DNA of 64,000 nucleotides, from positions 89,678 through 153,677 of the forward strand of contig BDDD01002936.1 of assembly GCA_001972305.1 (NCBI GenBank), in the 5' to 3' direction. How positions within the stretch are numbered: position 1 is the stretch's first letter; each line of letters starts with the position of its first letter. Of the stretch, positions 1-64,000 are shown piece by piece. Origin of the DNA: Cephalotus follicularis. Lineage: Eukaryota > Streptophyta > Magnoliopsida > Oxalidales > Cephalotaceae. Made by a program: the position numbers and the translations under genes. The notes under the pieces are model-generated. The model was not told where the DNA came from. It ran no database searches and saw only the letters and a program-made list of their open reading frames with translations.

Positions 1-375
1 TGTACAGTGGCGAGCTCGGCCTGGCGTCCTCGGCAGTGTGTCCTCAGCATCTTGCGCGGGTGCGTCCTCGCACAATGCCAGTAGCACGTCGGCACCTCTG
101 GTGCACGACGATGGCACCCCAGGCACATAGTAGTGGCTCCTCAGCACACCGCGGGGGCACCTCAGCACACGACAGCAATGCCTTGGCGTATAGCGGCAGG
201 AGTCATGGCGTGTCGGCTGGTGGGTTTGGACGCACGGCGAGGATGTCGCCTTCTGCGCATGCTCTGTTTCCTGTTCTCTCAATTTAAATATGTATACATA
301 CATATATAATTCTATTATGGCCATGCAGCCATCATTTAACATATAAAATTCTATTATGCCTAGGCAGCCGTCATT

Positions 376-425
<50 letters not shown>

Positions 426-1113
426 TTATCCATTTCCTATAACCAGACATCATGACAAATATAACAACACTAAGTAAAGGTATAGGCACTGAGTAGGAAG
501 GAGTTCCTACCTCAATTCAACGAGATTGCATCAGTCTCCTCTGTTTAACAAAATTTCTTCAATTGCTCCTTGTATTACACTGGGCTTCTTTCTCCACTGG
601 ATCTTTCTCTTGCCCTTTGGATCATCCTCTTCAAAGATGGAAATGAGAGAGATTTAATGGGAGTGAGGTGGGAGAGACAAGAAGTCTCCAGATAGCAACC
701 CCTCCTTTGTCTCTTTCTCTCCTTTTTCCAACAACAACCGTCCCCACCAACACAATTCTCCTTTTATAGCTGCCAGTAGAGTTTTCTAGACTTCTGTACA
801 CATTCTCACACACTTTGGGCTGAAGGAAAATTTGAGAGGGTTTGCCCAGTTCCTTCATTGTGGGCTGCCGAGGATGGCCCAATGTACTTTCCTTTTTCCT
901 TCATTAATTCATTTCTAAAATCAGGCCTTAAGCATTTTGAGCACAAATTTCCATTTCAATTTCAGTCCAATACCATAAAATTCTGTTCAATGCCCAAAAT
1001 CCATTAACTCAATTCCAGTTCAATAATAGTACATTTTGGGGCCGATTTACTATTCCTCAAAACTGTATATTTATACCCATATATTTTATTTACAAAAATT
1101 TCAGGGTATTACA
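1..1113 (-). repeat. Element A 3' LTR (partial, runs off the left edge)
   Basis: Position 1 aligns with 15711 and the copy ends in TATTACA at 1113, matching the other LTR end at 16814. It is followed directly by the polypurine tract. The segment covers a GC-rich stretch (1-260), a microsatellite and an AT-rich end. No gene is supported; the short reading frames at 36-287 and 631-882 are chance frames in the LTR. Confidence 0.9.
379..425. repeat. (CA)n(TA)n microsatellite in element A 3' LTR
   Basis: About 17 CA units run into about 6 TA units. The matching site of the other LTR (16051-16126) is pure (AT)n, so the tract has expanded differently in the two copies since insertion. A roughly 40-bp segment just upstream (308-379) is present twice here and once in the other LTR. 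Confidence 0.9.
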
Positions 1114-1115
1114 AT

Positions 1116-1131
1116 CCTCCCCCCTTAAAAG
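1116..1131 (-). promoter_or_regulatory. Element A polypurine tract
   Basis: On the minus strand a run CTTTTAAGGGGGGAGG lies next to the 3' LTR. This is the usual plus-strand primer of LTR retroelements and fixes the element's orientation and the LTR boundary at 1113. Confidence 0.8.
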
Positions 1132-1178
1132 ATTCTCATCCCGAGATTCTGGGGTCAAAACAGATGAGGGTAGGCTGC

Positions 1179-2212
1179 TTTCATATCATCTTCACGCTAC
1201 CATGTAGCTTCTTCAATTCCATGACATTGCCATAGTACCTTTACTAACGGGATACTTTTACTCCTTAGCTACTTTATTCGTCGGTCAAGAATGCAGACAG
1301 GAGCCTCAACATAGCTCATGTTCGGTTCCAGCTGTAAGATTTCCCAGTGAAGCACATGAGAAGAGTTAGGTTGGTATTTCCTTAACATTGAAACATGGAA
1401 GACATCATGTACATTCGATAAAGCAAGAGGTAAGGCAAGTCGGTAGGCAGCTACGCCTACTCTCTCAAGGATCTCAAAGGGTCCAATAAAGAGAGGAGAT
1501 AACTTTCGTTTCTTGCCAAACCTCACAATGCCTTTAGGAGGGGAAACTTTTAGAAAAACATGATCTCCCACTGCAAATTCCAGTTCTCTTCTGTGGTGAT
1601 CCGCATAGCTTTTCTGTCAGCTTTGGGCCTTTAACAGTCTTTCTTTGATCCTTTTAGCCTTTTTGTGGTTTCTTGCACTAACTCCGGTCCCAAAAGACTT
1701 GATTATTTGACTTCGAACCAACAGACTGGGGTTCTACATTTCTGTCTGTACAAAGCCTTAAAGGGTGCCATCCCAATAATGGTGTGGAAGCTGTTATTAT
1801 TTGAGAATTCCACTAACACCAGATGTACATCACAACTGCCACCCCAATCCAATACGCATGCTCTAAGCATGTCTTCCAAGGTTTGGATGGTCCGCTCAGA
1901 TTGCCCATCAGTCTAAGGGTGAAAAGTGGTACTGAAGAAGAGTTGGGTACCAAGAGCTGCTTGCAGTCTCTTCCAGAATCGCGATGTAAAGCGAGGGTCT
2001 CTGTCAGAAACCACACTAACAGGTACACCATGGAGTTTTATAATCTCCGCAATATAAAAAGCTGCCAACCATTCGAGAGAGTAGGTGATCTTGATTGCCA
2101 AAAAGTGAGTAGATTTTGAGAAGCGATCAAGGATCACCCATATAGCATCACGGTTGGTCCTTGTTCTCGGTAGACCTGTCACAAAATCCATGGTATGGGT
2201 TCCCATTTCCAT
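1179..2212 (-). pseudogene. Element A integrase core, C-terminal domain and chromodomain-like tail (fossil)
   Basis: The minus strand encodes integrase core text ([43 protein letters not shown]), then the conserved C-terminal block VFLKVSPPKGIVRFGKKRKL...FIGPFEILERVG...[21 protein letters not shown] degraded block resembling the chromodomain end (PLVKVLW...EATW) follows. This tail is known to guide chromoviruses to heterochromatin. The part is broken and non-functional. It continues from the RT/RNase H part and runs toward the polypurine tract. Confidence 0.88.
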
Positions 2213-3732
2213 TGTGCCACATGTAAAGGTTGAAGTAACCCTACTGGCCTTTGATGTTCTGCTTTAATTCGCTGACATGTCAGGCAGGAGGCAACATATT
2301 TAGCAATTTCTCTTGTCATACCATTCCACCAAAAGCTAAGCTTCAGATCACGATACAGCTTGGTGCTCCCCGGATGCACCAAAAATCTAGAGCGGTGAGC
2401 TTGAGACAACAGCTCCTCTTTCAATTCCTTATCATTGGGAACACAAATTTTGTCTCTGTATATGATCAGTCCGTCACTTTGCATTGAAAAATCTGGCTTC
2501 AAGCCTCCTTGATCATTCATTGCAGTCTTCAGTAACAGTCTGTCCGCACCTTGTGCTTCTCGAATTCTTTTGAACAACATTAGATGTACCTGTATATAAG
2601 AAATCATTAGGCATGCTAACTGGCGACTTAAAGCGTCAGCCACAACATTAGCTTTGCCTGGATGGTATTGAATTTCACAATTGTATTCGTTAAGTAACTC
2701 CATCCATCTTCTCTGTCTCATATTCAGATATTTCTGTGAAAACATGTATTTTAGACTTTTGTTATCGGTATACACCTCGAACTTCGTTCCATATAGATGG
2801 TGCCTCCATTTTCGCAGAGCAAAAACTACTGTTGCCAACTCCAGGTCGTGAGTTGGGTAATTTTCTTCATGGGGCTTCAATTTCCGTGAGGCGTATGCGA
2901 TCACACTTCCATTCTGCATTAAGACACATCCCAAGCCACTGCCTGATGCATCACTGTACACCACAAAACCTTCACTACCTTGTGGTAAAGCCAAGACTAG
3001 CGCAGAAGTCAAACGATGTTTGAGTTCCTGGAAGCTCCATTCACATTGTTCATTCCATTCAAAAGCTACATTCTTCTGCGTCAATCGAGTCAGAGGAGTA
3101 GCTATCCGTGAGAATCCTTCAACAAAACGATGGTAGTATCCTGCCAAGCCAAGAAAGCTTCGGACCTCCGTCACATTCATTGGTCGTTTCCAGTCTTTAA
3201 CTGCTTCAATCTTTGAAGGATCCATTGACAATCCGGTACTGGATATGATATGTCCCATAAAGGCTACCTCTGACAACCAGAATTCACATTTACTGAACTT
3301 GGCATATAACCGATGATTTCTGAGAGTTTGCAATGCCAAGTGCATATGTTCTCCATGTTCTTCCATCGTTTTAGAGTATACCAGGATATCATAAATGAAG
3401 ACTACGATAAAGTGATCAAGATATGGACTGAACACTTGGTTCATCAAACTCATAAAGGCAGATGGTGCAATGGTCACCCCAAACGGCATAACCACCAATT
3501 CATAGTGTCCATACCATGATCTAAAAGCGGTCTTCGGGATGTCTTCTTTTCTGACCTTAATCTGATGATATCCGGATCTTAGATCCAGTTTAGAGAACAC
3601 CGTCGATCCTTTGATTTGATCAAACAACTCATCTATATGCGGCTGCAGGTATTTGTTCTTGATGGTTACTTTATTCAGCTGTCGATAATCAATACACATT
3701 CTCGGTGATCCTTCTTTCTTTTTAACAAACAA
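2179..3732 (-). pseudogene. Element A reverse transcriptase, RNase H and integrase zinc-binding region (fossil)
   Basis: A 517-residue frame carries, in order, RT motifs ([12 protein letters not shown] near residue 12, [15 protein letters not shown] near 45, [16 protein letters not shown] near 180), RNase H motifs ([19 protein letters not shown] near 240, [10 protein letters not shown] near 305, [15 protein letters not shown] near 345) and an HHCC-type integrase zinc segment ([19 protein letters not shown]...CLTCQ near 440-480). This arrangement is diagnostic for Ty3/gypsy pol. It is the longest frame left in the element but only part of an ancestral polyprotein, so I treat it as a fossil. 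Confidence 0.92.
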
Positions 3733-4347
3733 GATAGGTGCTCCCCATGGAGATGCACTCAGTCAGATGAAGCCTTTATCGAGTAACTCCTGTAACTATA
3801 TCTTGAATCTCTTCAAATCAGGGGGAGCCATTCGATAAGGAGCTCTCGATATAGGTGTTGTTCCGGGTAAGAGGTCTATAGTGAATTCCACGTCTCTGTT
3901 AGGAGGTAAGGATGTTAACTCTTTTGGAAACACATTCGAATATTCACACACTACCGGAACATCATTCAAATCAGGCACCCATTTGTTGCTGTCTACAATA
4001 TGTCCCAGATAAGCACTACAACCTTGATTCAAAAGTCGGCCAGCCTGCATATCAGATATCATTCGAATTGGCTGACATTCTAAGGTTCCAGTAAATTGGA
4101 AAGGAGACTATTCTGGCAGGTTGAAGGTTACGACCTTCCTGTTATAATCCACATAAGCATAGTGTGCCGCTAGCCAATCCATTCCCAGTATTACATCAAT
4201 TTCGCCCATCGACAACACTATCAGATCTGCCAATAGAATATATCCATCGATACCAATAGCAGAAGACTTACACACCCATTCGGAGGTAATAGACTCTCCC
4301 ACTGGTGTGCTAACTTCCATAACAAACGGTAAAGGTTCTGGTTCCAC
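3733..4347 (-). pseudogene. Element A protease end and RT N-terminal region (fossil)
   Basis: The minus strand shows the end of a retropepsin-like domain (DVILGMDWLAAHYA near 4150) and then the segment that precedes RT in gypsy elements ([34 protein letters not shown]) at 3796-4062. The text agrees with the same block of element H at 30744-31724. Broken. Confidence 0.85.
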
Positions 4348-5913
4348 ATTCAGTCATTGTATAAAATGCAATGCAATATAAGAGTGAGATGTCTATGAGG
4401 GCTTGTGCTTCACAATGAAATAAGTAAACAGTACCTCCAATAACTGAGGTAGATCCTGCTGCAGCTTGCTTGTCCAAAGCGTACACTCTACCTTGTACTG
4501 TAGGTGTTGATCCCATTGGCTATTTCCCACGGTCTCCTCGTCCTGAGCTGGTGCTAGGACGGCCATGTTGTTGTTGTCCAGTGTTACGATTTGATTAGGA
4601 ACCTCCCTGTGAAGGAGCCACACTCTGTCCTGACTGATTACCATAACCATACCTTCCGTAGGGACATTCTGCAACCTTAATATCTGTAGCTTTGCAAACC
4701 ATACAATTCCCAACCTTCCCCCAGCAATCATTAGAGGCCTTGTTCGTACGTTGACAATAAATGCACGGTTCATAAGAGGCCTGACTGCTAGACTTAGCAA
4801 GTCTAGATTGACCTTTCTGAGCAGACAGTAATCCTCAATCTCTTCGTCGAAAACCACGACCTCTCCATTTTTGTTGTCTCCTAAATATGGAAGAACCAGC
4901 TGGACTGCCAGCACCGCGTGAGGATCCACTCTGACCGGGGCTACTGTTGTACCTCGATCTCTGAGATTTATTACTCCCACCAGAACTTCTACTAGATTGT
5001 CCACTTTGGGATGCTTATCTCTTATCTCTTGCCTGGATTCTCAGTCACTGTATCTCATTAGTCACAGCTTCAATGTCTCTTGCTCCACTGGACACCTCAA
5101 GAAGAGATCTCAATCAGAGGGGTACCAACTGCTATCTGATCTCAGGATGAGGTCAATAAGGAACTTCTTGGCCTTTCTGGTTTCAGTGTTGACCATATGG
5201 GGAGCTACTCTTGATAATTCCACAAATTTGGCCTCATACTGGCCCACTGTCATATCTCCCTGAGTCAGGTTGAGAAACTCGGCTTCTCTTTTATCCACTT
5301 CTGCTTTGGGATAGTATTGTTCATTAAATTCTTCTTTGAACTTGTCCCACGATTTTACTATCCCTGATCATTCCCATGAATCAGTAATCATTTTCCACCA
5401 ATGATCTGCTTCACCCTGTAGCATATACGTGGCGAAGAGTATTTTATGAGAATAAGAGCATTCTAGTACGGTGAAGATCTTTTCGATTTGAATTATCCAT
5501 CTCTCAGCTGTAATTGCATCTGCATCTCCGGTGAACACTAGAGGATTCAATCTCAAGAATCTGACTAAAGGATCCTCTAGGCGTGTAGGTTGATCGACTG
5601 ATCTCCTTCCTGTCATTGAACGCCTAAGGGGTCGTGTAGTTATTGGTTGCTTAGGTGCTTCAACTGCTCGCCTATTAGGTATGACAGCTGAGGTCTGTTC
5701 CGAAGTGGTCGCGTGACGCTGAATAAAATCACTCAACTAGGCCTTCATTGCCCGCATCCTTCTCATAAGGCCCTTAGATTCCCGTCTATCTGGTTCTGCA
5801 ATTTCTGCCTCTTGGGCTACATTTGCTTCTTCTGCATCTCTCATTGATCAAGTACGCCTAGCGAACGGCTCGGCTTTTGCTCCTTGTTCAGTTCTGCTTC
5901 GACGACCATCCAT
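4348..5913 (-). pseudogene. Element A gag, zinc-knuckle region and protease start (fossil)
   Basis: The minus strand starts with an ATG at 5913 (MDGRRSRTEQG), followed by gag text: FLRLNPLVFTGDADAITAER..., LQGEADHWWKMI (5368-5736) and TQGDMTVGQYEAKFVELSRV (5110-5298). These match the retrotransposon gag capsid-like family and the gag segments of elements H and F. The zinc-knuckle and protease region (4393-5004) is poorly preserved. Several breaks; not functional. Confidence 0.8.
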
Positions 5914-6024
5914 TTTCGCTTTCTGTATAATAACAAAGGGTCAATATCCACTTATAAGTCCGCATGCATTTAACATTATAAGCCCATGACTCCTTACTGG
6001 TATACCCAGCATAGGAGAACCGCG

Positions 6025-6036
6025 GTTCTGATACCA
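6025..6036 (-). promoter_or_regulatory. Element A primer-binding site (tRNA-iMet type)
   Basis: The minus strand reads TGGTATCAGAAC a few bases inside the 5' LTR, which begins at 6041 with TGTAACGCCCC on the plus strand. This is close to the plant initiator tRNA-Met primer TGGTATCAGAGC. Confidence 0.85.
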
Positions 6037-6756
6037 AGCCTGTAACGCCCCAAACCCCAGGGGGGTCAACCCACAAGATTTGACGCGCTACTAACAGTGG
6101 AAAATTTAAAAACATTTAAATCAATAAAATAATAATGCATGCGGAAATTTGAAATAAATAATAACATTAGTGGATAGAACCCAGTTTGTACAATTATTAA
6201 ATATAAAAACTCAGCCACAGGCCGGCAGGTCATAATACAATTTCTCGAAAAATCCGAGGTCATCGAACGGCATCTGGAAGAGGAGACTTACCCCGGTTTA
6301 GTCTTCCGTTCGCTGTGAAGCTCCACCTGTACCTGACCCATTACATTAAATATGCAATGGGAGAGCAACCACTGGTTGTGTAGGAACCCCTACGCATGCA
6401 TGTGTGGAGTGCAATGCAGCAGATATAAATATGTATGCAATGAGAGATGCATCAATGAACAGTATAATACATTTATTTATTCAATTACAATCATTAGCAG
6501 TCAATCATTAACAATCCATTATCCATTCTATCATTAACAGTCATTATAAAATCCTTCCTCGACATCCCCACTTGGGGAGGAGCGGTAACGCACTCCGGAC
6601 GTTGAAGGCGGAGAAGCGGAGAGGAATAAACATTACAATTCAGGCAAACCGGCTCCTCAAGTCCTCGGCTGTAGGAAGATCAATATACGCGCTCTAGGCG
6701 TTTTAGGTAGAGTAGAGGAATAAACATTCATTATAAAATAAAAATCATTAAGTCAG

Positions 6757-6935
6757 TCTGGCTCATCTCGGTCGGTGATCTACTGGCTCATCTCGGTCGG
6801 TGATCCATTAGGCTATTTCGGTGACCCACCTGGTTCAGCTCAATTTGGTGACCCATTAGGTCATCTCGGAAAATAGCCTTACTGGCTCATCTCAGACGGT
6901 GATCCCCGTAGGGATTATCTCGGTGGTGATCCAGT
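6757..6935. repeat. Short imperfect repeat array in the element A LTR
   Basis: Units of the form GGCTCATCTCGGTCGGTGAT recur with spacings of about 25 bp and with decayed versions (CTATTTCGGTGACCCA, AATTTGGTGACCCATTAG). It is a local tandem array and differs from the GTCGAC arrays of the other elements. Confidence 0.75.
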
Positions 6936-7354
6936 ACAGTACATTTTACTACGCTACATTACTATTTCGGTACATTACAGTTCATTTGTGAGGTCTGCCC
7001 TTTGGCACATTCACTACACTACATTCAGTCATCATTTACCTTAATATCATATTTACCAACTCCTGTAAGCATAGCAAAAACGCTTCAAGACCCAAGTACA
7101 ACGCATGCATGTGCATGGCGCTAAATGCACCGTTCAAGCATTTAATCTTAAATCCCTTCTCATTCGTTAGTTTGCATGCATGCCCATAATGCGTCCCTGC
7201 TTGGGCTATGGCCATGCCCCGTCACTGCATATTCCAGTGCCATGGCGCACGAAGTAGCTCACTTGGGGCGTATGACAATGGACGGTGCATGCTTAGGGTA
7301 CATTGAGGACGCGCTTGGACGTCATCTGGCACACAAGGGCGTCATGGCAGAGGA

Positions 7355-7359
7355 CAAGC
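7355..7359. repeat. Left target-site duplication of element B (CAAGC)
   Basis: CAAGC lies directly before the TGTAAC start of element B and recurs directly after its last base at 15249-15253. It shows where B entered the LTR of element A. Confidence 0.93.
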
Positions 7360-10102
7360 TGTAACACCCCCGGACGGCGGGAGTCGTCACAGGGTCATAT
7401 CATACATAACCTTACTTAATGAATCATAACATTACTTTATTAGCCAATAACAGCCAAAAAAAGTGGCAGTCTTATCATAACATTAAAACTTAATCATTTG
7501 ACATATTATGCAGTTACGGAAACTGAAAGCATAAACCAGTTCCAAATTAAAAACACAAAACATAAGACATAATTAATCCATGTTTTTGACCACTAAACAT
7601 AACATAAGGATCACTCTCCTGAGGATCCAACACATAGGGTGGTCATCACTCAATCACACTTTCCCCCGCTGCTCCTGAAAACCTGCCGCATGGAAAACAA
7701 AAACGCGGCTGAGCAAACCTCAGTACGGATAAGGGAAATAAAACGGTAAACGGTAATTTTGTAACAGAAATCTTAAACAGTTAAAACAGTTTAATCATAT
7801 TCAAATAATCATTGCATATCTTGCGAAACAATTACGGAACGTAACATTTCAAAATGTTATTTTCTATTCACAAATCTTAAATCACAACTCATGGTTCATA
7901 AAACATATTGAGCCATATTCATATCACATATCATAAATTTTGGCAAGGGAGACGCTAATTCCACATGCCCAATAGAATTGAAGTGTACGGCACTACACGA
8001 GTCAATGCTCACATATCCGATCACACCTCGGACCATATATCTGAATTCACCTCAGATCACATAAACTAGAATCGATTCATACGCCTCTATCACACATAGC
8101 GGATCCACAAATCCACCTAATGGGATTTGTTCATACACTCAGTGACGCCGTAGTCTAATCACACCGCTACGGAAGTGTCACGTCCCCGTGCCAGGCCCAT
8201 GACGTTCCTATGGTACGCCCCATAGGTGGGTACAACACTCAGTATTTTAAAATTATGGATTTATCATAATCAATTTAAATTACATAAATATGTTTTCACA
8301 CAACATATTTGAAAACCGCTCACAACGGTATCACAACGTATCATATCATAACAAATCGTATCATAACATATCGTATGGATAAAGTCGGAATCATTTAAAA
8401 TGTCAAACCAACTTTATTTGCGAAACATGTCAAAGTTATAAAACATTCTCAATTTCATAAACGAATAAGTTTAACAGAACTGTTCAGTTTGAATGACAGA
8501 TAACCAAGGAACAGAAAATCCGTACCTTATGCGCTCAAAGAGTACTTACGAAGATGCGATCAAAAACAAATTCTCCTTTGAAGCACAAAATCTGAAAGGC
8601 ATTTAAAAATCATACATGTAAGAGTCTAAGACACATCAGAAGCATTAAACAGACTCTTAACAATGTTTGGAAAAGATTCGGATCGATTCGGGGATCAAAC
8701 GAATCAAAACAGTTGAAAACAGTACATTCGAGGGCAAAATAGTCGACTAAAACAGGGCTCCAGTCGACTGGGGAAGCAAGACAGTCGACTATACAAAAGG
8801 TCCAGTCGACTACGCAAACAAAAGTGCAGGCAGTCGACTGTGTTCATCCCTTCAGTCGACTACACAACCAAGGCAGTCGACTGCATTCATGTGGCAGTCG
8901 GCTACCCAACCATTCCAGCCGACTGTCCACAGAGACAGCCGACTGTTTTGGACGACAGAACAGTTGGAAATTCTACGATTTGCTACTGAAAATGGTTCAA
9001 ATGGTTTCTACATTAAACTAGAGACATATGGACATAAACATATGATCATATATGACTTGTAGGTGACATAGAAACACAGATTTGACAAGGAAACAACCTG
9101 ACAGTGATTGACTTGCAAAAAGGAAGTAAGAAAACATTTATACATGGGTGTCTAGATTCTGTGTTTTAGCAAATACGGATGTTATAAAACAAGTTTGTGA
9201 CACATATATGAGTATAAAACGTGTTTACAATATCACTAACACAATGACAACATGTTTAGGCAGGAATCAAAGACTCAAAGGACATAAAGAGCATGTAACT
9301 CACTTTCACAACATTGCAACAAAACTATAACAAAAGGGATGAATTAACTGACCTGTAGTGATTCCCATAACACAAAAACAGTAGAAGAAACACTAGCACA
9401 CACCCACAATTCGGCTGTGAACAAAAACAAAGGAAGAAGAATACAAAACCATAGCATACTTAGACATACATAGCAAACTAAGAGAATTTAATCCAAAAAA
9501 ACAACTAAAGGATTGAATTTACATCTTCTGACTTTGAAGAATGAATTACACAGCAGATTGTTACACACAACAAGGTAGAAATTGGCAGTGGCTTGCAAGA
9601 AAGATGTGGGCAACATATAAAATGGCAAAGATACTCTAATAAAGGAGAAAGGAGGAGACATGATTTGATCAAAAGGGGAAGAAAGAAGGCTTTCTGGATT
9701 TTGAAATGGGAAAAGGAGAGGCTTAGCATGACATTTGATGGTGGGAGGAAGGATTTACGGGAAAGGAGAAGGAAGGTAGGAAGAAAGTAGGAAGAAAGTG
9801 GGAGAAAATGATAAAATAGGAAAAAGGAAAAATAAAGAATTAATAATAAAAGGAATTAAGGATTTTAAAAATAAAAGAATAATAATTTGTTTTTAATTAA
9901 AATAATTTTGGATTAGAATAAAATAAATAAAACCCAAACCCAACATAGCATAACATACCCAAATTTTCGGACTGGTATCAAACAGCTCAATTCACATAAA
10001 CCCAAATCATAGGGCAACCAGACTTTTAAATTGAACAAAATTAAAAGCCCGAAAACACATATAAATCCGTAAAATATATTTACGAACGAGCAGGGTATTA
10101 CA
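7360..10102 (-). repeat. Element B 3' LTR (left copy)
   Basis: A 2743-bp LTR with ends TGTAACACCCCCGG and GGGTATTACA. It contains the GTCGAC array at 8742-8943, a module CCTGCCGCATGGAAA...CTGAGCAAACCTCAG at about 7675-7735 shared with element D, and an A/G-rich stretch at 9640-9860. The reading frames at 8824-9021, 9148-9330 and 9505-9790 recur in the other LTR copy and are not genes. Confidence 0.95.
8742..8943. repeat. Ten-unit GTCGAC array with 21-bp spacing (element B left LTR)
   Basis: Core starts lie at 8742, 8763, 8784, 8805, 8833, 8855, 8876, 8897, 8918 and 8938: spacings 21, 21, 21, 28, 22, 21, 21, 21, 20. Seven cores are GTCGAC; the last three are GTCGGC, GCCGAC, GCCGAC. Most cores sit in CAGTCGACT. 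The roughly 13 bases between cores share no consensus, so this is a phased motif rather than a simple satellite. Confidence 0.95.
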
Positions 10103-10103
10103 T

Positions 10104-10119
10104 CCACCCCCCCTAAAAA
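10104..10119 (-). promoter_or_regulatory. Element B polypurine tract
   Basis: The minus strand has CTTTTTAGGGGGGGTGGA next to the 3' LTR end at 10102. It is the plus-strand primer of the element and confirms the minus orientation. Confidence 0.8.
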
Positions 10120-10174
10120 GAAGATTTCGTCCCGAAATCACAAACACAAACATACCTCAAACAAACAAGTGCGG

Positions 10175-11219
10175 TTATCGCTCCCGAATATGCTCCTCTA
10201 GCTCCCAAGTAGCTTCACGTTCGGGATGATTCCTCCACAGCACTTTCACAAAAGAAACGGTCTTGCTACGTGTCACCCGTTCCTGTCGATCCAAAATAGC
10301 CTCAGCCTCCTTGTCACAAGATAGATCCTCTCGAATACTGTCCAACAGATAGTGAAGCACATGCAGAGGATGATACTGATAACCCCTCAGCAAAGACACG
10401 TGGAACACATTATGGACATGTGCTAACTGCGGAGGCAAAGCTAACCGATAAGCAACCGCGCCTATCTTCTCCAGAACTTCGAAAGGCCCAATAAAACGTG
10501 GACTCAGCTTCCCTTTCAGCCCAAAACGTCGGACTCCTTTCCAAGGTGAAACTTTCAAGAACACATGTTCACCGACCTTGAACTGCAAACCCCTCCGATG
10601 TCTGTCCGCATAACTCTTCTGTCGAGATTGAGCCGCTTTCAATCTCTCCCTTGCTATTGTCACTTTCTCCGTAGTGATCTGCACTAGTTCGGGTCCTTCG
10701 ATAACTCGCTCTCCAACCTCATCCCAACATGTCGGAGCACGACACTTCCTCCCATACAAAAGCTTCAAACGGAGCCATACCGATACTAGCATGCCAACTG
10801 TTATATTAGGCAAACTCTACCAAGCTCAAATACTCATCCCAGCTCCCAGTCCACTCCAAAGCACAAGACCTCAACATATCCTCTAAGGTCTGGATGGTTC
10901 TCTCTGTCTGCCCATCTGTCTGTGGATGAAAAGCTATACTATAACTAAGCCTAGTACCCCAAGCTTTCTGAAACCCTTTCCAAAACCGCGAAGTGAAACG
11001 AGGATCCCTATCTGAAACAATGGATACCGGAGTCCCTTGCAGTCTCACTATCTCCTGCTGAAACACCTCAGTCAAATGGTCAACCGAAAAGTCTTCTCGG
11101 ATAGCCAAGAAGTGAGGTGATTTCGTCAATCGATCCACTACTACCCAGATAGCATCATTTCTTCTGAAAGTTCTCGGAAAACCGTAACGAAGTCCATGGA
11201 TATACCTTCCCATTTCCAA
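10175..11219 (-). pseudogene. Element B integrase core, C-terminal domain and chromodomain-like tail (fossil)
   Basis: The integrase core text includes [37 protein letters not shown] and [20 protein letters not shown], which carry the acidic residues of the DDE core. The C-terminal block follows ([51 protein letters not shown]), then a chromodomain-like end (VKVLWRNHPEREATWELE). The pieces are well preserved, agreeing with the low LTR divergence. A few breaks at most. Confidence 0.9.
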
Positions 11220-12023
11220 ACTGGAACTTCCAAGGGTTGTAACAAACCACTAGCACGCTGGTGTTCAATCTTTACCTGCTGGCAGATCAAACACTTCCCA
11301 ACGTACTCCGCAACATCTCTTTTCATTCCATTCCACCAGAAATTCTTCTTCAAGTCCCTATACATTTTCGTAGAACCCGGATGTATAGAAAATGGAGAAC
11401 TGTGTGCCTCCGACAAAACAACATCTTTGATAGAAGAATCTGACGGAACACACAACCGATTACCCAACCATATCACACCATGCTCATCCATACGAAACTC
11501 CGATTGCTTACCCTTTTCAACATTATGGACTAAGTCCCAAAGCTCACCATCGTCACTCTGAGCTATCTTAATCCGAGATACAAGAGTAGGCTCAACATTC
11601 ATCGCAGCAATACAACCATCAGAACCCCGAACATACAGATGTAAATCCATCCATTCCATATCAGCTATCAACTGCGGCTGAGTAAGCAAAGCCGCTACAC
11701 TCCCAGAACTCTTCTGACTTAGAGCATCATCTACCACATTTGCTTTACCAGGATGGTACTGAATGTTCAAATCATAGTCCTTCAGAAGTTCTAACCAACT
11801 TCTCTGACGCATATTCAACTCTTTCTGCATAAAGATGTACTTGAGACTCTTATGATCGGTAAAGACGTCACAAGTTTCTCCGTAGAAGTAGTGCCTCCAA
11901 ATTTTCAACGCAAACACTACCGCTGCCAACTCGAGATCATGCGTAGGATAGTTTACCTCATAAGGCTTCAACTGTCTCAAAGCATAAGCTATCACATGAC
12001 CGTGCTGCATCAGAACACATCCT
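11220..12023 (-). pseudogene. Element B RNase H and integrase zinc-binding region, entered through an assembly gap
   Basis: Starting at the gap and reading on the minus strand are RNase H motifs ([55 protein letters not shown]) and the HHCC zinc segment before integrase ([19 protein letters not shown]...[16 protein letters not shown]). The upstream RT is not in the window sequence. Confidence 0.9.
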
Positions 12024-12052
12024 NNNNNNNNNNNNNNNNNNNNNNNNNNNNN
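12024..12052. other. Assembly gap (29 N) inside element B
   Basis: A run of 29 N separates the gag start (to the right) from RNase H (to the left). Elements of this type carry the rest of gag, protease and most of RT between them, so the true gap is probably about 3 kb. An apparent protein crossing the N run is an artefact. Confidence 0.97.
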
Positions 12053-12334
12053 TGAGCTGAAAGACTGCGGTCTCTGCTTCTGGAACCGCTCAAGCCAAAC
12101 ATAAGTGGGCGTATCAGTCCTGTCCCTAGCATCTCTTCCCAACTGGACATCAGCTGGAGCATCATTAGCAGCAACCGGCTCCCTACGGTCCTGATTCAGG
12201 TTCTGGTCATTCAATGCGCGCCGTATCTCCTGAGCGATAACCTGACGTACGAGCTCCTCCATGGTAGGCTCATTTCTGACTTCCTGAGTCTCAACGGGTG
12301 CAGTCCTCCGAGCAGCGTTCCTTGTACGTGCCAT
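12053..12334 (-). pseudogene. Element B gag N-terminus (fossil, cut by the gap)
   Basis: A minus-strand ATG at 12334 begins MARTRNAARRTAPVETQE, followed by an Asn/Gln-rich linker (RRALNDQNLNQDRREPVAA) and TYVWLERFQKQRPQSFSS, which resembles the start of the gypsy gag domain. The start lies about 170 bp inside the 5' LTR, a normal leader length for this type. Confidence 0.75.
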
Positions 12335-12486
12335 CTACGAAAAGGCGCTTAAACATAAAACATCACATGGAACAAAACGGAAAGCAGAAAACATATCAGA
12401 AAATCATAAGCGAAACAGCCTAACCCGGTGTCTACCCAATCTCACAGGTCAAACCTAGTTAGGTCTTCTAAGGAAACAAAACCAGA

Positions 12487-12499
12487 TTCTCTTATACCA
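12487..12499 (-). promoter_or_regulatory. Element B primer-binding site
   Basis: The minus strand reads TTGGTATAAGAG just inside the 5' LTR (which starts at 12505), a variant of the initiator tRNA-Met primer TGGTATCAGAG. Confidence 0.75.
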
Positions 12500-12504
12500 A
12501 AATC

Positions 12505-15248
12505 TGTAATACCCCCGGATGGCGGGAGTCGTCACAGGGTCATATCATACATAGCCTTACTTAACGAATCATGTCATTACTTTATTAGCCAATAACAGCC
12601 AAAAAAAGTGGCAGTCTTATCATAACATTAAAACTTAACCATTTGACATTTTATGCAGTTACGGAAACTGAAAGCATAAACCAGTTCCAAATTAAAAACA
12701 CAAAACATAAGACATAATTAATCCATGTTTTTGACCACTAAACATCACATAAGGATCACTCTCCTAAGGATCCAACACATAGGGTGGTCATCACTCAATC
12801 ACACTTTCTCCCGCTGCTCTTGAAAACCTGCCGCATGGAAAACAAAAACGCGGCTGAGCAAACCTCAGTACGGATAAGGGAAATAAAACGGTAAACGGTA
12901 ATTTTGTAACAGAAATCTTAAACAGTTAAAACAGTTTAATCATATTCAAATAATCATTGCATATCTTGCGAAACAATTACGGAACGGAACATTTCAAAAT
13001 GTTATTTTCTATTCACAAATCTTAAATCACAACTCATGGTTCATAAAACATACTGAGCCATATTCATTTCACATATCATAAATTTTGGCAAGGGAGGCGC
13101 TAATTCCCCATGCCCACTAGAATTGAAGTGTACGGCACTACACGAGTCAATTCTCACATATCCGATCACACCTCGGACCATATATCTGAATTCACCTCAG
13201 ATCACATAAACTAAAATCGATTCATAAGCCTCTAACACACATAGCGGATCCACAAATCCACCTAATGGGATTTGTTCATACACTCAGAGACGCCGTAGTC
13301 TAATCACACCGCTACGGAAGTGTCACGTCCCCGTGCCGGGCCCACGACGTGCCTATGGTACGCCCCATAGGTGGGTACAACACTTAGCATTTTAAAATTA
13401 TGGATTTATCAAAATCAATTTAAATTACATAAATATGTTTTCACACAACATATTTGAAAACCACTCACAACGGTATCACAACGTATCATATCATAACATA
13501 TCGTATCATAACATATCGTATGGATAAAGTCGGAATCATTTAAAATGTCAAACCAACTTTATTAGCGAAACATGTCAAAGTTATAAAACATTCTCAATTT
13601 CATAAACGAAGAAGTTTAATAGAACTGTTCAGTTTGAATGACAGATAGCCAAGGAACATAAAATCCGTACCTTATGCGCTCACAGTGTACTTACGAAGAG
13701 GCGATCAAAAACAAATTCTCCTTTGAAGCACAAAATCTAAAAGGCATTTAAAAATATATATGTAAGAGTCTAAGACACATCAGAAGCATTAAACAGACTC
13801 TTAACAGTGTTTGGAAAAGATTTGGATCGATTCGGGGATCAAACGAATCAAAACAGTTGAAAACAGTACATTCCAGGGCAAAATAGTCGACTAAAACAGG
13901 GCTCCAGTCAACTGGGGAAGCAAGACAGTCGACTATACAAAAGGTCCAGTCGACTACGCAAACAAAAGTGCAGGCAGTCGACTGTGTTCATCCCTCCAGT
14001 CGACTACACATTCAAGGTAGTCGACTGCATTCATGTGGCAGTCGGCTACCCAACCATTGCAGCCGACTGTCCACAGAGACAGCCGACTGTTCTGGGCGAC
14101 AGAACAGTTGGAAATTCGACGATTTGCAACAGAAAATGGTTCAAATGGTTTCTACATTAAACTAGAGACATATGGACATAAACATATGATCATATATGAC
14201 TTGTAGGTGACATAGAAACACAGATTTGACAAGGAAACAACCTGACAGTGATTGACTTGCAAAAAGGAAGTAAGAAAACATTTATACATGGGTGTCCAGA
14301 TTCTGTGTTTTAGCAAATACGGATGTTATAAAACAAGTTTGTGACACATATATGAGTATAAAACGTGTTTACAATATCACTAACACAATGACAACATGTT
14401 TAGGCAGGAATCAAAGACTCAAAGGACATAAAGAGCATGTAACTCACTTTCACAACATTGCAACAAAACTATAATAAAAGGGATGAATTAACTGACCTGT
14501 AGTGATTCCCAGAACACAAAAACAGTAGAAGAAACACTAGCACACACCCACAATTCGGCTGTGAACAAAAACAAAGGAAGAAGAATACAAAACCATAGCA
14601 TACTTAGACATACATAGCAAACTAAGAGAATTTAATCCAAAAAAACAACTAAAGGATTGAATTTACATCTTCTGACTTTGAAGAATGAATTACACAACAG
14701 ATTGTTACACACAACAAGGAAGAAATTGGCAGTGGCTAGCAAGAAAGATGTGGGCAACATATAAAATGGCAAAGATACTCTAATAAAGGAGAAAGGAGGA
14801 GACATGATTTGATCAAAAGGGGAAGAAAGAAGGCTTTTCTAGATTTTGAAATGGGAAAAGGAGAGGCTTAGCATGACATTTGATGGTGGGAGGAAGGATT
14901 TACGGGAAAGGAGAAGGAAGGTAGGAAGAAAGTAGGAAGAAAGTGGGAGAAAATGATAAAATAGGAAAAAGGAAAAATAAAGAATTAATAATAAAAGGAA
15001 TTAAGGATTTTAAAAATAAAAGAATAATAATTTGTTTTTAATTAAAATAATTTTGGATTAGAATAAAATAAATAAAACCCAAACCCAACATAGCATAACA
15101 TACCCAAATTTTCGGACTGGTATCAAACAGCTCAATTCACATAAACCCAAATCATAGGGCTACCGGACTTTTAAAATTAAACAAAATTAAAAGCCCGAAA
15201 ACACATATAAACCCGTAAAATATATTTACGAACGAGCAGGGTATTACA
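12505..15248 (-). repeat. Element B 5' LTR (right copy)
   Basis: A 2744-bp partner of 7360-10102, starting TGTAATACCCCCGG and ending GGGTATTACA. Differences are mostly transitions and are densest in the first 400 bp. The same modules are present, including the array at 13886-14087. Confidence 0.95.
13886..14087. repeat. Ten-unit GTCGAC array (element B right LTR)
   Basis: Core starts are 13886, 13907, 13928, 13949, 13977, 13999, 14020, 14041, 14062 and 14082, exactly the spacing series of the left copy. The second core has become GTCAAC, a CpG transition. Confidence 0.95.
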
Positions 15249-15253
15249 CAAGC
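15249..15253. repeat. Right target-site duplication of element B (CAAGC)
   Basis: CAAGC follows the last base of the right LTR and matches 7355-7359. Confidence 0.93.
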
Positions 15254-16047
15254 TCAGCACGTTGGCGTTGTGGGTAGAGGACGAGCTCAGCAGGTATGCA
15301 TGGCAGAGGGCGATGGTGCCCTCGGACGCTGCAATGGTGCGTAACACGTGCAGAGGACGATGGTGTCCTTCGTACCCTGGCACCTTGGCGCACCCCTGGA
15401 GTAGGCATGGCACACCTCGACGTCCTTTCACCTCGGGCATTTGGCACCTCGGCGTTTCCACCTCTGGCATTTCCACCTCTGACCTTTCTCCTCTAGCGTT
15501 TCCACCTCTGGCATTTCTCCTAGGGAATTTTCCACGGTAGTACGGAGGATGGAACGCATGCAGAGGACAGTGTGTGTCCTCTGTGCTTGTGTCCTTGGGC
15601 GTTCATAGAGAGCGGAACATGTACAGAGGACAATGGCATCCTCTGCCCTAGCATCTCGAGCGTTCTTACTGTGGGAGCTAGGCACCGTTGCATGCACAGG
15701 TCGCATGCGCTGCACAGCAGCGAGCTCGGCCTGGCGTCCTCGGCAATGTGTCCTCGGCGTCTTGCGCGGGTGCGTCCTCGCACAATGGCTGTAGCACATT
15801 GGCACCTCTGGCGCACGACGATGGCACCCCAGGCGCATAGTAGTGGCTCCTCGGTGCACCGCGGGGGCACCTCAGCACACGGAAGCAGTGCCTTGGAGCA
15901 TAGCGACGGGAGTCATGGCCTGTCGGCTGGTGGGTTTGGATGCATGGCGAGGATGTCGCCTTCTACGCATGCTCTGTTTCCTTTCCTCTCAATTGAAATA
16001 TGTATACATACATATATAATTCTATTATGCCTAGGCAGCCGTCATTT

Positions 16048-16129
<82 letters not shown>

Positions 16130-16814
16130 TCCATTGCCTATAACCAAACATCATGACAAATATAACAACACTAAGTAAAGGTATAGGCTCTGAGTAGGAA
16201 GGGGTTCCTACCTCAATTCAACGACATTGTAGCAGTCTCCTCTGTTTAACGAAATTTCTTCAATTGCTCCTTATCTTACACTGGGCTTCTTTCTCCACTG
16301 GATCTTTCTATTACCCTCTGGATTGTCATCTTCAAAGATGGAAAGGAGAGAGATTTAATGGGAGTAAAGTGGGAAAGACAATAAGTCTCCAGATAGCAAC
16401 CCCTCCTTTGTCTCTTTCTCTCCTTTTTCCAACAGCAGCCGTCCCCACCAACACAATTAATCTTTTATAGCTGCCTGTAGAGTTTTCTAGACTTCTCTAC
16501 ACATTCTCACATAATTTGGGTTGAAGGAAAATTGGAGAGGGTCTGCCCAGTTCCCTCATTGTGGGCTGCCGAGGACGGGCCAATGTACTTTCCTTTTTCC
16601 TTCATTAATTCATTTCTAAAATTAGGCCTTAAGAATTTTGAGCCCAAATTTCCATTTCAATTCCAGTCCAATACCATAAAATTTCGTTCAATGCCCAAAA
16701 GCCATTAATTCAATTCCAGTCCAATAATAATACATTTTAGGTCCGATTTACTATTCCTCAAAACTGTATATTTATACCCATATATTTTATTTAAAAAAAA
16801 ATCCGAGTATTACA
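15254..16814 (-). repeat. Element A 5' LTR, second piece
   Basis: This resumes the LTR of element A after element B and ends TATTACA at 16814. From 15711 on it aligns with 1-1113. The first 450 bp hold several short hairpins in which GAGGRC and GYCCTC flank a small loop (GATGGT at 15304-15372, others near 15559-15640). The 194-residue frame at 15572-16156 ends in a Tyr-Ile run encoded by the (AT)n tract and is not a gene. Confidence 0.9.
16051..16126. repeat. (AT)n microsatellite, about 38 units
   Basis: A pure AT dinucleotide run in element A's 5' LTR, at the place where the other LTR has (CA)n(TA)n. Confidence 0.95.
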
Positions 16815-17803
16815 TGAATAATCCATGCAAGCCTATGGTTGGCTGCATGTATGTACTTTACACTCTTATCCTACATTCTGAGTTCCAGTTATGTTCAGTT
16901 GTGCATATATATTCACAATGGCAAACCGGGTATATGTTATATCCCAAACTGTCAAAAGCGGATCAGTTGATCACCATGTAAACTGAGTACACATATAGTG
17001 CCCTGTCACCGAGGGGTTGGATCTCATGCCTAGAAAGGTAATAAGAATGAGGCCCTTAGTCCCTTCGGACAGAAGTTCCAAGTCATAGGTGTACTTTCTG
17101 GGCAATTGATGGACCGCAAAGACTTACCCTATTATGCTTGCTCCCTCATTTGGAGGATGGCTTCTCTCATTGTCGTTTGGATGGCACTAAAGCTGATGTG
17201 GGATACGTGCAAGAGGCATGATACTTAATCGATCCACCATAGGTGACCTCTCTGGATGGACATTACCTTTGTCAATAGAATCCTATTGTTTTCGATAGTG
17301 TATATTCTATGGTGACTAGTAGGTCTTAGCCTACGTTGTATCATTTGACCTAAGCGGCTGGCATGCGTTGTGTAGTGACTGCATGACTTTGATTCCGCCT
17401 TCCCCAACACTAGCCACGTGCTGGCAAAAGGGTTGTCTTTGGTTCATGTGGAAGCTGCATTGAGACGTATGGGCGCAGTCCGCAATATGGAATTATCATA
17501 CCCGTAATGATGGATGAATGGCTCTATATGATCTAGAATATTGCTGACTGAAAGCCTGGCCAGGTGTAGGTAGACTGGATATCGAGTGATTCTGGGGAGG
17601 TTTGCTGAAGTCACAATGTGCTCATAGATTTATAAGGTCACAAAATATCTTGGGTAGACATTTAATCCACACCCTTGTCGGTGGTCGGAGTCAATAGTGA
17701 TGAGGGTTACGTGACACATATGCCGAAGACGGGATTAAAGCATTGGCTATCAGGTTATCGACTGATAGACGTGGTAATACACTAATCCAGGGGTGATGAG
17801 AGT
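16815..17803 (+). repeat. Copia LTR fragment hosting element A
   Basis: This stretch matches 36235-37230, the 3' LTR of element N, in the same orientation over about 1 kb with many substitutions (GCAAGCCTATGGTTGGCT, AGTACACATATAGTGCCC, CCACGTGCTGGCAAAAGGG). Its left part lies beyond the window, cut off by element A, and it stops at 17803 where element M begins. No coding content. Confidence 0.82.
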
Positions 17804-20434
17804 GTTGGAAATTGGGAAGGCAGTGGAAGAAATGCATTTTAGGCATATAGGGTGACTAATTTTAAAATTTTGATTCCTGCAAAGGAATCACCCATAACCT
17901 ATACCATAAAATGTCCCAATTAAGTCCAAGGATCTCTAATTGGACTATTAAAAGTCACCATGGCAGGTTCCAAGTAAGGGAAAGTGCAGGTGGAATAGGG
18001 TTACACAAACCCTAAAATCGGCTACCAACCAAAATATGAATTAGGGTGCACACATACCCTAATCCAATTTCCACCATGACTCTAACCCTAGAGGCCTAAC
18101 CCTAAGGGTTTGATAACACATTAAACACATGTTAGGACAGTAGTGGAGCAAAGGAAATTCATCCCAAAATTCGGCCACAATGCCAAAAGGAATTACGGTT
18201 CAGCACAAACCCAATTTCTAGCTCCACCTTAACACATATCCTATACCCTAACCCTAAGGGTATCATTCCCACTTGGAATGAGCAAGGATTTTGACCACTC
18301 TTAGTAAACATAACAACATGCATTTAATCACAAAGTCTAGTGCTTCGCAAAGCCCGAGCACCAACACACATACCACTTCACCAAGAAGTAAAAAGATGAA
18401 GGAGAAAGTTCCTTACCTAAAGCCTTTACTCCTCCATACTTTTGGCAATTCCTTCCTTTGAGTTCCAAGCAATCCATATTCACAAATTGTCCTCCCATAG
18501 GCATGGTTAGAAGGTTCAATGAAGGTATTTTTGCTGGTTCAATGATCCTACAAAAATCTAAACAATGAAGGTAGAGATATGGAGATATCTTCACCATCAA
18601 AGTTGCTAAGGAGGGTGAAAGGAGAATATCTTTGGCTTCACTCTTCAAGAACCACCAAGTTCTTGAACTCCTACCATGAACAAATGAAGCTCACAGCTAT
18701 GGAAGAAAAAAAGAGAGAAAGAGAGAGTCGGCCAAGAAGAAGAGAGAAGTTGACAATTACAAAATGACTTAAGTGTGTTATATTTTATGTGTTGCCGTGT
18801 GCAACATGTAGTAAGAAAGAAAAATTCTTGTCTCACATAGACTTATCAACCAATGACAAGCCTCCAACACATCACACACTTATCACTCTTGAAATGGCCA
18901 GCCCTATGGATCTTCCCAAGGAAGTTTTAGGTTGCTTAAAGGCTAAGTAAGTTGACAAAGTCAACATTGGCAACCAACCAATTTCTTTAGCATCCAACCA
19001 AGTATGTAACTAAGTTACACAAGGCACATGGGGCATTAGGGTTCGGTCAAGCTTACCAAAAGCTAGGACTGGACCTAAATGCTCAAATGAACTCTCTCTC
19101 AATGAATTTTCCAATAATTCATAAATGACCAAAATACCCCTTGGCCCGAAATGATCTATTTATGTTGCAGCTTGCTTTCACTTCCGAAGAAATGAATAAG
19201 CTAAGCAAAATAGATATTCTACGACCCAGTAACACCACCGAGGTGTCATCCTTTTACTAAATGACACGTGTCCTACACACTTCAACTGATTCCAAAACAT
19301 GATGGGACCCAAATGCCCGGTTGGAACCCGGTACGACTATAAGTTTCCCAGAACATCCCAGGAGTTATGGTATGACCACTCTAATAGTCCCCGACTATTA
19401 GAATGACCCCAGTATGATTCCTATCATCCACCGGATCCATGGAATTACCCATGTCTATAAGTCGATATCCAGTTAACCAGTACTTTATCCAGTCAACGAC
19501 ATATGTGTCATGTATCCTACGTCATCCTTGGCTCCAACCGCGACCTAGGATTAAGAATAATGTCACCCCTAGGTAAAGCCACGATAACTATAAATTCATG
19601 TACACATTTAGACTTTTAACAGACTTCCTTGGAAACCCCGTTTCCAGTCTGCCTGTACATGATCAGGGTTTTATGAGTCTTAATGGACATAAATAATATA
19701 GAGACGATCACCCTGCATACGGGTGTGACGATCCCTTATTGCGCACTCGCCCATACATCTCAATGAAGCTCCCACAAGGCCCAAGGACAACCCTTTTACC
19801 AGCACGTGGCTAGTGTTGGGGAAGGCAGAAATCAAAGTCAAGCAGTCACAACACAACGCATGCCGGCCGCTCAGGTCTAACGATACAACGTAGCTTCACG
19901 AATGATCTACTAGTCACCATAGACTATACACTACCGAGGATATAGAAATCCTATTGACATAGGTATGAATTTCCAAATAGGTTTCCTATGGTGGGTCTGT
20001 TCAGTCTCATGCTACCTAGCACGAACCCCGCATCAGCTTTAGGGTAAATCCAAATGGCAATGAGATGATCCATCCTCCTCATGACCCGGGTGCAAGCATA
20101 ATACGACAAGTCTTTACGGTTCATCAATAGCCCTAATAAAGTGAACCTATGACTTGGAAGGTTTTGTCATAAGGGAGTAAGGATCTCATTCTCATAACCT
20201 CTCAGGCATGAGATCCAACCCTTTTATCGACAGGGCACTATATGTGTACTCGGATGACATGGTGATCACCCGATCCATTTAAGATGGTTTGGGATATACA
20301 TATAGCGGGTTTCCATTTACTACAGAAATATGCACATAAACATGAAAAGAATTTAGATTGTATAAATGGAGAGTGTATATACAAGCATAAAGCCATCTCG
20401 TGGCATGCAGGGACACCCCAACTCTAACAATATC
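17804..20434 (-). repeat. Element M 3' LTR, about 2.63 kb
   Basis: On the minus strand it starts TGTTAGAGTTGGGGTGTCCC at 20434 and ends CCAATTTCCAACA at 17804. The first 1.2 kb (right part) matches the LTRs at 16815 and 36160 on the opposite strand. The left 1.4 kb has the look of R/U5: a CT-rich tract (about 18700-18740) in front of leader-like text. The frames at 18337-18836 lie here and are not supported as genes. The left end is an inference from the TG...CA ends. Confidence 0.65.
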
Positions 20435-21690
20435 CCACTTGGCCCTCAAGCCACGAAGACCTATAGCCTAAGCCCATACTTTTGCTCTCACTCGAGTAAT
20501 ACAGTGCTTAGGGTTTTTGGTCAATCGGTCTACTAGGTTTGCCTGTATGGCAACTCTCTTTACAAAGTAACATCTTCTCTAAGTATGATCTCCTTGATCA
20601 AATGATACCGTCGCTGTATATACATGGAGCGGTGGTGAGACTTGGGTTCTTTGCCTTTGTGCAAAAGCCCCATCGTAGTCTTAGTACACCACAACTAGAC
20701 GTGCGATGGTTAGAACCACATAAAGTTTCATAATGAACTTCCGCTACCAAACAACTACCTAGACAGCATCTAAGGTCACTACATATTCTGCTTTGAACGT
20801 GGTGTTTGTAGTAGTTTCCTACTTTTATCTCCTTCAGCTAACAACACACTCACATAACTTGAAATGGACTTATGATTATTCTGATCACCATTTAAAACTA
20901 AAATCTGAATGACTCTCTAGTCTCAATACAAAATCTCCTCCACATATCAAGAAAGTATCCTGAGACCTCCTCAGGCACTTTATAAAAAATCCCTTGACAA
21001 TTTCCCAGTGCCTATCACCGATATTGGATTGAAAACTTACCATTCACTAGCCAAGTCTGATATAAGGCCCAGTACTAAGAATGGCAAACATGACGTAGCC
21101 AAGAGCTGAAGCTTAAGGCTTCCTTCCTATGTATGATCTCTCCTCAACTATCTATGAAAACATCCTCTTGGAGAGGTGAATTCCTTGGCCAATTGGTACT
21201 AGGCCAAACATGGAATTCTCTAGGCCATACCTTTTTAGCATCCTGCTCGTACACTAGCTTTGGAAGAGCTTGAACAACCTACTAGATCTCCTTGATCTTT
21301 ATACACAATACGTAAGAAGCTTCTCCCAAATCCTTAATGGAGAAGTTCTTGGATTACTATACTATGACATACTTACATCATATCCAATGATCAATATGTC
21401 ATCCTCGTGTAGTACCAAGAGCATGAGTCCAAGGTTATCTTGTTACAAAAAAATACAAGGCAAAACATCATAGATGTCGTTGGGTTCATCAGAGACTGAA
21501 AGAGAAAACCATATTTCTCAGGCCCTGTAGAAACCATGCCTGACCTCCTCTCCATGAGGAGTGTTTTACTGAGATTCCATCTCAGGTTGGGAACCTTCCC
21601 CAACTGTGTTTCTAGAGGTTTGTACCTTTAATTCCTTATCCTCCTGTGGTCTTTACCCAGTGGCAACTCTCTCAATTCCACCATGCTCCC
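20435..21690 (-). pseudogene. Element M pol remains: RT and RNase H (fossil)
   Basis: The minus strand shows degraded copia text. An RT active-site block resembling DDILIIG lies near 21390-21410, a block RWNLSKTLL...EKYGFLF lies at 21391-21603 (matching 40745-40957), and an RNase H tail resembling RRYHLIKEIILREDV lies near 20580-20640. Many breaks; no working frame. Confidence 0.7.
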
Positions 21691-22057
21691 ACTGCTCCAT
21701 ATGAGCAGGTATTCCTTAGTTTCCTTGGTTTGGGTTTATAGGTCAATTGCTTAGGGTTTGTGTGTGTACCCTTTATGCAATTTTTTGTGACCAAAGTGAG
21801 AGTTTATGACAACTCTTACGCCAAACCCGTTTCTCCTTTATGCTTGGATCGGTTGGTTGGTTTGGCTCCATGATCTATTACGGTTCCTGGGCTTACTGGG
21901 ATAGTTGTGGACATCGTGTAGGGTAACCCATTGCTTGGGGACCAATCATTTGATTGAAAACTAAAATTGATCACCCTATACACCTAATGCCCATGATTGA
22001 GTTAGTTTTGCTTCCGCCGCATTTTGAGCCCCCTGCCCCTAGGTGGGTTTCCGAACA
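21691..22057 (+). repeat. Element N 5' LTR, 3' end only
   Basis: The right boundary is set by the primer site, which follows GTTTCCGAACA. The left boundary is where M's remains stop and is uncertain. A segment TTTTGCTTCCGCCGCATTTT near the end is typical of copia U5. Confidence 0.55.
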
Positions 22058-22059
22058 AG

Positions 22060-22071
22060 TGGTATCAGAGC
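22060..22071 (+). promoter_or_regulatory. Element N primer-binding site (tRNA-iMet type)
   Basis: TGGTATCAGAGC on the plus strand, two bases after the LTR end, is a perfect match to the common plant initiator tRNA-Met primer. Confidence 0.88.
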
Positions 22072-22072
22072 G

Positions 22073-24266
22073 ACCTAATGAGATATAATCAAACCTTTAT
22101 TTGATATCTAGTGACTTGTAGGTTAACGTTGTGGCTTGTCTGTTTATTGCAATTCCAACCCTAGAGTGCAATTGGCAATTTTGTTTCAATTGGAATGTTG
22201 CTCATTCTGATTGATTTTGTCAATTGGATGAACTAGTGTAAATGACTAATTAATGGCTAGTTCGATCAGCCGAAGATTAGTACATAGGGTATTTGATATG
22301 AAAAGGAGCATTCAAAAATCCGGTGTACAATTTAGGATCTCAAACAGACCTTAAAAAGTCATTAAACGAGGGTTTATAAAGTGACTGTAATTTTTCTTGA
22401 AAAACTAGTTGTGTGCATTTCTTTCTGCTAAGACTTTCTGTACTGGTTAGTATAGTCTGTCTGGCAGATAACTTGGTTGTTAAGAGGACAGGCACACACC
22501 AGGGTGTTTCAAGCACAAATTTAATTCACTTATACACCAAGTTCATTAATATAATGCAATTTATTTGAAGAGGAAATATTATATTCAAGAGGAATATTAA
22601 TATTAGTTCACTAATATTTAATTGCATTATTCTTCCTATTCACTCAAACCAAATCACATGGAAGAGCCATGAGATTAAATATAGTAAGAGGCTATGTTAA
22701 GGAACACTAGATTTTAATTAATTTTGTGGGAGTTGCATTTCCGTCCAGCCATTAGTAAAATCGCCGAGTCATTAAATATTAAATTGTTTACGTGTTTCTT
22801 CATTAAATATATTGGTTTTATTTTTTAAATTTCTTATGCATGCTGGTAGGCTTTGGGACTTGACCTAGCTTTGAGGTTTCTTTCGTGGATGATTTAAATT
22901 CTTTATCATTCTTGGAATTCATATTGTATGTAATAAGACTGCCTGCGTGCGCCGTATTAATTTTCTTGTACTTAATTTTATTCATGGTAGAATAGAAATC
23001 TCTTCTCGCTCTTTTGTATTTCATTTTCCTTTTATTTTGTACATCCAAGGTAAGTTTCTAGAAAAGGAGCAATGGAGATTGAAGAGAGGATCAAGAAGAT
23101 TGCAAGACCAATTGAAGACGTTGTATGCATGGTAGCATTTGTAATAATGTAATTTAAATTAGTACACCTAGGAGACCAAGTGATCACGTTCGCTCGCGTT
23201 GTCACTAATAGTTTTAGTCCCAAGTCTGGCCACTTTTAGGGTGCATGAGATGGATGTTTTCTTTTTGCAAACAATCCAAACACGTCCAAGCATGTAAGTC
23301 ATTCCAAAGGGATCGGAAGATAAAAATGAATCTTAAAAATGGCTTGACTAATATAAAATTTGATGAGACCAAACAAATTCCTCCAACCTCGAAATAATAA
23401 GTCCATAAGCGGTGGGGCAAATGGCTGCCCTGACGTTGGCCTTCCATCATCTTCGTTGAATAGTATGGACATATTTGGGATGGCACCAGGATCTGCTGAG
23501 GTCCTCCGTATGACCATTTCTGTTCAATTTCAGTATAGGGGTTGTACTGAAAGGAAGTGACCATGTTTTGGTACTCTGACACGCTCTGGGTGGGTATTAA
23601 AACGGGTCCATTTCTTTGAGGATTGTGGGTTTGACTTATACCAGGTTCATATTGTTGGCACAACCCTACATTGTGGACTATATGGGTCGGCAGGCCAAAT
23701 CTAGTATCGGATCTTACACTAAAGGTCCTAATGTAAAATGGTATACATACCTACCTACTTAGGTATTGTGGTTTGTCATGCCCTCCGCTGAGGCCACCGT
23801 ATGCTGGATAGATTCTGATCCCCACTAGGAGGCGAGAGGCTTCCTCAGTTCCACATAGGAGGTATGGGATACGATTAGAATAATGGGAGGAGCCATAATT
23901 ACAAAAGGCCATGGGTTATGGTAATAACATTAATTGGAATAATCTGCTAAAACTTCTCTCATATTTTTTCTATATAGGTTGCTAGACATACTCAATCTTA
24001 CTCTATTGGCAGTTAGCACCACACAAATAAGTTTTATTGTCCAAACATTATACAATGGTAGTGTTAGGTACGCTTGATACTCACGAGCATGAGAAAGGAT
24101 CAAGTGATGACTGAATATTCTCAACCCTTCATGCAAATCTGTCAAAGAGTGACAAGACCAAGGAGGTCAAATGGTTGCATGAATTATGAGGACACATGGA
24201 AACCTTAAGGACCATCCTTAGACAACTAAGAGAGTTGGTTGGCTCTAAAGGAGGCAGATTTGGTTT
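22073..24266 (+). other. Element N leader, no gene seen
   Basis: About 2.2 kb of untranslated, decayed sequence resembles the leader of element K in places (GGACTTGACCTAG near 22857 against 43252; the GAAGA...TTGCAAGACC block near 23085 against 43485). A minus-strand frame of 149 residues at 23214-23663 has no recognisable family and lies on the wrong strand for the element. I do not call it a gene. Element K's four conserved-loop hairpins are not recognisable here. Confidence 0.6.
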
Positions 24267-26127
24267 GTGGTAGGACTAAATCAGCCGTGCTCATACTTTT
24301 ATCTTCTTGTGGGACAACATTCGAGATGGATAGATCATGGGATCATGTTCCAAAGGCAAGGAGCCTTACAACATAAAAGGGTAATGCACAAGGAGTGCTT
24401 AGGGATGCCATTAATGAAAGGATCACAAGGAAAATGCTTGCTGTGGGAAGCAAGGCATTAAAAAGGAAAACTGTAATTGTTCTTTAAATCCACAGGCAGA
24501 GGTACCTCGGTGTAAGATACTTTTACTTTTTCTTTCTGGCTTACAATGTAAGTTGAACTTGAGTAAGGAACTCAGGTTATGACACTAACATTGATATCTC
24601 TATGCAAGAGGCTAAGAGAAGCTAGGCAGCAAGGAGCTATTGAAGCTGTGGATATATGCCAATGTGTTGAATCAGGAGATTCACACCGTTGGATAGGCAT
24701 AATGAATTGTATATTATTGCAAGTGGATATAAACTTTAAAAGGATCTAAGTTTTAGCCATTTCATTAACAATTCAATAAGGAACAATTAATAAAAGATTA
24801 GGAGAGATAATGAGACTTTCTCTCTATATGGACATCTTTTGGAAAAACCATATGGGAATGGTATATCAATAAGGAGCATATGGACTTTGTGGAAAAGGTC
24901 CAATCCACAATATCTTTTATACATCTTCCTATCTCCTTATGGGTTATGCATTGCACAGGGCAATACATATCCAAATCTAGATTCTTTAAAATCCGTCCCC
25001 TCCGGTATCATGAGGATAACATATGATCAATGAGATCATACATGGAGGAAACCCAGCCTAAACCAAGAGGGTTAAAGGCTGTCCAGCTTGTATTAGAAGG
25101 GTGAAGACCTTCTAAGCTGGATGCATGAATGGATCATTGCCAGTTTATGGGATATGTTAAGCTGAGATTAGGATACCATTTCACTATCCTAGCGAACAAA
25201 AGTTTTTTGTTATGCGTATCCCAGCAAACAGAAGTTTTGTGTCGCGGACTGCATATTCCCAATGAGGGAATACCTATTCACATGAAACAGTGGGAGCAAG
25301 GTGTAACTAAGGAAGTTACTGCTGGGTGAAAAACCATAGGACGATAAGGAATTGGAGGTTGAATCCTCTCAAGACATTATTTGCGAAGGGATCCCAAATC
25401 TGAGCTGAAATCTCAGTAAGGCAATCCTCTAGGGAGGATAATAGGCAATGTTTTTGACAATGGCTTGAGAGATAGGGTTTCTCGATGATGGCACTGACAA
25501 AACTAATGTCATCGAGGGATGACAAGCCTATCAGCTACAAGGACCAGTGAAGGACACTGATTCCAGGGCATGATATGGATCCATGATACCCAAAATGGAT
25601 ACCATATACGCCCACCAGGTGTGGAACTTGGTAAATGCTCCTAAGGGTGGTTACCCATTTGTTGCATATATATCTTCAAGGAGGAGATAGGCGTAAATGG
25701 CAAAGGTTGAAACCTTTAAAGCGCCGTTAGCAAAGAAAGGGTATAGAATGAAACGAGAGGTTGACTATATTTTCTAGAAAATCGCATATGTTTAAGTCCA
25801 TTTGGATATTGCAAGCTATAAAGGTCTATGGTTGACTTTAAGCTAGCATCCCATAGCTGAAACATCTTTTGGTATAGATGTGCCTTATGTCTACCAGATA
25901 TAGGATGACCCAGAAATCACTGTCTTGGTTAAAGTACATAAATATGGTGCAGTTCAAGTAAGTACAATAAACCAAGAATTTCTCTATCAAGGATTTGGGA
26001 GAGGCTTTCTACGTTTTAGAGAATGAAGATCTAAAAAGTAGATCGAGTAGATTGCTTGGGCTTTCCCAAATCCATTAGACCAGCAAGGAGCTGATATGGT
26101 ATGGCGAAAAGGATTCAATTCAGATGG
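24267..26127 (+). pseudogene. Element N gag-pol remains up to element H (fossil)
   Basis: Copia signatures survive only as traces: a zinc-knuckle-like GKCLLWEARH near 24430, and the RT entry block resembling HQVWNLVNAPKGG near 25610 (matching P at 40682-41037 and K near 46940), followed by ETFKAPLAKKGYRM-like text near 25710. Many breaks. Confidence 0.65.
26123..26127. repeat. Left target-site duplication of element H (GATGG)
   Basis: GATGG directly precedes the TGTCAC start of H and recurs at 35335-35339 after its last base. Confidence 0.92.
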
Positions 26128-26689
26128 TGTCACTCCCCAAACCAAGGGATCGGCCCCGCGACCCGACATGTGGCAATCCGTACATTCCATCATTATCATC
26201 AACCATAAAAATTTAAAACATGATAATCATAAATATAAACCTTTTATTTAATGTGTGGATATACAGACATAGTTAAATACAAAAGAAATACTCTGCTACA
26301 AACTAGCATGTTATACAAGTAAATACATAATCATTCCTTGTAAATCTATCCATTAAAGCGCACTGCCGAGGAGGAGGAACTTAAAATATTCTTATCCTTG
26401 ATGCTGCTGTGTTGTGCCACCACTACCTATTCTTGTACCTGGCCCATTCAAAGAATAGGTCAGCAACCTAGGGGGTTGTGTAGGTTACCACATGCACGGC
26501 ACATACCAGAGGAACAACAATAAAAAGCAGAGGAGAAAACAATGCATGCATACCATAAATACAGACCACAAACATCATATAAAAGTCATAAACCTTTACC
26601 CTCAGACTACTATACTCAAGCCATATATATCACTCACATCACAGTGGAGTTGGTTTGGTCATCCTATGATCTGGTCAGTATATTAGGTT

Positions 26690-26960
26690 CACCTTTAGGC
26701 TCATCTGCCCGCGGAATTCTCCTCCAGGTTCACCTGCCGAGAAGAATTCGCCCTTTGCTCACCTGCTCTAGCGGTTCACCCTTTGGATCACCAGCTCTGG
26801 CGGAATTCACCCTTAGGTTCACCGTTAAGCGGATTCGCCTGAGGATCACCTGCCTAGCGGAATTCACCCCTTACTTTCACCTGCCCGGCAGAATTCTCCC
26901 TATTTGGGCTCACCTGCCTGGAACAATCTCTATGTGGATTCGCTCTTTAAGCTCACCTAC
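26690..26960. repeat. Imperfect array of GGTTCACCTGCC / GCGGAATTC units (element H left LTR)
   Basis: Roughly 25-33 bp units alternate TTCACCTGCC-like and CGGAATTC-like blocks, about eight to nine times. A matching array lies at 33745-33990 in the other LTR. Confidence 0.8.
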
Positions 26961-27124
26961 TATTGGACGTCTCACTAATCCTCTTTATGTGTCCTTTGGC
27001 ATAGGAAGAACTCTGCTCTACTCGAATGCTTAGTCTGGCTTGGCGCTCCACCTTACTCTTCATTCTTATACTTGGTCTAGCAGTTCGTGGTACGTACCCC
27101 GACCACCAACCTCAGGGTCCTTGG

Positions 27125-27365
27125 ACGCTTGCCCTAGGATGACATGCCTTGGGATGACATGCCTTGGGACGAAATGCCCTGGGATGACATACCTTGGAAC
27201 GCATGCCATGGCACGACATGCCCTGGGCCGGCATGCACTGGGACGCATGCCATGGGACGACATGCCCTGGGATGCTTGCCATGAGACGACATGCCCTAGG
27301 ATGCATGCCCTGGGATGACATGCCCTAGGATGCATGCCCTGGGACGACATGCCCTAGGACGCATT
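27125..27365. repeat. 15-bp minisatellite in the element H left LTR
   Basis: About 16 units of CTGGGACGACATGCC with variants (TTGGGATGACATGCC, CTGGGATGCTTGCCA). It makes open frames on both strands (27040-27350) that encode no real protein. The counterpart is at 34200-34395. Confidence 0.9.
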
Positions 27366-28311
27366 CCATGGTATGACATGCAGAGGAAACCATTTTGGGA
27401 TCCTCGAATACATGGCAGAGGGACCATGTTGGGATCCTCGGCACCTGGGGAGAATTGGCTCCTCGACATATGCTCCTCGGGAAATTTTCCACTTCTCTAA
27501 GTGCTTTCCAAGCACTGAGGGATTCCTCATAATGCTTCCAAGGGAAAAAGTAGAATCCTAATCTAACAAGCACAAACAATCACAAGAACAACCCACAGCA
27601 ACACATACATTCAAGAAATCAACCAAAGCAACCAACACCGCACACACAGATGCTGGTAGGCGGTCAAACATGAAGCAACCTACCTAGAAAGTGGTTGAAA
27701 ATGGAGATCGCCTACTTCCTTCTTGAGTCTTGGACTTCCTTCTAGTTGAGAACTGCTACACACTTTAACTTGCCAACATCCTTCAATCTTGCACAATTCC
27801 TTCTTCCTTGCACAGCTCTTTTGCTCCCAGGGAATGGGTATTTATATAGAGATTGATGCAGAGGACATGAGGCTTCCTCTAACAGTACCCAACTTGTCCT
27901 TATCTCCCATTTCCACCAGGATCTGACCCAATTTCCCACTTTTCTCACTTCTCTCGATATCTCTAGAACAATGGTGTGTAGCTAAAGGCCAAAAGTGTCT
28001 CCCATGCTCCATTCTCCTTTTATACACATTTGAGGAAGAGTCTAGAATTTCCTAGACAAACCAACGGGTGCAGGCCATATTCAAGGCTTTGGCCAACCTT
28101 CTCCCTTGGGCCAACTTACACTTTCCTCATAAAAGCCCAAAAGCCACCTACCATATTTAAATTCGGCGCAAAGAAAAGAATAACTCTCTTTAGCCCAAAA
28201 ATCATAATTTATATTCCATTATGGTCCAATAAAATACTTCATAATATCCTGGCCCAACCCAATCGGAAAGAAAAGAATTCCACAGTCCGATAATATTTAG
28301 GGCTCTTACAT

Positions 28312-28322
28312 CCTCCCCTCCT
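28312..28322 (-). promoter_or_regulatory. Element H polypurine tract
   Basis: The minus strand has GGAGGGGAGGA next to the LTR end at 28310. Confidence 0.78.
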
Positions 28323-28479
28323 GACAGAAATCTCGTCCCGAGATTTCCTACGATGGAAACAAATGAGGGTACTTAGCATGCATATCATGTTCTCTTTCCC
28401 AAGTAGCTTATTCCAATCCATGTTATTGCTATAAAACTTTCACTAACAAAATGGTTTTGCTCCTTAGCTGCTTAACTCG

Positions 28480-29541
28480 TCAGTCGAGAATCTGGATAGG
28501 TATCGCCTCGAAACTCAGGTCTGGTCTCAACTCCAAAGGCACCCATTACAGTACATGAGAACGGTCGGGATGGTACTTTCACAACATTGAAACATGAAAC
28601 ACATCGTGCACATCCGCCAGGCTGGGTGGTAAGGCAAGTCGATAAGCAACATCACCAACTCTCTCAAGGATCGCAAAAGGTCCTATAAATGGAGGGGCTA
28701 ATTTCCCTTTCTTGCAGAACCTCATAACTCCTTTAGTCGGAGAGACTTTAAGGAATGCATGATCACCCACAGCGAACTCCAATTCTCGCCTGCAGTGGTC
28801 TGTATAACTTTTCTGTCTACTTTGGGCTGTAAGGAGTCTTTCCCTGATAACCTTTGCCTTCGCAGTTGTGTCTTACACAAGCTTAGGTCCCACAAGACTC
28901 TGTTTACCCACTTCAAACCAACAAATCGGTGTTCAGAATTTTCGTCCATAGAGAGCCTCGAACGGTGCCATTCCAATACTGGCATGAAAACTGTTGTTGT
29001 ACAAGAACTCCACCAACGGTATATGGTCTTCCCGGCTACCTCCCTAATCCAAAATACAAGCTCGTAGCATGTCTTTCAGAGTCTGAATGGTCCTCTCAGA
29101 CTGTCCATCAGTCTGGGGATGAAAAGTCATGCTAAAATTAAGCTGAGTACAAAAGGCTTCTTATAGTTTCTTCCAGAATCACGATGTAAAACGGCGGTCT
29201 CTATCAGACACCACACTGATTGGTACTCCATGGAGCCTCACAATTTCAACAATAGAGAGATTTTCTAGCCGTGTGAGAGAACAATTCATCTTAATCGCAA
29301 GAAAATGGGCTGATTTAGTGAAGCGATCAATAATCACCCATATAGCATCACGGCTAATTCTCGTTCTGGGCAATCCTAATACAAAATCCATAGTAATGTG
29401 TTCCCATTTCCACTGTGCCACAGGCAACGGTTGCAATAATCCAGCTGGTTTTTGATGTTCTGCTTGAACCTGTTGACATGTCAAACAGGAAGAAACATAC
29501 TCAGCTATCTGCTTCTTCATATTGTTCCACCAATAGCTCAA
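28480..29541 (-). pseudogene. Element H integrase and chromodomain-like tail (fossil)
   Basis: The integrase zinc and core text is at 29179-29541 (YWWNNMKKQIAEYVSSCLTC, IIDRFTKSAHFLAIKM, VPISVVSDRDRRFTS). The C-terminal block is at 28579-28782 ([50 protein letters not shown]). A weak chromodomain-like remnant lies toward 28400-28480. Several breaks. Confidence 0.88.
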
Positions 29542-29654
29542 CTTTAGATCTCAGTACATCTTGGTACTCCCCGGATGTACGGAGAAACTAGAACGATGCG
29601 TTTTGACAACAGTTCATCCTTCAGCTCTTTGTCATTAGGAACACATATTCTGCC

Positions 29655-31262
29655 CTAGTATTGGATCAATCCATCACCTTGTAAAAAGAAATCCGGTTTC
29701 AATCCTCCATGCTCGATCAAAGCTATCTTAAGCAAATCTCCATCGTTACTTTTAGCTTCACGGATCTGGTCCATTAACCATGGATGGGTCTGAATATGAG
29801 CAATGGTTAGGCAAGCCAATTGATGACTGAGGGCATCTGCAACAACATTAGCTATGCCTGGATGGTACTGTATCTCACAGTTATAATCATTGAGCAACTC
29901 CATCCATCTGCGTTATCTCATATCCAAGTCCTTCTGTGAGAACAAATACTTTAGGATTTTGTGATCGGTGTACACCTCGAACTTCGCATCATATAAATAA
30001 TGCCTCCATTTTCGTAGAGCGAATACTATCGCTGCTAACTCAAGATCATGGGTTGGATAGTTCTCCTCATGGGGCTTTAACTTCCTTGAGGCGTATGTGA
30101 TCACCCTTCCATTTTGCATGAGGACACATCCAAGGCCACTACCTAAAGGGTCACTATATACCACAAAACGTCCACTGCCCTCTGGTAAGGCTAGGACTGG
30201 CGCAGTAGTCAGACGATGCTTTAATTCTTGGAAACTTCGTTTAGAAGCATCATCCTAAATAAAGGCAACATTCTTCTACATCAATCAAGTTAGAGGTGTA
30301 GCTATCTTTGAAAACTCTTCCATGAATTGACGGTAGCATCCTGCCAAGCCGAGAAAGCTTTGGACTTCCGTCACATTCATTGGTCGCTTCCAGCACTTCA
30401 CTGCCTCGATCTTTATAGGATCCACTGACATTCCTACACTAGTTATAACATGACTAAGGAATGTTACCTCTGATAACAAGAATTCACACTTGCTAAACTT
30501 GGTATACAGTTGGTGGTCTCTGAGAGTTCGCAATGCCAAGTGCAAATGTTCTCCATGTTCTTCCATGGACTTAGAATAAATCAGGATATCATCAATAAAC
30601 ACCACTATAAACTTATCAAGATATGGACTAAATATCTTGTTCATCAAGCTCATAAATTCCGCAGGGGCATAAGTCACCCCAAAAGGCATTACAACAAATT
30701 TGTGGTGTCCATATCGTGATCTGAAAGCAGTCGTTGGAATGTCTTATGCTCTAACTCTGAGCTGGTGATATCCTGATCTCAGATCCACTTTAGAAAACAC
30801 TAAAGATCCCTCCAACTGATCAAATAGATCATTGATGTGCGGCAGTGGATACCTATTTTTGACCGTCACTTTATTCAGCTGCCGATAATCGATGCACTTT
30901 CTTAGGGATCCATCCTTCTTCTTAACGAACAAGACCGGTGCTCCCCACGGGGATACACTGGGTTTGATGAAACCTTTATCCAACAACTCCTGCAGTTGTA
31001 CCTTTAATTCCTTTAACTCAGGAGGGGCCATTCGATAAGGAGCTGTCGATATGGGAGCTGTTCCTAGCAGAAGATCTATTGCAAATTCCACATCTCTCTC
31101 ATAAGGTAAGGATGTAAACTCCTCCAGAAACACATCCGGGTATTCACAAACCACAGGAACATCCTCCAACTTCGGTATCCATCTGCTGTCATCCGTAACA
31201 TGTGCCAAGTAAGCAACACAACCTTGTATCAAGAGTCTATCATCCTGGATAGAAGATATCAT
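29655..31262 (-). pseudogene. Element H reverse transcriptase and RNase H (fossil)
   Basis: The RT entry block [17 protein letters not shown]...[14 protein letters not shown] is followed by [20 protein letters not shown] and [11 protein letters not shown] at 30744-31262. The active-site block with FIDDILIYS lies at 30285-30689. RNase H follows at 29655-30164 ([50 protein letters not shown]). Typical gypsy order; several breaks. Confidence 0.9.
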
Positions 31263-31295
31263 GGGAACTAGCTAATGCTCTATCGTCCATCTGAA

Positions 31296-31724
31296 TTAGA
31301 ACGGAGACTGTCCTGGAAAATGGAAGGTTACAACCTTCCTGTTACAGTCCACATTTGCATAATGTACAAACCGCCAATCCTTACCAAGAATCATGTCTAG
31401 ATCACCCATCGGCAGCACTATAAGGTCTGCCAATAGAAAATGTCCAAAAATATCGATAGCACAAGATCTACACACCCACCGGGAGGTAATCGACTCTCCT
31501 ACCGATGTGCTAACCTCTATCACAAAAGGTAAAGGCTCATGCTCCACATTCATACGATTTATAAAATGAGAGGCAACATATGAATGGGATGAGCCTCGAT
31601 CAATCAAAGTCCATGCCAAAAGCTGAGATATATAAACCATACCTCCAATCACTAAGGGTGATGCAGCTGTAGCTCGCTGGTCCATAGCATGTACTCTTAC
31701 TTGTACCATAGACGTCGTCCCCAT
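31296..31724 (-). pseudogene. Element H retropepsin-like protease (fossil)
   Basis: A 142-residue frame has the block LLAWTLIDRGSSHSYVASHF, matching the aspartic protease neighbourhood of plant gypsy elements, and ends near DMILGKDWRFVHYANVDCNR. It sits between gag and RT, as expected. Non-functional fossil. Confidence 0.82.
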
Positions 31725-33094
31725 CGGCTGTTTGCCACGGTCTCCTCATGAATTTGTGCTAGGGTGGCCTTACTGGAAAGTTCCTGGTGATCGGTACGAA
31801 CCTTGTCCCATTTGACCTCCTGTATCAGACTGATTCTGAGGACATTCAGCAGCTATGTGGTCTAGAGCTCCACAACTCAAACACCTACCATTCTTCCACC
31901 AACAGTCATCTGAAACATGGTTGGTACGTCCACAATGTACACAGGGTTCAATAGACTCTTGTTCATTATCGACAGGTCTAGAAGAACCTCCTTACGAAGC
32001 CATCCTTCGTTGTCGCCTTCATCTTGAGTCACGACCCAGTCTTATTTATTGAGAACCACGAGATTGCCTTCCCAACCTCGAAGGTCCTGCTGGGCTACCA
32101 ACACTGCTGGGAGATTCACCCTGCCTTGGACTGCTGTGATATCCGGACCTGTGGGATTTATTGCTGCTTCCAGAACTTCTTCCCGACTAATCGCCAGAAG
32201 GAGCAGGTCTCCGATTGCCTGTCTGAATTTCCAAACTCTGGAATCACTGAGCCAAGGCTTCAACTTCACGTTCCCTGTTAGACAACTCAAAGAAAGATCG
32301 CAAATCCAGGGGCACTAACTTCTCTTAAATATCGGGTTCCTCCAAGGAACTTCTTAGCTTTCCTCGACTCAGTGTTCACCATGTAAGGAGCTATCCTTGA
32401 TAACTCGATGAACTTGGCCTCATATTGGGCCACAGTCATATCTCCCTGTGTAAGGCCTAGGAACTCGGCCTATCTCTTATCAATCTCCACCTCGAGATAG
32501 AATCTGTCATTAAACTCTGTCTTAGAAGCATCCCAAGAATATGTCTCTCCAGAAGACTCAATCATCTTCCACCAATATTCCGCTTCGCTTTGTAACACAT
32601 ACGTTGCAAACGTAACCTTCTGTGAGTCAGAACAATCCATGACACAGAAGATCTTATCCAATTGCATTAACCATCTCTCAACTGATATACCGTCAAGATT
32701 TCCTGTGAAGGCTGGAGGATTTAACTTCAAGAATCCTATCAATGGGTTCTCTCATCGTGAAGGTTGATACACTAATCTTCTTGCAGCTTCAGCCTGCTTG
32801 GCTGGTCTAACAGTTGATGTCTATTCATGTACTTCTATTGCACGCCCAGCTGGTACAACAACAGGTGGTTGTTCATCTTCATCCAGTTGTCATTGCATAA
32901 ATTCATCCATTTGACTTATCATAGCACGCATTCTCCTCATAAATCCTTTTCGTTCCTCTCTAGCAGGAGTAGCAGGTTCTACTTCTTGAGGTATATTTGC
33001 TTCTCCTTGCCCTTTGGCATTTCTATTGTACGGGTACGCCTAGATGACAACCCCGACCTCTCTCCTCGTATGCTTCTACTGTGTCGTCCTTCCA
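31725..33094 (-). pseudogene. Element H gag (fossil)
   Basis: Minus-strand gag text begins near 33094. The conserved capsid-like block FLKLNPPAFTGNLDGISVER...LQSEAEYWWKMIESSG is at 32470-32742, followed by a decayed glutamine- and serine-rich stretch. The capsid block aligns with those of elements A and F. Several breaks. Confidence 0.8.
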
Positions 33095-33190
33095 TACTGC
33101 TTCACATAAAAGAACGGGTCAATATACACACATATATCTTAACTCCACTTGCCAAGGGTCCTATCCTGGCATATCCGGAATAGTACGGCT

Positions 33191-33202
33191 CTGATACAAA
33201 AA
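33191..33202 (-). promoter_or_regulatory. Element H primer-binding site
   Basis: The minus strand reads TTTGTATCAGAG just before the 5' LTR at 33205, a decayed initiator tRNA-Met primer. Confidence 0.75.
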
Positions 33203-33204
33203 CT

Positions 33205-35334
33205 TGTCACGCCTCGAACCTACGTGGCAATCCGTACATTCCATGATTATCATCAACCATAAAAATTTAAAACTTAATAATCATAAATCTAAATCTTTTA
33301 TTTAATGTGTGGATATACAGACCCAGTTCAATACAAAAGAAATACTCTGCTACAAACCAGCATGTTATACAATTAAATACATAATTAATCTGTGTAAATC
33401 CATCCATTAAAGCGCACTACCGAGGAGGAGGAACATTCAATATTCTTATCCTTGATGCTGCTGTCTTGTGCCACCACTACCTATTCCTGTACCTGGCCCA
33501 TTCAAAGAATGGGTCAGCAACCTTGGGGGTTGTGTAGGTTACCACATGCACGGTACATACCAGAGGAACAACAATAAAAAGCAGAGGAGGAAACAATGCA
33601 TGCATACCATAAATACAGACCACAAACATCATATAAAAGTCATCAACCTTTGTCCTCGGACTACTCTACTCAATCCATACATATCATTCACATCACAGAG
33701 GAGTTGGTCCGGTGGTCATCCTATGGTCTGGTGAGTAGATTAGGTTCACCTTTAGGCTCACCTGCCCGCGGAATTCTCCTCCAGGTTCACCTGCCGAGCA
33801 GAATTCGCCATTTGCTCACCTGCTCTGGCGGATCACCCTTTGGATCACCAGCTCTGGCAGAATTCACCCTTAGGTTCACCATTAAGTGGATTCACTCGAG
33901 GATCACCTGCCTAGCGGAATTCACCCCTTAGGTTCACTTGCCCGGTGGAATTTTCTCTATTTGGGCTCACCTGCCTGGAACAATCTCTATGTGGATTCGC
34001 TCTTTAAGCTCACCTACTATAGGACGTCTCACTAATCCTCTTTACGTGTCCATTGGGAAAGGAAGAACTCTGCTTTGCTCGAACGCTTAGTCCGGCATGG
34101 TGCTCCACAGGCGTTCCACCTTACTCTTCATTCTTATACTTGGTCTAGCAATGCATGGTACGTACCCCGGGCACCAACCTTAGTGACCTTGGACACTTGC
34201 CCTGGGACGACATGCCTTGGGACGACATGCCCTGGGACACATTCCATGGGACGACATGCCCTGGGACGCATTCCATGGGATGACATGCCCTAGGACGACA
34301 TGCCATGGGACACATGCAATGGGACGACATGCCCTGGAACGCATGCCCTGGGACAACATGCCCTGGGAAGACATGCCCTGGGATGACATGGTAGAGGAAA
34401 CCATTTTGGGATCCTCGAATACATGGCAGAGGGAGACATGTTGGGATCCTCAGCTCCTGGGGAGAATTGGCTCCTCGGCATATGCTCCTCGGGCATTTTT
34501 CCTCTTCTCTAAGTGCTTTCCAAGCACTGAGGCATTCCTCATAATGGTTCCAAGGTAAAAATTAGAATCCTAATCTAACAAGCACAAACAATCACAAGAA
34601 CAACACACAGTAACACATACATTCAAGAAATCAACCAAAGCAACCAACATCACACACAAACACATGCTAGTAGGCGCTTGAACATGAAGCAACCTACCCA
34701 GAAAGTGGTTGAAAACGGAGATTTCCTACTTCCTTCTTGCGTCCTGGACTTCCTTCTAGCTGAGAGCTGCTACACACTTTAGCTTGCCAACATCCTTCAA
34801 TCTTGCACAATTCCTTCCTTGCACAACTCCTTTGCTCACAGGGAATGGGTATTTACATAGAGATGGATGCAGAGGACATGGGGCTTCCTCTAACAGTACC
34901 CAAGTTGTCCTTATCTCCCATTTCCGCCATCATCTTACCCCATTTCCCACTTTTCTCACTTCTGTCGATATCTCTAGAATAATGGTGTGTAGCTAAAAGC
35001 CAAAAGTGTCTCCTAGGCTCCATTCTCCTTTTATACACATGTGAGGAAGAGTCTACAATTTCCTAGACAAACCAATGGGTGCAGGTCATATTCAAGTCTT
35101 GGGCCAACGTTCTCCCTTGGGCCAACTTACACTTTCCTCATAAAAGCCCAAAAGCAACCTACCATATTTAAATTCGGCCCAAAGAAAAGAATAACTCTTT
35201 TTAGCCCAGAAATCATAATTTATATTCCATTATGGTCCAATAAAATACTTCATAATATCCTTGCCCGACCCAATTGGAAAGAAAAGAATTCCAAATCCCG
35301 TTAATAATGCTTTATAATATTTAGGGCTCTTACA
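33205..35334 (-). repeat. Element H 5' LTR (right copy)
   Basis: A 2130-bp partner of 26128-28310, starting TGTCACGCCTCG and ending GGGCTCTTACA. It has a clean GGCCCATTC-AAA-GAATGGGTC hairpin near 33495-33515, the GGTTCACC array at 33745-33990 and the minisatellite at 34200-34395. Confidence 0.93.
34200..34395. repeat. 15-bp minisatellite in the element H right LTR
   Basis: About 13 units of the CTGGGACGACATGCC family, with different unit order and number from the left LTR, so the array has rearranged since insertion. Confidence 0.88.
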
Positions 35335-35339
35335 GATGG
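35335..35339. repeat. Right target-site duplication of element H (GATGG)
   Basis: Matches 26123-26127 and marks the return to element N. Confidence 0.92.
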
Positions 35340-36150
35340 CCTACTGCCAATTATCCATGGAAATCTTCTCTCAGAGAGGATGTCTTTGGAGACATTGAGG
35401 AGAGGACACACATGAATAGGAAACCATAAGCATGGGCTGTGGATTCTGTCATGTATGTCATACCTTGTACTAGGCCTGATGTCATATATGCCCGAGAGAG
35501 TGGCTAGTCGATTTTTAGTCCTAATTCTAGTGGTGGCACTGGAAATTGTCAATAGGGATAATGGAAAAACTGAGAAGAGCTCAGTATCCCTACGTGACAT
35601 ATAGAGAATAGAGTGCAAAATTGAAACATAAGAGTTATGGAAACTCTATAGTTTATAAGTGATTTGGATTATAAGAAATTCGTTCAAGGATATTTTTAAT
35701 ATATTGAATGGAGGTGCTATAAGAGATGCAGTAGATTAAGGCAAAGGATGATGAAAAACTCCATGGTGTAATTTAAGTACGTCATGACCTAGTATACCGC
35801 ATTGAAATAGCTATTTTGGAAGCGGAGGTTTAGTGGTTGAAATTCTAGTGGTTCCAACCGGTTGTTAATCCAGCTGTGGTGACTATGACGACGATGGAGG
35901 GTTTTGCACTAACCCAGGAACCGTGGTCTCATTACCGCTCCATCATTTTAAACAACGATGATATCACTTAATCAATCAGATCATATGATCATGGGGATCA
36001 TAATACAGAGAAATGGGATCAAATTGAGAGATTTTCAAAGGTAGCAAACTTACCAGACCCACCGACCAATGCCAACAGCAATTCGGTACTTGAGAGAGTC
36101 ATATATGTACAATATGCTTAGGCTGTAAGGTTCAATGGCCATAAGGCCAA
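35335..36150 (+). pseudogene. Element N pol 3' remains, RNase H side (fossil)
   Basis: A trace resembling AVDSVMYVIPCTRPDVIYA near 35440-35495 matches the segment between RT and RNase H in copia elements. The rest is too decayed to read. It ends at the polypurine tract before 36160. Confidence 0.7.
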
Positions 36151-36159
36151 GTGGGATAT
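36151..36159 (+). promoter_or_regulatory. Element N polypurine tract
   Basis: AAGTGGGATAT directly before TGTTGGAGTTAGG is the typical copia junction of polypurine tract and 3' LTR. Confidence 0.75.
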
Positions 36160-37345
36160 TGTTGGAGTTAGGTGTCCCAACAAGCCATGAGGTGGCTAAA
36201 TGGGTGTACATATATGATACATTCCCCAATTGAAATAATCCAAGCAAGCCTATGGTTGGCTACATGTATGTACTTTACACTCATATCCTACATTCTGAGT
36301 TCCAGTTATGTTCAATTGTGCATATATATTCACAATGGAAAATCAGCTATATGTTATATCCCAAACCGTCAAAAGTGGATCAGTTGATCGCCATGTCAAC
36401 TGAGTACACATATAGTGCCCAGTCACTGAGGGGTCGGATCTCATGCCTAGAGAGGTAATGAGAATGAGGTCCTTATTCCCTTCAGACAGAAGTTCCAAGT
36501 CATAGGTTCACTTTCTGGGAAATTGATGAACCGCAAAGACTTGTCGTATTATGCTTGCTCCCTCGTTTGGAGGACGGCTTCTCTCATTGCCGTTTGGATG
36601 GCACTAAAGTTGATGCGGGGTACGTGCAAGAGGCATAATACTGAAATGACCCACCCTAGGTGACCTATATGGATGGACATTACCCTTGTCGATAGGATCC
36701 CTATTATTTTGGGTAGTGTATAGTCTATGGTGACTTGTAGGTCTTACCCTACGTTGTATCCTTTGACCTGAGTGGGTGGCATGCATTGTGTAGTGAATGC
36801 ATGACTTTGATTTCCGCGTTACCCAGCACTAGCCACGTGCTGGCAAAAGGGTTTTCTTTGGGTCATGTGGAAGTGGCATTGAGACATATGGGCGCAGTTC
36901 ATAATATGGAATCATCACACCCGTAATGATGGATGAATGGCTCTATATGATCTTGACTATTGCTGACTGAAATCCTGGCCAGGTGTAGGCAGACTGGATA
37001 TCGGGTGATTCCAGGGAGGTCCGCTGAAGTCACAATATGCACATAGATTTATATGGTCGCGGAATATATTGGGTGGACATTTAATCCACACCCTTGTCCG
37101 TGGTCAGAGTCAATAGTGACGAGGGTTACATGACACATATGCTGAAGATGGGCTTAAAGCACTTGCTATATGGTTATCGACTGATAGACATGGTAATACA
37201 TGGATCCAAGGGTGATGAGAGCTCACATCGGGGCCATATTGTGAATAGTCGAGAGGTCTATTAAGATGGTCGTACCAGAATTTATCAGCGTACCGGATAT
37301 CGACCAGGCTTTCTGGGTTCTACCTAACTTTGAACAGGTTGACAT
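36160..37345 (+). repeat. Element N 3' LTR, 5' part
   Basis: Starts TGTTGGAGTTAGGTGTCCC. It aligns with the LTR fragment at 16815-17803 and, on the other strand, with the first 1.2 kb of M's LTR. It stops near 37345, where other sequence begins. No genes. Confidence 0.78.
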
Positions 37346-37349
37346 GTGT

Positions 37350-37562
37350 TAAAAAAGTGCTTTTGGTTTTATGTGTTGGAAAGACATTTCTCCTACCACA
37401 GGGTAGGAGCTGTGATGGAGAATCTCTTTTGTGGGAAGCTATTTTTCAATTTAATGAAATTTTTATAATAGACCACATCAGTTTTACCTACAACACTTTT
37501 AGCAATAGAGTTTTTAAAAGTGATTCTACACAACACACAGCAGTACCAAACGGACCCTAACT
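37350..37562. mobile_element. Possible hAT-like non-autonomous element end
   Basis: The right edge reads, on the minus strand, TTAGGGTCCGTTTGGTACTG, resembling the terminal inverted repeats of many plant hAT elements. The left edge begins AAAAAAGTGCTTTTGGTTTT and lacks a matching terminal repeat, so at best this is a truncated copy. No target duplication was found. Confidence 0.3.
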
Positions 37563-37916
37563 AATGCAGACGACTCGCTAAAGTAGACCACAACTAAGCC
37601 AAACCCGACCACTTGCTAAAGCAGAGAATGTGTTAAGTAGACCAGACCACTTTATTAATTAAAACGTATGCAGAGAACCTAATGTTAACTAACGAAAATC
37701 ACTAACAGGAATTACTAACGTAATGCAGATCACAAGTTACAGCAAGTCAGACCCGAGAACACTAATTAAAGGGAGAAAACACATTTTTTTAAGCTTATGC
37801 ACAGATCATTAGAGTTTGTTAAAGCTTATGCAACGAACCCTAATTAAACTAACTGAGAACTGGTTAGAAATACTGTGAATCAGTTGAATAAATTAAAACT
37901 AATATAAAACGTTGTT
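37563..37916 (-). other. Element J leader, no gene seen
   Basis: AT-rich, with repeated GCTAAAGCAGA and AGCTTATGCA fragments. No supported frame. Confidence 0.5.
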
Positions 37917-37934
37917 TCCCCGGAAACGGCGCCA
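37917..37934 (-). promoter_or_regulatory. Element J primer-binding site (tRNA-Asp type)
   Basis: The minus strand reads TGGCGCCGTTTCCGGGGA, one base from the canonical Athila/Tat primer site TGGCGCCGTTGCCGGGGA, six bases from the LTR start. Confidence 0.88.
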
Positions 37935-38114
37935 AAAACTTGTCTGAAGAATTAAATTTATACCACAAGTGCATGGTTGTGCAGTAACAGGTCCAACATA
38001 GAGAAACAAGTTTAAACTAATTTTAATTCATCAACCTAGGTGAAGTATTCAAAGTTGAGGTTTATTATGAAAACTACTTCTAAATTACAAGAAATTATCT
38101 AAATGAAAGAAAGC

Positions 38115-38171
38115 ATCGGCGGTACTACCCTAAGCATCAACGGTATGTGTGAAAGCACTGAAAGCGTCGAC
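38115..38171. repeat. GTCGAC-type cluster in the element J LTR, split by S1
   Basis: Cores at 38115 (ATCGGC), 38136 (ATCAAC), 38157 (ACTGAA) and 38166 (GTCGAC), with the next, GTCGAT, at 39444 beyond S1. Taking out S1 with one duplication copy (1257 bp) puts the last core 21 bp after 38166. Confidence 0.85.
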
Positions 38172-38175
38172 AGTA

Positions 38176-38180
38176 ACATA
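38176..38180. repeat. Target-site duplication of S1, left (ACATA)
   Basis: ACATA at 38176-38180 is repeated at 39433-39437 on the other side of the solo LTR. Confidence 0.85.
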
Positions 38181-39432
38181 TGTTGGGTTTTTAGTCCCTA
38201 TCCTAAGTTTTAATGATTACAAATTTGCATTTAACTTGTTTACTTGATGTGCAAGACACTAGATAGTTTGTTGTCAAGGAAAAAATCTTCTGCAGGACAA
38301 AAGACATTGACCTTCCAGAGAAGAAGTCGACGTCCGTACAAAAGAAGTCGATCCCTATGAGAAAGACATCGACGTCTTTAGTGCCCAAAGTTACAGGACA
38401 AATTCTGGTGAAGACATCGATCCATACTGTCAAAGAAGTCGACGTCCGTACAAAAGAAGTCGATCCCTTTCATAAGACATCGACGTCTTTCAAGATCAAC
38501 TGCCAAAACCAGAAAAAGACATCGACCTAGGAAGAAGAAGTCGACGTGATGTTCATACATTCAAATGCCTGGAGATTTCCCAAAAATGACATCGACGCCT
38601 TTAAAAAGACATCGACGTCTTTTTAAATGGACAGACCCGGGAAATATGGAACGGCTAGTTGGCGCACTTTCAACGGCAAATATCAGAAAACACATCGACG
38701 CCTTTTGAAAGACATCGACGTCTCTATGCCAGCAGAGACTAAAACAAAGCTGAATAAACAAATTATTATATCCAATATGCACAAGACTTTTACAACGGCT
38801 ATAATTTGAAGAATGCTATAAATACAAGCCAAGAAACAAGATCAAGAAGACAGAGGAACAATTCCTGAATATCTAATCACAAAAGCTCATCTTGCATATC
38901 TACAAAGAGAAAAATCATCAAGCTAGAGTATACACTTTCACATTCAAAGCTTGCAACTAGTTTACACTTTCATACCCAACCTTTGAGAGGTTACTTGTAA
39001 ACACAAACTTTCTTTACAAATCCATCATTATAAAAAGGGTGCTAAAACCCTTGGTGAGAATTTAGAGGGGAGTGAACCCTTGTAAGGTGTTTGTTTGATT
39101 TGCACCCGGAACCCAAAATCAAGTGTAAGGTGTTTGATTGATTTGCACCCGGAACCCAAAATCTAGTGTAAGGTGGTTTGTTTGATTTGCACCCGGAAGC
39201 CGAAAATCAAAGGTTTCTAGTGGTAGCTAGTGGAATCTCAAGGGGTTCTTGAGAAAGTGGACGTAGGCACGGATTTTCCGAACCACTATAAATTCGTTTG
39301 CACACTATCTATCCCTTATCTCTTTAATTTACTTATTCTTGTGTGCTTGTTTATGTTCATTGTTTAATTTGTTTATTCCGCAAACAAATTGTTTTACTTG
39401 TTTAAAGGTTGCCATATGGGTTGTAAATTTCA
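38181..39432 (+). mobile_element. S1: SIRE/Maximus-like copia solo LTR
   Basis: A 1252-bp LTR starting TGTTGGGTTTTTAGTCCC and ending TTGTAAATTTCA, flanked by ACATA on both sides, with no interior. The block GTGGACGTAGGCACGG...CCGAACCACTATAAA is typical of SIRE-type LTRs and recurs inverted in S2 (about 54705-54750). Such solo LTRs arise by recombination between the two LTRs of one element. Frames on the minus strand at 38203-38782 come from the motif array. Confidence 0.85.
38306..38719. repeat. GTCGAC/ATCGAC clusters in SIRE-like solo LTR S1
   Basis: Fourteen cores lie in sub-clusters with starts 38306, 38326, 38347, 38368; 38416, 38438, 38459, 38479; 38521, 38540; 38591, 38611; 38694, 38714. 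Spacings within sub-clusters are 19-22 bp. Cores read GTCGAC, GTCGAT, ATCGAC, ATCGAT or ATTGAC in contexts such as AGAAGTCGACGTC and AGACATCGACGTCTTT. Confidence 0.95.
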
Positions 39433-40149
39433 ACATACAAAGCGTCGATGGTAATTCAACACAGAATTAAAGATGCAGGAGTTATTGAATCAACAAGATA
39501 AGAACTATAATGAATAAAATACGTAATATAAAATCAGTTTTAGGGTATAGAAACTACCATAGATGTATGAAGAACTCACTTACTTGAATGATCAAAGCTT
39601 GGTAATCCACATTTGCTAGGTCGATACAGAGTGTGATGATTATGACAAACCATATGAGTAGACATCCAACAGGTGCTAGGTCGATACGGAGAGTAATCGT
39701 CGTGACAAACCGTATGAGTAGGCATCCATATATTTAATGCAAAACCCATTCGTTCAACAAGATTCTTGTTCAAGGACAAAGTGTATATGGATTCAAATCA
39801 GAGATACAGAGTGTGTTTGACGTTGGAAAATTGAAGAATAAATCAAAGTTCAAGGATTTTTTTTATTGATTGAGTCTTCAGTACATCTATGGTGTTGTTC
39901 TAACCCTAAAAACCTAAGAAAGTTAGCTAGAAGACACCATTGAAAATAATATGGATAAAGAGAAGTAAAATCGGCCTCTTCCAGGGTTTCTTCTTTTCTT
40001 TTCTTTATATTCTTACAATCATGCACAAGAAAGGAAAGGAAACCCCCAAAAGCAAAGAAATATCTCTCAATATTCCTACTTAATTAAAATATTACAACAA
40101 AAAAATTCCCAAAATACAAAGTCAGCAGACTTGTTCTGCGCTTGCGTGC

Positions 40150-40511
40150 GTTGACTCCCAAATGTTGGCGTTGATGACTGCGAATAGCGTTGATGAAAAT
40201 GTCACACATTTCTTATTGCGCGTTAACGATTATGGCTTCTATTTGAATTGAACAACTTTTGGTGTTGATGACATAACCATGGCATTGACGCTCCTTGGTG
40301 TTGACACTTTCCTTGTTGCGCATTAACGATTATAGCTTCTGTTTGAATTGAGCAACTTTTGGCGTTGATGACTTAAGTATGGCGTTAACGCAAATGTTGT
40401 TCAATTTCCAGCATGTTAACGTACATGATTGTGGCATTAACGATAATCATCCTGAAACCCAGAATTCATGCACAAGCCTAGTACATTAACGCCAATAATG
40501 TTGGCGTTGAC
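40150..40511. repeat. Decayed GTTGAC/GTTAAC cluster in the element J LTR
   Basis: Cores include 40150 (GTTGAC), 40170, 40189 (GTTGAT), 40222 (GTTAAC), 40264, 40284 (ATTGAC), 40300, 40322 (ATTAAC), 40364, 40384, 40415, 40436, 40485 and 40506. Most neighbours are 19-22, 31-33 or 42 bp apart; the step 40284-40300 (16 bp) does not fit. Nearly every core is a C-to-T or G-to-A version of CGTCGACG. Confidence 0.85.
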
Positions 40512-40681
40512 GACAATAGTCCATATATTCATAATTTGGTCTGTTTTAACTTTGTCAACTTGCTTTCGATGCGTTTTGCCCTTTTTCCCTAAAAGTTAAT
40601 AAAAACAACCGTAGTAGTCTGTTCCAGGCATAAAAACATAATAAATAGGTCCTTAAAAATAACATGATTTTATGCTTAACA

Positions 40682-41037
40682 GACACCCCGCCCTTGGGAG
40701 CATTAACCAAGTTCCACACCTGGTTGGCGTATATGGAGTCCATTTCAGATTTCATGACTCCCAGTCATGCCCTGGAATCGGTGCTCTTCCCCGCTTCTAC
40801 TGTACCTTACAGGCTTGTCATCAGCAATGACAATAGGTTCGTCAGTGCCTTTAATGAGAAAATCATATTTCTCAAGCGTTGTCAAAAAACTAGCATGATC
40901 TCCTCTTTTGAGGAGAGCCTTGCTGAGATCCCATCGCAGGGTGGGATCCCTTCCCAACTGTGTCTTTAGAGGGTTTAGCCTCTAATTCATTATCATCCTA
41001 TGGGATTTCATCTGGTGATAACTCTCTTAGTTTCACC
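40682..41037 (-). pseudogene. P: copia RT-entry fragment, minus strand (fossil)
   Basis: The minus strand encodes DPTLRWDLSKALL..., TTLEKYDFLIKGTDEPIVIA and SEMDSIYANQVWNLVNAP, the linker-to-RT junction of a Ty1/copia polyprotein. It matches parts of M (21391-21603) and N (about 25570-25620). Only about 350 bp remain, between J and K. Confidence 0.78.
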
Positions 41038-42798
41038 TGTTAGAGATAAAGTGCTGCAAGCCAGTGTTGAGCTTGTATTTACTATATCTTGTATAAACGA
41101 TTTACAAATTCAATAAAGATGTTTATGTTTTATCAATGGTTATGAGTTCATTTCATTAATACATGCTTAATTAATTGTAAATGAATGTCCTAGAATGAAG
41201 TTAGAGAACCAAGTTCATGATGAGATCATGATGTGAGAGTTGGAATTTCGGTATACTTTATTTCGAATCTTCCTAATCATAGGATTGACATTCAGGGATT
41301 GATCAATCCGGATAGACCAACACGTACTGTCAGATCAGTAAGCAGAGGGTGACTGATCTCACACTCACTCGCATGGATGATGCTATGAAATACTACATGG
41401 GTGCTCGTTTAACGAGTTCACTGAATGTGACTGTAGATAGAATATCTGTATGGAGTTTTACTTACATGTCAGACAGAATTCTAGTTTTACAGCAGTGCAT
41501 GTGGTCCTTGGACATGAACCATCACTGGATGTCTTGTGCATAGGGTGCTGTGTTTTGATGATGCTTAAATACATATTATATGAAGTGTATATTGGCATTA
41601 GTTGGACATAGCACGCTTATGTATGGAGGCATGCGAACTGGCAACAATGAATCCATTGCTTCTAGTAAAAGAAGATTACACTCAGTGAGATTTTCATTAA
41701 AGATTAAGCGCCTGACCAGGCTAGCCACGATGTCAAGAGAGTGATATCATTTGTTGAATATTAGAGGGGCACCTCTAATATTATTTAGGCTAATGAAAGA
41801 TAATCACGAGGCTAAAGATTAAATTATTGGGGTCTGACATAATCCATACCCTAGATTTAATCAGAGCACTGTCAATGGAAGGACTATACTTGCTTGTACT
41901 TGTAAATAGTGGTTCACAAATTATTCATATTACCTGAGGGTCGTTATGCATTGCTAGATGTCGATATCGACCAGTAGGATGCCCAAGATTAAATGGATAA
42001 ATTAATTTTGGAAGAAAAGAATTAAAGGAGTTTTAATTCGAAATGTCCAAGAGAATATATTTATGTGATAATAAATATTTAATTGGATAATTGAGAGTGT
42101 CGCGATTTAATCCTAGGGCCAGCGTAATAGCGAACCCATTAGGTCACACACAATACGGGCTAATATTTCCAACACGGTTATGAGAGAAAGATTAGGATAA
42201 TTATTTCCTCATTATATTTAATGAGATTATATATATATATATATAATGAGATTAGTTGTCCTTAATGAGATTAACGAAAGAAAGAGGCTTATAACGAAAT
42301 GGATTCCTTTTTAATGAAAAGGTTGGCTACATAAGGAGAGTTTTATGAGATTCTCTAGCAGCAATCAATTAGCAATTGGATTAGAGAATAAAGTTTTCTC
42401 TCTTCTCCTCCTAACCTTAGCCACCCCCTATCTCTCTCTCATAGACAATCAAGTGTTGATAGCTTGTGAAGCTTTCGTGTTGGAGATTGAAGCTTGGTGT
42501 GGATACCTTGGAGGCCTTCTATACTTGGAGGCTTCAACCGTTTATAAAGAAACAAAGGGACCTGTGCTTTTGGAAGCAAGAAAACACAAAGCAAGAAGGA
42601 AGGAGTCGCTCCATTTATGTGAGTAATTCCGCTCGCTCCTCCTTATTGTTATATGTATAACTAACTGTATATGTATGCTCAAAAGATCCCGGAAACAAAC
42701 CATATGGATAGTTGTTCATGAGATGATAACATAATATATATATAAGGGTTTTATGCATCTAGATATTTTATTGTTTAAATCGCCATAAGATTCCAACA
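41038..42798 (+). repeat. Element K 5' LTR, about 1.76 kb
   Basis: Starts TGTTAGAGATAAAGTGCTG and ends AAGATTCCAACA before the primer site. A short (TA)n tract lies at 42228-42246 and a likely transcript start region near 42300-42350 (GGCTACATAAGGAGAG). The frames at 41349-41543, 42345-42626 and 42466-42660 are not supported as genes. Confidence 0.8.
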
Positions 42799-42801
42799 AA
42801 T

Positions 42802-42816
42802 TGGTGTCAAAGCCGG
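42802..42816 (+). promoter_or_regulatory. Element K primer-binding site
   Basis: TGGTGTCAAAGCCGG follows the LTR end by three bases, a variant of the initiator tRNA-Met primer TGGTATCAGAGCC. Confidence 0.75.
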
Positions 42817-42934
42817 ATTTTAGGCATATATATAGTTAGAAACATGTTGTTGATGATATGCTTGAATTGTTTGGGTTGAATCCGTGAGACGGAAGCATGC
42901 GTTGCGATTGCAAATTCCCTACAGCTGTGCAACC

Positions 42935-43110
42935 GTTGACGGTTTTGAGCAAACCGTCAACAGTTGCGCGATACCGCTGTCGAACAGTCGCACGAAGACG
43001 CATAAGTGCTGACGCTAGCGTCAACGCTTACGTAGTATAGTGTGGATAAAACTGCGCCATAAGTCGACACTTAACACATGAACATCGACGCTTTGTCTTA
43101 AAGCATCGAC
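42935..43110. repeat. GTCGAC-type cluster in the element K leader
   Basis: Cores at 42935 (GTTGAC), 42956 (GTCAAC), 42979 (GTCGAA), 42987 (GTCGCA), 43008 (GCTGAC), 43020 (GTCAAC), 43063 (GTCGAC), 43084 (ATCGAC) and 43105 (ATCGAC). Steps of 21 occur between 42935-42956, 42987-43008, 43063-43084 and 43084-43105. Unlike the other elements, the cluster lies outside the LTR. Confidence 0.88.
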
Positions 43111-43861
43111 GATTTGGCATGAAAGTACGGAAAAAGAGTTTTTCTAAATAACCCAATTAATTTTCTATCTTTATAGAAGCGTATTTGTCAAGATGATCAG
43201 GTAATTCAATGAGATTGAATTATAATTATGCATGATGGTTAGGGCTATGGACTTGACCTAGTTTGCCTTATTTTATTCAAGTGTTGAATGCATGTTTTTA
43301 TTTTTCATAATTTTCGGGTTGTAATATTTTTGAGATTTGCATGTCTCTCTTCTCTCTCTTAATTTGTATCTAAAATTCTTCTTCACCTCCTTGTAACTCC
43401 TCTTAATTCATTTCAAGGTTTCTGTTGTTTATAGTTGGTTTATATAATTGGAGAGCGAGAGTCACAGTGGAAGCAAGGTTGAGAAGAATGAAGATATTAC
43501 AAGACCCATGCATGTATGGGAGTGAATGTATGATTGTAATAACATACCTAGGAATGAGACCAACAGCTTGTTTGAGAGTCAAACTAGTTGCAGTAGAAAA
43601 GTCCATAACCTGCCATTAGTTTGTAGTATGTATGTGATGCATGTCTAAATTATGCTCTAGTGGTTCCAACGACCTTTCCATAATATGCCATCTATCTGTA
43701 ATTTGATTAATAACGAAACGACTAATAATAATAAGAAGAAGAAGAGTTGTATTATTATTCCTCAATTATACCATGATATCAAGTTGAAGCGAAACGGGCA
43801 CAAGAGAGTGTTCGGTCAGTTCCTTCTGCCATTGCAAGTGATATAGATTCTCTTGGAAATT

Positions 43862-43891
43862 GTGAGTCTTTTGGCCCCCGTCAAGGCTCAC
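43862..43891 (+). ncRNA. Leader hairpin 1 of element K
   Basis: Stem GTGAGT / GCTCAC (6 bp, one T-G wobble) closes an 18-nt loop CTTTTGGCCCCCGTCAAG at 43868-43885. It is called as a structured RNA element on sequence complementarity only. Confidence 0.75.
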
Positions 43892-43948
43892 CTTTTCTGG
43901 GAACATCTATATAAGTTGAACATGAGATGCACATGTATATGAATTGTC

Positions 43949-43984
43949 AATGTGAATGTTTTGGCCCCCGTCAAGATTCACATT
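43949..43984 (+). ncRNA. Leader hairpin 2 of element K
   Basis: Stem AATGTGAAT / ATTCACATT (9 bp, perfect) closes the 18-nt loop GTTTTGGCCCCCGTCAAG at 43958-43975. Confidence 0.82.
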
Positions 43985-44029
43985 CATTAATTTATTGTGT
44001 GTTTAATGGTAGGTTAAACTTGACTAGAA

Positions 44030-44067
44030 TACATATGACGTTTTGGTCCCCGTCAAGGTCATGTGTA
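44030..44067 (+). ncRNA. Leader hairpin 3 of element K
   Basis: Stem TACATATGAC / GTCATGTGTA (10 bp, one T-G wobble) closes the 18-nt loop GTTTTGGTCCCCGTCAAG at 44040-44057. Confidence 0.82.
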
Positions 44068-44137
44068 GACTAGAGGCAAAAGCGATGATCGGAAATCATG
44101 CTATTGTATGGTTGGCAAGAGTTTGCCTAACTACAAG

Positions 44138-44179
44138 ATTCAATATGGTGTTTTGGCCCCCATCAAGGTTATATTGAAT
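44138..44179 (+). ncRNA. Leader hairpin 4 of element K
   Basis: Stem ATTCAATATGGT / GTTATATTGAAT (9 Watson-Crick pairs plus 3 wobbles next to the loop) closes the 18-nt loop GTTTTGGCCCCCATCAAG at 44150-44167. Confidence 0.82.
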
Positions 44180-44402
44180 ATGTTGTAGGAAACTGATCCC
44201 CACTTGGAAATAAGATCCATGAGACCTGGATTGTTATTTCTCGTCTCCCATAATATTTGAGGGTTATGGGATTTGCATAAAACAGTGAGAGCTTGAGAGG
44301 AAAAACACCTAAAAGATTAAAGACCAAATCTTTATGGTTAACAAACATCTAAATTGAATTTATCTGATTATTGTTGTCTTTATTTTATATCTACAAACAT
44401 CG

Positions 44403-45300
44403 CAATGACAAACCCACTCGATGTAATTCTTGAGAAGAATCAGTTGATAGGTCCAAATTATGTGGACTGGCTACGGAATGTCAAAATAGTTTCGAATTCT
44501 GATGGCATAGATTATGTCCTAGAGGCCCCTATGCCAGCACTGCCTGCTAAAGGTGCCTCAACCGAAGATCATTCCATTTATAAGAAATAGGAGGCTGATG
44601 AAAAGAAAGTCAAAAGCTACCTAATGGCATCGATGAGAAATGCCCTACAAGTCCAACATGAATCGATGCGAGACTCGAGGGAAGTTCTACTGCATCTCTG
44701 CGAGTTATACGAAGAGAATAGTAGAAATGCTCAGTTCCAGCTCACAGCTGAGCTGTATAGCACTAAAATGGCTGAAGGATCTTCTATTAATGATCATGTG
44801 CTTAAGATGATCAATGCGATTGAACGTCTTGCTGCTCTTGGCATCATTCAGGATGCTGAATTAAGCACAGATCTGATACTTCATTCGCTTCCACCTTCCT
44901 TCTCTGGTTTTATCACCAATTTTAACATGAATAAGATATCAGCTACTCAGCCTAATCTTCTAAACATGCTGAGGGAAGCTAAAGTGAACAGAATAAGGGC
45001 AAGGTGACAGTCATGATGGTAGGGTAGTTCCGTACTCCCAAGAGGAAGTTCAAGTCCAACCTTGAGAAGGGGAAGACTAAAAATGGGATGATACGACCAC
45101 GACCGACATCTTTCAAACCAGGGAAAGCCAAACCACATAATTAGACAAACCAGCAAGCTATTGCTATTCCAGACACTGTCGCAAGAGTTGCACCTACTGA
45201 GGAGTCTGCCTCAGAAGCTCCTGCTAAGGGACCATGCTTCCACTGTGGGAAGCTAGGACATTGTAAAAGGAACTGTGTGACATTACTTAGATCAATTGGC
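44403..45300 (+). pseudogene. Element K gag with zinc knuckle (fossil)
   Basis: It begins MTNPLDVILEKNQLIGPNYV, followed by DWLRNVKIV, the typical start of copia gag of the Tork/TAR kind. The middle block (LYEENSRNAQFQLTAELYST, INDHVLKMINAIERLAALGI, ILHSLPPSFSGFITNFNMNK) is the gag-polypeptide UBN2 family pattern. A CCHC zinc knuckle CFHCGKLGHCKRNC lies near 45236-45277. A few breaks. Confidence 0.85.
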
Positions 45301-45360
45301 AAAGGTATTCCCTATTTGTCTTATATAGAGGTGAATATGAATTTTTCTTATTCATCTTCT

Positions 45361-46014
45361 TAGATTTTAGACAGTGGATGTGGTACTCACATATGTTCTA
45401 ATTTACAAGCCCTCGCAGACAGAAGAAACCTTGAGAAGGGTGAAGGAGATCTACGGCTTGCAGATGGTTCTGTTGTTGAAGCCATAGCTATAGGATCGGT
45501 TTATATTTTGTTGCCTTCGGGCCAGAGTTTAGAACTCAAACAATGTGTTTATTCGCCTCGCATTTTGCGTAATAAAATTTTTATTCTAGCATTAGATGCT
45601 GAAGGTTTTCATATTATTTTTAAAGACAAGTGTTGTTCTATTTTATTAAATAATGTGATTTATGTAAAATGTTTCCTTCATGATGGACTATATATATTGA
45701 GTAAACATGAGACTGTTTTCAATATACAAAAAGACAATAAAAAAACGAGTGATAAAGGTAATCAATCTTACCTATGGCATTGTAGACTTGGTCATATAAG
45801 TGAGAAAAGAATTCACTGGTTGATCTTGGATGGATATTTTGATTTTTCAACGTATCAACTGCTTACAACTTATGAACCCTGTCTTAAAGGTAAAATGACC
45901 AAATCTCCCTTCACAGGGAAAGGGGAATTGTCCACAGAACTGCTAGGTCTAGTACATACTGATGTATGCGGGTCAATGACAGTTGATGCAGCGGTGGATA
46001 TTCCTACTTCATAA
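45361..46014 (+). pseudogene. Element K protease and integrase zinc-binding domain (fossil)
   Basis: The protease motif ILDSGCGTHICSNLQAL lies at about 45367-45417. The pre-integrase domain follows, with LWHCRLGHISEKRIHWLI near 45774 and the HHCC pair ending ...CLKGKMTKSPFTGKGE, then the integrase start HTDVCGSM near 45955. Broken. Confidence 0.85.
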
Positions 46015-46442
46015 CCTTTACGGATGATCATTCTCGTTTTGGTTATTTGTACCTTATGCGGCACAAATCTGAAGCCTTTGAAAAGTTCAAACAATTCAGA
46101 CCAAAAGTAGAAAAACAGACTGGTAAAATTCTGAAGACTCTTTGAATAGATCGATGTGGTGAGTATCTCTGCACCGAGTTTCTAACTCATCTCAGAGATA
46201 ATGGGATTGTCTCTCAGTGGACCCCTCCGAGAACACCACAGCATAATGGTGTGTCTGAAAGGAGAAATCGTACCTTGCTTGACATGGTGCATAGCATTAT
46301 GAGTGATCATAGACTTCCACTGCCTTTCTGGGGTTATGCTTTGGGGACTGCTATTATCTTATTAAACAAGACTCCAATGAAATCTGCTCCCAAGACCCCA
46401 TATGAGATATGGAACGGGAAAAACCCAATCTTAGTTATCTAA
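46015..46442 (+). pseudogene. Element K integrase core (fossil)
   Basis: The core text includes FTDDHSRFGYLYLM (near 46017), an HNGVSERRNRTLLDMVHSIM block (46243-46300) with the conserved glutamate, and LPLPFWGYALGTAIILLNKT. It is the copia integrase upstream of RT. Broken. Confidence 0.85.
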
Positions 46443-47730
46443 GAATATGGGGATGTCCTGCATATGTTAAGCAGGCAGCAGCAGATAAATTGGAATCAAG
46501 GTCCATAAAATGTAAACTTGTGGAATATCCTAAAGAAATAAGAGGATATTACTTCTATTATCCACCTGACAACAAAGTGTTTGTAGCCAGGCATGTTACT
46601 TTTCTTGAGAAGGACTTCCTGTTGGAAGACAATAGTGGGAGTAGGATAGAGCTAGATGAACGATCTACTGAATCACAAGTTGAGGACCTGTCCAATCCTG
46701 TTCAAATTGATGTTCCTGAAATGTCAGCTACCACAAATACACAACCTCTACGTAGAACTACCGGAATACCCAGGGAACCTGAGAGATACTATGGTAGTTT
46801 TCTCATTGAAGGTACCCAAGAGGTAAATTTTATGAATGATGATCCGGTAAGCTACAAAGAAGCCATATGCGATATGGACTCGGAGAAATGGCTTGATGCC
46901 ATGAATTCTGAAATGGAGTCCATGTACTCTAATCAAGTTTGGAATCTAGTGGATGCACCCGAAGGGGTTAAACCCTTAGGCTGCAAATGGATTTTCAAAA
47001 GGAAGATTGGAGACAATGGAAAGGTGAAGACCTTCAAAGTAAGGCTCATAGCCAAAGGTTACAACCAACGGGAAGGGATTGATTATGAAGAAACTTTCTC
47101 TCCCATAGCCATGCTTAAATCCATTCGGATTTTACTTGCTATAGTTGCACATTTTGGCTATGAGATATGGAAAATAGATGTGAAGACTACTTTTCTCAAT
47201 GGAAACATTGATGAAGACATATACGTGACTCAACCCTAGGGTTTCATATCCACTGGTGATGACCAGAAAGTGTGCAAGAATCAGAAGTCCATTTATGGAC
47301 CGAAGCAAGCTTCGACAAGTTGGAACATCCGATTCGATGAGACAATCAAAAAGTTTGATTTCATTAAGAATCGAGATGAACCATGTGTGTATAAAAAGGT
47401 TAGTAAGAGCTCAGTGACTTTTCTGGTATTGTACGTTGATGACATACTCCTTATAGGAAATGATGTGATCATGTTGTCGAATGTAAAGGCTTGGTTATCC
47501 ACAGTTTTCTCTATGTAAGACTTAGGAGAATCTTCCTATATCCTAGGTATAAAGGTCTATAGAGATAGATCAAAAAGGATGATAGGGTTATCCTAGTCTT
47601 TGTACATTGACAGAGTGCTTAAGCGGTTTAGCATGGAAAATTTGAAGAGATGTTACCTACCTCTATGTCATGGGATTTCACTTTCTAAGCAGATGTCTCT
47701 CAAGACAGCTGAAGAAAAACAGAGGATGAT
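46409..47730 (+). pseudogene. Element K linker and reverse transcriptase, cut by element D (fossil)
   Basis: A linker (LSYLRIWGCPAYVKQAAADK, FVARHVTFLEKDFLLEDNSG) leads to the RT entry EMESMYSNQVWNLVDAPEGV, KPLGCKWIFKRKIGDNGKVK, IDYEETFSPIAMLKSIRILL and the active site VLYVDDILLIGND near 47430-47470. Text stops where element D begins, so the RT C-terminus and RNase H are displaced. Several breaks. Confidence 0.88.
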
Positions 47731-49872
47731 TGTAACACCCCCCGAAGGTGGGAGCGCTTACAGGACATACATACGTAACAGAACAGATCAAAATATATAA
47801 CTCAACTTTATTCATAACGTGGCGGTCTAAAACATAATATGATGTCAAAAATCGAAATCTGAAAATCATAAACTGAAAGTCATAACATTATCGGAAACCA
47901 AAATATTGTTTATAAAACTGGCCTAACCATGACCATAAAACAACAGCAACATAATAGGTCCAACTACTAGATGATCCTCAGACATAGGGTACCCTCTCAT
48001 CACAAATTTTCCCGATGCTCCTGATAACCTGCCGCATGGAAACAAAAACGCAGCTGAGTAAACCTCAGTACGGATATAAAATGTAAAAGTAGTCAGCGAC
48101 AAATTTAAAAGATACTAAGATTCCAAAATAAACTCAAAGATAGAAATCTTAAGCAATAATCAGTTTAAACATTCTTTTATAAATTACCTCAGTAATTTTC
48201 GTATAAACCAAATCCATAACTTTCAAAACATAAGCATACCTTTCAAAAGATAAAGTTCCATACTGAGCATCATAACATATCACATCTCAGAACACATATA
48301 AGCAAGGGATTCGCGATGTCCACATGCCAAATAGAAATGACGTGTATGGCACTGCACAATCAATTCTCATAACATATCATATCACATATTTCTAAGATCG
48401 ATCTATACGCCTCTATCATAAATAACGGATCCATAATCCTCCACAAAGGATATCATAACATAGACACACGCCATGGATTAATCACACTGCCACGGAAAGT
48501 GTCATGCCTCCGTGCCAAAGGACATGCCTATGGTACGCCCCATAGGTGCATACAAAAACTCAGTACTTCACCATTTCAAAAATATTCATTTCGAAAATCA
48601 ATTTAAAACACATATAAAAAGGTTTTCCGAACATATCCAAATATTGTTATCAAACGATAGAATTTCATATTGCACATATTTTCATAATCAGAAATCAACT
48701 CATTTAATTTCACAATAAAAAAGATGATCACAAATCACAGCTGAATTCATAAAGTCAGAAATATTCGATTTCATAAAAATATTAAAGCTGACTTAATTTC
48801 CAAAACATATCAAAATCCGAAGCATAACATAATTCATAAAACCGAAGGGATATCGAAGAACGAAAAATCTGTACATATTCACAAATTAAAACCGATAGGA
48901 ATATGTCAAGGAACAAACATCCATACCTTAGATGTCCAAGTCTAAACAAACCAAAAATGAATCAAGAGCAGACTTGGGACACCCTAACCTCCACCAAAGA
49001 AATAATCAAAATCTAGATAGATCAACCAAACCGAATACACAATTAAACCGACGTTAAAAGACAAGCTGCCAAAATGTCAATGTATATGTCCAAAACAGTC
49101 GACTTTTTAATACAAAGCGTTGGTGCTTTTAGGCTAAACGTTAACACAAGGCGCTGCACAAAGCGTCGAAGCAATGCATTGCAAAACACAAGTAAAGCGA
49201 CACGGTAACATGACAACACACAACTAAGCGTCGACAGTATGCATGACAAAACACTATGAAACCGTCAACGCTTACATATAACACACAACCAAAGCATTGA
49301 CAGTTAGGGTATAAGCATCGATAGGAATGAAAAACAGTCGACGCTTAAAACGAACTGGGCGATAAAACAGTTTCAAAATCCAGTAGTATGCAATTTGTAA
49401 AACATGTCTTCTATGGTTGCAAAGTACCAGTATAACATTTCTATGCATAAACATACTTATATACAGGTTACATGAAGCAATAACAATTGTTAAAACATAT
49501 TTTCTGGCTTTTACACAATTTAAAATAGTTTTCTGGTATGGCATTTCTAAGGCAATTTTCATGACTAATCAACAAGGTTTGCACAACCTAATGATCAATA
49601 ACAGTAGTATATAATGAAAAATAAAACTTATGTTGAGAATATACCTTCAGATGATACCAAGAACGATGAAAAATGATGAACAACAGTGGCTGCTCCTTCT
49701 GGTTTTTTCAAAACGTGCGGTGATGGTGTCGACGCTTCTGACACCCAAGAAATAAAAGGAGAAAAACAAAAGAGTTTTCAAAAACACTTTCAAACATTCC
49801 AAATAACACATAACATAAACCGAACATAACATATGACACGTCAAACATATAGGCAACAAATTGGGATAATAG
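47731..49872 (-). repeat. Element D 3' LTR
   Basis: Starts TGTAACACCCCCCGAAGG. It shares with element B's LTR the start, the module CTGCCGCATGGAAAC...CTGAGTAAACCTCAG (48026-48078), the CATAGGTG block (48540) and the end. Its GTCGAC cluster is at 49098-49342. Frames at 48512-48718 and 49043-49920 are not genes. Confidence 0.85.
49098..49342. repeat. GTCGAC-type cluster in the element D LTR
   Basis: Cores at 49098 (GTCGAC), 49119 (GTTGGT), 49140 (GTTAAC), 49165 (GTCGAA), 49230 (GTCGAC), 49264 (GTCAAC), 49296 (ATTGAC), 49317 (ATCGAT) and 49337 (GTCGAC). Steps are 21, 21, 25, 65, 34, 32, 21, 20. Confidence 0.88.
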
Positions 49873-49873
49873 A

Positions 49874-49891
49874 TCCACCCCACTTAAAAAG
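49874..49891 (-). promoter_or_regulatory. Element D polypurine tract
   Basis: The minus strand has CTTTTTAAGTGGGGTGGA beside the LTR, matching the position in element B. Confidence 0.7.
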
Positions 49892-49949
49892 GATTTCGTC
49901 CCGAAATCATAAATAAACACATACCTGACTCAAACAAACGAGTGTATTA

Positions 49950-51126
49950 TTCTCGAATATGCTCCTCCAACTCCTATGTAGCCTCACACTCAGGATGGTT
50001 CTTCCACAAGACCTTAACAAAAGGAATGGTCTTACTACGCTTAATCCGTTCTTGTCGATAAAGAATAGCTTCTGCCTCCTCATCACAAGATAAATCCTCT
50101 CTAATCCTGTCCAAAGGATAGTGGACCATGTGCGTGGGATGATACTGATAACCTCTCAACATAGACACATGGAACACATTATGGACATGTGCTAACTGTG
50201 GAGGCAAAGCTAACCGATAAGAAACTGCAATGACTTTCTCCAAAACTTCAAAGGGTCCTATAAACCGAGGACTCAACTTCCCTTTCAACCCAAACTGACG
50301 GACTCCTTTCCACTGTGAAATCTTCAGAAATACATGTTCACCTGCTTTAAACTCCAAGTCCCTCTGATGTTTATCTGCATAACTCTTCTGTAGGGACTGA
50401 GCTGCCTTCGGTCTTTCCCTAGCCATTGTCACTTTATCAGTAGTGATCTGAACTAGCTCGGTCCCTCAATGACTCTTTCTCCTACCTCATCCCAACATGT
50501 AAGAGCTTGACACTTCCTCCCATACAAAGCCTCAAACGGAGCCATCCGAATGCTTAGCATGCCAACTGTGGTTGTAGGCAAACTCCACCAAGCTCAAATA
50601 CTCATCCCAGTTTCTAGTCCACTCTAAAGCACAAAACCTCAGCAGTCCTCTAAAGTCTGGATAGTCCTCTCAGACTGCCCATCTATCTGTGGGTGGAAAG
50701 TTGTACTGTAATTGAGTCGTGTGCCTCGCACCTTATGAAACCCTTTCCAAAACTACGAAGTGAAATGGGGATCCCTATCTGAAACAATGGATACCGGTGT
50801 CCCATGAAGTCTCACTATCTCCTGCTGGAACACCTCCACCAAACAGTGCACAAAGAAATAATCTCGAATAGCCAAGAAGTGAGCCGATTTGGTCAATCGA
50901 TCCACCACTACCCAAATAGCATTATTCCTTCTGAAAGTCCTTGGAAAACCCATACCAAATCCATGGCTATGCTCTCCCATTTCCACACTAGAATCTCCAA
51001 GGGTTGTAACAATCCACTAGATCGCTGATGTTCGATCTTGACCTACTGACAGACCAAACACCTTCCAAAAAACTCCGCTACATCCCTGTTCATCCGATTC
51101 CACCAGAAATTCTTCTTCAAGTCTCT
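49950..51126 (-). pseudogene. Element D integrase core, C-terminal domain and chromodomain-like tail (fossil)
   Basis: The core is at 50753-50986 ([35 protein letters not shown]), the C-terminal block at 49974-50432 ([55 protein letters not shown]), and the chromodomain-like end is [14 protein letters not shown]. Close in sequence to element B. Some breaks; E is inserted at its upstream end. Confidence 0.88.
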
Positions 51127-51131
51127 ATAAA
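51127..51131. repeat. Target-site duplication of solo LTR E, left (ATAAA)
   Basis: ATAAA at 51127-51131 recurs at 53678-53682. Joining the flanks matches the uninterrupted sequence of element B near 11360-11370. Confidence 0.92.
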
Positions 51132-51316
51132 TGTAACGGCCGAGATTTTCATATGTTGTAATGTAATTGCACTTTTATTGTGGAATTAATAAAATGATGG
51201 ATTTCTTGACTTTGATGATGTTTTCCAAACTCTAATAATGTTGATTTTGGAGTAGGAATTTTAAGGAATGATAAAGTGTAGGTTAAGTCAAAACGGCACA
51301 GTTTTGAGACTAAAGC

Positions 51317-51408
51317 GCCGACGCCTTGAGTGGAGTCGACGCCTAAGTGGTTAAAACGCGCGCTTAATACAAGCATATGAGCGTCGACGCCTACATGTAA
51401 ACGTCGAC
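51317..51408. repeat. GTCGAC cluster 1 in solo LTR E
   Basis: Cores at 51317 (GCCGAC), 51335 (GTCGAC), 51383 (GTCGAC) and 51403 (GTCGAC); pairs 18 and 20 bp apart. Typical context GCGTCGACGCCT. Confidence 0.9.
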
Positions 51409-52182
51409 GCTTTGCGGTGTGTTCTGCATACACAAACACAATAGATAGACGTGTCGCATGGTAGCATGTTGTGCCACTTATCAAGCGTCTTGGGCAGGCT
51501 CTCTGGAAATGTGGCATGCATGCTTTTGATGCCAGACTTACCTGCAACAAAAGGGCATTGAACATAGAGAGAACCTCTGAGTGCATGGCCTGTGAAAGGG
51601 AAGAAATGGACACCTGTTGCACCAGGTTGCCTAAGAGAGAGAGGTGAAGAAATTAACAGAGCATGCAGAGAAAACAAAACGAAATCTGCATAAAGTCGAC
51701 TCCTCTCACCCCTCTTATCTATTAGTGAAATCCAGAGGGTTTAGAGACACAGAGAGTGAAAGAAGGTAGAGGGTTGAGAGAGAAAGCTCAAACCACCATT
51801 GTTGAGCAAGTGGAAGTTGAACTTGGACAGCAACTGTTGGAACGAATCAGGGAGTTTCAAGCAGTACCTGGGAGCTCAAAGTGACATGTTGGGTACTGAA
51901 AGAGGTGGACTTTCAGCTTCTAACTTGAGGCCAGAGGTAGGGTAAGCCATACTTGTATTTTGTGTTCAATAATTGGTGTTTGTTTAGTGATGTTATGCAT
52001 ACTTTGTATGGCCTGTTGAACTGTTTTTGGTCACCGAAATGATGCTACGTTGTACTGGATGTGTAATATGATATTGCATGTCGATCTTCCAGGCTGTATA
52101 CATGTTGGATTGCATGTTATTATGGTGAAATTGTTACTGTTTGGTCACGTCGTGAGGAAGAAGACGATTGCTGCTTGAAACC

Positions 52183-52368
52183 GTCGACGCCTTGGGTAAG
52201 CATCGGCGCTTTGTGCTGTGAACTACGTTTTATATATTGAATACGGTTTAAACGTCGACGCCTGTGGGAGGAGACATCGACGCCTAAGCACTTGAAGCAC
52301 TAATGTTATGGGACTGGACGTCGACGCTTAAAGGACATAAGCGTCAACGCCTAAGTAAAAACGTCGAC
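52183..52368. repeat. GTCGAC cluster 2 in solo LTR E
   Basis: Cores at 52183 (GTCGAC), 52202 (ATCGGC), 52254 (GTCGAC), 52276 (ATCGAC), 52320 (GTCGAC), 52343 (GTCAAC) and 52363 (GTCGAC). Close neighbours are 19-23 bp apart; larger steps are 44 and 52 bp. Confidence 0.9.
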
Positions 52369-53682
52369 GCTTTAGAGTCCTGTTTGGACAATTTTCACGA
52401 TTTTGACACCTGACAACCCCGATTCCACTTAGGATGCATTCGAGCAATTGTATGCATTGCATATGTACTGTTTACTGCCTGTTTACTGACTGTCTATAAA
52501 TTGATTTTGATTTCTAAGTATTGTTACGTTAGAAATGCATATATGAGATGAAAACTACTATGTTTGGGTACGAAAATATAAAATGGATATTGTTATATTT
52601 TCGAACATACTGGGAAAGTGATTTCCACCTACTAAATTGTTAAAAGTATTTTCTACTATTGAAAATATATATTTCAAATGTTTATGACTCTTGAAAACAT
52701 TTTGAAATGAACTGCCTGTTGTTGATCTAACGATCACTACGATACTGTTTACTATGATTATTCACTGTTTGCTCTGTGAATTTAATGTGGTTGTGCTTGA
52801 GCCGTACTAGCTGCGTGGCGGGGATTGCCAGTGATGACTAGTGGCAGGGTTGACCTAGGGGCCATGAGTTGGCTGTGTAACTCACTGTACTACACTGTTG
52901 CCTCGCTTGGTTGCCTGGAGAAGGGACCGAAGTGGGAGTGTAACGTGGGGCCAGGAGTTGGCGGCGTTACACATACTGCCTGCCTGTTGTGGTCCCTTTG
53001 TGGACTTACTGTACTGTTTACTGGTCCTGTTCGGACACTACTGTGCCTATTGAGGTAGCCCTGGCCGGGCTACCACTATACTGTTGTTGCATACATATAT
53101 TTTTATATATATGTTCCTACTGCTATTCTACCGTACTGTTAATATATATATATATGTAAACTGGTATTTCTACTGTACTACATCACTATGCATCCATTAC
53201 ATGACATGCATTCAATGTTGTTCCCGATTTACTTTTATGACTTAGCCGAGTGAGGACAAAGGCTAACCCCCTACTTTACAGATTGATGCAGTGGACCGGT
53301 GTTGGACTATCATGGACGAAGAACAAGCCTTTATGTTATTATTGTGGGTTTTATATTCTTCTAGATTGTAATAAACTGGTTTTGTTTTAAGGACTACTGA
53401 TGTACCGTACTTTTGGCTTTGTTAACGATGGGATTTAATAATGTATTATGGATCATGCTCCATTTTGTGGGCTTTTGACAATGACAGACTTGTATCGAGT
53501 AGCGTGCAGTATGGGATGCACGTTATGTGCTTTCAGCTTATGAGTTTAATGCTTCCGCAACTGATGTGTTATTTGCAAAGTTTAAATTTTTTTTCTTTTT
53601 GTATTTGCATGAGCTGAATCTTAATATTAATTGCCTTCGCCACCTTTATGTGCGTTTATTGAAAGCGGGGTGTGACAATAAA

Positions 53683-54561
53683 TTTTCGTAGAACCAGGAT
53701 GTATAGAGAACTGAGAGCTATGTGCCTCAGACAAAACGGCCTCTCAGATTTCAGGATCGGCCGACACACACAACAGACTACCCAACCATATAACACCATG
53801 CTCAGCCACACGAAACTCGGACTGCTTACCCTCATCAACATTGTGGACTAAGGCCCATAACTTACCATCATCACTCTGAGCCACCTTAATCTGAGATTAA
53901 TGGTAGGTTCTACATTCATCCCAGCAACAACAGCTCCATAACACCGAACAAAGAAATTCAAATCTAGTCGCTCCATATCAAAAATCAACCGCGGCTGAGT
54001 AAGCAAAGCCGCTACACTCCCATAACTCTTCCTATTAAGAGCATCAGCTTCCACATTCTCCTTACCTGGGTGGTACTGAATGTTAACATCATAATCTTTC
54101 AGAAGCTCCAACCACCACCTCTGTCGTATATTAAACTCCTTCTGAGTGAAAATGTACTTGAGACTCTTGTGATCAGTGAAAATGTCACAAGTTTCTCCGT
54201 ACAAATAGTGCCTCCAGATCTTCACTGCAAAAACCACAGCCACAAACTCAAGGTCATGTGTAGGGTAATTCACTTCATAATTCTTAAGTTGTCTTGAAGC
54301 GTAAGCTATGACATGACCATGCTGCATCAGAACACAACCTAAACCCTTATTGGAAGCATCACTGTATATCTGGTGTCCACCTGACCTAGAAGGAAAATGA
54401 AGAATTGGCGTAGACACAAGACCTTTCTTCAACTTCTCAAAGCTTGCCTCCCATTCTTCATTCCACTCGAATTTGGATCCCTTTCTCATAAGCTGAGTCA
54501 AAGGCAAGGCTATTAAGGAAAAGCCTCCCACAAATCGCCTATAGTAACTAGCCAAACCTAG
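53683..54561 (-). pseudogene. Element D integrase zinc region, RNase H and RT end, after E (fossil)
   Basis: A 235-residue minus frame (53848-54555) has the end of RT ([20 protein letters not shown]), then RNase H ([55 protein letters not shown]). It reads into the integrase zinc region toward 53690. It ends at 54561, where S2 begins. Few breaks. Confidence 0.88.
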
Positions 54562-55768
54562 TGATTAGGGGGCGAATTGTAGTATTTAATAATTTTACTT
54601 TCTTTTTCAATTTTAATCAAGTTGAACAATGAATACAAATTATATATGCAATTAATAGTAAATAAATAAATAAATTGCATAAAGAAATGGGTAGAGAGAT
54701 GCAAACACAGTTTATAGTGGTTCGGCAAAGATCGTGCCTACGTCCACTTTCCCAAGGCCCTCCTTGAGTTTCCACTAGTGTTCCACTCGAACACAATCTC
54801 TGAATATCTTTACATGGGCTATTCGGTGCACCTTTACAATGTTTTGTAATTGACCTCAATCACAAGGGTTCACTCCCCTCTCTTCACTTTAGGGTTCACT
54901 CCCCTAAAAATTATTTACAAAAATAGTGTGAAGGTATTTTGTGTAGGCTCTCAAAAGCTTGATTTAGCTATTTTAATTACAATATAATCACTCCTCTCAA
55001 TGAAAATCGATCTTGATAATTTTGGAGGCTTTGAACTTTTCTTCTTTTCTTGAATGATTTTTGCTTATTGAAAGGTTGTTCTTTTTTATTTTGTGGTTGA
55101 TTTTGATTTAATAGTGTTGATATGTGGACCTTGGGAGTTGTTGTTATTTGCCTTGGGAAATGTTCCATTAGGCTTGGAAGTTGTTCTGTCAGCCTTGGAA
55201 GATGTTCCATTAGTCATGAAAGTTGTTTCTGCTTCGAACAGTGCATTGAAAACAGCTGCAGTAATTTCTTCCCGTGCGCAAAGCGTCGACGGAGTTATTT
55301 AAACCGTCGACGCTTTTGTGAACGTTGGAAGTTTGAATTTGAATCTCCACTTTAAGCGCTGACGGTCTTGAATTTTGGGGTCGACAGTTGTCCTCGAAGC
55401 ACTGACGGTTTGAGTTGAGCATCGACTGGGCAATTTTAATTGGCCCAAAAGTCTCTGTTTTTAACAATTGATATAGGCCTCCTAAGCGTTGGCGCTTAGC
55501 CTCAAAGTGTTGACGCTTACTTTAATAGCGTCGATGGTTGTACAGGTTCTTCTTTGCTTGTAATGCTCCAACTATTGGCCCTTTGTTCCCAGCTTTTGAC
55601 GGTTCCCTGAAGCGCTGACGCTTTCTTTTAAAGCGTCGACGCTTTAACATGTTACTTCAATTTCCTGTTTTGACTTTGCAATATTTATCTTATTTTGCAC
55701 AAAAGGAAACATTGTTATATACAAATATGTTATCATCAAAAACATGGATTGAGACATAAATGTCAACA
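54562..55768 (-). repeat. S2 3' LTR
   Basis: On the minus strand it starts TGTTGACATTTATGTC at 55768. It contains the block complementary to S1's GTGGACGTAGGCACG (near 54735) and the GGGTTCACTCCCCT repeats (54867-54907). The left end at 54562 is set by the return to element D text. CCTAG at 54557-54561 is the expected target duplication. Confidence 0.8.
55285..55640. repeat. GTCGAC-type clusters in the S2 LTR
   Basis: Cores at 55285, 55306 (GTCGAC); 55358 (GCTGAC), 55380 (GTCGAC), 55401 (ACTGAC), 55421 (ATCGAC); 55488 (GTTGGC), 55509 (GTTGAC), 55530 (GTCGAT); 55595 (TTTGAC), 55614 (GCTGAC), 55635 (GTCGAC). Steps inside groups are 21; 22, 21, 20; 21, 21; 19, 21. Confidence 0.93.
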
Positions 55769-55790
55769 GTCTCCCCATTTTTGATGATAA
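55769..55790 (-). promoter_or_regulatory. S2 polypurine tract
   Basis: The minus strand reads ATCATCAAAAATGGGGAGAC right before the LTR, the SIRE-type junction. Further polypurine runs lie upstream at about 55913-55922 and 55950-55960. Confidence 0.85.
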
Positions 55791-56219
55791 CAAAATTTGC
55801 TACATTTTTAAAACCAAATAAACAAGTTTGAAGAATATAACCATAATGCTTAAGTACTAACACATGTAATAAAGAATATAACCATAGTGCATAAGTACTA
55901 ACACATGTAATACTCCCCCTTAATTCTATATCTCCTCGTTAGTATAACATCTCCCCCTTTTTGTTACCAATTCATAAAGGTTTAGTTATAATCTTTCCTT
56001 ATCAATCTCCCTTTGTTATTAATTCAACAAATGATAAAAATTATAAACAACATTCATCTTGCAAAACAGATCACTATTCAATCAGTGAAAACATTCATTC
56101 ATAACATCAACTTCATTTAATTCAAAATAGCATACACATCATTCAAATTGTCATAACTCCAAAAGATTCATATTAATAATATCAAACTTAATTACAAGTT
56201 TCCAAAAAAATATATCAAG
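55791..56219. other. S2 untranslated stretch, no gene seen
   Basis: AT-rich sequence with polypurine runs on the minus strand and no supported reading frame. It lies between the env-position coding remnant and the polypurine tract. Confidence 0.6.
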
Positions 56220-57442
56220 AATATCACAATACATAATGAAATATGAGATACAAATGCTCAATCGACCATGGTATCATCCATCTCCCCCTCCAAATCATCA
56301 GTGGCTGCATCTTCTCTTGGGTTGCCAATATCGTCTTGGCTTGACAAAGAAGAAGTAAAAGGCCTTTGTCGCCAACCATCTCTTTTTGCGCAAAATGTTT
56401 TGCCAATCTTTTTTTCCTTCTTTTGATGGTTTGAACTTCGACCTTAATTTCTTTGACTTCTTTCTGAATTCCTTTTATTGCTTCCAAGAGTTCTTCCATT
56501 TGATTTCTTGGCAAGTTGACGTTTGGTGTTGGATCAACTCGAGGTTCACTTGTGGCTTCTCCTTGAGCTTCATCACCCATTTCTTCCCCTTCCTCATCTT
56601 CAATAATCCTGTTTGAATCCTCTTCTCTCGGGATCCAAGTGCCTAACCTCTTGTGCTTCTTAAAACCCATTCTACCTAGAGTCCCCTTTCCTAGCTTGTC
56701 TACATTTTAGAGTGAGTGATGCAACTCTCCAGTTAGGTCAACTCCAAAGTGCATAAGGATTTTTGTGATGATACTGCCATAGGCCAACCTAGCATTTTCT
56801 CGATTGTGGATTGCGTGCATATGATTGATTATCAAGTAAGGCACGTTTATCATTTTTCCCGTAATGAGGTGATACATAGTGTATGCCTCCATGTGGGTTA
56901 CTTCATCATATCCACCGGCCTTTGGTAAAATGTGTGTAGCAATGGCACGATGGAGGAACCTATGGTGCAAGCTAAGGTTCCTAGTGTACATACGTTGCAT
57001 CACATCAGCATTTTCTCCAAACAACATTCGTACACATTCTTCTTTGTTAAATGCCTCGTTAATAATCCAGTTTCGTTGATTCCATCCCGTAGCACCTTCA
57101 TATGGAATCTGTAGAATTGAGGCTCAAATTTGGATACCAAATTCTATCTCCGCATTCTTAACTTTGGTGGTTAAATCTACCCTAGAGCTACATAGTATGT
57201 GGACATAAAACTCTTTGATTAGGTCAGGATAAGAGGGAAAATTAATGGAAACTAGGGGTTCTAACCGTTGTGCACTTAACCACCCAGCAATGGGGAAACC
57301 TTCATTGTTGCAAAAATCAAAATCTAACACCTTGCCTATTAGTACTTTACGGTTAAAGTAAGCCTCAGTATACCTTGGAACTTGCTGAATCTCCTTTGGT
57401 GTAGGTGGATCAATAGTTGCAGTGCCTCTTTGATTTTGGCAT
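56220..57442 (-). pseudogene. S2 coding remnant in the env-like position (plant transposon-protein type domain, fossil)
   Basis: Three minus-strand frames in order: 57124-57330 (FCNNEGFPIAGWLSAQRLEP, INFPSYPDLIKEFYVHI), 56707-57027 (HRAIATHILPKAGGYDEVTH, MYHLITGKMINVPYLIINHM) and 56224-56670 (a charged tail with a coiled-coil-like run MEELLEAIKGIQKEVKEIKV and a basic end). The first two resemble the putative plant transposon protein domain found near several plant LTR families. The position between pol and the polypurine tract is that of the extra ORF of SIRE-type elements. Family assignment is by memory of motifs and is uncertain; no signal peptide or membrane segment is evident. Confidence 0.55.
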
Positions 57443-58770
57443 GTTTAGTGATTTATTAAAGTTTAAAAGTGTTTTATGATAGAAAATCGCACCGAGATCG
57501 CCACAGTGGTGATTTGGGGGTTTAGGGTTCTTATTTTGTCACGCCCCGAACTGCGAGGGTAAACCCCCACGATCCGACGCGTGAGATACCATCCGTTCAG
57601 TCATTTAATATCATATATTCATATTCCAAAGTGCTATATACATATATAAAACTTCAAATCAAAGTCATGTTACGTCAGCAAAATACTCAATCTAAATAAA
57701 AACTAACTCTTAAAATCTCCCTAAATTTCGGCATGATGTATTCGTTTATCGGACTTAACCCCCTGTAAAGAAAAACACATTTTTATATCTCCACACTCCC
57801 GAAGGAGGAATCAACAGTTTATGTATATATGGGGCTCAGCCCTGAGCAATCACAACTAATCCAGTATCATATCATTCTAATGCCTCAAATGATAGGCTTG
57901 TCCCTGTTTAATACATCAACACATATATAATATGCACTGCCACATGTCAACAGGTCGATAGCTGAAATAAAACATCTCTTATACACCTTTAGATTTGTCT
58001 CTTTACAAAACAAGTCTTATATAACAATACAGTTCAACTATAAACATAAGGCCCCTTTTACGATTCTATATAAGTAAACCCATATCTATTACCATAAGCA
58101 AGATCATATACAAAATGGCAATTCAAAACATGCTACAGAGAATCCATCCATCCCAGCCTGTCTCATTTAATACAATTCATATAAGTAAATCCATATTATG
58201 ATCATAACGAAGCTATATACAATAACAATACAATCCCAACACCACTACTATCCAAGATCCACCTTAAGTATCCATCCAAATTGATCCATTTCACTGTAAT
58301 CCATCACCTGGGCCTGAGCCTGACCCATTCCGCACACAGGGGAAATGGGTCAGCGACATAAAGTCGTGTAGGGTATACTATGTGCTATGTATGCAACAGT
58401 TATAACAGTATGCAATGTATGCATCAATACAGTGGTGTGACAGTGTAACAGTATGACGTGTAACGGTACAGTGCACAGTGAACAGTAACGGTGTACAGTA
58501 ATAGTGCCAATGGTAGTAACAGTAATAGTGCAGTGCAGTATATCAGTGTACAGCTGTAGACAGCTTCGATATACCAACTGTCCCTAAGCGGGGTATATCT
58601 AGCTAGTCCTAATCACATTAGGCTATAAGCCTACAGACACTCCATAAACAATCAGTAATCATACTTAAGGACAAACAATCCATAGGTCCATCCCACTATC
58701 TATGCACTCTCTGAGTCGTAGATGAGTAGGGTTGAGATAACATTGACCACACAGTGCTTACACTAGGGCT

Positions 58771-58896
58771 TGTTCACAATGGTCCAAGCCCATATAGTCT
58801 CGACTGTTCACAATAGTCCAGCCTATATTGTCTCAACTGTTCACAATAGTCCAGCCTATATTGTCTCGGCTGTTCACAATAGTCCAGCCTATATTA
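58771..58896. repeat. 33-bp tandem repeat, four units, in LTR G
   Basis: Units start at 58771, 58805, 58838 and 58871. The shared part is TGTTCACAATAGTCCAGCCT followed by ATATTGTCTC. The 71-residue frame at 58770-58985 is made by this repeat. Confidence 0.92.
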
Positions 58897-59456
58897 TGTG
58901 GTCTAACATTCATGACCTTCATGACGGAGATGAGAGTCATGAATGGGTTATCTCATTTGGTCTCAAACAGTATCAGTCATCATAGTAATCATACAGTCGT
59001 CGCACCCAGTAACAGTAATAGTAAATAGTGGAAATGATAGGGACCTAAAGGATCAACGTAAGATCCACATTTGTCCAAACAGTTGTAAAACAGTTTTCAG
59101 TACAGTTTCAGTACAGTATCGGTGACAATATCAGTTTCAGTAACAATAGCAATTTGTTGGTCCCTATCGAAGTTTTTAAAACAATGGATAGGAAGTCTAG
59201 TTGGATATCCGGGCCCAGATGTCCAAAAGGAGCTATCCTAACCATTCTTGAAAATCATTTGTATAAAACTCTTTTGTTGCACTTTCTTCAAGCATCAGTT
59301 AGAAAACTTGAGTCAAAGCTTTAACAGTGTTAAAAGATGATTCACATAGGATACAATGCCTTAGGGAGGCTTCCTATGGAATCAATTTAAAGAAGAAACA
59401 GTTTGGATTTTAATACAGCGAGAAAAAGTGCCATTTCACAAAACAGGGCACTAAGC

Positions 59457-59614
59457 GTCGACTAGTTTAATTTAAAAGTGTAAAGAGTCGACTATTCAGT
59501 TTAACACGCAAAAGAGTCGACGGTTTTAGAAAGCATAAGTATAAAACATCGACTACTTAGTTTAAAGGCATGAAAGCGTCGACGGGTCAGTTTTGAAGGC
59601 AGTAAAGTGTCGAC
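59457..59614. repeat. GTCGAC array with about 30-bp spacing in LTR G
   Basis: Six cores: 59457, 59487, 59516 (GTCGAC), 59548 (ATCGAC), 59578 and 59609 (GTCGAC). Steps are 30, 29, 32, 30, 31. Confidence 0.93.
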
Positions 59615-60808
59615 GGTTTCATCAGAAACAACAATTCGCAAAGCAGTTCGCAAATCAATGGAACTATGTCCAAAATCCATGAAATTCGTTTCAGTTCAGT
59701 ATAAACAGTTTGTAAATCCATACCCAGTTCCCAGTCGGTGCGATAACCAGTAAACAGTAGCAGTTTCAATAACAGTATAACAACAGTCAATCAACACGCA
59801 ATAACAGTAACACCGTAACAATTCATACAATTCATTGAAATGCATGAATGCAGTGCAAATAGTATAACCTACTAGTTGAAGCAGTAACAACAGTTGCGCT
59901 TGCTATTTAAGCGATTCTGTAGCAGAACCAAAGAACCGTCAGCTCCTGCAAGCTTGAACCGGCTATCGAATCGCCATCGCTTGGGAACCTCCTATCCTAG
60001 ATCACTTCATTTACACTGCATATACAACACATTCCCGTTACGCTTTACACACGGAAACCAAACACAGCCGCCATCGGAGCTTCGGCTAGTTTTCTGTCAC
60101 ACCCCGTTTACCAACTTAAGACAACATATAAAGTGGTAAGGCAACCAACGTAAAATAATCCAGCTCATGCAAAATACCGATAATTTAAAACCTTCAGTAG
60201 CGGAAGCAAAACTAAAACGAGACGAATATAAAAACACATCACGCATCCCATACTACGTGATGCTCGATAAACCAACATAACTGCTGATCGCCCAAAACGG
60301 AGCGTGAAATAATACATCAGTACGAGATAACGATGTAAACCATGTTACCAATAATCCCAAATACATATCATGATAAATGTTCAACAACTCAAATATAAAA
60401 AGAGAATATCCAAGCCTTCTCTTTAAGTCTCCGTGCATGCTCCATATCAAGACTACTCCATCAATCTGTTACAGTAGGGGTTAGCCTTTGTCCTCACTCG
60501 GCTAAGTGAATAAATCCATAAAATACAGTTCGAGTCATAAGATAAAGGGTATCATGAATGAATGCATAATGATGAGCCATGACATGTAATTTTTTTTTCA
60601 GTAAAAATACCTCCGTGTGTACATATAAAATATATGCATGCTCACAATACAAGTATAACTCAAAAGTTATATCAACACAAGCAGTAAATATGTTCCCAAA
60701 AAGGAACCAGACAAACCAGTCGTCATGACCGTCGCCACCTCCTGGCCCCAACGTCAAGCACTCTTGCTTTAACCCAAATGGTTTTGGAGCAAGTCCTCAG
60801 TAAGTCGT

Positions 60809-60930
60809 TTAGCACGGCGACTAAACCAACAACAGGTTACTAGCACGGTGGCTACGTAATCAACAAGTTATTAGCACGGTGGCTAATAATCAACAGGTTA
60901 TTAGCACGATGGCCAATAATCAACAAGCAC
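60809..60930. repeat. 30-31 bp tandem repeat, four units, in the element F LTR
   Basis: Units of TTAGCACGGTGGCTAATAAT plus CAACAGGTTA, starting near 60809, 60840, 60871 and 60901. The later units are the most alike. Confidence 0.88.
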
Positions 60931-61420
60931 AGGCATTTAACAGTACAAGTCAAGCAATTACATATAATTACTTGATCAAAATATATTTGTTCAAAATATA
61001 TTATTCCGTTCACAAGTTGTAATAAGTCATAACTTTAAAACAATACATTTCTCTGTCTTTGGAAATACTTCCCCAATTATTTCAAAAATATATACATTCA
61101 TAAATTATACATTTTCGCAAAGTAAATTTGGTTTCATGATCAAACCTTTAAAACAGTTCTCTGTCATTGGAAATACTTCCCCAAACATTTTGAAAATATA
61201 TAAATCCATATGTTGACAAATATACATTTTCGTACCCAAATGATCGTAATAATCATGCAAACTTTTCAAAATGGTTTAACACTTTCAGGAAAGTAACCAT
61301 AATGCAAATCTCAGTAACAATGCAACCATATGCTCAGAATGCATCTAGGTTCGTTTCTAGAGTCGTTTCGGGTCTAACGGGTCCCATTCAAGCGAAATTC
61401 TACTGTCCAGGAGGAAAGAC

Positions 61421-61773
61421 GTCGATGTCATTACTTAAGGCGTCGATGTCTTTTAGCCTAAAGCGTCAATCCTATGTACAAATATACCAGGCGTATTCGA
61501 ACCAAAGACGTCGATGTCTTTTTCATACCAGAGAGTACCAGTACGCAAGTCTTGGTTTTGGGAGGGTGAAATCCGACTTATTAATCCCTCATGGAATCGA
61601 ATATCACTCTCTAAACGTGCAAGGAATGCTACTGGTTAACAACAATATAACTAGAACATCAAATCGAAATCAAACAGGTGATTCCCAAGTGGCTAAAATG
61701 GCCATCTGAAGTGAACATCACAGTTCTACAATTTCCCAGAAAAGGAGTCGATGTCTTTACAAAAGACGTCGAT
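61421..61773. repeat. GTCGAT-type clusters in the element F LTR
   Basis: Cores at 61421, 61442 (GTCGAT), 61465 (GTCAAT) and 61510 (GTCGAT), then 61747 and 61768 (GTCGAT). Steps are 21, 23, 45 and 21 bp. Context GACGTCGATGTC and GCGTCGATGTCTTTT. Confidence 0.9.
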
Positions 61774-62396
61774 GTCTTTTACAACACAGAACGTGTTTCC
61801 CACGATTTTAACACACCAAGCTATTATCACATCCATTCTTTACACAACAGATTCACGTATTCATGTAATAGCTCATGCATGGTCAACTCAGTATATCACA
61901 GTAACACTATAACAAGTCCAGAATCTCAATCCAATCATTAACATGCAATCCACCATGCTATACATTAACTTAGAACTCAAAGTGCACATATAAATCTATC
62001 ACTTCCCCTACCTTAATGTTCTAAGTTAGGAACTGGAAAGTCCACCTCTTTAAGTATCAAACAGGTCACAGCAGCCTCTCTAGGTCCGTCCCGTAGCCGC
62101 ACCAGTGGTTCCAAGGTCCAAGCTCCAAGCTCCAAGCTCAACAATGGCACACACACACTCACTGTTTTCTTCTGGTGTTATAAAACGAGAGAGAGAAGTG
62201 GGGAGGGTCGTTCTTATGCAGATTTCTCCCACCTAACACCCTTCTTTTGTCATCTAACAGGTCAGCCCCGAGATCTCTCCCACTTCCAGGTTTTCTGCAT
62301 TTCCTTTTATTTTCTAATCTTCCTTTTGCAGGTTGCATGCTAGGATGGCATAATTCCTTGCATGTTCCATGTGAGGGTAGGTTTTAGTGCTCCTGG

Positions 62397-63290
62397 TCAG
62401 TACACCAGCATGCCCAACACATCCCAATCCATCCCCAATATTACATCAAAGTCACGGATAGGCAGCACAATCAGATCTGCATATAGGGGAATGCCTGCCA
62501 TAGACATCTCACAACTCCTATATACCGAGTCAGTATACATAGAAGTCCCGGTCGGCGTACTCACATCAAGTGTATAAAATAAGCAGTCAGGGGTGACATC
62601 TAAGCAAGATGCAAAACGTGCAGATATAAATGAATGCGATGCACCTGAATCCATCAGTACTCTAGCAGAATAAACATATATATACAGAGTACCTCCAACA
62701 ACGGAAGTCGACTCTGGAACCTCAGTCTGTGCAAGCACAAAGATTCTACCTTTTGCGATGCCCTTGCCGGTATCTCTCCTCTGTGATGGTCCCGCAGCCG
62801 TACCACTGCTGTTAGCTGGTCCGGTAGGTGCTGTAGTCTGATTCTTCGGGTAGTCCCTCACTGAATGGCCAAACGCTCCATACCTCAAACATAGCCCATT
62901 CATCCTCCAACAATCCTTCTGCAAGTGGCCCCTCCGACCACAGTGATAACAAGCTCCGGTTCCCGCATTACTCCCCTGACTAGGAGTCCTCAGTGTGGCA
63001 GTCTGCCCAAATCTGTTCTTCGATGACTTACTCGGAGAACCACTACCTTGCCATTTCGAGGAAGCTGGTCTTGTCAGGTATTGTTTAACTTGTTGCACCC
63101 GAGCCCTCTCTGCTCGATCCTCACCAGATATGCTCTCTAACATCCTCGCCTTCTGTGCGACCTCTGAAAAGGTACCCAGCTCCATAGCCCTAATCATCGA
63201 CCGAAGATCCGGTCGTAAACCCTTCAAAAACCTCCTTATCTTCTTCACATCATCAGCTACCAGATATGGTGAGTGTCTGGATAGCTCCAT
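62397..63290 (-). pseudogene. Element F gag C-terminal part, zinc knuckle and retropepsin-like protease (fossil)
   Basis: A 297-residue minus frame holds, in order, the gag end (HSPYLVADDVKKIRRFLKGL, MIRAMELGTFSEVAQKARML), a CCHC zinc knuckle CYHCGRRGHLQKDC near residue 113, a Ser/Thr/Gly-rich linker, and an aspartic protease domain with VLMDSGASHSFISARF near residue 212 and DVILGMDW near its end. This is the standard gypsy gag-protease layout. The frame is part of an incomplete element. Confidence 0.9.
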
Positions 63291-63299
63291 GAATCTGGC

Positions 63300-63875
63300 C
63301 TAGTACTCGGCCACAGACATCTCTCCTTGCCGTAACTCCAGAAGCTCACTCTCCCTCCGTTCTTGCTCCATCCAAGGTACATAGGAATCAAGGAACTCTG
63401 TCTGGAACCTCTCCCATGTAGCGTCAAGTCCAGCTGACTCCCACTTTGCTTTGACCATCTCCCACCAGTGAGTGGCCTCTCCCCAAAGACGGTACACGGT
63501 AAATTTCAGCTTCTGAGCATCGGTGCAGTCCATCACTGTGAAAATCTTCTCTAAATCTTGAAGCCATCTTTCAGCAATTGTGGCGTCAAGCTCTCCCCGG
63601 AAACTAGGTGGGTTTTGTCTCATGAATCTCTCGATGTCCCTTCCGAATTGACTACCGTCCTCTCCCGGGTAGTGATCGGGAGCTCTGTGTTGCGGTCGGG
63701 CTTGCGCGTAGTGTTGGCGCATCTCCTCCGCATTTGCCATATTGAAGGCCATCTGCTGTTGGAAGTAGTCAGTAATCCGGGTCATCGGATCTCTAGTATC
63801 ATGAGGAACATTCCCTCCCTCGGGGGCATTGTCTCCAGCGGCCCTAGCCCTACCACGCGTTCTCCTTCGATCCAT
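63300..63875 (-). pseudogene. Element F gag N-terminal part (fossil)
   Basis: A 191-residue minus frame starts MDRRRTRGRARAAGDNAPEG, then FMRQNPPSFRGELDATIAER, WLQDLEKIFTVMDCTDAQKL, GEATHWWEMVKAKWES and LELRQGEMSVAEY, the retrotransposon gag capsid-like domain also seen in A and H. The start lies about 100 bp inside the primer site, as expected. Confidence 0.9.
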
Positions 63876-63972
63876 ATGTTCCTATCAGAAGGACGATGGT
63901 TAGTCATGACTTTAGGAAAACAATTTATTGATTGCCAAGGAACTTATCCAAGCTAAGCATATAATGGAATAT

Positions 63973-63984
63973 GCTCTGATACCA
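63973..63984 (-). promoter_or_regulatory. Element F primer-binding site (tRNA-iMet type)
   Basis: The minus strand reads TGGTATCAGAGC, a perfect match to the common plant primer site, three bases before the 5' LTR. Confidence 0.92.
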
Positions 63985-63987
63985 CGT

Positions 63988-64000
63988 TGTCACACCCCGT
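63988..64000 (-). repeat. Element F 5' LTR, first 13 bases in window
   Basis: TGTCACACCCCGT repeats the start of the segment at 60095, so the element continues past the right edge. Confidence 0.88.

What the first reader, a model, noticed from the sequence alone, without database searches (positions are those of the whole stretch)
8742..61773. A phased CGTCGACG motif shared by at least nine LTR elements of different superfamilies
Clusters of a palindromic core (GTCGAC, best context CGTCGACG) occur in LTRs of gypsy B, D, E, F and G, of Athila/Tat-like J, of SIRE-like copia S1 and S2, and in the leader of copia K. In almost every cluster neighbouring cores start 19-22 bp apart. The sequence between cores is not conserved within or between elements, so this is a spacing rule and not a copied satellite. 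About 21 bp is two helical turns, which would place palindromic sites on one face of the DNA. Gypsy elements A and H in the same window lack it. Unrelated families sharing one motif and one spacing suggests a common binding factor, as with the short motif clusters bound by VANC anti-silencing proteins of VANDAL elements (analogy only), or exchange of the array between families. Small-RNA-related selection at 21 nt is another option.
Basis: partly seen in the sequence, partly recalled or inferred. Interest (0 to 1): 0.9.

Follow-up and report, generated by a model that had tools for sequence, protein, structure and literature searches.

The report
Shared phased palindrome arrays in retrotransposons
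In what is very probably the Australian pitcher plant genome, unrelated families of jumping genes carry rows of the same short mirror-image DNA word set about 21 letters apart, which looks like a shared docking site for a DNA-binding protein and goes beyond what has been described for one such family.

Summary
GTCGAC is the most over-represented 6-mer in a random sample of this genome (134 seen, 18.7 expected). Genome-wide, GTCGAC pairs 19-22 bp apart number 174,792, against 3,117 at 23-26 bp and 9,171 at 30-33 bp. The unit is a palindrome of about 16 bp. Cores are conserved while spacers and flanks diverge. Arrays occur in at least three lineages: chromovirus-type Ty3/gypsy LTRs, Sirevirus-like copia LTRs, and the leader of another copia family, K. 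The host is very likely Cephalotus follicularis.

There is not one motif but one core with at least two "dialects" (CAGTCGACTG against AAGCGTCGACGCTT/AAGACGTCGACGTCTT), which hardly mix within an array and can be replaced wholesale at homologous LTR positions. The "nine elements" reduce to three verified lineages. Strict helical phasing is weak: 28-bp steps are common.

Best reading: tandem operators for shared, probably host-encoded, dimeric DNA-binding factors. The closest known thing is the palindromic repeated motif of Sirevirus LTRs, reported as Sirevirus-specific among copia elements. Binding itself was not testable here.

The parts
7356..10102 (-). LTR of element B (chromovirus-type gypsy), pair of 12501-15248, 97.5% identical
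   Evidence: internal region has RNase H, integrase H2C2, SH3_Tf2-1 and chromodomain matches
8742..8943 (.). Array of 10 cores, dialect CAGTCGACTG, spacings 21,21,21,28,22,21,21,21,20
13886..14087 (.). Same array in the other LTR of B (not independent)
38181..39432 (+). S1: solo LTR of a Sirevirus-like copia family (TG...CA, 5-bp duplication ACATA at 38176-38180 and 39433-39437), inserted into another array whose cores would lie 21 bp apart without it
   Evidence: sequence; lineage from relatives L037/L038: LTR end, AT, TGGTATCAGAGC and, in L037, copia gag PF14223
38326..38719 (+). S1 array of 13 RTCGAY cores, dialect AAGACGTCGACGTCTT, in the 5' half of the LTR; TATA-like GCTATAAATA about 100 bp downstream
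42935..43110 (+). Array in the 5' leader of copia element K, 3' of the primer-binding-site match at 42802 (2 mismatches), dialect AAGCGTCGACGCTT, partly decayed
   Evidence: K pol/gag domains
49098..49342 (.). Loose, mostly unphased cores in the lower LTR of element F (related to B)
51132..53677 (+). E: solo LTR inserted in F, 5-bp duplication ATAAA, ends TGTAACGG...GGGGTGTGACA; chromovirus type by homology to the L020 LTR
51317..51408 (.). First array of E, mainly AAGCGTCGACGCTT dialect
52183..52368 (.). Second array of E, about 1 kb into the LTR; half-arms 7 AAGC-type, 4 AGAC-type, 0 CA-type
54612..55768 (-). S2: 3' LTR of a Sirevirus-like element (low edge approximate), preceded by CTCCCC purine-tract-like repeats and, further on, ORFs in the envelope position, one with a Transposase_32 match
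55285..55640 (.). S2 array, dialect AAGCGTCGACGCTT, several decayed cores spaced about 21
   Evidence: sequence as printed
59457..59614 (.). J array: six cores spaced 29-32 bp; element not classified
60095..61820 (-). Part of the LTR of element G (gypsy; LTR end type GGGGTGTGACA); upper edge not determined
   Evidence: gag and protease matches
61421..61773 (.). G sites (61421, 61442, 61510, 61747, 61768), dialect AAGACGTCGATGTCTT, the same kind of word as in Sirevirus-like S1

Best explanation
Each array is a row of operators: palindromes of about 16 bp with core RYCGRY (best GTCGAC). I propose that dimers of a sequence-specific DNA-binding protein dock on them side by side, about 21 bp apart, in the regulatory part of the retrotransposon (LTR upstream of the promoter, or leader). 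Binding would recruit transcription or keep the region accessible against silencing. Chromovirus-type gypsy, Sirevirus-like copia and K-type copia elements use the same words, so the factor is more likely encoded by the host than by the elements; the two main dialects would correspond to two paralogous factors or dimer types. SHOWN: enrichment, phasing, dyad symmetry, core conservation, dialect purity, dialect replacement at homologous sites, sharing across lineages. INFERRED: protein binding, host origin, activation or anti-silencing, two paralogues.
For: Genome-wide phasing 174,792 (19-22) against 3,117 (23-26), a ratio of 56; the reversed control gives 1,783 against 383. Interior of 15-bp spacers (positions 5-10) carries 0.03-0.17 bits while arms carry up to 1.35 (45 distinct spacers). 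Complementarity of flanks exceeds independence for 5 bp on each side and stops at the sixth. Six S1 relatives, four of them fetched by an LTR end without motif: cores 94.6% identical, other array positions 89.7%, rest of LTR 86.3%. Six B-type arrays, reference rotated: cores 94.8, spacers 77.7, flanks 69.4; CpG in cores 94.9, CpG outside the array 72.4. At lattice positions 52 of 70 one-change sites keep the CpG as GCCGAC or ATCGAC, 11 are the CpG-decay form. Dialects are nearly pure. S1's array lies upstream of a TATA-like box.
Against: No binding, methylation or expression data. Gap openings are as frequent in the B arrays as in flanks (1.67 against 1.51 per 100), so no indel depletion was seen. 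The 28-bp step does not fit face-of-helix docking. The B-type arrays were found through their arrays, so that footprint is biased; in S1, CpGs outside cores are nearly as conserved as those inside (93.9 against 95.0). No TATA-like match was found near the arrays of S2, B, L019, L015 or G. Some of the dyad excess comes from pooling families with different arms. Non-members exist: 5 of 20 stretches have no GTCGAC, among them L017 with a 99%-identical repeat pair.
Confidence: 0.5

Rival explanations
1. RNA-level function: neighbouring palindromes pair in the transcript as hairpins, which feed small-RNA production or act in packaging or splicing; spacing is set by stem plus loop.
For: Single-strand folds beat shuffles: z -7.7 for B, -2.9 for S1, -3.4 for S2 (the only three arrays folded). 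K has its array in the transcribed leader. Maize Sirevirus palindrome clusters attract small RNAs (passages of PMC10760457).
Against: Any palindrome row folds well, so the z-scores are not independent evidence. S1's array lies upstream of its TATA-like box. Stem pairing alone does not require GTCGAC with CpG kept in different lineages.
Confidence: 0.15
2. The factor is encoded by one of the elements, as VANC is by VANDAL elements, and the other lineages exploit it.
For: Array turnover resembles VANC targets: units gained and lost between copies of K; several S1 cores change their arm together in L012 and L034; compare passages of PMC5735166.
Against: Among 30 window ORFs scanned with Pfam only gag, protease, pol and Transposase_32 domains were found; several ORFs, 56224-56706 among them, had no match. 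Element copies here are decayed, so the gene could be missed.
Confidence: 0.15
3. The spacing is only ancestry: tandem duplication created 21-bp repeats, spacers drifted, and no spacing rule exists.
For: Six of 18 arrays have spacers more alike than chance; a block of three cores is duplicated in S1; array indels are not depleted.
Against: Twelve of 18 arrays show no excess. Arrays with different arms in unrelated lineages share the step. Cores stay while spacers do not.
Confidence: 0.1
4. The array moved between families by recombination or template switching.
For: Gypsy G and Sirevirus-like S1 share the dialect AAGACGTCGACGTCTT; gypsy E, Sirevirus-like S2 and copia K share AAGCGTCGACGCTT.
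Against: With sites masked, the flanks of the K, S2 and J arrays match none of the other 41 array regions at 1e-8 (S1 could not be judged there because nested copies merge it with gypsy regions). Dialect-swapped arrays at homologous positions do not align. Short exchanges followed by drift cannot be excluded.
Confidence: 0.1

Closest known systems
Repeated motif (RM) of Sirevirus LTRs (PMC2829016; section 9 read whole, other parts as passages)
   Same: Many palindromic boxes with dyad symmetry in the 5' half of the LTR upstream of a TATA box; the Vitis element's RM is CGGTCGACCG, which contains GTCGAC.
   Different: Reported as Sirevirus-specific and absent from the classic copia elements compared; mostly CGG...CCG signature. 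Here the word is also in chromovirus-type gypsy LTRs and a K-type copia leader, on a 21-bp lattice, in dialects. No spacing rule appears in the section read.
Palindrome CACCGGACNNNGTCCGGTG of maize copia elements (PMC10760457, passages)
   Same: A palindrome that dominates one superfamily and is also the commonest structured motif in another (Helitrons).
   Different: Different sequence and host; gypsy sharing and spacing not mentioned in the passages seen.
VANC target motifs of VANDAL elements (PMC5735166, passages)
   Same: Short motifs in tandem arrays of non-coding DNA, fast gain and loss, units changing together, specificity classes; one element unrelated to VANDAL (AT9TSD1) is also affected by VANC6.
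   Different: DNA transposons with their own anti-silencing protein; the motifs quoted are not palindromes, and the passages give no fixed spacing.
CBFHV element RYCGAC, barley CRT (table row in PMC4482647, passages)
   Same: The commonest one-change cores (GCCGAC, ATCGAC) both fit RYCGAC.
   Different: A single half-site; here the full dyad of about 16 bp is conserved. Only a lead for the factor's identity (that CBF factors are AP2-type is recalled).

Membership tests
Sirevirus RM arrays | Palindromic box with dyad symmetry | tested here: met
   Dyad over 5+6+5 bp
Sirevirus RM arrays | At least eight copies per element, clustered in the 5' half of the LTR upstream of a TATA box | tested here: inconclusive
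   Met for S1: 13 cores at about +145 to +539, TATA-like box about 100 bp further. No TATA-like match for S2, B, L019, L015 or G
Sirevirus RM arrays | CGG...CCG core signature | tested here: not met
   Cores are GTCGAC, flanked mostly by A/T or C/G; arms CA, AAGC, AGAC. The paper lists one exception, Tnd-1
Sirevirus RM arrays | Restricted to Sireviruses | tested here: not met
   Arrays in chromovirus-type gypsy and in K, whose gag fragment does not match S1's
Sirevirus RM arrays | Coincide with CpG islands | not tested
   -
VANDAL/VANC system | Element-encoded VANC anti-silencing protein | tested here: inconclusive
   None seen in 30 ORFs; copies decayed, one window only
VANDAL/VANC system | Motif-dependent loss of DNA methylation | not testable with these tools
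   -
Simple tandem satellite | Units alike over their whole length | tested here: not met
   12 of 18 arrays show no spacer similarity above chance; spacer interior nearly free of information. Partly met for S1, G, J, K, one E array and one L019 array

The most novel reading that the evidence does not exclude
In this genome several retrotransposon superfamilies have converged on a common operator code: tandem 16-bp dyads on a 21-bp lattice, read by host dimeric factors. Families change allegiance between two or more dialects by replacing every operator of an LTR at once, so that the host's factors and the elements' arrays form an arms race visible in DNA sequence alone.
Probability: 0.35. Interest if true: 0.85.

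Novelty: new variant of a known kind. Interest (0 to 1): 0.7.

Why it matters
It would show that unrelated retrotransposon superfamilies can share one cis-regulatory code, written more than a hundred thousand times in one genome, and that the code comes in interchangeable dialects. That makes the question of who controls whom (host factor, element factor, or silencing machinery) directly testable with a single defined 16-bp probe, and it extends a feature reported as special to Sireviruses to chromovirus-type gypsy elements.

Tried and rejected
Targeted integration into arrays: suggested by S1, which sits inside an array, but of the two other S1-type copies looked at, L012's lies in gag-protease coding sequence and L014's in another LTR, not inside a called array. 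Rejected on three cases.

A multiple-of-7 rule (mean resultant 0.75 over 43 pairs) fits the sample because of steps 21, 28, 42, 49; I give it no meaning beyond the shared architecture of related CAGTCGACTG arrays.

Single-linkage grouping of arrays by flank homology merged nearly everything (38 of 42), because neighbouring arrays and nested elements overlap in the flanks; I did not use it to count origins.

Reduced indel rate in arrays: tested, not found.

The majority-based footprint (core 91.4%, spacer 69.6%, flank 64.9%; seven arrays) was replaced by the reference-rotated one (six arrays, L010 5797 left out as the most distant), because choosing core columns from a majority is circular. In one search four of the nine non-window loci were used (L031, L032, L033, L037 and L038 were left out because only part of the LTR aligned), plus L012 and L014 from the random stretches.

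A plastid-gene search for host identity and a count of 26-29 bp spacing did not complete.
Full report
WHAT WAS CHECKED. The window is part of contig C2936 of a plant assembly of 1.577 Gb. The gag-protease ORF of element G finds 108 proteins, of which the first 60 are all labelled Cephalotus follicularis; the next is 30% identical. I therefore take the host to be that pitcher plant (Oxalidales), by inference. The tool states that no relatives of this genome are held.

The window has 40 GTCGAC, against a simulated mean of 5.7; 10 of 18 adjacent pairs within 10-60 bp are spaced 19-22, against none in 40 simulated windows (the two LTRs of B are both counted). In 20 stretches of 10 kb from other contigs (191.7 kb without N), GTCGAC is the most over-represented of all 6-mers, 134 against 18.7 from an order-2 model, and 15 of 20 stretches contain it. 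CGTCGACG occurs 223,473 times in the genome, its reversed control 8,375 times.

THE PHASING HOLDS, WITH A NUANCE. Exact pairs spaced 19-22, 23-26 and 30-33 number 174,792, 3,117 and 9,171; the reversed control CAGCTG gives 1,783, 383 and 193. These counts include transposed copies. In the sample, after collapsing similar spacers, 22 of 43 adjacent pairs are at 19-22 (3.4 expected). Of 348 places 19-22 bp from a GTCGAC, 168 match the core in at least 5 of 6 bases; at 23-26 it is 9 of 348, at 15-18 4 of 348, at 27-30 34 of 348, at 30-33 10 of 347 (sample plus window, each pair seen from both sides, B counted twice). Peaks lie at 21, 42, 63 and 84, with a second series shifted by one longer step of about 28-30. 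Three helical turns (31.5 bp) are thus not a strong class, and 28 bp is out of phase. J is the window's exception, with steps of 29-32.

WHAT THE UNIT IS. Around 134 cores the two sides are complementary more often than independence predicts for five positions (0.76 against 0.48; 0.49/0.34; 0.46/0.32; 0.45/0.32; 0.45/0.29), then not at all (0.25/0.26). Pooling of families contributes to this excess. In 45 distinct 15-bp spacers from the 100 genome pairs listed, inner positions 5-10 carry 0.03-0.17 bits. So the unit is a dyad of about 16 bp and a nearly free spacer of about 5 bp.

DIALECTS. Among 38 arrays (at least 4 sites, at least 2 steps of 19-22; two of them are the B pair), 17 have CAGTCGACTG-type arms and no arm of the other kinds; of the other 21, 17 have no CA arm and 4 have one or two. 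Overall 0.876 of the 420 assigned half-arms are of their array's main type, against 0.567 in label shuffles; 100 half-arms could not be assigned. AAGC-type and AGAC-type arms are less cleanly separated.

LINEAGES. B is a chromovirus-type gypsy (integrase SH3 and chromodomain); E, F and G are related by LTR or pol homology. S1 is a solo LTR; two relatives fetched through its 3' end continue with AT and TGGTATCAGAGC, one of them shown to have a copia gag, and S2 has several CTCCCC tracts next to its LTR; both fit Sireviruses as described in PMC2829016. K is copia, and its gag fragment does not match S1's. Gypsy G and Sirevirus-like S1 use the same long palindrome; gypsy E, Sirevirus-like S2 and copia K share another.

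CONSERVATION. Six S1 relatives scored against one another, with the window copy only marking the core columns (four located by an LTR end without motif): cores 94.6%, rest of array 89.7%, rest of LTR 86.3%; but CpGs outside cores are 93.9% against 95.0% inside. Six B-type arrays, each in turn as reference: cores 94.8%, spacers 77.7%, flanks 69.4%; CpG 94.9% in cores against 72.4% outside the array; these six were chosen because they have arrays. Of 70 one-change neighbours, 33 are GCCGAC and 19 ATCGAC, 11 the CpG-decay form, a pattern fitting RYCGAC, listed as a barley CRT motif. Gap openings are no rarer in arrays than in flanks.

TURNOVER AND REPLACEMENT. Of nine other K copies, 90-92% identical in the neighbouring query stretch, eight reach into the leader; they differ greatly in the number of units, and L042 has lost most of them. 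In the chromovirus-type LTRs E, L015, L019, L020 and L026 two arrays recur, near 0.2 kb and at about 1.1-1.8 kb; B has only the second. L015 (AAGCGTCGACGCTT) and L019 and L021 (CAGTCGACTG) are 72-74% identical in the block after the second array, yet the arrays before it are of different dialects and do not align. E and L020 are a less clean pair: same positions, E mostly AAGC, L020 mostly AGAC in its first array but mixed in its second.

MECHANISM. Conserved dyad, kept CpG, free spacer and near-constant step are the marks of side-by-side protein binding; position upstream of a TATA-like box in S1 fits an enhancer, though no such box was found near the other arrays looked at except in L026. 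Sharing across lineages, with no shared accessory ORF seen, argues for a host factor. That is inference. RNA folding is strong, but any row of palindromes folds.

KNOWN AND NEW. The Sirevirus RM is the nearest relative; its paper calls it absent from the classic copia elements compared. One search for papers holding GTCGAC, LTR, retrotransposon and palindromic as whole words found none, and the listings show no title on a motif shared by gypsy and copia elements (one search found no paper); the library lacks most subscription papers, including the 2016 maize palindrome study. So the extension to gypsy elements, the 21-bp lattice and the dialects are, to my knowledge, new, but the kind of feature is not.

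Noticed in passing
window 38166-39449: S1 is inserted within another element's motif array: with the insert and one target duplication set aside, the neighbouring cores (38166 and 39444) lie exactly 21 bp apart.
   Followed up: partly
window 40110-40560: A region with GTTAAC/GTTGAT-type words (GCGTTAACGC and similar), by eye about 20-21 bp apart in places, perhaps a decayed or a further dialect.
   Followed up: no
window 27119-27381 and 34187-34390: LTRs of element H, which lacks GTCGAC, carry their own 29/44-bp tandem array with CCTGGGACGACATGC units.
   Followed up: no
chromovirus-type LTRs: E 2109-2154 (from 51132), L015, L019, L020, L021, L026: A stretch of about 45 bp (CTTAGCCGAGTGAGGACAAAGGCTAACCCCCTAC) is about 85-92% conserved some 400 bp from the LTR end, in LTRs otherwise about 60-73% alike; perhaps a promoter or polyadenylation signal.
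   Followed up: no
window 56224-57444: ORFs in the envelope position of the Sirevirus-like S2, one with a Transposase_32 (PF20167) match.
   Followed up: no
window 12024-12052: A run of 29 N inside element B's pol region.
   Followed up: no
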